Positions 1 to 64,000 of a stretch of DNA of 64,000 nt are shown in pieces; position 1 is the stretch's first letter; the number at the start of each line of letters is the position of its first letter. The stretch comes from Chamaelirium japonicum (Eukaryota > Streptophyta > Magnoliopsida > Liliales > Melanthiaceae): contig CANTAL010000143.1 in assembly GCA_947650365.1 (NCBI GenBank), positions 744,001 through 808,000 of the forward strand, read 5' to 3'. The position numbers and the translations under genes were made by a program. The notes under the pieces were generated by a model. The model was not told the DNA's origin. It worked only from the letters and a program-made list of their open reading frames with translations, and ran no database searches.

Positions 1-592
1 CGAATGGATTAGAATGGACACATTCGAGCGAATGAATTAGAATGGATCGTACGAATGAATTAGAATGGATCGCACGAATGGATTAGAATGGATCCTACGA
101 ATGGATTAGAATGGATACCTTTGTGCATATGAATTAGAATGGATCGTACGAATGAATTAGAATGGATCATATGAATGAATTAGAATGGATCGTGTGAAAG
201 AATTAGAATGGATTGTATGAATGAATTAGAATAGATCCTATGAATGAATTAGAATGGATCGTACGAATGGATTAGAATGGATCGTACGAATGAATTAGAA
301 TGAATACATTCGTGCGAATGAATTAGAATGGATGCATTCGTGCGAAAAAATTAGAATAGATCGTATGAATGAATTAGAATGGATCCTATGAATGAATTAG
401 AATGGATCGTGCGAATGAATTAGAATGGATCGTACGAATGAATTAGAATGGATCGTGCTAATGAATTAGAATTGATCAAAGGAATGAATTAGCATGGATC
501 GTGCTAATGAATTAGAATGGAACATACGAATGAATTAGAATGGATCGTGTGAAAGAATTAGAATGGATTGTATGAATGAATTAGAATGAATT
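1..592 (+). repeat. F-orientation satellite block
   Basis: Head-to-tail units in F orientation. Its first ~207 bp, including a rare ATACCTTTGTGCATATG tail near 107-131, reappear inverted at about 601-811. It ends at a GAATTCGTACGATCC junction. Confidence 0.92.
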
Positions 593-811
593 CGTACGAT
601 CCATTCGAATTCATTCACACGATCCCTTCTAATTTATTCATATGATCCATTTTAATTCATTCGTATGATCCATTCAAATTCATATGCACAATGGTATCCA
701 TTATAATCCATTTGTAGGATCCATTCTAGTCCATTCGTACGATCCATTCTAATTCATTCGTACGATCCATTCTAATTCATTCGCTCGAATGTATCCATTC
801 TAATCCATTCG
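1..811. repeat. Inverted repeat, ~200-bp arms, ~390-bp spacer
   Basis: Bases 1-207 and 601-811 carry the same order of rare units in opposite orientation: ACATTCGAGCG, two CGTAC-type units, ATCCTACGAATGG, ATACC..TTGTGCATATG, CATATGAAT, CGTGTG. The outer edge is cut by the window, so the arms may be longer. Confidence 0.75.
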
Positions 812-1212
812 TACGATCCATTCTGATCCATTCGTACGATCCATTCTAATTCATTCGCATGAATGTAACCATTCTAATTCATTCATTTGATCCATTCTAA
901 TTCATTCGTACGATCCATTCTAATTCATTCGTCCGATCCATTCTAATTCATTCGCACGAATGTATCCATTCTAATTCATTCGTACGATCCATTCTAATTC
1001 ATTCATAGGATCCATTCTAATTCATTCATACGATCTATTCTAATTCTTTCGCACGAATGTATCCATTCTAATTCATTCGCACGAATGTATCCATTCTAAT
1101 TCATTCGTACGATCCATTCTAATTCATTCGCACGATCCATTCTAATTCATTCGTACGATCAATTCTAATTCATTAGCACGAATGTATCCATTCTAATTCA
1201 TTCGTACGATCC
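593..1212 (-). repeat. R-orientation satellite block
   Basis: Units read as CTAATTCATTC on the + strand. The left part is the inverted partner of the window's first ~207 bp. It ends in GTACGATCCTGAATTAG, a junction seen again at 56619 and, inverted, at 39945 and 46723. Confidence 0.92.
681..893 (-). repeat. Marker string of rare units, R form
   Basis: From CATATGCACAATGGTATCC to CATTCATTTGATCC. Confidence 0.8.
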
Positions 1213-2625
1213 TGAATTAGAATGGATCGTACGAATGAATTAGAATGGATACCTTTGTGCATATGAATTAGAATGGATCGTACGAATGAATTAGAATGGA
1301 TCATATTAATGAATTAGAATGGATCGTACGAATGAATTAGAATGGATACATTCGTGCGAATGAATTAGAATGGATCGTTCGAATCCATTAGACTGGATCG
1401 TGCCAATGAATAAGAATGGATCATACGAATGAATTAGAATGGATCGTACGAATTAATTAGAATGGATACATTCGTGTGAATGAATTAGAATGGATTGTAT
1501 GAATGAATTAGAATGGATCGTACGAATGAATTAGAATGGATCATACGAATTAATTAGAATGGATCATACGAATGAATTAGAATGGATCGTACGAATGAAT
1601 TAGAATGGATCGTACGAATGAACTAGAATGGATCGTACGAATGAACTAGAATGGATACATTCGTGCGAATGAATTAGAATGGATCGTACGAATGAATTAA
1701 AATGGATCGTACGAATGAATTCGAATGGATCTTACGAATAAATTAGAATGGATCGTACAAATGAATTAGAATGGATTGTACGAATGAATTAGAATGGATA
1801 CATTCGTGCAAATGAATTAGAATGGATCGGACGAATGAATTAGAATGGATCGTACGAATGAATTAGAATGGATCAAATGAATGAATTAGAATGGTTACAT
1901 TCATGCGAATGAATTAGAATGGATCGTACGAATGGATTAGAATGGATCGTACGAATGGATTAGAATGGATACATTCGTGCGAATGAATTAGAATGGATTG
2001 TATGAATGAATTAGAATGAATCATACGAATGAATTAGAATGGATCGTATGAGTGAATTAGAATGGATACGAAGGAATTAGAATGGATCGTATGAAGGAAT
2101 TAGAATGGATCATACGAATGAAATAGAATGGATTGTACGAAGGAATTAGAATAGATCGTACAAAAGAATTAGAATGGATCGTACGAAGGAATTAGAATGG
2201 ATCGTACGAATGAATTAGAATGGATATATTCGTGCAAATGAATTAGAATGGATCGTATGAATGAATTAGGATGGATCGTATGAGTGAATTAAAACGGATA
2301 GTACGAATGACGTAGAATGGATCGTATGAATGAATTAGAATGGATACATTCGTGCGAATGAATTAGAATGGATCGTATGAATGAATTAGAATAGATTGTG
2401 CGAATGAATTAGAATGGATCGTACGAATGAATTAGAATGGATACACTCGTGCGAATAAATTAGAATGGATTGTATGAATGAATTAGAATGGATCGTACGA
2501 ATGAATTAGAATGGATCGTACGAATGAATTAGAATAGATTGCGCGAGTGAATTAGAATGGATCGTGCGAATGAAATAGAATGTATACAAATGAATTAGAA
2601 TGGATCATACGAATGAATTAGAATG
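1213..2625 (+). repeat. F-orientation satellite block
   Basis: Mixed 23- and 28-bp units. Its last ~300 bp, with a rare ATTGCGC tail and a shortened ATACAAATG unit, match about 59.85-60.16 kb. Confidence 0.92.
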
Positions 2626-2704
2626 ACGATCCATTCTTACTCATTCGTACGATCCATTCTAATTCATTCGCACGAATGTAACCATTCTAATTCATTCACA
2701 CGAT
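2626..2704 (-). repeat. Short R-orientation satellite block
   Basis: About three reversed units between ATGACGATCC and ACGATCGTATG junctions. The left junction is repeated at 60160. Confidence 0.88.
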
Positions 2705-3063
2705 CGTATGAATTAGAATGGATACATTCGTGCGAATGAATTTGAATGGATCGTGCGAATCCATTAGACTGGATCGTGCGAATGAATAAGAATGGATCAT
2801 ACGAATGAATTAGAATGGATCGTACGAATTAATTAGAATGGATACATTCGTGCGAATGAATTAGAATGGATTGTATGAATGAATTAGAATGGATCGTACG
2901 AATGAATTAGAATGGATCAACGAATTAATTAGAATGGATCATACGAATGAATTAGAATGGATCGTACGAATGAATTAGAATGGATCATACGAATGAACTA
3001 GAATGGATACATTCGTGCGAATGAATTAGAATGGATCATACGAATGAATTAGAATGGATCGTA
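2705..3063 (+). repeat. F-orientation satellite block
   Basis: About 15 units. It resembles 1320-1680, including the rare head GAATCCATTAGACTGG near 2757. Confidence 0.9.
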
Positions 3064-3316
3064 CGATTCATTCTAATTTATTCGTACGATCCATTCTAAT
3101 ACATTCGTATGATTCATGCTAATTCATTCGCACGATCCATTCTAATTCGTTCGTACGATCCATTCTTATTTATTCATACGATCCATTCTAATTCATTCGC
3201 ACAATCTATTCTAATTCATTCGTACAATCCATTCTAATTCATTCGTATGATCCATTCTAACTCATTCGGTGGATCCATTCTAATTCATTCGTACGATCCA
3301 TTCTAATTCATTCGTA
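3064..3316 (-). repeat. R-orientation satellite block
   Basis: It begins at GGATCGTACGATTC and carries the rare CATTCGGTGGATCC unit near 3263. Junction and rare unit both recur just downstream (3361 and 3427), so this is one half of a local duplication of about 300 bp with internal length differences. Confidence 0.88.
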
Positions 3317-3363
3317 CGAATGAATTAGAATGGATCGGACGAATGAATTAGAATGGATCGTAC
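3317..3363 (+). repeat. Two-unit F-orientation island
   Basis: Only two F units (tails ATCGGAC and ATCGTAC) lie between R blocks. This is among the smallest orientation islands in the window. Confidence 0.88.
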
Positions 3364-4968
3364 GATTCATTCTAATTCGTTCGTACGATCCATTCTAATT
3401 CATTCGTATGATCCATTCTAACTCATTCGGTGGATCCATTCTAATTCATTCGTACGATCCATTCTAATTCATTCCCACGATCCATTCTAATTTATTAGTA
3501 CGATCCATTCTAATTCATTCGTACGATCTATTCTAATTCATTCGCTCGAATGTATCCATTCTAATCCATTCGTACGATCCATTCTAATCCATTCGTACGA
3601 TCCATTCTAATTCATTCGCATGAATGTAACCATTCTAATTCATTCATTTGATCCATTCTAATTCATTCGTACGATCCATTCTAATTCATTCGTCCGATCC
3701 ATTCTAATTCATTCGCACGAATGTATCCATTCTAATTCATTCGTACGATCCATTCTAATTCATTCGTAAGATCCATTCTAATTCATTCGTACGATCCATT
3801 CTAATTCATTCGTACGATCCATTCTAATTAATTCGCACGAATGTATCCATTCTAGTTCATTCGCACGAATGTATCCATTCTAATTCATTCGTACGATCCA
3901 TTCTAATTCATTCGTACAATCTATTCTAATTCATTTGCACGAATGTAACCATTCTAATTCATTCATACGATTCATTCTAATTCTTTCGTATGAGCTATTC
4001 TAATTCATTCGTACGATCCATTCTAATTCATTCGTACGATCCATTCTAATTCATTCGCATGATCCATTCTAATTCATTCGTATGATACATTCTAATTCCT
4101 TCGTACGATCCATTCTAATTCATTCATACAATCCATTCTAATTCTTTCACACGATCCATTCTAATCCATTCGTACGATCCATTCTAATCCATTCGTACGA
4201 TCCATTCTAATTCATTCGGACGATCCATTCTAATCCATTCGCTCGAATGTATCCATTCTAATCCATTCGTACGATCCATTCTAATCCATTTGTACGATCC
4301 ATTCTAATTCATTCGCATGAATGCAACCATTCTAATTCATTCATTTGATCCATTTTAATTCATTCGTACGATCCATTCTAATTCATTCGTCTGATCCATT
4401 CTAATTCATTCGCACGAATGTATCCATTCTAATTCATTCGTACGATCCATTCTAATTCATTCGTACGATCCATTCTAATTCATTCGTAAGATCCATTCTA
4501 ATTCATTCGTACGATCCATTCTAATTCATTCGTACGATCCATTCTAATTCATTCCCATGAATGTATCCATTCTAGTTCATTCGTACGATCCATTCTAATT
4601 CATTCGTACGATCCATTCTAATTCATTCGCACGATCCATTCTAATTCATTCGAACGATCCATTCTGATTCTTTCACACGATCCATTCTAATTCATTCGTA
4701 CGATCCATTCTAATTCATTCGTACGATCTATTCTAATTCATTCGTACGATCTATTCTAATTCCATCGTACGATCCATTCTAATTCCTTCGTACGATCCAT
4801 TCTAATTCATTCATACAATCCATTCTAATTCTTTCACACGATCCATTCTAATTCATTTGTACGATCCATTCTAATTCATTCGTGCAATCCATTCTATTTC
4901 ATTCGTACGATCTATTCATACTCATTCGTACGATCCATTCTAATTCATTCACACGAATGTATCCACTC
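3364..4968 (-). repeat. R-orientation satellite block
   Basis: Long reversed block of 23- and 28-bp units. It carries two copies (near 3540-3655 and 4230-4355) of a variant string that runs from GCTCGAATGTATCC to CATTCATTTGATCC. Confidence 0.93.
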
Positions 4969-6124
4969 ATACGAATGAATTAGAATAGATTGTACGAATG
5001 AATTAGAATGGATCGTACGAATGAATTAGAATGGATCGTACGAAGGAATTAGAATGGATCGTACGATTGAATTAGAATGGATCGTACGAATGAATTAGAA
5101 TGGATCGTACGAATGAATTAGAATGGATCGTACGAAGGAATTAGAATGGATCGTACGAATGAATTAGAATGGATATATTCGTGCAAATGAATTAGAATGG
5201 ATCGTATGAATGTATTAGAATGGATCGTATGAGTGAATTAGAATGGATCGTACGAATGAATTAGAATGGATCGTACGAATGAATTAGAATGGATCGTATG
5301 AATGAATTAGAATGGATCGTACGAATGAATTAGAATGGATCGTGCGAATGAATTAGAATGGATCGTACGAATGAATTTGAATGGATCGTACGAATGAACT
5401 AGAATGGATACATTCGTGCGAATGAATTAGAATGAATCGTACGAATGAATTAGAATGGATCGTACGAAAGGATTAGAATGGATCATACAAATGAATTAGA
5501 ATGGATCGTGCGAATGAATTAGAATGGATCGAACGAATGAATTAGAATGGATATATTCGAGCGAATGAATTAGAATAGATCGTAGGAATGAATTAGAATG
5601 GATACATTCATGCGAATGAATTAGGAATGGATCGTGCGAATGAATTAGAATGGATCGTACGAATGAATTAGAATGGATATATTTGAACGAATAAATTAGA
5701 ATGGATCATACGAATGAATTAGAATGGATCGTACGAATGAATTAGAATGGATAGTGCGAATGAATTAGAATGGATCGTACGAATGAATTAGAATGGATAC
5801 ATTCGTGCGAATGAATTAGAATGGATCATACGAATGAGTAAGAATGGATCGTACGAATGAAATAGAATGGATTATACAAATGAATTAGAATGGATACATT
5901 CGTGCGAATGAATTAGAATGGATCGTATGTACGAATAAATTAGAATGGATACATTCGTGCGAATGAATTAGAATGGATCGTACGAATGAATTAGAATGGA
6001 TCGTGCGAATGAATTAGAATGGATCGTACGAATGAATTAGAATGGATCGTACGAATGAACTAGAATGGATACATTCGTGCGAATGAATTAGAATGGATCA
6101 TACGAATGAGTAAGAATGGATCGT
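4969..6124 (+). repeat. F-orientation satellite block
   Basis: Shares rare units (tails with ATATTCGAGC, ATATTTGAAC and ATCGTATGTAC) in the same order with about 57.66-58.95 kb, so the two are copies of one larger segment. Confidence 0.93.
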
Positions 6125-6765
6125 CATTCTAATTCATTTGTATCAATTCTATTTCATTCGCACGATCCATTCTAATTCATTCACGCAATCTATTCTAATT
6201 CATTCGTACGATCCATTCTATTTCATTCGTACGATCCATTCTAATTCATTCGTACGATCCATTCTAATTCATTCGCACGAATGTATCCATTCTAGTTCAT
6301 TCGTACGATCCATTCTAATTCATTCATACAATCTATTCTAATTCATTCGCACGAATGTATCCATTCTAATTCATTCTTACGATCCATTCTAATTCATTCA
6401 CAAAATCTATTCTAATTCATTCATACGATCCATTCTCATTCATTCGCACGAATGTATCCATTCTAATTCATTCATACGATGCATTCTACTTCATTCGTAC
6501 TATCCGTTCTAATTCACTCATACGATCCATTCTAATTCATTCATATCATCCATTCTAATTTATTTGCACGAATATATCAATTCTAATTCATTCGTACGAT
6601 CCATTCTAATTCCTTCGTACGATCCATTCTAATTCCTTCGTACGATCCATTCTATTTCATTCGAATGATCCATTCTAATTCCTTCGTACGATCCATTCTA
6701 ATTCCTTCGTATTCATTCTAATTCACTCATACGATCCATTCTAATTCATTCTAATCCATTCGTAC
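6125..6765 (-). repeat. R-orientation satellite block
   Basis: Reversed units. A 67-codon open frame at 6138-6341 here is only the repeat read in a phase that escapes its TAA. Confidence 0.92.
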
Positions 6766-9094
6766 GAATGAATTAGAATGGATCGTACGAATGAATTAGA
6801 ATGAATCGTACGAAGGAATTAGAATGGATCGTACGAATGAATTAGAATGGATATATTCGTGCAAATGAATTAGAATGGATCATATGAATGTATTAGAATG
6901 GATCGTATGAGTGAATTAGAATGGATCGTACGAATGAATTAGAATGGATCGTATGAATGAATTAGAATGGATACATTCGTGTGAATGAATTAGAATGGAT
7001 CGTATGAATGAATTAGAATAGATTTTGTGAATGAATTAGAACTGATCGTACGAATGAATTAGAATGGATACATTCGTGCGAATGAATTAGAATGGATTGT
7101 ATGAATGAATTAGAATGGATTGTACGAATGAATTAGAATGGATCGTATGAGTGAATTAGAATGGATACGAAGGAATTAGAATGGATCGTACGAAGGAATT
7201 AGAATGGATCATACGAATGAAATAGAATGGATCGTACGAAGGATTTAGAATGGATCGTACGAAGGAATTAGAATGGATCGTACGAATGAATTAGAATGGT
7301 TACATTTGTGCGAATGAATTAGAATGGATCATACGGAATGAATTAGAATGGATTGTATGAATGAATTAGAATCGATACATTCGTGCGAATGAATTAGAAT
7401 GGATCATACGAATGAGTAAGAATGGATCGTACGAATGAATTAGAATGGATCTTACGAATGAATTAGAATGGATCGTACGAATAAATTAGAATGGATACAT
7501 TCGTTTGAATGAATTAGAATGGATCATACGAATGAGTAAGAATGGATCGTACCAATGAAATAGAATAGATTGTACGAATGAATTAGAATGGATCCTACGA
7601 ATAAATTAGAATGGATCGTGTGAAAGAATTAGAATGGATTAGAATGGATCGTACGAATGAATTAGAATGGATACATTCGTGCGAATGAATTAGAATGGAT
7701 CGGACGAATAAATTAGAATGGATCGTACGAATGAATTAGAATGGATCAAATGAATGAATTAGAATGGTTACACTCATACGAATGAATTAGAATGGATCGT
7801 ACGAATGGATTAGAATGGATCGTACGAATGGATTAGAATGGATACATTTATGCGAATGAATTAGAATGGATTGTATGAATGAATTAGAATGGATCGTACG
7901 AATGAATTAGAATGGATCGTACGAATGAATTAGAATGGATTGTGTGAAAGAATTAGAATGGATTGTATGAATGAATTAGAATAGATCGTATGAATGAATT
8001 AGAATAGATCGTATGAATGAATTAGAATGGAACATACGAATAAATTAGAATGGATCGTACGAATGAATTAGAATGGATACATTTGCGAATGAATTAAAAT
8101 GGATCGTACGAATGAATTAGAATGGATCGTACGAATGAATTAGAATGGATCTTACGAATGAATTAGAATGGATCGTACGAATGAATTAGAATGGATCATA
8201 CGAATGTATTAGAATGGATACATTTGTGCGAATGAATTAGAATGGATCGTACGAATGAATTAGAATGGATCGTATGAATGAATTGGAATGGATCGTACGA
8301 ATGAATTAGAATGGATCGTATGAAGGAATTAGAATGGATATATTCGTACAAATAAATTAGAATGGATCGTATGAATGTATTAGAATGGATCGTATGAGTG
8401 AATTAGAATGGATCGTGCGAATGAATTAGAATGGATTGTATAAATGAATTAGAATGGATCGTACGAATGAATTAGAATGGATCGTACGAATGAATTAGAA
8501 TGGATCGTACGAATGAACTAGAATTTATCCATTCGTGCGAATGAATTAGAATGGATCGGACGAATGAATTAGAATGGATCGTACGAATGAATTAGAATGG
8601 ATCAAATGAATGAATTAGAATGGTTACATTCATGCGAATGAATTAGAATGGATCGTACGAATGGATTAGAATGGATTATACGAATGGATTAGAATGGATA
8701 CATTCGAGTGAATGAATTAGAATGGATCGTACGAATGAATTAGAATGGATCGTACGAATGGATTAGAATGGATCCTACGAATGGATTAGAATGGATACCT
8801 TTGTGCATATGAATTAGAATGGATCGTACGAATGAATTAGAATGGATCATATTAATGAATTAGAATGGATCGTACGAATGAATTAGAATGGATCATATTA
8901 ATGAATTAGAATGGATCGTACGAATGAATTAGAATGGATACATTCGTGCGAATGAATTAGAATGGATCGTGCGAATAAATTAGAGTGGATCGTGCGAATG
9001 AATAAGAATAGATCATACGAATGAATTAGAATGGATCGTACGAATGAATTAGAATGGATCATATTAATGAATTAGAATGGATCGTGCGAATGAA
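6766..9094 (+). repeat. F-orientation satellite block
   Basis: Second-longest F block. Near 8600-8811 it holds a complete marker string of rare units that is found in R orientation 1.8 kb downstream at 10624-10826. Confidence 0.93.
8600..8811 (+). repeat. Marker string of rare units, F form
   Basis: A fixed order of variants: ATCAAATGAATG, ATGGTTACATTCATGC, two GAATGGATTAG heads, a GAGTG/GAGCG 28-bp unit, ATCCTACGAATGG, ATACCTTTGTGCATATG. Partial F forms lie near 1-131, 1870-1980, 7740-7850, 40284-40395, 59160-59275 and 61245-61352. Confidence 0.82.
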
Positions 9095-11281
9095 TCAATT
9101 CTAATTCATTCGCACGAATGTATCCATTCTAATTCATTCGTACGATCCATTCTAATTCATTCGTACGATCCATTATAATTCATTCGTACGATCCATTCTA
9201 ATTCATTCATACGATCTATTCTAATTCATTCATACAATCCACTCTAATTCTTTCACACGATCCATTCTAATTCATTCGTACGATCCATTCTAATTCATTC
9301 GCACAATCCATTCTATTTCATTCGTACGATCCATTCTTACTCATTGGTACGATCCATTCTAATTCATTCGCACGAATGTATCCATTCTAATTCATTCGTA
9401 CGAATCCATTCTAATTCATTCGTATAATCTATTCTATTTCATTCGTACGATCCATTCTTACTCATTCGTATGATCCATTCTAATTGATTCGCACGAATGT
9501 ATCCATTCTAATTCATTCATACAATCCATTCTAATTCATTCCGTACGATCCATTCTAATTCATTCGCATGAATGTAACCATTCTAATTAATTTATTTGAT
9601 CCATTCTAATTCATTCGTACGATCCATTCTAATTCATTCGTCCGATCCATTCTAATTCATTCGCACGAATGTATCCATTCTAATTCATTCGTATGATCCA
9701 TTCTAATTCATTCGTACGATCCATTCTAATTCATTCGTAAGATCCATTCTAATTCATTCGTACGATCCATTCTAATTCATTCGTACGATCCATTCTAATT
9801 CATTCGCACGAATGTATCCATTCTAATCCATTCGTACGATCCATTCTAATCCATTCGTACGATCCATTCTAATTCATTCGCATGAATGTAACCATTCTAA
9901 TTCATTCATTTGATCCATTCTACTTTATTCGTACAATCTATTCTAATTCATTTGTACGATCCATTCTAATTCATTCGTACAATCTATTCTATTTCATTCG
10001 TACGATCCATTCTTACTCATTCGTATAATCTATTCTAATTCATTCGGACGAAAGTATCCGTTCTAATTTATTCGTACGATCCATTCTAATTCATTCGTAC
10101 GATCCATTCTAATTCATTCGTCCGATCCATTCTAATTCATTCGCACGAATGTATCCATTCTAATTCATTTGTACGATCCATTCTAATCCATTCTAATTCT
10201 TTCACAAAATCTATTCTAATTCATTCATACGATCCATTCTAATTCATTCACACGAATGTATCCATTCTAATTCATTCATACGATCCATTCTATTCATTCG
10301 TACGATCCATTCTTACTCATTGGTACGATCCATTCTAATTCATTCGCATGATCCATTCTAATTCATTCGTACGATCCATTCTAATTCATTCGTACGATCC
10401 ATTCTAATTCATACGATTCATTCTAATTCATTCTAATTTGTATGATCCATTCTAATTCATTCGTATGATCCATTCTTATTCATTTGCACGATTCAGTCTA
10501 ATGGATTCGCACGATCCATTCTAATTCATTCGCACGAATGTATCCATTCTAATTCATTCGTACGATCCATTCTAATTCATTAATATGATCCATTCTAATT
10601 CATTCGTACGATCCATTCTAATTCATATGCACAAAGGTATCCATTCTAATCCATTCGTAGGATCCATTCGTACGATCCATTCTAATTCATTCGTACGATC
10701 CATTCTAATTCATTCGCTCGAATGTATCCATTCTAATCCATTCGTACGATCCATTCTAATCCATTCGTACGATCCATTCTAATTCATTCGCATGAATGTA
10801 ACCATTCTAATTCATTCATTTGATCCATTCTAATTCATTTGTACGATCCATTCTAATTTATTCGTCCGATCCATTCTAATTCATTCGCACGAATGTATCC
10901 ATTCTAATTCATTCGTACGATTCATTCTAATTCATTCGTACAATCCATTCTAATTCATTCGTACGATCCATTCTAATTCATTCGTACGAATATATCCATT
11001 CTAGTTCATTCGTACGATCCATTCTAATTCATTCGTCCGATCCATTCTAATTCATTCGCACGAATGTATCCATTCTAATTCATTCGTACGATCCATTCTA
11101 ATTCATTCGTACGATCTATTCTAATTCATTCGTACGATCCATTCTTACTCATTCGTACGATCCATTCTTACTCATTCGTATGATCCATTCTAATTCATTC
11201 GCACGAATGTATCCATTCTAATTCATTCATACAATCCATTCTAATTCTTTCCGTACGATCCATTCTAATTCATTTGTACGA
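9095..11281 (-). repeat. R-orientation satellite block
   Basis: Long reversed block. From about 10770 it is the start of a ~4.9-kb segment repeated in tandem at about 15701. It ends at a GTACGATCGTACG palindrome. Confidence 0.93.
10624..10826 (-). repeat. Marker string of rare units, R form
   Basis: Reverse complement of the 8600-8811 order, slightly shorter. Confidence 0.8.
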
Positions 11282-12662
11282 TCGTACGAATGAATTAGAA
11301 TGGATCGTACGAATGAATTAGAATGGATCATACGAATGAGTAAGAATGGATCGTACGAATGAAATAGAATGGATTGTACGAATGAATTAGAATGGATCGT
11401 GCGAATGAATTTGAATGGATCGTATGAATGAATTAGAATGGATCGTGCTAATGAATTAGAATTGATCGTACGAATGAAATTGAATGGATTGTACAAATGA
11501 TTTAGAATGAATCGTACGAATGAATTAGAATGGATCGTACGAATGATTTAGAATGGATACATTCGTGCGAATGAATTAGAATGGATCATACGAATGAGTA
11601 AGAATGGATCGTACGAATGAAATAGAATGGATTATACGAATGAATTAGAATGGATTCGTACGAATGAATTAGAATGGATACATTCGTGCGAATGAATTAG
11701 AATGGATCGTACCAATGAGTAAGAATGGATCGTACGAATGAAATAGAATGGATTGTGCGAATGAATTATTAGAATGGATCGTACGAATGAGTAAGAATGG
11801 ATCGTATGAATGAATTAGAATGGATCGTATGAATGAATTAGAATGGATCGTGTGAAAGAATTAGAGTGGATTGTACGAATAAATTAGAATAGATCGTATG
11901 AATGAATTAGAATGGATCGTACGAATGAATTACAATGGATCGTACGAATGAATTAGAATGGATCATACGAATGAATTAGAATGGATACATTCGTGCGAAT
12001 GAATTAGAATGGATCCGATGAATGAATTAGAATGGATCGTGCGAATGAATTAGAATGGATCCTACGAATGAATTAGAATGGATCCTACGAATGAATTAGA
12101 ATGGATCTTGTGAAAGAATTAGAATGGATTGTATAAATGAATTAGAATGGATCGTATGAATGAATTAGAATGGATCGTGCGAATGAATTAGAATTGATCA
12201 AACGAATGAATTAGCATGGATCGTGCTAATGAATTAGAATGGAACGTACGAATGAATTAGAATGGATTGTGTGAAAGAATTAGAATGGATTGTATGAATA
12301 AATTAGAATGGATCGTACGAATGAATTAGAATGGATCGTGTGAAAGAATTAGAATGGATTGTATGAATGAATTAGAATAGATTGTATGAATGAATTAGAA
12401 TGGATCGTACGAAGGAATTAGAATGGATCGTACGAATGAATTAGAATGGATCGAACGAATGAATTAGAATAGATCGTACGAATGAATTAGAATGGATCGT
12501 ACGAATGAATTAGAATGGATCGTGTGAAAGAATTAGAATGGATCGTACGAATGAATTAGAATGGATCGTGCGAATGAATTAGAATGGATCGTATGAATGA
12601 ATTAGAATAGATCGTGCTAATGAATAAGAATTGATCGAACGAATGAATTAGCATGGATTGTG
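11282..12662 (+). repeat. F-orientation satellite block
   Basis: First copy of the block repeated at 16213-17544; the later copy lacks about 49 bp present here near 11766-11815. It ends in a GATTGTGCATTCTAATTC junction shared by both copies. Confidence 0.92.
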
Positions 12663-13237
12663 CATTCTAATTCATTCGTAAGATCTATTCTAATTCATTT
12701 GTACGATCCATTCTAATTCATTCGTACAATCCATTCTAATTCATTCGCACGAATGTATCCATTCTAGTTCATTCGTACGATCCATTCTAATTCATTCGTA
12801 CGATCCATTCTAATTCATTCATACGATCTATTCTAATTCATTCATACAATCCATTCTAATTCTTTCACACGATCCATTCTAATTCATTCGTATGATCCAT
12901 TCTAATTCATTCGTACGATCCATTCTAATTCATTTTTACGATCCATTCTAATTCATTCGCACGAATATATCCATTCTAGTTCATTCGTACGATCCATTCT
13001 AATTCATTCGTACGATCAATTCTAATTCATTCGCACGATCCATTCTAATTCATTCGTACGATCCATTCTAATTCATTCGCACAAATGTATCTATTCTAAT
13101 TCATTCGTACATACGATCCATTCTAATTCATTCGCACGAATGTATCCATTCTAATTCATTTGTATAATCCATTCTATTTCATTCGTACGATCCATTATTA
13201 CTCATTCCGTACGATCCATTCTAATTCATTCGTACGA
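12663..13237 (-). repeat. R-orientation satellite block
   Basis: 575 bp, the same length as its duplicate at 17545-18119. It ends at a GTACGATCGTACG palindrome. Confidence 0.92.
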
Positions 13238-14318
13238 TCGTACGAATGAATTAGAATGGATCGAACGAATGAATTAGAATAGATTGTACGAATGAATTAG
13301 AATGGATCCTACGAATGAATTAGAATGGATCGTGTGAAAGAATTAGAATGGATCGTACAAATGAATTAGAATGGATCGTACGAATGAATTAGAATGGATC
13401 ATACGAATGAGAAAGAATGGATCGTACAAATGAAATAGAATGGATTGTACGAATGAATTAGAATGGATCGTACGAATGAATTAGAATGGATCGTGTAAAA
13501 GAATTAGAATGCATTGTATGAATGAATTAGAATGGATCGTATGAATGAATTAGAATGGATCGTGCGAATGAATTCGAATGGATCGCATGATCCATTCGAA
13601 TAGAATGGATCGTATGAATGAATTAGAATGGATCGGGCGAATGAATTAGAATGGATTGTAGGAATGAATTAGAATGGATCGTATGAATGAATTAGAATGG
13701 ATCTTATGAATGAATTAGAATGGATCGTGCGAATGAATTAGAATGGATCATACGAATGAATTAGAATGGATCGTACGAATGAATTAGAATGGATCGTACG
13801 AATGAATTAGAATGGATCATACGAATGAATTAGAATGGATCATACGAATGAGTAAGAATGGATCGTACGAATGAAATAGAATGGATTGTACGAATGAATT
13901 AGAATGGATACATTTGTGCGAATGAATTAGAATGGATCGTACGAATGAACTAGAATGGATCGTACGAACGAATTAGAATGGATCGTACGAATGAATTAGA
14001 ATGGATCTTACGAATGAATTAGAATGGATCGTACGAATGGATTAGAATGGATACATTCGTGCGAATGAATTAGAATGGATTGTATGAATGAATTAGAATG
14101 GATCGTACGAATTAATTAGAATGGATCGTACGAATGAATTAGAATGGATCATACGAATGGATTAGAATGGATTGTACGAATGAATTAGAATGGATCCTAC
14201 GAATGAATTAGAATGGATCGTGTGAAAGAATTAGAATGTATTGTATGAATGAATTAGAATGGATCGTATGAATAAATTAGAATGGATCGTGCGAATGAAT
14301 TCGAATGGATCGTACGAA
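13238..14318 (+). repeat. F-orientation satellite block carrying a hairpin dyad
   Basis: Member of a six-copy block family that starts at a GATC-centred palindromic junction and carries a 30-nt dyad about 330-440 bp in. The others start at 18120, 36857, 43608, 51670 and 61847. Confidence 0.92.
13572..13601. repeat. Hairpin dyad, 13-bp stem, GCAT loop
   Basis: ATTCGAATGGATC, then GCAT, then the exact reverse complement. F units lie on both sides, so it is a one-unit inversion. Confidence 0.88.
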
Positions 14319-15173
14319 TTCATTCTAATTCATTCATACAATCCATTCTAATTCTTTCACACGATCCATTCTAATTCATTCGTACGTTCCATTCTAATTC
14401 ATTAGCACGATCCATGCTAATTCATTCGTTTGATCAATTCTAATTCATTCGCACGATCCATTCTAATTCATTCATACGATCCATTCTAATTCATTTATAC
14501 AATCCATTCTAATTCTTTCACACGATCCATTCTAATTCATTCGTAGGATCCATTCTAATTCATTCGTACAATCCATTCTAATCCATTCGTATGATCCATT
14601 CTAATTCATTTGTACGATCCATTCTAATTCATTCATACAATCCATTCTAATTCATTCGCACGAATGTATCCATTCTAATCCATTCGTACGATCCATTCTA
14701 ATTCATTCGTACGATCTATTCTAATTCATTCGTCCGATCCATTCTAATTCATTCGCACGAATGTATCCATTCTAATTCATTCGTACGATCCATTCTAATT
14801 CATTCGCACGAATGTATCCATTCTAATCCATTTGTACGATCCATTCTAATCCATTCGTACGATCCATTCTAATTCATTCGCATGAATGTAACCATTCTAA
14901 TTCATTCATTTGATCCATTCTAATTCATTCGTACGATCCATTCTAATTCATTAGCACGATCCATGCTAATTCATTCGTTTGATCAATTCTAATTCATTAG
15001 CACGATCCATTCTAATTCATTCGTACGATCCATTCTAATTCATTCGCACGATCCATTCTAATTCATTCATAGGATCCATTCTAATTCATTCATACGATCT
15101 ATTCTAATTCTTTCGCACGAATGTATCCATTCTAATTCATTCGCACGAATGTATCCATTCTAATTCATTCGTA
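14319..15173 (-). repeat. R-orientation satellite block
   Basis: Begins at CGTACGAATTCATTC and ends at CATTCGTACGAATG. Its duplicate at 19179-20245 is about 210 bp longer. Confidence 0.92.
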
Positions 15174-15460
15174 CGAATGAATTAGAATGGATCGTACGAA
15201 TGAATTAGAATAGATCGTACGAATGAATTAGAATGGATCGTACGAAGAAATTAGAATGGATCGTACGAATGAATTAGAATGGATATATTCGTGCAAATGA
15301 ATTAGAATGGATCATATGAATGTATTAGAATGGATCGTATGAGTAAATTAGAATGGATCGTACGAATGAATTAGAATGGATTGTATGAATGAATTAGAAT
15401 GGATCGTACGAATGAATTAGAATGGATCGTACGAATGAATTAAAATGGATACATTCGTGC
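15174..15460 (+). repeat. F-orientation satellite block
   Basis: 287 bp, the same length as the copy at 20246-20532 and one unit longer than the copy at 24137-24400. It ends at ATTCGTGCGATCC. Confidence 0.92.
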
Positions 15461-16212
15461 GATCCATTCTAATTCATTCGCACAATCCATTCTATTTCAT
15501 TCGTACGATCCATTCTTACTCATTGGTACGATCCATTCTAATTCATTCGCACGAATGTATCCATTCTAATTTATTCGTACGAATCCATTCTAATTCATTC
15601 GCACGATCTATTCTAATTCATTCGCATGAATGTAACCATTCTAATTCATTCGTACGATCCATTCTAATTCATTCGTACGATCCATTCTAATTCTTTCACA
15701 CGATCCATTCTAATTCATTCGCATGAATGTAACCATTCTAATTCATTCATTTGATCCATTCTAATTCATTTGTACGATCCATTCTAATTTATTCGTCCGA
15801 TCCATTCTAATTCATTCGCACGAATGTATCCATTCTAATTCATTCGTACGATCCATTCTAATTCATTCGTACAATCCATTCTAATTCATTCGTACGATCC
15901 ATTCTAATTCATTCGTACGAATATATCTATTCTAGTTCATTCGTACGATCCATTCTAATTCATTCGTCCGATCCATTCTAATTCATTCGCACGAATGTAT
16001 CCATTCTAATTCATTCGTACGATCTATTCTAATTCATTCGTACGATCTATTCTAATTCATTCGTACGATCCATTCTTACTCATTCGTACGATCCATTCTT
16101 ACTCATTCGTATGATCCATTCTAATTCATTCGCACGAATGTATCCATTCTAATTCATTCATACAATCCATTCTAATTCTTTTCGTACGATCCATTCTAAT
16201 TCATTTGTACGA
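15461..16212 (-). repeat. R-orientation satellite block
   Basis: Contains the seam of the ~4.9-kb tandem duplication at about 15700, where sequence matching ~20.77 kb gives way to sequence matching ~10.77 kb. An 81-codon frame at 15445-15690 is repeat-derived. Confidence 0.92.
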
Positions 16213-17544
16213 TCGTACGAATGAATTAGAATGGATCGTACGAATGAATTAGAATGGATCATACGAATGAGTAAGAATGGATCGTACGAATGAAATAGAA
16301 TGGATTGTACGAATGAATTAGAATGGATCGTGCGAATGAATTTGAATGGATCGTATGAATGAATTAGAATGGATCGTGCTAATGAATTAGAATTGATCGT
16401 ACGAATGAAATTGAATGGATTGTACAAATGATTTAGAATGAATCGTACGAATGAATTAGAATGGATCGTACGAATGATTTAGAATGGATACATTCGTGCG
16501 AATGAATTAGAATGGATCATACGAATGAGTAAGAATGGATCGTACGAATGAAGTAGAATGGATTATACGAATGAATTAGAATGGATTCGTACGAATGAAT
16601 TAGAATGGATACATTCGTGCGAATGAATTAGAATGGATCGTACCAATGAGTAAGAATGGATCGTACGAATGAAATAGAATGGATTGTGCGAATGAATTAG
16701 AATGGATCGTACGAATGAATTAGAATGGATCGTGTGAAAGAATTAGAGTGGATTGTACGAATGAATTAGAATAGATCGTATGAATGAATTAGAATGGATC
16801 GTACGAATGAATTACAATGGATCGTACGAATGAATTAGAATGGATCATACGAATGAATTAGAATGGATACATTCATGCGAATGAATTAGAATGGATCCGA
16901 TGAATGAATTAGAATGGATCGTGCGAATGAATTAGAATGGATCCTACGAATGAATTAGAATGGATCCTACGAATGAATTAGAATGGATCTTGTGAAAGAA
17001 TTAGAATGGATAGTATAAATGAATTAGAATGGATCGTATGAATGAATTAGACTGGATCGTGCGAATGAATTAGAATTGATCAAACGAATGAATTAGCATG
17101 GATTGTGCTAATGAATTAGAATGGAACGTACGAATGAATTAGAATGGATTGTGTGAAAGAATTAGAATGGATTGTATGAATGAATTAGAATGGATCGTAC
17201 GCATGAATTAGAATGGATCGTGTGAAAGAATTAGAATGGATTGTATGAATGAATTAGAATAGATTGTATGAATGAATTAGAATGGATCGTAGGAAGGAAT
17301 TAGAATGGATCGTACGAATGAATTAGAATGGATCGAACGAATGAATTAGAATAGATCGTACGAATGAATTAGAATGGATCGTACGAATGAATTAGAATGG
17401 ATCGTGTGAAAGAATTAGAATGGATCGTACGAATGAATTAGAATGGATCGTGCGAATGAATTAGAATGGATCGTATGAATGAATTAGAATAGATCGTGCT
17501 AATGAATAAGAATTGATCGAACGAATGAATTAGCATGGATTGTG
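16213..17544 (+). repeat. F-orientation satellite block
   Basis: Second copy of 11282-12662, nearly identical over its length apart from a missing ~49-bp stretch. Confidence 0.92.
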
Positions 17545-18119
17545 CATTCTAATTCATTCGTAAGATCTATTCTAATTCATTTGTACGATCCATTCTAATT
17601 CATTCGTACAATCCATTCTAATTCATTCGCACGAATGTATCCATTCTAGTTCATTCATACGATCCATTCTAATTCATTCGTACGATCCATTCTAATTCAT
17701 TCATACGATCTATTCTAATTCATTCATACAATCCATTCTAATTCTTTCACACGATCCATTCTAATTCATTCGTATGATCCATTCTAATTCATTCGTACGA
17801 TCCATTCTAATTCATTTTTACGATCCATTCTAATTCATTCGCACGAATATATCCATTCTAGTTCATTCGTACGATCCATTCTAATTCATTCGTACGATCA
17901 ATTCTAATTCATTTGCACGATCCATTCTAATTCATTCGTACGATCCATTCTAATTCATTCGCACAAATGTATCTATTCTAATTCATTCGTACATACGATC
18001 CATTCTAATTCATTCGCACAAATGTATCCATTCTAATTCATTTGTATAATCCATTCTATTTCATTCGTACGATCCATTCTTATTCATTCCGTACGATCCA
18101 TTCTAATTCATTCGTACGA
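17545..18119 (-). repeat. R-orientation satellite block
   Basis: Second copy of 12663-13237 with only scattered base changes. Confidence 0.92.
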
Positions 18120-19178
18120 TCGTACGAATGAATTAGAATGGATCGTACGAATGAATTAGAATAGATTGTACGAATGAATTAGAATGGATCCTACGAATGA
18201 ATTAGAATAAATCGTGTGAAAGAATTAGAATGGATCGTACAAATGAATTAGAATAGATCGTACGAATGAATTAGAATGGATCATACGAATGAGAAAGAAT
18301 GGATCGTACAAATGAAATAGAATGGATTGTACGAATGAATTAGAATGGATCGTACGAATGAATTAGAATGGATCGTGTAAAAGAATTAGAATGCATTGTA
18401 TGAATGAATTAGAATGGATCGTATGAATGAATTAGAATGGATCGTGCGAATGAATTCGAATGGATCGCATGATCCATTCGAATAGAATGGATCGTATGAA
18501 TGAATTAGAATGGATCGAGCGAATGAATTAGAATGGATTGTAGGAATGAATTAGAATGGATCGTATGAATGAATTAGAATGGATCTTATGAATGAATTAG
18601 AATGGATCGTGCGAATGAATTAGAATGGATCATACGAATGAATTAGAATGGATCGTACGAATGAATTAGAATGGATCATACGAATGAATTAGAATGGATC
18701 ATACGAATGAGTAAGAATGGATCGTACGAATGAAATAGAATGGATTGTACGAATGAATTAGAATGGATACATTTGTGCGAATGAATTAGAATGGATCGTA
18801 TGAATGAACTAGAATGGATCGTACGAACGAATTAGAATGGATCGTACGAATGAATTAGAATGGATCTTACGAATGAATTAGAATGGATCGTACGAATGGA
18901 TTAGAATGGATACATTCGTGCGAATGAATTAGAATGGATTGTATGAATGAATTAGAATGGATCGTACGAATGAATTAGAATGGATCGTACGAATGAATTA
19001 GAATGGATCATACGAATGGATTAGAATGGATTGTACGAATGAATTAGAATGGATCCTACGAATGAATTAGAATGGATCGTTTGAAAGAATTAGAATGGAT
19101 TGTATGAATGAATTAGAATGGATCGTATGAATAAATTAGAATGGATCGTGCGAATGAATTCGAATGGATCGTACGAAT
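18120..19178 (+). repeat. F-orientation satellite block carrying a hairpin dyad
   Basis: Second copy of 13238-14318, shorter by about one unit. The 30-nt dyad lies at the same distance (334 bp) from the block start. Confidence 0.92.
18454..18483. repeat. Hairpin dyad, 13-bp stem, GCAT loop
   Basis: Identical to the dyad at 13572, in its tandem duplicate. Confidence 0.88.
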
Positions 19179-20245
19179 TCATTCTAATTCATTCATACAA
19201 TCCATTCTAATTCTTTCACATGATCCATTCTAATTCATTCGTACGTTCCATTCTAATTCATTAGCACGATCCATGCTAATTCATTCGTTTGATCAATTCT
19301 AATTCATTCGCACGATCCATTCTAATTCATTCATACGATCCATTCTAATTCATTTATACAATCCATTCTAATTCTTTCACACGATCCATTCTAATTCATT
19401 CGTAGGATCCATTCTAATTCATTCGTACAATCCATTCTAATCCATTCGTATGATCCATTCTAATTCATTCGTACGATCCATTCTTATTCATTCATACAAT
19501 CCATTCTAATTCATTCGCACGAATGTATCCATTCTAATCCATTCGTACGATCCATTCTAATTCATTCGTACGATCTATTCTAATTCATTCGTCCGATCCA
19601 TTCTAATTCATTCGCACGAATGTATCCATTCTAATTCATTCGTACGATCCATTTTAATTAATTCGAATGATCCATTCTAATTCATTCGTACGATCCATTC
19701 TAATTCATTCGTACGAATCCATTCTAATTCATTCGTACAATCTATTCTATTTCATTCATACGATCCATTCTTACTCATTCGTATGATCCATTCTAATTCA
19801 TTCGGACAAATGTATCCATTCTAATTTATTCGTACGATCCATTCTAATTCATTCGTACGATCCATTCTAATTCATTCGCTCGAATGTATCCATTCTAATC
19901 CATTTGTACGATCCATTCTAATCCATTCGTACGATCCATTCTAATTCATTCGCATGAATGTAACCATTCTAATTCATTCATTTGATCCATTCTAATTCAT
20001 TCGTACGATCCATTCTAATTCATTAGCACGATCCATGCTAATTCATTCGTTTGATCAATTCTAATTCATTAGCACGATCCATTCTAATTCATTCGTACGA
20101 TCCATTCTAATTCATTCGCACGATCCATTCTAATTCATTCATAGGATCCATTCTAATTCATTCATACGATCTATTCTAATTCTTTCGCACGAATGTATCC
20201 ATTCTAATTCATTCGCACGAATGTATCCATTCTAATTCATTCGTA
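19179..20245 (-). repeat. R-orientation satellite block
   Basis: Second copy of 14319-15173 plus about 210 bp. From ~19.31 kb it is also the first copy of the ~3.9-kb duplication resumed at ~23.26 kb. Confidence 0.92.
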
Positions 20246-20532
20246 CGAATGAATTTGAATGGATCGTACGAATGAATTAGAATAGATCGTACGAATGAAT
20301 TAGAATGGATCGTACGAAGAAATTAGAATGGATCGTACGAATGAATTAGAATGGATATATTCGTGCAAATGAATTAGAATGGATCGTATGAATGTATTAG
20401 AATGGATCGTATGAGTAAATTAGAATGGATCGTACGAATGAATTAGAATGGATTGTATGAATGAATTAGAATGGATCGTACGAATGAATTAGAATGGATC
20501 GTACGAATGAATTAAAATGGATACATTCGTGC
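20246..20532 (+). repeat. F-orientation satellite block
   Basis: One of three copies of the same short F block (15174, 20246, 24137), preserving the ATATATTCGTGCAAATG variant unit. Confidence 0.92.
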
Positions 20533-20812
20533 GATCCATTCTAATTCATTCGCACAATCCATTCTATTTCATTCGTACGATCCATTCTTACTCATTGGTA
20601 CGATCCATTCTAATTCATTCGCACGAATGTATCCATTCTAATTTATTCGTATGAATCCATTCTAATTCATTCGCACGATCTATTCTAATTCATTCGCATG
20701 AATGTAACCATTCTAATTCATTCGTACGATCCATTCTAATTCATTCGTACGATCCATTCTAATTCTTTCACACGATCCATTCTAATTGATTCACACGAAT
20801 GTATCCATTCGT
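20533..20812 (-). repeat. R-orientation satellite block
   Basis: Starts at GTGCGATCC and ends at ATCCATTCGTACGAATG, as does the copy at 24401-24681. Confidence 0.9.
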
Positions 20813-20948
20813 ACGAATGAATTAGAATAGATTGCGAATGAATTAGAATGGATCGTACGAATGAATTAGAATGGATCGTATGAATGAATTAGAATGGATC
20901 GTACGAATGAATTAGAATGGATCGTGCGAATGAATTCGAATGGATCGT
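20813..20948 (+). repeat. Short F-orientation satellite block
   Basis: About six units ending in the perfect palindrome GGATCGTACGATCC. Repeated at 24682-24817 at the same length. Confidence 0.9.
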
Positions 20949-22189
20949 ACGATCCATTCTAATTCATTCGCATGATCCATTTTAATTCATTCGTACGATC
21001 CATTCTAATTCATTCATACGATCCATTCTAATTCATTCGCACAAATGTATCCATTCTAATTCATTCGTACGATCCATTCTAATTCATTCGCACGATCCAT
21101 TCTAATTCATTCGTCGATCCATTCTAATTCATTCGCACGATCTGTTCTTATTCATTCGCACAATCCATTCTAATTCATTCGCACGAATGTATCCATTCTA
21201 ATTCATTCGTGCGATCCATTCTAATTCATTCGTACGATCCATTCTAATTCATTCGTACGATCCATTCTAATTAATTCGTATGATCTATTCTAATTAATTC
21301 GTACGATCCATTCTAATTTATTCGTACGATCCATTCTAATTCATTCGTACGATCCATTCTAATCCATTCTAGTTCATTCGTACGATCCATTCTAATTCCT
21401 TCGTACGATCCATTCTAATTCATTCATACGATCTATTCTAATTCATTGTATCCATTCTAATTCATTCATACGATCCATTCTAATTCATTCCTACGATCCA
21501 TTCTAATTCATTCGTAAGATCCATTCTAATTCATTCGTACGATCCATTCTAATTCATTCGTACGATCCATTCTAATTTATTCGCACGAATGTATCCATTC
21601 TAGTTTATTCGTACGATCCATTCTAATTCATTCGTACGATCCATTCTAATTCATTCGCACGATCCATTCTAATTCATTCGTACGATCCATTCTAATTCAT
21701 TCATACGATCCATTCTAATTCATTCGTACGATCCATTCTAATTCATTCGCATTAAATGTATCCATTCTAATTCATTCGTACGATCCATTCTAATTCATTC
21801 GCACGATCCATTCTAATTCATTCGTACGATCCATTCTAATTCATTCGCACGAATGTATCCATTCTAATTCATTCGTACGATCCATTCTAATTCATTCGTA
21901 CGATCCATTCTAATTCATTCGTATGATCATTCAAATTAATTCGTATGATCCATTCTAATTCATTCGTACGATCCATTCTAATTCATTCGTACGATCCATT
22001 CTAATTCATTCGTACGATCCATTCTAATCTATTCTAGTTCATTCGTACGATCCATTCTAATTCCTTCGTACGATCCATTCTAATTCATTCGTACGATCCA
22101 TTCTAATTCATTCGTATGATCCATTCTAATTAATTCGTATGATCCATTCTAATTCATTCGTTCGAATATATCCATTCTAGTTCATTTGT
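20949..22189 (-). repeat. R-orientation satellite block
   Basis: Matched by 24818-26036, which is about one unit shorter. Contains truncated units such as CATTGTATCC near 21447. Confidence 0.92.
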
Positions 22190-22423
22190 ACGAATGAAAT
22201 CGAATAGATTGTACGAATGAATTAGAATGGATTAGAATGAATTAGAATGGATTAGAATGAATTAGAATGGATCGTGTGAAAGAATTAGAATGGATCGAAC
22301 AAATGAATTAGAATGGATTAGAATGGATCGTGCGAATGAATTAGAATGTATCGTACGAATGAATTAGAATGGATCGTACGAATGAATTAGAATGGATCAT
22401 ATGAATGAATAAGAATGGATCGT
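22190..22423 (+). repeat. Short F-orientation block with 20-bp units
   Basis: Near 22215-22280 the unit shrinks to 20 bp (GAATGAATTAGAATGGATTA) for several copies, losing the CGTAC core. Repeated at 26037-26270. Confidence 0.9.
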
Positions 22424-24136
22424 ACGATCCATTCTAATTCGTATGATCCATTCTAATTCATTCGTACGATCCATTCTAATTCATTCATACTATCCATTCT
22501 AATTAATTCGTACGATCCATTCTAATTCATTCGTATGATCCATTCTTATTCATTCGCATGATCCAGTCTAATGGATTCGCACGATCCATTCTAATTCATT
22601 CGCACGAATGTATCCATTCTAATTCATTCATACGATCCATTCTAATTCATTCGCACAAATGTATCCATTCTAATTCATTCGTACGATCCATTCTAATTCA
22701 TTCGTACGATCAGTTCTAATTCATTCATACGATCCATTCTAATTCATTCGTACGATCCATTCTAATTCACTCATACGATCCATTCTAATACATTCATACG
22801 ATCCATTCTAATTCATTTGCACGAATATATCCATTCTAATTCATTCGTACGATCCATTCTAATTCCTTCGTACAATCCATTCTAATTCATTCGTACGACC
22901 TATTCTAATTCATTCGTACGATTCATTCTAATTCATTCGTACGATCCATTCTTATTCATTCGCACGAATGTATCCCTTCTAATTCATTCGTACAATCCAT
23001 TCTAATTCATTCGCACGATCCATTCTAATTCATTCGTACGATCCATTCTAATTCTTTCCCACGATCCATTCTAATTCATTCGTACGATCCATTCTAATTC
23101 ATTCGCACGATCCATTCTAATATATTCGTACGATCCATTCTAATTCATTCGCACGATCTGTTCTTATTCATTCGCACAATCCATTCTAATTCATTCGCAC
23201 GAATGTATCCATTCTAATTCATTCGTACGATCCATTCTAATTCATTCGTACGATCCATTCGAATTCATTCGCACGATCCATTCTAATTCATTCATATGAT
23301 CCATTCTAATTCATTCATACAATCCATTCTAATTCTTTCACACGATCCATTCTAATTCATTCGTACGATAGATTCTAATTCATTCATACAATCCATTCTA
23401 ATTCATTCGCACGAATGTATCCATTCTAATCCATTCGTACGATCCATTCTAATTCATTCATACGATCTATTCTAATTCATTCGTCCGATCCATTCTAATT
23501 CATTCGCACGAATGTATCCATTCTAATTCATTCGTACGATCCATTCTAATTAATTCGTATGATCCATTCTAATTCATTCGTACGATCCATTCTAATTCAT
23601 TCGTACGAATCCATTCTAATTCATTCGTACAATCTATTCTATTTCATTCATACGATCCATTCTTACTCATTCGTATGATCCATTCTAATTCATTCGGACA
23701 AATGTATCCATTCTAATTTATTCGTACGATCCATTCTAATTCATTCGTACGATCCATTCTAATTCATTCGCTCGAATGTATCCATTCTAATCCATTTGTA
23801 CGATCCATTCTAATCCATTCGTACGATCCATTCTAATTCATTCGCATGAATGTAACCATTCTAATTCATTCATTTGATCCATTCTAATTCATTCGTACGA
23901 TCCATTCTAATTCATTAGCACGATCCATGCTAATTCATTCGTTTGATCAATTCTAATTCATTAGCACGATCCATTCTAATTCATTCGTACGATCCATTCT
24001 AATTCATTCGCACGATCCATTCTACTTCATTCATAGGATCCATTCTAATTCATTCATACGATCTATTCTAATTCTTTCGCACGAATGTATCCATTCTAAT
24101 TCATTCGCACGAATGTATCCATTCTAATTCATTCGT
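22424..24136 (-). repeat. R-orientation satellite block
   Basis: Contains the seam (about 23.26 kb) between the two copies of the ~3.9-kb tandem duplication. Confidence 0.92.
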
Positions 24137-24400
24137 ACGAATGAATTAGAATGGATCGTACGAATGAATTAGAATAGATCGTACGAATGAATTAGAATGG
24201 ATCGTACGAATGAATTAGAATGGATATATTCGTGCAAATGAATTAGAATGGATCGTATGAATGTATTAGAATGGATCGTATGAGTAAATTAGAATGGATC
24301 GTACGAATGAATTAGAATGGATTGTATGAATGAATTAGAATGGATCGTACGAATGAATTAGAATGGATCGTACGAATGAATTAAAATGGATACATTCGTG
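24137..24400 (+). repeat. F-orientation satellite block
   Basis: Third copy of the 15174/20246 block, one 23-bp unit shorter. Confidence 0.92.
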
Positions 24401-24681
24401 CGATCCATTCTAATTCATTCGCACAATCCATTCTATTTCATTCGTACGATCCATTCTTACTCATTGGTACGATCCATTCTAATTCATTCGCACGAATGTA
24501 TCCATTCTAATTTATTCGTACGAATCCATTCTAATTCATTCGCACGATCTATTCTAATTCATTCGCATGAATGTAACCATTCTAATTCATTCGTACGATC
24601 CATTCTAATTCATTCGTACGATCCATTCTAATTCTTTCACACGATCCATTCTAATTGATTCACACGAATGTATCCATTCGT
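24401..24681 (-). repeat. R-orientation satellite block
   Basis: Copy of 20533-20812. An 81-codon frame at 24386-24631 equals the one at 15445 because the DNA is duplicated, not because a protein is selected. Confidence 0.9.
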
Positions 24682-24817
24682 ACGAATGAATTAGAATAGA
24701 TTGCGAATGAATTAGAATGGATCGTACGAATGAATTAGAATGGATCGTATGAATGAATTAGAATGGATCGTACGAATGAATTAGAATGGATCGTGCGAAT
24801 GAATTCGAATGGATCGT
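24682..24817 (+). repeat. Short F-orientation satellite block
   Basis: Copy of 20813-20948, ending in the same GGATCGTACGATCC palindrome. Confidence 0.9.
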
Positions 24818-26036
24818 ACGATCCATTCTAATTCATTCGCACGATCCATTTTAATTCATTCGTACGATCCATTCTAATTCATTCATACGATCCATTCTAA
24901 TTCATTCGCACAAATGTATCCATTCTAATTCATTCGTACGATCCATTCTAATTCATTCGCACGATCCATTCTAATTCATTCGTACGATCCATTCTAATTC
25001 ATTCGCACGATCTGTTCTTATTAATTCGCACAATCCATTCTAATTCATTCGCACGAACGTATCCATTCTAATTCATTCGTACGATCCATTCTAATTCATT
25101 CGTACGATCCATTCTAATTCATTCGTACGATCCATTCTAATTAATTCGTATGATCTATTCTAATTAATTCGTACGATCCATTCTAATTTATTCGTACGAT
25201 CCATTCTAATTCATTCGTACGATCCATTCTAATCCATTCTAGTTCATTCGTACGATCCATTCTAATTCCTTCGTACGATCCATTCTAATTCATTCGTACG
25301 ATCTATTCTAATTCATTGTATCCATTCTAATTCATTCATACGATCCATTCTAATTCATTCCTACGATCCATTCTAATTCATTCGTAAGATCCATTCTAAT
25401 TCATTCGTACGATCCATTCTAATTCATTCGTACGATCCATTCTAATTTATTCGCACGAATGTATCCATTCTAGTTTATTCGTACGATCCATTCTAATTTA
25501 TTCGTACGATCCATTCTAATTCATTCGCACGATCCATTCTAATTCATTCGTACGATCCATTCTAATTCATTCATACGATCCATTCTAATTCATTCGTACG
25601 ATCCATTCTAATTCATTCGCATTAAATGTATCCATTCTAATTCATTCGTACGATCCATTCTAATTCATTCGCACGATCCATTCTAATTCATTCGCACGAA
25701 TGTATCCATTCTAATTCATTCGTACGATCCATTCTAATTCATTCGTACGATCCATTCTAATTCATTCGTATGATCATTCAAATTAATTCGTATGATCCAT
25801 TCTAATTCATTCGTACGATCCATTCTAATTCATTCGTACGATCCATTCTAATTCATTCGTACGATCCATTCTAATCCATTCTAGTTCATTCGTACGATCC
25901 ATTCTAATTCCTTCGTACGATCCATTCTAATTCATTCGTACGATCCATTCTAATTCATTCGTATGATCCATTCTAATTAATTCGTATGATCCATTCTAAT
26001 TCATTCGTACGAATATATCCATTCTAGTTCATTTGT
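24818..26036 (-). repeat. R-orientation satellite block
   Basis: Copy of 20949-22189, including the rare GCATTAAATGTATCC unit near 25620. Confidence 0.92.
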
Positions 26037-26270
26037 ACGAATGAAATCGAATAGATTGTATGAATGAATTAGAATGGATTAGAATGAATTAGAATGGATT
26101 AGAATGAATTAGAATGGATCGTGTGAAAGAATTAGAATGGATCGAACAAATGAATTAGAATGGATTACAATGGATCGTGCGAATGAATTAGAATGTATCG
26201 TACGAATGAATTAGAATGGATCGTACGAATGAATTAGAATGGATCATATGAATGAATAAGAATGGATCGT
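26037..26270 (+). repeat. Short F-orientation block with 20-bp units
   Basis: Copy of 22190-22423, again with consecutive 20-bp units. Confidence 0.9.
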
Positions 26271-27534
26271 ACGATCCATTCTAATTCGTATGATCCATTC
26301 TAATTCATTCGTACGATCCATTCTAATTCATTCATACAATCCATTCTAATTAATTCGTACGATCCATTCTAATTCATTCGTATGATCCATTCTTATTCAT
26401 TCGCACGATCCAGTCTAATGGATTCGCACGATCCATTCTAATTCATTCGCACGAATGTATCCATTCTAATTCATTCATACGATCCATTCTAATTCATTCG
26501 CACAAATGTATCCATTCTAATTCATTCGTACGATCCATTCTAATTCATTCGTACGATCAGTTCTAATTCATTCATACGATCCATTCTAATTCATTCGTAC
26601 GATCCATTCTAATTCACTCATACGATCCATTCTAATACATTCATACGATCCATTCTAATTCATTTGCACGAATATATCCATTCTAATTTATTCGTACGAT
26701 CCATTCTAATTCCTTCGTACGATCCATTCTAATTCATTCGTACGACCTATTCTAATTCATTCGTACGATTCATTCTAATTCATTCGTACGATCCATTCTA
26801 ATTCATTCGCACGATCCATTCTAATTCATTCGTACGATCCATTCTAATTCTTTCACACGATCCATTCTAATTCATTCGTACGATCCATTCTAATTCATTC
26901 GCACGATCCATTCTAATTCATTCGTACGATCCATTCTAATTCATTCGCACGATCTGTTCTTATTCATTCGCACAATCCATTCTAATTCATTCGCACGAAT
27001 GTATCCATTCTAATTCATTCGTACGATCCATTCTAATTCATTTGTACGATCCATTCTAATTCATTCGTATGATCCATTCTAATTAATTCGTATGATCCAT
27101 TCTAATTCACTCTTACGATCCATTCTAATCATTCTAATTCATTCGTACGATCCATTCTTATTCATTCATACGATCCATTCTAATTCATTCACACAATCCA
27201 TTCTAATTCATTCGTATAATCCATTCTAATTCATTCGTATGATCCATTCTAACTCATTCGGTGGATCCATTCTAATTCATTCGTACGATCCATTCTAATT
27301 CATTCCCATGATCCATTCTAATTTATTCGTACGATCCATTCTAATTCATTCGTACGATCTATTCTAATTCATTCGCACGAATGTAACCATTCTAATTCAT
27401 TCATACGATTCATTCTAATTCATTCGTATGAGCTATTCTAATTCATTCGTACGATCCATTCTAATTCATTCGTACGATCCATTGTAATTCATTCATACAA
27501 TCCATTTAGATTCATTCGCACAAATGTATCCATT
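26271..27534 (-). repeat. R-orientation satellite block
   Basis: Copy of 22424 onward until about 27.06 kb, then different. The last ~300 bp, with CATTCGGTGGATCC and ending ATGTATCCATTAGAATGG, recur at 29.6-29.9 kb. Confidence 0.92.
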
Positions 27535-27968
27535 AGAATGGATCTTACGAATGAATGGATCTTACGAATGAATTAGAATGGATCGTACGAATGAATTAGA
27601 ATGGATCGTACGAATGAATTAGAATGGATACATTCGTGCGAATGAATTAGAATGGATCGGACGAATGAATTAGAATGGATCGTACGAATGAATTAGAATG
27701 GATCGTACGAATGAATTAGAATGGATCGTACGAATAAATTAGAATGGGTATATTCGTCCGAATGAATTAGAATGGATCATACGAATGAGTAAGAATGGAT
27801 CGTACGAATGAAATAGAATAGATTGTACGAATGAATTAGAATGGATCCTACGAATGAATTAGAATGGATCGTGTGAAAGAATTAGAATGGATTGTATGAA
27901 TGAATTAGAATGGATCGTATGAATGATTTAGAATGGATCGTACGAATGAATTCGAATGGATCGTACGA
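27535..27968 (+). repeat. F-orientation satellite block
   Basis: Ends with GAATTCGAATGGATCG then a CGTACGAATTCATTC junction, the same as at 14318, 19178 and 40724. Confidence 0.92.
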
Positions 27969-28330
27969 ATTCATTCTAATTCATTCATACAATCCATTCT
28001 AATTCTTTCACACGATCTATTCTAATTCATTCGTAGGATCCATTCTAATTCATTCATACAATCTATTCTATTTCATTCGTACGATCCATTCTTACTCATT
28101 CGTATGATCCATTCTAATTCATTCGGACGAATGTATCCATTCTAATTTATTCATACGATCCATTCTAATTCATTCGTACAATCCATTCTAATTCATTCGT
28201 ACGATCCATTCTAATTCATTCACACGAATGTATCCATTCTAATTCATTCGTACGGTCCATTCTAATTCATTCACACAATCCATTCTATTTCTTTCGTACG
28301 ATCCATTCTTACTCATTCGTATGATCCATT
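27969..28330 (-). repeat. R-orientation satellite block
   Basis: Ends at ATGATCCATTATGGATAC, a junction found six times in this orientation. Confidence 0.92.
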
Positions 28331-29265
28331 ATGGATACATTCGTGCGAATGAATTAGAATGGATCATACGAATGAGTAAGAATGGATCGTACGAATGAAA
28401 TAGAATGGATTGTGCGAATGAATTAGAATGGATCCTACGAATGAATTAGAATGGATCGTGTGAAAGAATTAGAATGGATTGTATGAATGAATTAGAATAG
28501 ATCGTATGAATGAATTAGAATGGATCGTACGAATGAATTAGAATGGATCGTACGAATGAACTAGAATGGATACATTCGTGCGAATGAATTAGAATAGATC
28601 GTACGAATGAATTAGAATGGATCGTACGAATGAATAAGAATGGATATTACGAATGAATTAGAATGGATCGTACGAATGCACGATCCATGTGAATGAATTA
28701 GAATAGATCGTACGAACGAACTAGAATGGATACATTCGTGCGAATGAATTAGAATGGATCGTATGAATGAATTAGAATGGATCGTATGAATGAATTAGAA
28801 TGGATCGTACGAATGAGTTAGAATGGATACATTCGTGCAAATGAATTAGAATGGATACATTCGTGCGAAAGAATTAGAATAGATCATATGAATGAATTAG
28901 AATGGATCCTATGAATGAATTAGAATGGATCGTGCGAATGAATTAGAATGGATCGTACGAATGAATTAGAATGGATCTTGCTAATGAATTAGAATTAATC
29001 GAACGAATGAATTAGAATGGATACATTCGTGCGAATGAATTAGAATGGATCGGACGAATGAATTAGAATGGAATGTACGAATGAGTAAGAATGGATCGTA
29101 CGAATGAAATAGAATAGATCGTACGAATGAATTAGAATGGATCCTACGAAGGAATTAGAATGGATCGTACGAATGAATTAGAATGGATATATTCGTGCAA
29201 ATGAATTAGAATGGATCGTATGAATGTATTAGAATGGATCGTATGAGTGAATTAGAATAGATCGT
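28331..29265 (+). repeat. F-orientation satellite block
   Basis: Near 28670-28690 it holds GAATGCACGATCCATG, a relic of the junction at 39352 and 46096, after which F orientation resumes. Confidence 0.92.
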
Positions 29266-29893
29266 ACGATCCATTCTAATTCATTCACACGAATGTATCC
29301 ATTCTAGTTCATTTGTACGATCCATTCTAGTTCATTCGTATGATCCATTCTAATTCATTCGTACGATCCATTCTAATGCATTCGTATGATCCATTCTAAT
29401 TAATTCGTATGATCCATTCTAATTCATTCGTACGATCCATTCTAATTCATTCATACAATCCATTCTAATTCATTCGCACGAATGTATCCATTCTAATTAA
29501 TTTGTACGATCCATTCTAATTCATTCGTATGATCCATTCTTATTCATTCGCACTATCCAGTCTAATGGATTCGCACGATCCATTCTAATTCATTCATACG
29601 ATCCATTCTAATTCATTCGGTGGATCCATTCTAATTCATTCATACGATCCATTCTAATTCATTCCCACGATCCATTCTAATTTATTCGTACGATCCATTC
29701 TAATTCATTCGTACGATCTATTCTAATTCATTCGCACGAATGTAACCATTCTAATTCATTCATACGATTCATTCTAATTCATTCGTATGAGCTATTCTAA
29801 TTCATTCGTACGATCCATTCTAATTCATTTGTACGATCCATTGTAATTCATTCATACAATCCATTTAGATTCATTTGCACAAATGTATCCATT
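29266..29893 (-). repeat. R-orientation satellite block
   Basis: Its final ~300 bp copy 27.24-27.53 kb, including the rare CCATTTAGATTC unit. Confidence 0.92.
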
Positions 29894-30225
29894 AGAATGG
29901 ATCGTACGAATGAATTAGAATGGACCGTACGAATGAATTAGAATGGATAGTACGAATGGATTAGAATGTATTGTACGAATGAATTAGAATGGATCCTACG
30001 AATGAATTAGAATGGATCGTGTGAAAGAATTAGAATGGATTGTATGAATGAATTAGAATGCATCGTATGAATGAATTAGAATGGATCGTGCGAATGAATT
30101 AGAATTGATCGAATGAATGAATTAGCATGGATCGTGCTAATGAATAAGAATGGAACGTATGAATGAATTAGAATGGATCGAGTGAAAGAATTAGAATGGA
30201 TTGTATAAATGAATTAGAATGAATT
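29894..30225 (+). repeat. F-orientation satellite block
   Basis: Ends at GAATTCGTACGATCC, a recurring switch. Confidence 0.92.
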
Positions 30226-30578
30226 CGTACGATCCATTCGAATTCATTCGCACGATCCATTCTAATTCATTCATACGATCCATTCTAATTCATTCATACA
30301 ATCCATTCTAATTCTTTCACACGATCCATTCTAATTCATTCGTAGGATCCATTCTAATTCATTCGTACGATCCATTCTAATTCATTCGCACGAATGTATC
30401 TTTTCTAGTTCATTCGTACGATCCATTCTAATTCATTCGTACGATCCATTCTAATTCATTCGTACGATCCATTCTAATTCATTCGTACGATCCATTCTAA
30501 TTTATTCATACGATCCATTCTAATTCATTCGTACGATCCATTCTAATTCATTCGTACAATCTATTCTAATTCATTCGT
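30226..30578 (-). repeat. R-orientation satellite block
   Basis: Ends at CATTCGTATGAATGGATAC, nearly the reverse complement of the junction at 20812, 24681, 41037 and 57663. Confidence 0.9.
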
Positions 30579-31011
30579 ATGAATGGATACATTCGTGTGA
30601 ATGAATTAGAATGGATCGTACGAATGAGTAAGAATGGATCGTACGAATGAAATAGAATGCATTGCACGAATGAATTAGAATGGATCGTATGAATGAATTA
30701 GAATGGATCGTGTGAAAGAATTAGAATGGATTGTATGAATGAATTAGAATGGATCGTACGAAGGAATTAGAATGGATCGTACGAATGAATTAGAATGGAT
30801 CGTACGAATGAATTAGAATAGATCGTATGAATGAATTAGAATGGATCGTACGAATGAATTAGAATGGATCGTGTGAAAGAATTAGAATGGATCGTATGAA
30901 TGAATTAGAATGGATCGTGTGAATGAATTAGAATGGATCGTACGAATGAATTAGAATGGATCGTGCTAATGAATTAGAATTGATCGAACGAATGAATTAG
31001 CATGGATCGTG
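30579..31011 (+). repeat. F-orientation satellite block
   Basis: Ends in CATGGATCGTGCATTCG. This is the exact reverse complement of the junction at 39352. Confidence 0.92.
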
Positions 31012-31360
31012 CATTCGTACGATCCATTCTAATTCATTCGTAAGATCCATTCTAATTCATTCGTACGATCCATTCTAATTCATTCGTACGATCCATTCTA
31101 ATTCATTCGCATGAATGTATCCATTCTAGTTCATTTGTACGATCCATTCTAATTCATTCGTACGATCCATTCTAATTCATTCATACGATCTATTCTAATT
31201 CATTCATACAATCCAATCTAATAATTTCACACGATCCATTTTAATTCATTCGTACGATCCATTCTAGTTCATTTGCACAATCCATTCTATTTCATTCGTA
31301 CGATCCATTCTTACTCATTCGTATGATCCATTCTAATTCATTCGCACGAATGTATCCATA
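31012..31360 (-). repeat. R-orientation satellite block
   Basis: Ends at GTATCCATAATGGATCAT, the reverse complement of the six CCATTATGG junctions. Confidence 0.92.
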
Positions 31361-31744
31361 ATGGATCATACGAATGAGTAAGAATGGATCGTACGAATGA
31401 AATAGAATGGATTGTGCGAATGAATTAGAATGGACCGTACGAATGAATTAGATTGAATACATTCGTGCGAATAAATTAGAATGGATCGGACGAATGAATT
31501 AGAATGGATCGTACGAATGAATTAGAATGGATCATATGAATGAATTAGAATGGATCGTAAGAATAAATTAGAATGGATACATTCGTCCGAATGAATTAGA
31601 ATGGATCATACGAATGAGTAAGAATGGATCGTACGAATGAAATAGAATAGATTGTACGAATGAATTAGAATGGATCCTACGAATGAATTAGAAAAGATCG
31701 TGTGAAAGAATTAGAATGGATTGTATGAATGAATTAGAATGAAT
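31361..31744 (+). repeat. F-orientation satellite block
   Basis: Similar to 35471-35902; both end at GAATTCGTACGATCC. Confidence 0.92.
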
Positions 31745-34700
31745 TCGTACGATCCATTCGAATTCATTCGCACGATCCATTCTAATTCATTCATACGATC
31801 CATTCTAATTCATTCATACATTCCATTCTAATTCTTTCACACGATCCATTCTAATTCATTCGTAGGATCCATTCTAATTCATTCGTACAATCTATTCTAT
31901 TGCATTCGTACGATCCATTCTTACTCATTCGTATGATCCATTCTAATTCATTCGGACGAATGTATTCATTCTAATTTATTCGTACGATCCATTCTAATTC
32001 ATTCGTACGATCCATTCTAATTCATTCGTACGATCCATTCTAATTAATTCGTCCGATCCATTCTAATTCATTCGCATGAATGTATCCATTCTAATTCATT
32101 CGTAGGATCCAATCTAATTCATTCGTACGATCCATTCTAATTCATTCGTAAGATCCATTCTAATTCATTCATACAATCCATTCTAATTCATTCGTACGAT
32201 CCATTCTAATTCATTCGCACGATCCATTCGAATCCATTCTAATTCATTTGTACGATCCATTCTAGTTCTTTCACACGATCTATTCTAATTCATTCGTACG
32301 ATCCATTCTAATTCATTCGTACGATCTATTCTAATTCATTCGTACGATCCATTCTAATTCATTCGTACGATCCATTCTAATTCATTCGTGCAATCCATTC
32401 TATTTCATTCGTACGATCCATTCTAATTCATTTGTACGATCCATTCTAATTCATTCGTACAATCCATTCTATTTCATTCGTACGATCCATTCTTACTCAT
32501 TCCTATGATCCATTCTAATTCATTTGCACTATCCATTCTAATTCATTCGTACGATCCATTCTAATTCATTCGCACGATCCATTCTAATTCATTCGTACGA
32601 TCCATTCTAATTCTTTCACACGATCCATTCTAATTCATTCGTACGATCCATTCTAATTCATTCTTACGATCTATTCTAATTCATTCGTACGATCCATTCT
32701 AATTCATTCGTACGATCCATTCTAAATCCTTCGTACGATCCATTCTAATTCATTCATACAATCCATTCTAATTCTTTCACACGATCCATTCTAATTCATT
32801 CGTACGTTCCATTCTAATTCATTAGCACGATCCATGCTAATTCATTTGTTCGATCAATTCTAATTCATTAGCACGATCCATTCTAATTCATTCGCACGAT
32901 CCATTCTAATTCATTTATAGGATCCATTCTAATTCATTCATACGATCTATTTTAATTCTTTCGCACGAATTTATCCATTCTAATTCATTTATAGGATCCA
33001 TTCTAATTCATTCATACGATCTATTTTAATTCTTTCGCACGAATTTATCCATTCTAATTCATTCGCACGAATGTATCCATTCTAATTCCTTCGTACGATC
33101 CATTCTAATTCATTCGTACGATCCATTCTAATTCATTCATACAATCCATTCTAATTCTTTCACACGATCCATTCTAATTCATTCGTACGATCCATTCTAA
33201 TTCATTCGTGCAATCCATTATAATTCATTCGTACGATCCATTCTAATTCATTTGTACGATCCATTCTAATTCATTCGTACAATCCATTCTATTTCATTCG
33301 TACGATCCATTCTTACTCATTCGTATGATCCATTCTAATTCATTCGCACGAATGTATCCATTCTAATTCATTCATACAATCCATTCTAATTCATTCCGTA
33401 CGATCCATTCTAATTCATTCGCATAAATGTAACCATTCTAATTCATTCATTTGATCCATTCTAATTCATTCGTACGATCCATTCTAATTCATTCGTCCGA
33501 TCCATTCTAATTCATTCGCACGAATGTATCCATTCATTATCGTTCGTACGATCCATTCTAATTCATTCGTACGATCCATTCTAATTCATTCATAAGATCC
33601 ATTCTAATTCATTCGTACGATCCATTCTAATTCATTCGTATGATCCATTCTAATTCATTCGCACGAATGTATCCATTCTAATCCATTCGTACGATCCATT
33701 CTAATCCATTCGTACGATCCATTCTAATTCATTCGCATGAATGTAACCATTCTAATTCATTCATTTGATCTATTCTAATTCATTCGTACAATCTATTCTA
33801 ATTGATTCGTACGATCCATTCTAATTCATTCGTACGATCCATTCTAATTCATTCGTCCGATCCATTCTAATTCATTCGCACGAATGTATCCATTCTAATT
33901 CATTCGTACAATCCATTCTAATCCATTCTAATTCTTTCACAAAATCTATTCTAATTCATTCATACGATCCATTCTAATTCATTCAAACGAATGTATCCAT
34001 TCTAATTCATTCATACGATCCATTCTATTCATTCGTACAATCCATTCTTACTCAATGGTAAGATCCATTCTAATTCATTCGTACGATCCATTCTAATTCA
34101 TTCGTACGATCCATTCTAATTCATTCGTACGATTCATTCTAATTCATTCATACGATCCATTCCAATTCATTCGTAAGATCCATTCTAATTCATTCATACG
34201 ATCCATTCTAATTCATTCGTACGATCCATTCTAATTCATTCGCACGAATGTATCCATTTTAGTTCATTCGTACGATCCAATCTAATTCATTCGTACGATC
34301 CATTCTAATTCATTCGCACGATCCATTCTAATTCATTCGTACGATCCATTCTAATTCATTCATACGATCCATTCTAATTCATTCGTACGATCCATTCTAA
34401 TTCATTCGCACAAATGTATCCATTCTAATTCATTCGTACGATCCATTCTAATTCATTCGCACGATCCATTCTAATTCATTCGTACGATCCATTCTAATTC
34501 GTTTACACGATCCATTCAAATTCATTCGTACGATCCATTCTAATTTATTCGCACGATCCATTCTAATTCATTCGTACGATCCATTCTAATTCATTCATAC
34601 GATCCATTCTAATTCATGCGTACGATCCATTCTAATTCATTCGTCCGATCCATTCTAATTCATTCTATTCATTCGTACGATCCATTCTTACTCATTGGTA

Positions 34701-35470
34701 CGATCCATTCTAGTTTATTCGTACGATCTATTCTAATTCATTCGTACGATCCATTCTAATTCATTCGTACGATCAGATCTTATTCATTCGCACAATCCAT
34801 TCTAATTCATTCGCACGAATGTGTCCATTCAATTTCATTCATACGATCCATTCTAATTCATTCGTACGATCCATTCTAATTTATTCGTATGATCCATTCT
34901 AATTAATTCGTATGATCCATTCTAATTCATTCGTACGATCCATTCTAATTCATTCATACAATCCATTCTAATTCATTCGCACGAATGTATCCATTCTAAT
35001 TAATTCGTACGATCCATTCTAATTCATTCGTATGATCCATTCTAATTTATTCGCACAATCCATTCTATTTCATTCGTACGATCCATTCTTACTCATTGGT
35101 ATGATCCATTCTAATTCATTTGCACGAATGTATCCATTCTAATTCATTCGTACGAATCCATTCTAATTCATTCGTACAATCTATTCTATTTCATTCGTAC
35201 GATCCATTCTTACTCATTCGTATGATCCATTCTAATTCATTCGGACGAATGTATCCATTCTAATTTATTCGTATGATCCATTCTAATTCATTCGTATGAT
35301 CCATTCTAATTCATTCGTACGATCCATTCTAATTCATTCGTCCGATCCATTCTAATTCATTCGCACGAATGTATCCATTCTAATTCATTCGTACGGTCAA
35401 TTCTAATTCATTCGCACAATCCATTCTATTTCATTCGTACGATCCATTCTTACTCATTCGTATGATCCAT
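31745..35470 (-). repeat. Longest R-orientation block
   Basis: 3.7 kb without a switch, the longest single-orientation run. Contains a 74-bp direct duplication at about 32911-33058 and ends at the CCATTATGGATAC junction. Confidence 0.94.
32911..33058 (-). repeat. 74-bp direct duplication
   Basis: Two adjacent copies of a three-unit string (23+23+28 bp) share rare changes (TTTATAGGATCC, CTATTTTAATTC, GAATTTATCC) and look identical by eye. Confidence 0.85.
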
Positions 35471-35902
35471 TATGGATACATTCGTGCGAATGAATTAGAA
35501 TGGATCATACGAATGAGTAAGAATGGATCGTACGAATGAAATAGAATGGATTGTGCGAATGAATTAGAATGGATCGTACGAATGAATTAGAATGGATCGT
35601 GTGAAAGAATTAGAATGGATTGTATGAATGAATTAGAATAGATCGTATGAATGAATTAGAATGGATCGTACGAATAAATTAGAATAGATCGTACGAATGA
35701 ATTAGAATGGATTGTACGAATAAATTAGAATGGATACATTCGTCAGAATGAATTAGAATGGATCATACGAATGAGTAAGAATTGATCGTACGAATGAAAT
35801 AGAATAGATTGTACGAATGAATTAGAATGGAACCTACGAATGAATTAGAATAGATCGTGTGAAAGAATTAGAATGGATTGTATGAATGAATTAGAATGAA
35901 TT
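35471..35902 (+). repeat. F-orientation satellite block
   Basis: Starts at CCATTATGGATAC and ends at GAATTCGTACGATCC; resembles 31361-31744. Confidence 0.92.
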
Positions 35903-36856
35903 CGTACGATCCATTCGAATTCATTCGCACGATCCATTCTAATTCATTCATACGATCCATTCTAATTCATTCATACTATCCATTCTAATTCTTTCACACG
36001 ATCCATTCTAATTCATTCATAGGATCCATTCTAATTCATTCGTACAATCTATTCTATTTCATTCGTACGATCCATTCTTACTCATTCGTATGATCCATTC
36101 TAATTCATTCGGACGAATGTATCCATTCTAATTTATTCGTGCGATGCATTCTAATTCATTCGTACGATCTATTCTAATTCATTCATACGATCCATTCTAA
36201 TTCATTCATACGATCTATTCTAATTCATTCATACGATCCATTCTAATTCATTCGCACGATCCATTCTAATTCATTCGTACGATCCATTCTAATTCATTCG
36301 CACGAATGTATCCATTCTAGTTCATTCGTACGATCCATTCTAATTCATTAGTACGATCCATTCTAATTCATTCGTACGATCCATTCTAATTCATTCATAC
36401 AATCCATTCTAATTCATTCGCACGATCCATTCTAATTCACTCATACGATCCATTCTAATACATTCATAGAATCCATTCTAATTCATTTGCACGAATATAT
36501 CCATTCTAATTCATTCGTATTTCTCAATATCCATTCTAATTCATTCGTAGGATCCATTCTAATTCATTCGTACAATCTATTCTATTTCATTCGTACGATC
36601 CATTCTTACTCATTCGTATGATCCATTCTAATTCATTCGGACGAATGTATCCATTCTAATTTATTCGTACGATCTATTCTAATTCATTCGTACGATCCAT
36701 TCTAATTCATTCGTACGATCCATTCTTACTCATTCGTATGATCCATTCTAATTCATTCGTACGATCCATTCTAATTCATTCGTACGATCCATTCTAATTC
36801 TTTCGCACAATCTATTCTAATTCATTCGTACGATCCATTCTAATTCATTCGTACGA
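35903..36856 (-). repeat. R-orientation satellite block
   Basis: Flanks match 61423-61846, but this copy is ~530 bp longer. Near 36519-36530 it has a non-repeat string (TTTCTCAATATCC). Confidence 0.92.
36519..36531. other. Short non-repeat string inside the array
   Basis: Between CATTCGTA and ATATCCATTC the bases TTTCTCA fit neither the 23-bp nor the 28-bp unit. It is the clearest foreign string in the window. It may be an end-joining insertion. Confidence 0.6.
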
Positions 36857-38188
36857 TCGTACGAATGAATTAGAATGGATCGTACGGAATGAATTAGAAT
36901 GGATTGTATGAATGAATTAGAATGGATACATTCGTGCAAATGAATTAGAATGGATCATACGAATGAGTAAGAATGGATCGTACGAATGAAATAGAATGGA
37001 TTGTACGAATGAATTAGAATGGATCGTACAAATGAATTAGAATGGATCGTACGAATGAATTAGAATGGATCATACGAATGAGTAAGAAGGGATCGTACAA
37101 ATGAAATAGAATGGATTGTACGAATGAATTAGAATGGATCGTACGAATGACTTAGAATGGATCATGTGAATGAATTAGAATGCATTGTATGAATGAATTA
37201 GAATGGATCGTATGAATGAATTAGAATGGATCGTGCGAATGAATTCGAATGGATCGCATTCGAATGGATCATATGAATGAATTAGAATGGATCGGGTGAA
37301 TGAATTAGAATGGATTGTAGGAATGAATTAGAATGGATCGTATGAATGAATTAGAATGGATCGTATGAATGAATTAGAATGGATCGTGCGAATGAATTAG
37401 AATGGATCGTACGAATGAATTAGAATGGATCATACGAATGAATTAGAATGGATCATACGAATGAGTAAGAATGGATCGTACAAATGAAATAGAATGGACT
37501 GTACGAATGAATTAGAATGGATACATTCGTGCGAATGAATTAGAATGGATCGTACAAATGAATTAGAATGGATCGTACGAATGAGTTAGAATGGATCGTA
37601 CGAATGAATTAGAATGCATCGTACGAAAGAATTAGAAGGGATATATTCGAGCGAATGAATTAGAATGGATCGTACGAATGAATTAGACTGGATCGTACGA
37701 ATGAATTTGAATGGATACATTTGTGCGAATGAATCTAAATGGATTGTATGAATGAATTACAATGGATCGTACGAATGAATTAGAATGGATCGTATGAATG
37801 AATTAGAATAGCTCATACGAATGAATTAGAATGAATCGTATGAATGAATTAGAATGGTTACATTCATGCGAATGAATTAGAATAGATCGTACGAATGAAT
37901 TAGAATGGATCGTACGAATAAATTAGAATGGATCGTGGGAATGAATTAGAATGGATCGTACGAATAAATTAGAATGGACCACCGAATGAGTTAGAATGGA
38001 TCATACGAATGAATTAGAATGGATTGTACAAATGAATTAGAATGGATTGTGCGAATGAATTAGAATGGATCGTATGAATGAATAAGAATGGATCGTACGA
38101 ATGAATTAGAATGGATCGTGCGATTAAATTAGCATGAATCGTACGAATGTATTAGAATGGATCGTACGAATGAATTAGAATGAATCGT
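36857..38188 (+). repeat. F-orientation block, first copy of a higher-order unit
   Basis: Starts at the GATC palindrome and runs through a worn dyad near 37246 to GAATCGTACGATCC. Matched by 43608-44976, 51670-53215 and 61847-63199. Confidence 0.92.
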
Positions 38189-39006
38189 ACGATCCATTCT
38201 AATTCATTCGTATGATCCATTCTAATTCATTCGCACGAATGTATCCATTCTAGTTCATTCGTACGATCCATTCTAGTTCATTCGTACGATCCATTCTAAT
38301 TCATTCGTACGATCCACTCTAATTCATTCGTATGATCCATTCTAATTAATTCGTATGATCCATTGTAATTCATTCGTACGATCCATTCTAATTCATTCAT
38401 ACAATCCATTCTAATTCATTCGCACGAATGTATCCATTCTAATTAATTCGTACGATCCATTCTAATTCATTCGTATGATCCATTCTTATTCATTCGCACG
38501 ATCCAGTCTAATGGATTCGCACGATCCATTCTAATTCATTCGCACGAATGTATCCATTCTAATTCATTCGTACGATCAATTCTAATTCATTAATATGATC
38601 CATTCTAATTCATTCGCACGATCCATTCTAATTCATTCGTACGATCCATTCTAATTCATTCGTACGATCCATTCTAATTCATTCGCACGATCCATTCTAA
38701 TTCATTCGTACAATCTATTCTATTTCATTCGTACGATCCATTCTTACTCATTCGTATGATCCATTCTAATTCATTCGAACGAATGTATCCATTCTAATTT
38801 ATTCGTACGATCCATTCTAATTCATTCGTACGATCCATTCTAATTCATTCGTACGATCCATTCTAATTCATTCGTCCGATCCATTCTACTTCATTCGCAC
38901 GAATGTATCCATTCTTATTCATTCGTACGGTCCATTCTAATTCATTCGCACAATCCATTCTATTTCATTCGTATGATCCATTCTTACTCATTCGTATGAT
39001 CCATTA
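38189..39006 (-). repeat. R-orientation satellite block
   Basis: Matched by 44977-45770 and 63200-63963. Includes the CCAGTCTAATGGATTCG unit near 38503. Ends at CCATTATGGATAC. Confidence 0.92.
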
Positions 39007-39352
39007 TGGATACATTCGTGCGAATGAATTAGAATGGATCATACGAATGAGTAAGAATGGATCGTACGAATGAAATAGAATGGATTGTGCGAATGAATTA
39101 GAATGGATCGTACGAATGAATTAGAATGGATCGTGTGAAAGAATTAGAATGGATTGTATGAATGAATTAGAATAGATCGTATGAATGAATTAGAATGGAT
39201 CGTACGAATGAATTAGAATGGATCGTACGATTGAACTAGAATGGATACATTCGTGCGAATGAATTAGAATGGATCGTACGAATGAATTAGAATAGATCGT
39301 ACGAATGAATTGGAATGGATCTTACGAATGAATTAGAATGGATCGTACGAAT
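39007..39352 (+). repeat. F-orientation satellite block
   Basis: Ends in CGAATGCACGATCCATG, as does 45771-46096. Confidence 0.92.
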
Positions 39353-39945
39353 GCACGATCCATGCTAATTCATTCGTTCGATCAATTCTAATTCATTAGC
39401 ACGATCCATTCTAATTCATTCGTACGATCCATTCTAATTCATTCGCACGATCCATTCTAATTCATTCGTACGATCCATTCTAATTCTTTCGCACGATCCA
39501 TTCTAATTCATTCGTACGATACATTCTAATTCATTCGTACGATCTATTCTAATTCATTCGTACGATCCATTCTAATTTCATTCGTACGATCCATTCTAAT
39601 TCATTCGCTCAATGTACCCATTCTAATCCATTCGTACGATCCATTCTAATCCATTCGTACGATCCATTCTAATTCATTCGCATGAATGTAGCCATTCTAA
39701 TTCATTCGTACGATCCATTCTAATTCATTCGTCCGATCCATTCTAATTCATTCGCACGAATGTATCCATTCTAATCCATTCGTAAGATCCATTCTAATTC
39801 ATTCGTACGATCCATTCTAATTCATTTGTACGATCCATTCTAATTCATTATATATGATCTATTCTAATTCATTCGTACGATCCATTCTAATTCATATGCA
39901 CAAAGGTATCCATTCTAATTCATTCGTACGATCCATTCTAATTCA
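39353..39945 (-). repeat. R-orientation satellite block
   Basis: Ends at CTAATTCAGGATCGTACG, the reverse complement of the junction at 1212 and 56619. Copied at 46097-46723. Confidence 0.92.
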
Positions 39946-40724
39946 GGATCGTACGAATGAATTAGAATGGATACATTCGTGCGAATGAATTAGAATTGAT
40001 CGTACGAATGAATTAGAATGGATCGTGCGAATGAATTAGAATGGATCGTACGAATGAATTAGAATGGATCGTACGAATGAACTAGCATGGATACATTCGT
40101 GCAAATGAATTAGAATGGATCGTACGAATGAATTAGAATGGATCGTACAAATGAATTAAAATGGATCTTACTAATGAATTAGAATGGATCGTACGAATGA
40201 ATTAGAATGGATACATTCGTGCGAATGAATTAGAATGGATCGGACGAATGAATTAGAATGGATCGTACGAATGAATTAGAATGGATCAAATGAATGAATT
40301 AGAATGGTTACATTCATGCGAATGAATTAGAATGGATCGTACGAATGGATTAGAATGGATCGTACAAATGGATTAGAATGGATACATTCGAGCGAATGAA
40401 TTAGAATGGATCGCACGAATGAAATTAGAATGGATCGTACGAATGAATTAGAATAGATCGTACGAATGAATTAGAATGGATCGTACGAATGAATTAGAAT
40501 GGATCGTACGAATAAATTAGAATAGATACATTCGTCCGAATGAATTAGAATGGATCATACAAATGAGTAAGAATGGATCGTACGAATGAAATAGAATAGA
40601 CTATACGAATGAATTAGAATGGATCCTACGAAAGAATTAGAATGGATCGTGTGAAAGAATTAGAATGGATTGTATGAATGAATTAGAATGGATCGTGCGA
40701 ATGAATTCGAATGGATCGTACGAA
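39946..40724 (+). repeat. F-orientation satellite block
   Basis: About 500 bp longer than its counterpart 46724-46998. Carries the ATGGTTACATTCATGC marker unit near 40304. Confidence 0.92.
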
Positions 40725-41037
40725 TTCATTCTAATTCATTCATACAATCCATTCTAATTCTTTCACACGATCCATTCTAATTCATTCGTACGATCCATTC
40801 TAATTCCTTCGTACGATCCATTCTAATTCATTCGTACGAACTATTCTAATTCATTCGTACGATCCATTCTAATTCATTCGTACGATCCATTCTAATTCCT
40901 TCGTACGATCCATTCTAATTCTTTCGTATGATCCATTCTAATTCATTCGTGCAATCCATTCTATTTCATTCGTACGATCCATTCTTACTCATTCGTACGA
41001 TCCATTCTAATTCATTCACACGAATGTATCCATTCGT
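40725..41037 (-). repeat. R-orientation satellite block
   Basis: Ends at GTATCCATTCGTACGAATG; counterpart 46999-47177. Confidence 0.9.
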
Positions 41038-41463
41038 ACGAATGAATTAGAATAGATCGTACGAATGAATTAGAATGGATCGTACGAAGGAATTAGAATG
41101 GATCGTACGAATGAATTAGAATGGATCGTACGAATGAATTAGAATAGATCGTACGAATGAATTAGAATGGATCGTACGAATGAATTAGAATGGATCGTAC
41201 GAATGAATTAGAATGGATATATTCGTGCAAATGAATTAGAATGGATCGTATGAATGTATTAGAATGGATCGTATGAGTGAATTAGAATGGATCGTACGAA
41301 TGAATTAGAATGGATTGTATGAATGAATTAGAATGGATCGTACGAATGAATTAGAATGGATCATACTAATTAATTAGAATGGATCATACGAATGAATTAG
41401 AATGGATCGTACGAATGAATTAGAATGGATCGTACGAATGAATTAGAATGGATACATTCGTGC
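41038..41463 (+). repeat. F-orientation satellite block
   Basis: Counterpart of 47178-47624. Ends at ATTCGTGCGATCC. Confidence 0.92.
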
Positions 41464-41754
41464 GATCCATTCTAATTCATTCGCACAATCCATTCTATTT
41501 CATTCGTACGATCCATTCTTACTCATTGGTACGATCCATTCTAATTCATTCGCACGAATGTATATATTCTAATTCATTCGTACGAATCCATTCTAATTCA
41601 TTCGTACAATCTATTCTATTTCATTCGTAAGATCTATTCTAATTCATTCGTACGATCCATTCTAATTCATTCGTACGATCCATTCTAATTCATTCGCACA
41701 ATCCATTCTATTTCATTCGTACGATCCATTCTTACTCATTCGTATGATCCATTA
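41464..41754 (-). repeat. R-orientation satellite block
   Basis: First half matches the start of 47625-48435. Ends at the CCATTATGGATAC junction. Confidence 0.9.
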
Positions 41755-42832
41755 TGGATACATTCGTGCGAATGAATTAGAATGGATCATACGAATGAGT
41801 AAGAATGGATCGTACGAATGAAATAGAATGGATTGTGCGAATGAATTAGAATGGAAAGTACGAATGAATTAGAATGGATCGTGTGAAAGAATTAGAATGG
41901 ATTGTATGAATGAATTAGAATAGATCGTATGAATGAATTAGAATGGATCGTACGAATGAATTAGAATGGATCGTACGAATGAATTAGAATGGATACATTC
42001 GTGCGAATGAATTAGAATGGATACATTCGTGCGAAAGAATTAGAATAGATCGTATGAATGAATTAGAATGGATCCAATGAATAAATTAGAATGGATCATG
42101 CGAATGAATTAGAATGGATCGTACAAATGAATTAGAATGGATCGTGCTAATGAATTAGAATTGATCGAACGAATGAATTAGAATGGATACATTCGTGTGA
42201 ATGAATTAGAATGGATCGGACGAATGAATTAGAATGGATCGTACGAATGAGTAAGAATGGATCGTACGAATGAAATAGAATAGATCGTACGAATGAATTA
42301 GAATGGATCGTACGAAGGAATTAGAATGGATCGTACGAATGAATTAGAATGGATATATTCGTGCAAATGAATTAGAATGGATCGTATGAATGTATTAGAA
42401 TGGATCGTATGAGTGAATTAGAATGGATCGTACGAATGAATTAGAATGGATCATATGAATGAATTAGAATGGATACATTCGTGTGAATGAATTAGAATGG
42501 ATCGTATGAATGAATTAGAATAGATTTTGTGAATGAATTAGAACTGATCGTACGAATGAATTAGAATGGATACATTCGTGCGAATGAATTAGAATGGATT
42601 GTATGAATGAATTAGAATGGATCCTATGAATGAATTAGAATGGATCGTGCGAATGAATTAGAATGGATCGTACGAATGAATTAGAATGGATCGTGCTAAT
42701 GAATTAGAATTGATCGAACGAATAAATTAGCATGGATCGTGCTAATGAATTAGAATGGAACGTACGAATGAATTAGAATGGATCATGTGAAAGAATTAGA
42801 ATGGATTGTATGAATTAATTAGAATGAATTCG
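41755..42832 (+). repeat. F-orientation satellite block
   Basis: Starts like 28331, 35471, 39007, 45771 and 60330. Ends at GAATTCGTACGATCC. Confidence 0.92.
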
Positions 42833-43357
42833 TACGATCCATTCGAATTCATTCGCACGATCCATTCTAATTCATTCATACGATCCATTCTAATTCATTC
42901 ATAGAATCCATTCTAATTCTTTCACTCGATCCATTTTAATTCATTCATAGGATCCATTCTAATTCATTCGTACATTCTATTCTATTTCATTCGTACGATC
43001 CATTTTTACTCATTCGTATGATCCATTCTAATTCATTCGGATGAATGTATCAATTCTAATTTATTCGTACGATCCATTGTAATTCATTCGTACGATCCAT
43101 TCTAATTCATTCGTCCGATCCATTCTAATTCATTCGCACGAATGTATGCATTCTAATTCATTCGTACGATCCATTCTAATTCATTCGTACGATCCATTCT
43201 AATTCATTCGTATGATCCATTCTAATTCATTCGTACGATCCATTCAAATTCATTCATACGATCCATTCTAATTCATTCGCACGAATGTATCCATTCTAGT
43301 TCATTCCTACGATCCATTCTAATTCATTCGTACGATCCATTCTAATTCATTCGCACA
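42833..43357 (-). repeat. R-orientation satellite block
   Basis: Reversed block ending in CGCACAATGGATAC. Confidence 0.9.
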
Positions 43358-44976
43358 ATGGATACAATCGTGCGAAAGAATTAGAATAGATCGTATGAAT
43401 GAATTAGAATGGATCCTATGAATGAATTAGAATGAATCGTGCGAATGAATTAGAATGGATCGTATGAATGAATTAGAATGGATCGTGCTAATGAATTAGA
43501 ATTGATCGAACGAATGAATTAGCATGGATCGTGCTAATGAATTAGAATGGAACGTACGAATGAATTAGAATGGATCGTGTGAAAGAATTAGAATGGATTG
43601 TTTGAATGATCGTACGAATGAATTAGAATGGATCGTACGGAATGGATTAGAATGGATTGTATGAATGAATTAGAATGGATACATTCGTGCGAATGAATTA
43701 GAATGGATGATACGAATGAGTAAGAATGGATCGTACGAATGAAATAGAATGGATTGTACGAATGAATTAGAATTGATCGTACAAATGAATTAGAATGGAT
43801 CGTACGAATGAATTAGAATGGATCATACGAATGAGTAAGAATGGATCGTACAAATGAAATAGAATGGATTGTACGAATGAATTAGAATGGATCGTACGAA
43901 TGAATTAGAATGGATCATGTGAAAGAATTAGAATGCATTGTATGAATGAATTAGAATGGATTGTATGAATGAATTAGAATGGATCGTGCGAATGAATTCG
44001 AATGGATCGCATGATCCATTCGAATAGAATGGATCGTATGAATGAATTAGAATGAATCGGGCGAATGAATTAGAATGGATTGTAGGAATGAATTAGAATG
44101 GATCGTATGAATGAATTAGAATGGATCGTATGAATGAATTAGAATGGATCATGCGAATGAATTAGAATGGATCGTACGAATGAATTAGAATGGATCGTAC
44201 GAATGAATTAGAATGGATCATACGAATGAATTAGAATGTATCATACGAATGAGTAAGAATGGATCGTACTAATGAAATAGAATGGATTGTACGAATGAAT
44301 TAGAATGGATACATTCGTGCGAATGAATTAGAATGGATCGTACGAATGAATTAGAATGGATCGTACGAATGAATTAGAATGGATCGTACGAATGAATTAG
44401 AATGCATTGTACGAAAGAATTAGAATGGTTATATTCGTGCGAATGAATTAGAATGGATCGTACGAATGATTTAGACTGGATCGTACGAATGAATTTGAAT
44501 GGATACATTTGTGCGAATGAATCTAAATGGATTGTATGAATGACTTACAATGGATCATATAAATGAATTAGAATGGATCGTACGAATGAATTAGAATAGC
44601 TCATACGAATGAATTAGAAAGAATCGTATGAATGAATTAGAATGGTTACATTCGTGCAAATGAATTAGAATAGATCGTACGAATGAATTAGAATGGATCG
44701 TACGAATAAATTAGAATGGATCGTGGGAATGGATTAGAATAGATCGTACGAATGAATTAGAATGGATCCACCGAATGAGTTAGAATGGATCATACGAATG
44801 AATTAGAATTGATTGTACGAATGAATTAGAATGGATTGTGCGAATGAATTAGAATTGATCGTATGAATGAATAAGAATGGATCGTACGAATGAATTAGAA
44901 TGGATCGTGCGAATGAATTAGCATGAATCGTACGAATGTATTCCATGGATCGTACGAATGAATTAGAATGAATCGT
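43358..44976 (+). repeat. F-orientation satellite block with dyad
   Basis: From about 43608 it copies 36857-38188. At 43603-43615 two units are joined out of register (GTTTGAATGATCGTACG). The dyad is intact at 43996-44025. Confidence 0.92.
43996..44025. repeat. Hairpin dyad, 13-bp stem, GCAT loop
   Basis: Same perfect stem and loop, in the 43608 block. Confidence 0.88.
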
Positions 44977-45770
44977 ACGATCCATTTTGATTCATTCGTA
45001 TGATCCATTCTAATTCATTCGCACGAATGTATCCATTCTAGTTCATTCGTACGATCCATTCTAGTTCATTCGTACGATCCATTCTAATTCATTCGTACGA
45101 TCCATTCTAATTCATTCGTATGATCCATTCTAATTAATTCGTATGATCCATTCTAATTCATTCGTATGATCCATTCTAATTCATTCATACAATCCATTCT
45201 AATTCATTCGCACGAATGTATCCATTTTAATTAATTCATACGATCCATTCTAATTCATTCGTATGATCCATTCTTATTCGTTCGCATGATCCAGTCTAAT
45301 GGATTCGCACGATCTATTCTAATTCATTCGCACAAATGTATCCATTCTAATTCATTCCTACGATCCATTCTAATTCATTAATATGATCCATTCTAATTCA
45401 TTCGCACGATCCATTCTAATTCATTCGTACGATCCATTCTAATTCATTCATACGATCCATTCTAATTCATTCGCACGATCCATTCTAATTAATTCGTACA
45501 ATCTATTCTATTTCATTCGTACGATCCATTCTTACTCATTCGTATGATCCATTCTAATTCATTCGGACGAATGTATCCATTCTAATTTATTCGTACGATC
45601 CATTCTAATTCATTCGTACGATCCATTCTAATTTATTCGTCCGATCCATTCTAATTCATTCGCACGAATGTATCCATTCTAATTCATTCGTACGGTCCAT
45701 TCTAATTCATTCGCACAATCCATTCTATTTCATTCGTACGATCCATTCTTACTCATTCGTTTGATCCATT
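44977..45770 (-). repeat. R-orientation satellite block
   Basis: Copy of 38189-39006, ending in the same CCATTATGGATAC junction. Confidence 0.92.
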
Positions 45771-46096
45771 ATGGATACATTCGTGCGAATGAATTAGAAT
45801 GGATCATACGAATGAGTAAGAATGGATCGTACGAATGAAATAGAATGGATTGTGCGAATGAATTAGAATGGATCGTACGAATGAATTAGAATGGATCGTG
45901 TGAAAGAATTAGAATGGATTGTATGAATGAATTAGAATAGATCGTATGAATGAATTAGAATGGATCGTACGAATGAATTAGAATGGATTGTACGAATGAA
46001 CTAGAATGGATATATTTGTGCGAATGAATTAGAATGGATCGTACGAATGAATTAGAATGGATCTTACGAATAAATTAGAATGGATCGTACAAATGC
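45771..46096 (+). repeat. F-orientation satellite block
   Basis: Copy of 39007-39352, shorter by about 20 bp. Confidence 0.92.
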
Positions 46097-46723
46097 ACGA
46101 TCCATGCTAATTCATTCATTCGATCAATTCTAATTCATTAGCACGATCCATTCTAATTCATTCGTACGATCCATTCTAATTCATTCGCACGATCCATTCT
46201 AATTCATTCGTACGATCCATTCTAATTCATTCGCACGATCCATTCTAATTCATTCGTACGATCCATTCTAATTCTTTCACACGATCCATTCTAATTCATT
46301 CGTACGATCCATTCTAATTCATTCGTACGATCTATTCTAATTAATTCGTACGATCCATTCTAATTTCATTCGTACGATCCATTCTAATTCATTCGCTCGA
46401 ATGTATCCATTCTAATCCATTCGTACGATCCATTCTAATTCATTCGCATGAATGTAACCATTCTAATTCATTCATTTGATCCATTCTAATTCATTCGTAC
46501 GATCCATTCTAATTCATTCGTCCGATCCATTCTAATTCATTCGCACGAATGTATCCATTCGTAAGATCCATTCTAATTCATTCGTACGATCCATTCTAAT
46601 TCATTCGTACGATCCATTCTAATTCATTAATATGATCCATTCTAATTCATTCGTACGATCCATTCTAATTCATATGCACAAAGGTATCCATTCTAATTCA
46701 TTCGTACGATCCATTCTAATTCA
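46097..46723 (-). repeat. R-orientation satellite block
   Basis: Copy of 39353-39945 with about 34 extra bp. Ends at TTCAGGATCGTACG. Confidence 0.92.
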
Positions 46724-46998
46724 GGATCGTACGAATGAATTAGAATGGATACATTCGTGCGAATGAATTAGAATTGATCGTACGAATGAATTAGAATGGA
46801 TCGTGCGAATGAATTAGAATGGATCGTACGAATGAATTAGAATGGATCGTACGAATGAACTAGAATGGATACATTCATGCGAATGAATTAGAATGGATCG
46901 TACGAATGAATTAGAATGGATCGTACGAATGAATTAGAATGGATCTTACGAATGAATTAGAATGGATCGTACGAATGAATTTGAATGGATACATTTGT
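46724..46998 (+). repeat. F-orientation satellite block
   Basis: Shortened counterpart of 39946-40724. Confidence 0.9.
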
Positions 46999-47177
46999 AC
47001 GATCCATTCTAATTCATTCGTACGATCCATTCTAATTCCTTCGTACGATCCATTCTAATTCATTCGTACGATCCATTCTAATTCATTCGTGCAATCCATT
47101 CTATTTCATTCGTACGATCCATTCTTACTCATTCGTACGATCCATTCTAATTCATTCACACGAATGTATCCATTCGT
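46999..47177 (-). repeat. Short R-orientation satellite block
   Basis: Shortened counterpart of 40725-41037. Confidence 0.9.
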
Positions 47178-47624
47178 ACGGATGAATTAGAATAGATTGT
47201 ACGAATGAATTAGAATGGATCGTACGAATGAATTAGAATGGATCGTACGAAGGAATTAGAAAGGATCGTATGAATGAATTAGAATGGATTGTACGAATGA
47301 ATTAGAATAGATCGTACGAATGAATTAGAATGGATCGTACGAAGGAATTAGAATGGATCATATGAATGAATTAGAATGGATATATTCATGCAAATGAATT
47401 AGAATGGATCGTATGAATGTATTAGAATGGATCGTATAAGTGAATTAGAATGGATATACGAATGAATTAGAATGGATTGTATGAATGAATTAGAATGGAT
47501 CGTACGAATGAATTAGAATGGATCATACGAATTAATTAGAATGGATCATACGAATGAATTAGAATGGATCGTACGAATGAATTAGAATGGATCGTACGAA
47601 TGAATTAGAATGGATACATTCGTG
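47178..47624 (+). repeat. F-orientation satellite block
   Basis: Counterpart of 41038-41463. Confidence 0.92.
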
Positions 47625-48435
47625 CGATCCATTCTAATTCATTCGCACAATCCATTCTATTTCATTCGTACGATCCATTCTTACTCATTGGTACGATCCA
47701 TTCTAATTCATTCTCACGAATGTATCCATTCTAATTCATTCGTACGAATCCATTCTAATTCATTCATACGATCTATTCTAATTCATTCATACAATCCATT
47801 CTAATTCTTTCACACGATCCATTCTAATTCATTCGTACGATCCATTCTAATTCATTCACACAATCCATTCTATTTCATTCGTACGATCAATTCTTACTCA
47901 TTGGTACGATCCATTCTAATTCATTCGCACGAATGTATCCATTCTAATTCATTCGTACGAATCCATTCTAATTCATTCGTACAATCTATTCTATTTCATT
48001 CGTACGATCCATTCTTACTCATTCGTATGATCCATTCTAATTCATTCGGACGAATGTATCCATTCTAATTTATTCGTACGATCCATTCTAATTCATTCGC
48101 ACGATCCATTCTAATTCATTCGTACGATCAATTCTAATTCATTCGCACGAATGTATCCATTCTAATTCATTCGTACGATCCATTCTAAGTCATTCATAGG
48201 ATCCATTCTAATTCATTCATACAATCCATTCTAATTCATTCGCACGAATATATCCATTCTAATTCATTCGTACGATCAGTTCTAATTCATTCACAAAATC
48301 TATTCTAATTCATTCATACGATCCATTCTAATTCATTCACACGAATGTATCCATTCTAATTCATTCATACGATTCATTCTAATTCATTCGTACGATCCAT
48401 TCTAATTCACTCATACGATCCATTCTAATACATTA
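47625..48435 (-). repeat. R-orientation satellite block
   Basis: Matches 41464 onward for about 140 bp, then differs. Ends abruptly at TTAATACAATTAGAATGG. Confidence 0.9.
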
Positions 48436-48478
48436 ATACAATTAGAATGGATCGTATGAATGAATTAGAATAGATCGT
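48436..48478 (+). repeat. Tiny F-orientation island
   Basis: Fewer than two F units inside a long R region. It ends in ATCGTGCACGAATG, the spacer junction of the palindrome at 56621-56929, so it looks like a cut-down left arm. Confidence 0.88.
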
Positions 48479-50287
48479 GCACGAATGTATCCATTCTAAT
48501 TCATTCGTACGATCCATTCTAATTCATTAATATGATCCATTCTAATTCATTCGTATGATCCATTCTAATTCATATGCACAAAGGTATCCATTCTAATCCA
48601 TTCGTAGGATCCATTCTAATCCATTCGTACGATCCATTCTAATTCATTCGTACGATCCATTCTAATTCATTCGCTCGAATGTATCCATTCTAATCCATTC
48701 GTATGATCCATTCTAATTCATTCGCTCGAATGTATCCATTCTAATCCATTCGTACGATCCATTCTAATCTATTCGTACGATCCATTCTAATTCATTCGCA
48801 TGAATGTAACCATTCTAATTCATTCATTTGATCCATTCTAATTCATTCGTACGATCCATTCTAATTCATTCGTCCGATCCATTCTAATTTATTCGCATGA
48901 ATGTATCCATTCTAATTCATTCGTACGATCCATTCTAATTCATTAATATGATCCATTCTAATTCATTCGTACGATCCATTCTAATTCATTCGTACGATCC
49001 ATTCTATTTCATTCGAACGATCCATTCTAATCCATTCGTACGATCCATTCTAATTCATTAATATGATCCATTCTAATTCATTCGTACGATCCATTGTAAT
49101 TCATATGCACAAAGGTATCCATTCTAATCCATTCGTAGGATCCATTCTAATCCATTCGTACAATCTATTCTATTTTATTCGTACGATCCATTCTTACTCA
49201 TTCGTATGATCCATTCTAATTCATTCGGACGAATGTATCCATTCTAATTTATTCGTACGATCCATTCTAATTCATTCGTACGATCCATTCTAATTCATTC
49301 GCTCGAATGTATCCACTCTAATCCATTCGTACGATCCATTTAATCCATTCGTACGATCCATTCTAATTCTTTCGCATGAATGTAACCATTCTAATTCATT
49401 CATTTGATCCTATCTAATTCATTCGTACGATCCATTCTAATTCATTAGCACGATCCAGGCTAATTCATTCGTTCGATCAATTCTAATTCATTAGCACGAT
49501 CCATTCTAATTCATTCGTACGATCCATTCTAATTCATTCGCACGATCCATTCTAATTCATTCATAGGATCCATTCTAATTCATTCATACGATCTATTCTA
49601 ATTCTTTCGCACGAATGTATCCATTCTAATTCATTCGCACGAATGTATCCATTCTAATTCATTCGTATGATCCATTCTAATTCATTCGCACGATCCATTC
49701 TAATTCATTCGTACGATCAATTCTAATTCATTCGCACGAATGTATCCATTCTAATTCATTCGAACGATCCATCCTAATTCATTCATAGGATCCATTCTAA
49801 TTCATTCATACAATCCATTCTAATTCATTCGCACGAATGTATCCATTCTAATTCATTCGTACGATCAGTTCTAATTCATTCAAAAAATGTATTCTAATTC
49901 ATTCATACGATCCATTCTAATTCATTCACACGAATGTATCCATTCTAATTCATTCATACGATCCATTCTAATTTATTCGTACGATCCATTCTAATTCACT
50001 CATACGATCCATTCTAATACATTCATACGATCCATTCTAATTCATTTGCACGAATATATCTATTCTAATTCATTCGTACGATCCATTCTAATTCCTTCGT
50101 ACGATCCATTCTAATTCATTCGAACGATCTATTCTAATTCATTCGTACGATCCATTCTAATTCATTCGTACGATCCATTCTAATTCATTCGTACGATCCA
50201 TTCTAATTCCTTCGTACGATCCATTCTAATTCATTCGTACGATCCATTCTAATTCATTCGTACGATCTATTCTAATTCATTCGTACG
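48479..50287 (-). repeat. R-orientation satellite block
   Basis: Starts with the same sequence as 56786 onward and carries the full R-form marker string at 48571-48834. Confidence 0.93.
48571..48834 (-). repeat. Marker string of rare units, R form with local duplication
   Basis: Same order, with the GCTCGAATGTATCC part present twice. Confidence 0.8.
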
Positions 50288-50860
50288 AATGGATACATTC
50301 ATGTGAATGAATTAGAATGGATCGTACGAATGAGTAAGAATGGATCGTACGAATGAAATAGAATCGATTGCACGAATGAATTAGAATGGATCGTACGAAT
50401 GAATTAGAATGGATTGTGTGAAAGAATTAGAATGGATTGTATGAATGAATTAGAATGGATCGTACGAATGAATTTGAATGGATCGTACTAATGAATTAGA
50501 ATAGATCGTACGAATGAATTAGAATGGATCGTACAAAGGAATTAGAATGGATCGTTCGAATGAATTAGAATGGATATATTCGTGCAAATGAATTAGAATG
50601 GATCGTATGAATGTATTAGAATGGATCGTATGAGTGAATTAGAATGGATCGTACGAATGAATTAGAATGGATCGTATGAATGAATTAGAATGGATACAAT
50701 CGTGTGAATGAATTAGAATGGATCGTATGAATGAATTAGAATAGATTTTGTGAATGAATTAGAACTGATCGTACGAATGAATTAGAATGGATACATTCGT
50801 GCGAATGAATAGAATGGATTGTATGAATAAATTAGAATGGATCGTACGAATGAACTAGAA
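50288..50860 (+). repeat. F-orientation satellite block
   Basis: Starts at CGTACGAATGGATAC and ends at CTAGAATTCATTCG. Confidence 0.92.
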
Positions 50861-51669
50861 TTCATTCGTAAGATCCATTCTAATTCATTCGTAAGATCCA
50901 TTCTAATTCATTCGTACGATCCATTCTAATTCATTCGTACGATCCATTCTAATTCATTCGTACGATCCATTCTAATTCATTCGCACGAATGTATCCATTC
51001 TAATTCATTCGTATAATCCATTCTATTTCATTCGTACGATCCATTCTTACTCATTCGTATGATGTATTCTAATTCATTCGTACGATCCATTCTAATTCAT
51101 TCGTACGATCCATTCTAATTCATTCGCACGATCCATTCTAATTCATTTATACGATCCATTCTAATTCATTCATACGATCCATTCTAATTCATTCCTACAA
51201 TCCATTCTAATTCATTCGCCCGATCCATTCTAATTCATTCATACGATCCATTCTATTCGAATGGATCATGCGATCCATTCGAATTCATTCGCACGATCCA
51301 TTCTAATTCATTCATACGATCCATTCTAATTCATTCATACAATGCATTCTAATTCTTTCACACGATCTATTCTAATTCATTGTACGATCCATTCTAATTC
51401 ATTCGTACAATCCATTCTATTTCATTTGTACGATCCATTCTTACTCATTCGTATGATCCATTCTAATTCATTCGTACGATCCATTCTAATTAATTTGTAC
51501 GATCCATTCTAATTCATTCGTACAATCCATTCTATTTCATTCGTACGATCCATTCTTACTCATTCGTATGATCCATTCTAATTCATTCGCACAAATGTAT
51601 CCATTCTAATTCATTCATACAATCCATTCTAATTCATTCTGTACGATCCATTCTAATTCATTCGTACGA
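50861..51669 (-). repeat. R-orientation block with dyad
   Basis: Copies about 53.8-54.6 kb. Carries a dyad at 51255-51284 and ends in the GATC palindrome. Confidence 0.92.
51255..51284. repeat. Hairpin dyad, inverted context (ATGC loop)
   Basis: The same dyad read from the other strand, inside R units. Confidence 0.88.
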
Positions 51670-53215
51670 TCGTACGAATGAATTAGAATGGATCGTACGA
51701 ATGAATTAGAATAGATTGTGCGAATGAAGTAGAATGGATCGTACGAATGAATTAGAATGGATCGTACGAATGAATTAGAATGGATCCTACGAATAAATTA
51801 GAATGGATCGTGTGAAAGAATTAGAATGGATCGTACAAATGAATTAGAATGGTTCGTATGAATGAATTAGAATGGATCATACGAATGAGTAAGAATGGAT
51901 CGTACAAATGAAATAGAATGGATTGTACGAATGAATTAGAATGGATCATACGAATGAATTAGAATGGATCGTGTGAAAGAATTAGAATGCATTGTATGAA
52001 TGAATTAGAATGGATCGAATGAATGAATTAGAATGGATCGTGCGAATGAATTCGAATGGATCGCATGATCCATTCAAATAGAATGGATCGTATGAATGAA
52101 TTAGAATGGATCAGGCGAAGGAATTAGAATGGATCGTAGGAAGGAATTAGAATGGATCGTATGAATGAATTAGAATGGACCGTATGAATGAATTAGAATG
52201 GATCGTGCGAATGAATTAGAATGGATCGTACGAATGAATTAGAATGGATCATACGAATGAATTAGAATGGATTATACGAATGAGTAAGAATGGATCGTAC
52301 GAATGAAATAGAATGGTTTGTACAAATGAATTAGAATGGATACATTCGTGCGAATGAATTAGAATAGATCGTACGAATGAATTAGAATGGATCGTACGAA
52401 TGAATTAGAATCGATCGTACGAATGAATTAGAATGGATCTTACGAATGAATTAGAATGGATCGTACGAATGGATTAGAATGGATACATTCGTGCGAATGA
52501 ATTAGAATGGATTGTATGAATGAATTAGAATAGATTGTACGAATGAATTAGAATGGATCGTACGAATGAATTAGAATGGATCGTACGAATGAATTAGAAT
52601 GGATCGTACGAATGAATTAGAATAGATCGTACGAATGAATTAGAATGGATCGTACGAAGGAATTAGAATGGATCGTACGAATGAATTAGACTGGATCGTA
52701 CGAATGAATTTGAATGGATACATTTGTTCGAATGAATCTAAATGGATTGTATGAATGAATTACAATGGATCGTACGAATGAATTAGAATGTATCGTACGA
52801 ATGAATTAGAATGTATCGTACGAATGAATTAGAATAGCTCATACGAATGAATTAGAATGAATCGTATGAATGAATTAGAATGGTTACATTCGTGTGAATG
52901 AATTAGAATAGATCGTACGAATGAATTAGAATGGATCGTACGAATAAATTAGAATGGATCGTGGGAATGAATTAGAATGAATCGTACGAATGAATTAGAA
53001 TGGATCCACCAAATGAGTTAGAATGGATCATACGAATGAATTAGAATGGATTGTACGAATGAATTAGAATGGATTGTGCGAATGAATTAGAATGGATCGT
53101 ATGAATGAATAAGAATGGATCGTACGAATGAATTAGAATGGATCGTGCGAATGAATTAGCATGAATCGTACGAATGTATTAGAATGGATCGTACGAATGA
53201 ATTAGAATAAATCGT
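51670..53215 (+). repeat. F-orientation block with dyad
   Basis: Fourth of the 36857-type blocks, with a dyad at 52050-52079 and the GGATCCACC unit near 52984. Ends at a CGTACG palindrome. Confidence 0.92.
52050..52079. repeat. Hairpin dyad, one stem mismatch
   Basis: Same element with the right stem ATTCAAAT instead of ATTCGAAT, a CpG-type change. Confidence 0.85.
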
Positions 53216-54606
53216 ACGATCCATTCTAATTACTTCGTCCGATTCAATCTAATTCATTCGCATGAATGTATCCATTCTAATTCATTCGTACAATCCATTC
53301 TATTTCATTCGTACGATCCATTCTTACTCATTCGTATGATCCATTCTAATTCATTCGTATGATCCATTCTAATTCATTCGTACGATCCATTCTAATTCAT
53401 TCGTACGATCCATTCTTATTCATTCATACGATCCATTCTAATTCATTCGCACAATCCATTCTAATTCATTCGTACAATCCATTCTAATTCATTCGTATGA
53501 TCCATTCTAACTCATTTGGTGGATCCATTCTAATTCATTCGTACGATTCATTCTAATTCATTCCCACGATCCATTCTAATTTATTCGTATGATCCATTCT
53601 AATTCATTCGTACGATCTATTCTAATTCATTCACACGAATGTAACCATTCTAATTCATTCATACGATTCATTCTAATTCATTCGTATGAGCTATTCTAAT
53701 TCATTCGTACGATACATTCTAATTCATTCGTACGATCCATTGTAATTCATTCATACAATCCATTTAGATTCATTCGAACAAATGTATCCATTCAAATTCA
53801 TTCGTACGATCCAGTCTAATTCATTCGTACGATCCATTCTAATTCCTTCGTACGATCCATTCTAATTCATTCGTACGATCTATTCTAATTCATTCGTACG
53901 ATCCATTCTAATTCATTCGTACGATCCATTCTAATTCATTCGTACGATCCATTCTAATTCATTCGTACAATTTATTCTAATTCATTCATACAATCCATTC
54001 TAATTCATTCGCACGAATGTATCCATTCTAATCCATTCGTACGATCCATTCTAATTCATTCGTAAGATCCATTCTAATTCATTCGTACGATCGATTCTAA
54101 TTCATTCATACGATCTATTCTAATTCATTCCTACAATCCATTCTAATTTATTTGCCCGATCCATTCTAATTCATTCATACGGTCCATTCTATTCGAATGG
54201 ATCATGCGATCCATTCGAATTCATTCGCACGATCCATTCTAATTCATTCATACGATCCATTCTAATTCATTCATACAATGCATTCTAATTCTTTCACACG
54301 ATCCATTCTAATTCATTCGTACGATCCATTCTAATTCATTCGTACAATCCATTCTATTTCATTTGTACGATCCATTCTTACTCATTCGTATGATCCATTC
54401 TAATTCATTCGTACGATCCATTCTAATTCATTTGTACGATCCATTCTAATTCATTCGTACAATCCTTTCTATTTCATTCGTACGATCCATTCTTACTCAT
54501 TCGTATGATCCATTCTAATTCATTCGCACAAATGTATCCATTCTAATTCATTCATACAATCCATTCAAATTCATTCCGTACGATCCATTCTAATTCATTC
54601 GTACGA
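53216..54606 (-). repeat. R-orientation block with dyad
   Basis: Dyad at 54191-54220. The last ~800 bp match 50.87-51.67 kb. Confidence 0.92.
54191..54220. repeat. Hairpin dyad, inverted context (ATGC loop)
   Basis: Perfect stem inside R units, duplicate of 51255. Confidence 0.88.
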
Positions 54607-54923
54607 TCGTACGAATGAATTAGAATGGATGGATATATTCGAGCGAATGAATTAGAATAGATCGTAGGAATGAATTAGAATGGATCATACGAATGAATTA
54701 GAATGGATCGTACGAATGAATTAAAATGGATCGTACGAATAAATTAGAATGGATACATTCGCCCGAATGAATTAGAATGGATCATACGAATGAGTAAGAA
54801 TGGATCGTACTAATGAAATAGAATAGATTGTACGAATGAATTAGAATGGATCCTACGAATAAATTAGAATAGATCGTGTGAAAGAATTAGAATGGATTGT
54901 ATGAATGAATTAGAATGAATTCG
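54607..54923 (+). repeat. F-orientation satellite block
   Basis: Between a GATC palindrome and a GAATTCGTACGATCC junction. Confidence 0.92.
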
Positions 54924-56619
54924 TACGATCCATTTGAATTCATTCGCACGATGCATTCTAATTCATTCGTACGATCCATTCTAATTCATTCATACAATCC
55001 ATTCTAATTCTTTCACATGATCCATTCTAATTCATTCGTAGGATCCATTCTAATTCATTCGTATAATCTATTCTATTTCATTCGTACGATCAATTCTTAC
55101 TCATTGGTATGATCCATTCTAATTCATTCAGACGAATGTATCCATTCTAATTTATTCGTACGATCCATTCTAATTCATTCGTACGATCCATTATAATTCA
55201 TTCGTCCGATCCATTCTAATTCATTCGTCCGATCCATTCTAATTCATTCGCACGAATGTATCCATTCTAATTCATTCGTACGATCCATTCTAATTCATTC
55301 GTACGATCCATTCTAATTCATTTGTAAGATCCATTCTAATTCATTCGTACGATCCATTCTAATTCATTCGGACGAATGTATCCATTCTAGTTCATTCGTA
55401 CGATCCATTCTAATTCATTCGTACGATCCATTCTAATTCATTCGCACGATCTATTCTAATTCATTCGTACGATCCATTCTAATTCATTCATACGATCCAT
55501 TCTAATTCATTCGTACGATCCACTCTAATTCATTCGCACAAATGTATCCATTCTAATTCATTCGTACGATCCATTCTAATTCATTCGCACGATCCATTCT
55601 AATTCATTCGTACGATCCATTCTAATTCATTCGCACAATCTGTTCTTATTCATTCGCACAATCTATTCTAATTCATTCGCACGAATGTATCCATTCTAAT
55701 TCATTCGTACGATCCATTCTAATTCATTCGTACGATCCATTCTAATTCATTCGTATGATACATTCTAATTAATTCGTATGATCCATTCTAATTCATTCGT
55801 ACGATCCATTCTAATTCATTCATACAATCCATTCTAATTCATTCGCACGAATGTATACATTCTAATTAATTCGTACGATCCATTCTAATTCATTTGTATG
55901 ATCTATTCTTATTCATTCGCACGATCCAGTCTAATTGATTCGCACGATCCATTCTAATTCATTCGCACGAATGTATCCATTCTAATTCATTCGTACGATC
56001 CATTCTAATTCATTAATATGATCCATTCTAATTCATTCGTATGATCCATTCTATTTCATATTCACAAAGGTATCCATTCTAATCCATTCGTAGGATCCAT
56101 TCTAATCCATTCGTACGATCCATTCTAATTCATTCGTACGATCCATTCTAATTCATTCGCTCGAATGTATCCATTCTAATCCATTCGTACGATCCATTCT
56201 AATCCATTCGTACGATCCATTCTAATTCATTCGTATAAATGTAATCATTCTAATTCATTCATTTGATCCATTCTAATTCATTTGTACGATCCATTCTAAT
56301 TAATTCGTCCGATCCATTCTAATTCATTCGCACGAATGTATACATTCTAATTCATTCGTACGATCCATTCTAATTCATTCGTACGATCCATTCATAAGAT
56401 CCATTCTAATTCATTCGTACGATCCATTCTAATTCATTCGTACGATCCATTCTAATTCATTCGCACGAATGTATCCATTCTAGTTCATTCATACGATCCA
56501 TTCTAATTTATTCGTACGATCCATTCTAATTCATTCGCACGATTCATTCTAATTCATTCGTACGATCAATTCTAATTCATTCGCACGAATGTATCCATTC
56601 TAATTCATTTGTACGATCC
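54924..56619 (-). repeat. R-orientation satellite block
   Basis: Carries a marker string at 56057-56269 and ends at GTACGATCCTGAATTAG. Confidence 0.93.
56057..56269 (-). repeat. Marker string of rare units, R form
   Basis: Same order, 800 bp before another copy. Confidence 0.8.
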
Positions 56620-56785
56620 TGAATTAGAATGGATCGTACGAATGAATTAGAATGGATACCTTTGTGCATATGAATTAGAATGGATCGTACGAATGAATTA
56701 GAATGGATCATATTAATGAATTAGAATGGATCGTACGAATGAATTAGAATGGATACATTTGTGCGAATGAATTAGAATGGATCGT
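56620..56785 (+). repeat. Short F-orientation block, left arm and spacer of a palindrome
   Basis: Left arm plus spacer of the 309-bp palindrome centred near 56775. Confidence 0.93.
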
Positions 56786-56929
56786 GCACGAATGTATCCA
56801 TTCTAATTCATTCGTACGATCCATTCTAATTCATTAATATGATCCATTCTAATTCATTCGTATGATCCATTCTAATTCATATGCACAAAGGTATCCATTC
56901 TAATCCATTCGTAGGATCCATTCTAATCC
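56621..56929. repeat. Near-perfect palindrome, 144-bp arms, 21-nt spacer
   Basis: Left arm 56621-56764 and right arm 56786-56929 are reverse complements with about five mismatches by eye. The spacer is 56765-56785. The arms keep a specific order of rare units (ATACCTTTGTGCATATG, CATATTAATG, a 28-bp unit), so this is a true inverted duplication rather than generic similarity between F and R units. It could extrude as a cruciform. Confidence 0.85.
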
Positions 56930-57663
56930 ATTCGTACGATCCATTCTAATTCATTCGTACGATCCATTCTAATTCATTCGCTCGAATGTATCCATTCTAA
57001 TCCATTCGTACGATCCATTTTAATCCATTCGTACGATCCATTCTAATTCATTCGCATGAATGTAACCATTCTAATTCATTCATTTGATCCATTCTAATTC
57101 ATTCGTCCGATCCATTCTAATTCATTCGCACAAATGTATCCATTCTAATTCATTCGTACGATCCATTCTAATTCATTCGTACGATCGATTCTAATTCATT
57201 CGTAAGATCCATTCTAATTCATTCGTACAATCCATTCTAATTCATTCGTACGATCCATTCTAATTCATTCGCACAAATGTATCCGTTCTAGTTCATTCGT
57301 ACGATCCATTCTAATTCATTCGTACGATTCATTCTAATTCATTCGCACGATCCATTCTAATTCATTCGTACGATCCATTCTAATTCTTTCACACGATCCA
57401 TTCTAATTCATTCGTACGATCCATTTTAATTCATTCGTACGATCCATTCTAATTCATTCGTACGATCCATTCTAATTTCTTCGTACGATCCATTCTAATT
57501 CATTTATACAATCCATTCTAATTCTTTCACACGATCCATTCTAATTCATTCGTACGATCCATTCTAATTCATTCGTGTAATCCATTCTATTTCATTCGTA
57601 CGATCCATTCTTACTCATTCATAGGATCCATTCTAATTCATTCACACGAACGTATCCATTCGT
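56786..57663 (-). repeat. R-orientation satellite block
   Basis: First 144 bp form the right arm of the palindrome. The marker string is complete at 56878-57090. Confidence 0.93.
56878..57090 (-). repeat. Marker string of rare units, R form
   Basis: Begins inside the right arm of the 56621-56929 palindrome. Confidence 0.8.
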
Positions 57664-59000
57664 ACGAATGAATTAGAATAGATTGTACGAATGAATTAGA
57701 ATGGATCGTACGAATGAATTAGAATAGATCGTACGAAGGAATTAGAATGGATCGTACGAATGAATTAGAATGGATCGTACGAATGAATTAGAATGGATCG
57801 TACGAAGGAATTAGAATGGATCGTACGAATGAATTAGAATGGATATATTCGTGCAAATGAATTAGAATGGATCGTATGAATGTATTAGAATTGATCATAT
57901 GAGTGAATTAGAATGGATCGTACGAATGAATTAGAATGGATTGTATGAATGAATTAGAATGGATCATAAGAATGAATTAGAATGGATCGTACGAATGAAT
58001 TAGAATGGATCGTGCGAATGAATTAGAATGGATCGTACGAATGAATTAGAATGGATCGTACGAATGAACTAGAAAGGATACATTCGTGCGAATGAATTAG
58101 AATGGATCGTACGAATGAATTAGAATGGATCGTACGAATGGATTAGAATGGATCATACGAATGAATTAGAATGGATCGTGCGAATGAATTAGAATGGATC
58201 GAACGAATGAATTAGAATGGATATATTCGAGCGAATGAATTAGAATAGATCGTAGGAATGAATTAGAATGGATCATACGAACGAATTAGAATGGATCGTA
58301 CGAACGAATTAGAATGGATCGTACGAACGAATTAGAATGGATCATATGAACAAATTAGAATGGATCGTACGAATGAATTAGAATGGATACATTCGAGCGA
58401 ATGAATTAGAATGGATCGTACGAATGAATTAGAATAGATCATAGGAATGAATTAGAATGGACCGTGCAAATGAATTAGAATGGATACATTCGTGCGAATG
58501 AATTAGAATGGATCGTGCGAATGAATTAGAATGGATCGTACGAATGAATTAGAATGGATATATTTGAACGAATAAATTAGAATGGATCATACGAATAAAT
58601 TAGAATGGATCGTACGAATGAATTAGAATGGATAGTGCGAATGAATTAGAATGGATCGTACGAATGAATTAGAATGGATACATTCGTGCGAATGAATTAG
58701 AATGGATCATACGAATGAGTAAGAATGGATCGTACGAATGAAATAGAATGGATTATACAAATGAATTAGAATGCATACATTCGTGCGAATGAATTAGAAT
58801 GGATCGTATGTACGAATGAATTAGAATAGATACATTCGTGCGAATGAATTAGAATGGATCGTACGAATGAATTAAAATGGATCGTGTGAATGAATTAGAA
58901 TGGATCATACGAATGAATTAGAATGGATCGTACGAATGAACTAGAATGGATACATTCGTGGGAATAAATTAGAATAGATCGTACGAATGAATTAGAATGG
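57300..59000. repeat. Distant copy of about 4.6-6.1 kb
   Basis: The R-to-F junction and rare tails ATATTCGAGC, ATATTTGAAC and ATCGTATGTAC follow in the same order as in 4.6-6.12 kb. The offset is about 52.7-52.9 kb and changes by ~190 bp through inserted units. Confidence 0.75.
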
Positions 59001-60160
59001 ATCGTACGAATGAATTAGAATGGATCTTACAAATGAATTAGAATGGATCGTACGAATAAATTAAAATGGATCGTATGAATGGTTTAGAATGGATACATTC
59101 GTGCGAATGAATTAGAATGGATCGGACGAATGAATTAGAATGGATCGTACGAATGAATTAGAATGGATCAAATGAATGAATTAGAATGGTTACATTCATG
59201 CGAATGAATTAGAATAGATCGTACGAATGGATTAGAATGGATCGTACGAATGGATTAGAATGGATACATTCGTGCGAATGAATTAGAATGGATCATACGA
59301 ATGAGTAAGAATAGATCGTACGAATGAAATAGAATGGATTGTACGAATGAATTAGAATGGATCGTGCGAATGAATTTGAATGGATTGTACGAATGAATTA
59401 GAATGGATCGTGCTAATGAATTAGAATTGATCGTACGAATGAAATAGAATGGATTGTACGAATGATTTAGAATGGATCGTACGAATGAATTAGAATGGAT
59501 CGTACGAATGATTTAGAATGGATACATTCGTACGAATGAATTAGAATGGATCATACAAATGAGTAAGAATGGATCGTACGAATGAAATAGAATGGATTGT
59601 ACGAATGAATTAGAATGGATTCGTACGAATGAATTAGAATGGATACATTCGTGCGAATGAATTAGAATGGATCGTACCAATGAGTAAGAATGGATCGTAC
59701 GAATGAAATAGAATGGATTGTTCGAATGAATTAGAGTGGATCGTACGAATGAATTAGAATGGATCGTGTGAAAGAACTAGAATGGATTGTATGAATGAAT
59801 TAGAATAGATCGTATGAATGAATTAAAATGGATCGTACGAATGAATTAGAATGGATCGTACGAATGAATTAGAATGGATACATTCGTGCGAATGAATTAG
59901 AATGGATCGTATGAATGAATTAGAATAGATTGTGCGAATGAATTAGAATGGATCGTACGAATGAATTAGAATGGATAGATTCGTGCGAATAAATTAGAAT
60001 GGATTGTATGAATGAATTAGAATGGATCGTACGAATGAATTAGAATGGATCGTACGAATGAATTAGAATAGATTGCGCGAATGAATTAGAATGGATCATG
60101 CGAATGAAATAGAATGGATACAAATGAATTAGAATGGATCATACGAATGAATTAGAATGA
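57664..60160 (+). repeat. Longest F-orientation block
   Basis: 2.5 kb without a switch. The left part copies 4969-6124 and the right end copies ~2.3-2.63 kb. Confidence 0.93.
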
Positions 60161-60329
60161 CGATCCATTCTTACTCATTCGTATGATCCATTCTAATTTA
60201 TTCGCACGAATGTATCCATTCTAACTCATTCGTACGCATAATTCATTCGTACGGTCCATTCTAATTCATTCGCACAATCCATTCTATTTCATTCGTACGA
60301 TCCATTCTTACTCATTCGTATGATCCATT
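60161..60329 (-). repeat. Short R-orientation satellite block
   Basis: Between GACGATCC (as at 2626) and CCATTATGGATAC. Confidence 0.9.
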
Positions 60330-61422
60330 ATGGATACATTCGTGCGAATGAATTAGAATGGATCATACGAATGAGTAAGAATGGATCGTACGAATGAAAT
60401 AGAATGGATTGTGCGAATGAATTAGAATGGATCGTACGAATGAATTAGAATAGTTCGTGTGAAAGAATTAGAATGGATTGTATGAATGAATTAGAATGGA
60501 TCGTATGAATGAATTAGAATGGATCGTACGAATGAATTAGAATGGATACATTCGCGAATGAATTAGAATGGATCGTACGGATGAATTAGAATGGATCGTA
60601 CGAATGAATTAGAATGGATCTTACGAATGAATTAGAATGGATCGTACGAATGAATTAGAATGGATCGTACGAATGAATTAGAATGGATACATTTGTGCGA
60701 ATGAATTAGAATGGATCGTACGAATGAATTAGAATGGATCGTATGAATGAATTAGAATGGATCGTAGGAAGGAATTAGAATGGAGCGTACGAATGAATTA
60801 GAATGGATATATTCGTGCAAATGAATTAGAATGGATCGTATGAATGTATTAGAATGGATCGTATGAGTTAATTAGAATGGATCGTGCGAATGAATTAGAA
60901 TAGATTGTATGAGTGAATTAGAATGGATCGTACAAATGAATTAGAATGGATCATACGAATTAATTAGAATGGATCATACGAATGAATTAGAATGGATCGT
61001 ACGAATGAATTAGAATTAGAATGGATATATTCGTGCGAATGAATTAGAATGGATACATTCGTGCGAAAGAATTAGAATAGATCGTATGAATGAATTAGAA
61101 TGGATCCTATGAATGAATTAGAATGGATCGTGCGAATGAATTAGAATGGATCGTACGAATGAATTAGAATGGATACATTCGTGCGAATAAATTAGAATGG
61201 ATCGGACGAATGAATTAGAATGGATCGTACGAATGAATTAGAATGGATCAAATGAATGAATTAGAATGGTTACATTCATGCGAATGAATTAGAATGGATC
61301 GTACGAATGGATTAGAATGGATCATACGAATGGATTAGAATGGATACATTCGAGCGAATGAATTAGAATGGATCGTACGAATGAATTAGAATGGATCGTA
61401 CGAATGAATTAGAATGAATTCG
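60330..61422 (+). repeat. F-orientation satellite block
   Basis: Starts at CCATTATGGATAC and ends at GAATTCGTACGATCC. Partial marker string near 61245-61352. Confidence 0.92.
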
Positions 61423-61846
61423 TACGATCCATTCGAATTCATTCGCACGATCCATTCTAATTCATTCATACGATCCATTCTAATTCATTCATACAATCCA
61501 TTCTAATTCTTTCACACGATCCATTCTAATTCATTCGTAGGATCCATTTTAATTCATTCGTACAATCTATTCTATTTTATTCGTACGATCCATTCTTACT
61601 CATTCGTTTGATCCATTCTAATTCATTCGGACGAATGTATCCATTCTAATTTATTTGTACGATCCATTCTAATTCATTCGTACGATCCATTCTAATTCAT
61701 TCGTACGATCCATTCTTACTCATTCGTATGATCCATTCTAATTCATTCGTACGATCCATTCTAATTCATTCGTACGATCCATTCTAATTCATTCGCACAA
61801 TCTATTCTAATTCATTCGTACGATCCATTCTAATTCATTCGTACGA
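61423..61846 (-). repeat. R-orientation satellite block
   Basis: Short form of 35903-36856. Ends in the GATC palindrome. Confidence 0.92.
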
Positions 61847-61999
61847 TCGTACGAATGAATTAGAATGGATCGTACGGAAAGAATTAGAATGGATTGTATG
61901 AATGAATTAGAATGGATACATTCGTGCGAATGAATTAGAATGGATGATACGAATGAGTAAGAATGGATCGTACGAATGAAATAGAATGGATTAGAATGG

Positions 62000-62230
62000 A
62001 TCATAAGAATGAGTAAGAATGGATCGTACAATTGAAATAGAATGGATTGTACGAATGAATTAGAATGGATCGTACGAATGAATTAGAATGGATCGTACAA
62101 ATGAATTAGAATGGATCATAAGAATGAGTAAGAATGGATCGTACAATTGAAATAGAATGGATTGTACGAATGAATTAGAATGGATCGTACGAATGAATTA
62201 TAATGGATCGTGTGAAAGAATTAGAATGCA
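62000..62230 (+). repeat. 115-bp direct duplication
   Basis: Rare tails ATCATAAG and CGTACAATTG recur exactly five 23-bp units apart (62001 and 62116). Confidence 0.8.
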
Positions 62231-62288
62231 TTGTATGAATGAATTAGAATGGATCGTATGAATGAATTAGAATGGATCGTGCGAATGA

Positions 62289-62318
62289 ATTCGAATGGAT
62301 CGCATGATCCATTCGAAT
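62289..62318. repeat. Hairpin dyad, 13-bp stem, GCAT loop
   Basis: Perfect stem in the last 36857-type block. Confidence 0.88.
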
Positions 62319-63199
62319 AGAATGGATCGTATGAATGAATTAGAATGGGTCGGGCGAATGAATTAGAATGGATTGTAGGAATGAATTAGAATGGATCGTA
62401 TGAATTAATTAGAATGGATCGTATGAATGAATTAGAATGGATCGTGCGAATGAATTAGATTGGATCGAACGAATGAATTAGAATAGATCGTATGAATGAA
62501 TTAGAATGGATCATATGAATGAATTAGAATGGATCATACGAATGAGTAAGAATGGATCGTACGAATGAAATAGAATGGATGGTACGAATGAATTAGAATG
62601 GATACATTCGTGCGAATGAATTAGAATGGATCGTACGAATGAAGTAGAATGGATCGTACGAATGAATTAGAATGGATCGTACGAATGAATTAGAATGCAT
62701 CGTACGAAAGAATTAGAATAGATATATTCGTGCGAATGAATTAGAATGGATCGTACGAATGAATTAGATTGAATCGTACGAATGAATTTGAATGGATACA
62801 TTTGTGCGAATGAATCTAAATGGATCGTACGAATCGTACGAATGATTGTATGAATGAATTAGAATGGTTACATTCGTGCGAATGAATTAGAATAGATCGT
62901 ACGAATGAATTAGAATGGATCGTACGAATAAATTAGAATGGATCGTGGGAATGAATTAGAATGGATCGTACGAATGAATTAAAATGGATCCACCGAATGA
63001 GTTAGAATGGGTCATACGAATGAATTAGAATGGATTATACGAATGAATTAGAATGGATTGTGCGAATGAATTCGAATGGATCGTATGAATGAATAAGAAT
63101 GGATCATACGAATGAATTAGAATGGATCATGCGAATGAATTAGCATGAATCGTACGAATGTATTAGAATGGATCATACGAATGAATGAGAATGAATCGT

Positions 63200-63963
63200 A
63201 CGATCCATTCTAATTTATTCGTACGATCCATTCTAATTCATTCGCACGAATGTATCCATTCTAGTTCATTCGTACGATCCATTCTAGTTCATTCGTACGA
63301 TCCATTCTAATTCATTCATACGATCCATTCTAATTCATTCGTATGATCCATTCTAATTAATTCGTATGATCCATTCTAATTCATTCGTACGATCCATTCT
63401 AATTCATTCATACAATCCATTCTAATTCATTCGCACGAATGTATCCATTCTAATTAATTCGTACGATCCATTCTAATTCATTCGTATGATCCATTCTTAT
63501 TCATTCGCACGATCCAGTCTAATGGATTCGCACGATCCATTCTAATTCATTCGCACGAATGTATCCATTCTAATTCATTAATATGATCCATTCTAATTCA
63601 TTCGTACGATCCATTCTAATTCATTCGTACGATCCATTCTAATTCATTCGCACGATCCATTCTAATTCATTCGTACAATCTATTCTATTTCATTCGTACG
63701 ATCCATTCTTACTCATTCGTATGATCCATTCTAATTCATTCGGACGAATGTATCCATTCTAATTTATTCGTACGATCCATTCAAATTCATTCATACGATC
63801 CATTCTAATTCATTCGTACGATCCATTCTAATTCATTCGTCCGATCCATTCTAATTCATTCGCACGAATGTATCCAATCTAATTCATTCGTACGGTCCAT
63901 TCTAATTCATTCGTACAATCCATTCTATTTCATTCGTATGATCCATTCTTACTCATTCGTATG
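63200..63963 (-). repeat. R-orientation satellite block
   Basis: Copy of 38189-39006 and 44977-45770, but the end junction differs (CGTATGAATGGATAC). Confidence 0.92.
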
Positions 63964-64000
63964 AATGGATACATTCGTGCGAATGAATTAGAATGGATTG
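63964..64000 (+). repeat. F-orientation satellite block, cut by window end
   Basis: Start of a further F block. It shows that the array continues past the window. Confidence 0.85.

Follow-up and report, generated by a model that had tools for sequence, protein, structure and literature searches.

Many orientation switches in a satellite array attributed to Chio1/Chio2 of Chionographis japonica appear to descend by copying from a restricted set of older junctions

The window, which is the whole 64,000-bp stretch of Chamaelirium japonicum DNA that we analysed (position 1 corresponds to C155:744001 of the contig that holds it), consists of a 23-bp/28-bp satellite throughout and contains no non-satellite block. 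In a two-strand monomer HMM, its mean identity to the consensus was 93.4%. The 28-bp variant differs from the 23-bp unit by an inserted TACAT and an A4-to-G substitution, and the insert is present in 14.2% of the approximately 6,025 monomers of C155. The window has no open reading frame of at least 150 aa and no Rfam match at the gathering threshold. Monomers of 23 and 28 bp, distinguished by 5 bp and one substitution, characterize the Chio satellite, and its motif TTCGTACGA, given in the Fig. 2 legend of PMC12722358, is present in the consensus unit of the window. On these grounds, we take the window to be a piece of the Chio1/Chio2 centromere satellite of Chionographis japonica, from which it differed in no tested feature. 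Chio1/Chio2 is described as the CENH3-associated centromere satellite of Chionographis (Chamaelirium) japonica, with published CENH3 enrichment (main-text sections of PMC10264360), and as the most abundant repeat, at about 16% of the genome (passages of PMC10264360 and PMC12722358). In a search of 1,518,659,071 bases in 3,253 records, an exact 28-mer of the satellite was found 863,628 and 873,254 times on the two strands, and these 1,736,882 copies are a lower bound on satellite abundance.

With the 23-bp unit and the 28-bp variant modeled on both strands, the array (1–64000) resolved into 81 alternating blocks, 41 forward (F) and 40 reverse (R), that are separated by 80 switches and total 29,697 and 34,303 bp, respectively (46.4:53.6). 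Interior blocks span 41 to 3,728 bp; the final F block (39 bp) is truncated by the window end. These values bear out the first-pass annotation, which had described about 80 flips between 41 F and 40 R blocks of about 40 bp to 3.7 kb at a ratio of about 46:54, and which was right to call such flipping unusual for a satellite. The count stayed at 80 with switch priors of 1e-4, 1e-8, and 1e-12, was 75 at 1e-20, and reached 128 at 1e-2, where 1-bp blocks appear. A model without switches cost about 23,450 log units, the same HMM found 0 switches in a head-to-tail array simulated at comparable divergence, and no 9-mer of the unit is common to the F and R strands. When the strand HMM was run on wider sequence, a check that the first-pass annotation had proposed, switching continued beyond the window: 85 switches were found in C155:654001–718000 and 98 in C155:741500–821062, which includes the window, and the 5-kb pieces L029 (C1) and L030 (C9), picked without regard to window similarity, switch too. 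The median length of 181 blocks in C155 was 567 bp. Orientation flipping of the Chio satellite is itself an established fact, because the frequent alternation has already been published (passages of PMC10264360 and PMC12722358).

The sequences at the switches form a limited repertoire. The 80 window junctions fell into 31 clusters at thresholds of 0.92–0.94 and into 33 at 0.95, whereas synthetic independent joins gave 78, 78, 79, and 78 clusters per 80; likewise, the window junctions contain 40 distinct 24-mers, compared with 80 of 80 in synthetic joins. With only about 31 clusters among 80 switches, the implication of some 80 separate flips found no support. Half of the window junctions (40/80) fall into a cluster that includes a junction from a different contig, a share that is biased upwards because seven of the nine other loci (L002–L008, all outside C155) had been selected for resemblance to the first kilobase of the window. 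For the otherwise chosen L030 and L029, a C155 junction was matched at 0.94 by 8/8 and 5/8 junctions, respectively. The commonest shared F-to-R junction, exemplified at 14301–14340 (switch at 14320), contains an exact 25-base word with 15,249 copies in the genome (7,603 + 7,646), and a shared R-to-F junction at which the strands do not overlap, exemplified at 35452–35491 (switch at 35471), contains an exact 24-base word with 8,616 copies (4,366 + 4,250). Exact words from made-up control joins had 294 + 327 and 3 + 4 copies genome-wide.

We extended the comparison to 233 junctions, the number left after three of 236 were dropped from L029 (before its position 1,100, where it is non-satellite); junctions less than 70 bp from a sequence end and the insert region C155:718001–741499 were left out. 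Among the junction types with at least two members, mean identity exceeded the synthetic mean by a margin in 20 of 23 (0.90–1.00 versus 0.84–0.88) and was below it in three. Strand overlap at junctions was 2.63 versus 0.78 and 3.23 versus 0.95 bases for random phases, and 25 of 70 junction clusters had no overlap. Two classes, F-to-R (7,22) and R-to-F (11,25), look multi-origin: they account for 10/35 and 7/35 clusters, where 1.7% is expected (binomial P = 2.5e-10 and 1.8e-6). An example is the F-to-R switch at 29269 (29250–29289), which lies within the self-complementary TCGTACGA. Flank exchange could inflate the origin counts of both classes. The other types mostly share identical private flanking changes. 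Many flips in the window thus appear to derive from a restricted set of older junctions that spread as longer pieces were duplicated in both orientations.

If instead every switch were an independent event at the TCGTACGA dyad, with no copying, the multi-origin appearance of the two classes (10/35 and 7/35 clusters) would be expected. However, together they cover just 34 of the 233 junctions, and the same private flanking changes recur in most of the remaining types, so that we regard such a pure hot spot as improbable. The first-pass annotation had also raised the concern that switches are assembly joins, in which reads of opposite orientation were stitched into a contig. The contig is 821 kb long and continues for 13 kb past the window to an end that is palindromic, and the switches are known from the assembly alone. 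Nevertheless, the same junctions and flanking changes occur in other contigs and in chromosome-scale scaffolds, and the main-text sections of PMC10264360 report a HiFi assembly at 58.5x as well as alternating orientation. The two junction words with 8,616 and 15,249 copies make assembly joins unlikely as a general cause, and we consider this explanation highly improbable. The clustering of 40/80 junctions with other contigs and the junction words in thousands of copies largely answer the concern for switches in general, though not for each single switch.

Longer duplications were evident when segments were compared with each other. In the 143.6 kb of satellite in C155, similar segment pairs (at least 250 bp and at least 96.5% identity) were inverted in 308 cases and direct in 288, similar counts that are not counts of events; per identity bin, the inverted and direct pairs numbered 200/171, 85/91, and 23/26. 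Unique pair ends in C155 lay within 2 bp of a switch in 4.2% and 4.3% of cases, compared with 0.6% at shifted positions. A switch that arose later and merely broke an alignment would likewise put pair ends at switches. Two direct duplications on the forward strand include their switches: one at 10726–20787, with offsets of about 4.9–5.1 kb and 98.6–99.6% identity (ungapped direct pairs C155:754726–759715 versus 759657–764787), and one at 19452–26814, with offsets of about 3.85–3.89 kb and 98.9–99.3% identity (ungapped direct pairs C155:763452–766967 versus 767344–770814).

Among recent inverted pairs, the largest forms a palindrome whose two arms, each of 13.1 kb, are 99.6% identical and carry 14 mirrored switches each. 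Its left arm occupies 50272–63450 and is followed by a 512-bp spacer (63451–63962) with an R-to-F switch at 63961 on its right edge; the right arm, C155:807963–821062, has only 38 bases within the window and stops at the contig end. This 13-kb inverted duplication is thus seen with the caveat that it runs into the contig end. The arms aligned over 13,031 columns with 53 mismatches, seven 23-bp indels, and one 56-bp indel, differences that argue against an assembly join, and 35 of the 53 substitutions are transitions. A strict BLAST search returned another copy for 28 of the 80 switch points, compared with 58% of 600 random points, and missed duplications that the pair comparison found. By itself, the BLAST figure of 28/80 gives a reading based on copying no support.

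Alternating blocks and balanced totals would also result from many separate inversions, in which pieces of a former head-to-tail array were turned in place, one event per pair of switches. Their expected phase signature was sought in 169 blocks without 28-bp-insert states at the edges. At the loosest tolerance, 11/169 blocks carried it, compared with 7.4 (sd 2.4) after shuffling, whereas exact phase was seen in 0/169 (0.5 expected) and phase within one base in 2/169 (2.4 expected). Such inversions are also at odds with the collapse of 80 junctions into only 31 clusters and with single junctions in thousands of copies, and we judge this explanation unlikely. With a phase signature about at chance, simple inversion found no support as the main source of the flips. 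Inversions predating the copying could have lost the signature.

The wide sharing of junctions across contigs and the genome would also fit selection that keeps the flips, with opposed blocks folding into large hairpins or loops that centromere chromatin requires, a role suggested for Tribolium macro-dyads. Dyads and a hairpin prediction are published for Chio (passages of PMC10264360), and inversion sites are conserved in Tribolium madens (passages of PMC13081366). However, conservation within the monomer is lowest at the 8-bp dyad (88.3% versus 96.1%), for which CpG decay may account; block lengths range broadly from 41 bp to 3.7 kb; the arms flanking switches are no better mirror copies than chance pairs; and the alternation is absent from Chama arrays as described in passages of PMC12722358. 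We therefore find selection for structure an improbable cause. Given this lowest conservation, the reading of the dyad as a conserved functional core found no support.

We consider it probable that rare founding flips, partly at short self-complementary sequence, were then multiplied by orientation-blind copying in the Chio1/Chio2 holocentromere array. Some flips would have been founded by exchange or template switching at such sequence, with the 8-bp dyad TCGTACGA as the presumed chief site. The flipped junctions would then have been multiplied within copied segments, from hundreds of bases to over 10 kb long, that were inserted with roughly equal probability in the two orientations and are common to contigs and chromosomes. 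The molecular route may be fold-back or break-induced template switching, or the reinsertion of linear or circular fragments, and orientation itself would be under weak constraint. Fold-back copying through very short loops at the switches found no support: in a mirror-arm test that covered loops to about 150 bp and used the 198 of 233 junctions with both arms at least 150 bp, none (0/198) exceeded the 99th percentile of the null (own mean 92.9 versus 94.7), and thus no excess of close mirror copies was found.

A close point of comparison is Chama, the satellite of the sister plant Chamaelirium luteum. According to passages of PMC12722358, it is likewise centromeric and dyad-rich and has the 9-bp TTCGTACGA in common with Chio, but its 60-bp monomer is homogeneous and consistently oriented over hundreds of kilobases. 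The TCGTACGA dyad is therefore not sufficient for flipping, since Chama shares TTCGTACGA and yet keeps its orientation. Human alpha satellite of centromere 1 is also a centromeric satellite with a recorded inversion (passages of PMC9549924), whereas Chio has about one switch per 0.8 kb. In Tribolium madens, passages of PMC13081366 describe TmSat1/TmSat2 arrays that mostly consist of two opposed multi-kilobase subarrays with macro-dyad symmetry, and few types of inversion site conserved over thousands of copies. Orientation-switching arrays with inversion sites conserved in many copies were found here too, with the two multi-origin-looking classes as exceptions. Unlike that two-subarray layout, the window has 81 blocks in 64 kb, dozens of them short; the beetle satellite is unrelated in sequence, Chio has more junction types, partly of multiple origin, and the beetle organization was seen in raw long reads, whereas the flips here come from an assembly.

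The usual model of satellite evolution is unequal crossing over, under which monomers remain head to tail. An array with about equal shares of inverted and direct copies needs another copying route. We see an even chance that orientation-blind copying of inverted and direct segments, up to more than 13 kb, and not head-to-tail unequal exchange, drives the evolution of this holocentromere satellite; a restricted set of old flip junctions would thereby have turned into a repeat in its own right, present thousands of times across the genome, and the conserved inversion sites in Tribolium would parallel this independently in an animal. The few junction types in many copies and the similar numbers of inverted and direct pairs are absent from the main-text sections and passages on Chio in PMC10264360 and PMC12722358, and the addition to the published picture is the anatomy of the junctions. 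Chio junctions can be counted and compared and are thus ready-made markers for tracing the spread of centromere DNA along these holocentric chromosomes, and the sister species, whose arrays keep one orientation, offers a natural contrast.

The window is built of a 23-bp unit and a 28-bp variant, which fit Chio1 and Chio2, the centromere satellite of Chionographis japonica, a plant that appears in NCBI as Chamaelirium japonicum. The assignment is based on a 23/28-bp pair differing by 5 bp plus one base and from the TTCGTACGA core, as described in the accessible parts of two reports (PMC10264360, PMC12722358). The available portion of the latter describes the orientation of Chio arrays as frequently alternating and draws the consistently oriented arrays of Chama, the 60-bp satellite of the sister plant Chamaelirium luteum, as a contrast (PMC12722358). 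Both the satellite, as centromere DNA, and its alternation were thus known before; no junction-level analysis of Chio was found in the parts of the literature that were read. In the window TRF gave periods of 23, 46 and 69 bp and, in addition, of 74, 97 and 120 bp. The longer three are consistent with a single 28-bp unit plus 23-bp units behind it (two, three and four, respectively), suggesting short-range higher-order structure within blocks.

A two-strand HMM of the unit divided the window into 41 forward (F) and 40 reverse (R) blocks separated by 80 switches. F blocks total 29,697 bp and R blocks 34,303 bp, and the sequence matches the consensus at 93.4% identity. The same model returned no switches on a simulated head-to-tail array. 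The block and switch counts of the first-pass annotation are correct. The number of switches was 80 at priors of 1e-4, 1e-8 and 1e-12, 75 at 1e-20 and 128 at 1e-2. On C155, the 821,062-bp contig whose bases 744001-808000 form the window, 85 switches were counted in C155:654001-718000, and the interval C155:741500-821062, which includes the window, contained 98. Across the genome (1,518,659,071 bases in 3,253 records), an exact monomer 28-mer was present on the two strands in 863,628 and 873,254 copies, respectively.

Judged by sequence similarity, many of the switches look like copies drawn from a limited set of junctions. We compared 233 junctions, with 60 bp per side, taken from C155 plus nine further loci; similarity to the first kilobase of the window had guided the choice of seven of the nine. 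When junctions were typed by their phases on both strands, 23 types had at least two members; mean pairwise identity was 0.90–1.00 in 20 of these, against 0.84–0.88 for synthetic joins at matching phases, and lay under the synthetic mean in three (F-R 7,22; R-F 11,25; F-R 2,6). More than half of the same-type pairs (55% of 1,621) exceeded the 99th percentile of the null, and clustering within types reduced the 233 junctions to 69 clusters. Clustered irrespective of type, the 80 window junctions collapsed into 31 clusters when the threshold was set between 0.92 and 0.94 and into 33 at 0.95, and 67 of them fell in clusters of at least two; 80 independent synthetic joins, drawn four times, yielded 78, 78, 79 and 78 clusters. 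Likewise, the window held 40 distinct junction 24-mers, compared with 80 in the synthetic sets. The first-pass annotation had named assembly joins as what would refute the switching, but these explain it poorly because separate contigs have junctions in common: 40 of the 80 window junctions clustered with another contig, and at loci not picked by similarity, 8/8 (C9) and 5/8 (C1) junctions matched a C155 junction at an identity of at least 0.94. Genome-wide, an exact R-to-F junction 24-mer occurred 4,366 + 4,250 times, and an exact F-to-R 25-mer 7,603 + 7,646 times, while two made-up control joins occurred 294 + 327 and 3 + 4 times; at the dyad, a palindrome of 24 bp was present at 3,509 sites. 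Given its 294 + 327 occurrences, the first control join is itself a junction family of modest size elsewhere in the genome. Among the matches listed for its 621 occurrences, many lay in centromere units of two other sequences of the assembly (C2 and C3), and junction repertoires may differ partly between centromere units.

The two strands overlapped at the junctions by 2.63 bases in 35 F-to-R clusters and by 3.23 bases in 35 R-to-F clusters, compared with 0.78 and 0.95 for random phases; the observed overlaps were equalled in none of 5,000 random-phase draws. The classes crossing at the TCGTACGA dyad, F-R (7,22) and R-F (11,25), accounted for 10/35 and 7/35 clusters against an expectation of 1.7% each; both look multi-origin, with origin counts that flank exchange could inflate, and most of the remaining types look close to single-origin. 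An origin of all flips at this dyad is argued against by the 25 of 70 clusters without strand overlap, and also by the conservation of the dyad, the lowest within the monomer (88.3% vs 96.1%), with changes mostly at its CpG bases and A4. Moreover, Chama has the motif too, yet shows no alternation according to the accessible part of its description (PMC12722358). Within monomer positions 1–6 on C155, substitutions are frequent at the CpG bases of the TCGTACGA dyad (T for C1 in 13%, A for G2 in 13% and T for C5 in 19%), as expected if a methylated array were decaying by deamination. Close mirror copies were not in excess at switches (0/198), and a signature of simple inversion was not clearly present: of 169 blocks, 0 fitted at a tolerance of 0 bases (0.5 expected), 2 at 1 base (2.4 expected) and 11 at 2 bases (7.4 expected).

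Copying of segments was examined in the 143.6 kb of C155 satellite by collecting segment pairs that align without gaps over 250 bp or more at an identity of 96.5% or higher. The search yielded 308 inverted and 288 direct pairs (200/171, 85/91 and 23/26 by rising identity bin), which count pairs rather than events, many of the youngest coming from one palindrome and two direct duplications. The latter, both young, lie at window positions 10726-20787 (offset ~4.9-5.1 kb) and 19452-26814 (offset ~3.9 kb), as seen in ungapped pairs. A switch lay no more than 2 bp away from 4.2% of the unique ends of inverted pairs and 4.3% of those of direct pairs; shifted positions gave 0.6%. Such an end was present at 53 of 183 switches. 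Switches thereby mark rearrangement edges, although pair ends do not date switch against copying because a later switch breaking an alignment also predicts them. The palindrome, a young inverted duplication, pairs C155:794272-807450 (window 50272-63450) with an inverted counterpart at C155:807963-821062 across a 512-bp spacer. Its arms carry 14 switches each at similar distances from the centre. Aligned over 13,031 columns, they show 53 mismatches, of which 35 are transitions and 18 transversions, along with one 56-bp indel and seven whose length is exactly 23 bp. The arm differences look like true divergence, but the right arm terminates where the contig ends, so the palindrome may be a join of two haplotypes.

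A non-satellite insert of ~23 kb interrupts the array ~2.8 kb upstream of the window (C155:718000-741200). It contains a copia-type retrotransposon (Pfam RVT_2, rve and Retrotran_gag_2) flanked by direct repeats at C155:720695-722826 and 728556-730687, which a second pair encloses at C155:718116-719249 and 740019-741152; the insert looks like one LTR element nested inside another. In the same assembly, full-length COX1 was found at equal score on dozens of contigs (C514, C537, C551 and others), as though organelle DNA were present redundantly in many small contigs. The frames (532 aa) are free of stops in the standard code, as they are in plants.

For human live centromeres, one inversion is on record, in a figure legend within the accessible part of the source (PMC9549924). 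Of the systems found, the macro-dyad organisation of Tribolium madens, whose inversion sites are conserved, comes closest; in the available text its authors state that macro-dyad symmetries are documented in Tribolium only (PMC13081366). We describe the Chio array as a mosaic built up by orientation-indifferent copying of a limited repertoire of flip junctions, a copying for which template switching, fragment reinsertion and circular DNA would be candidate routes.
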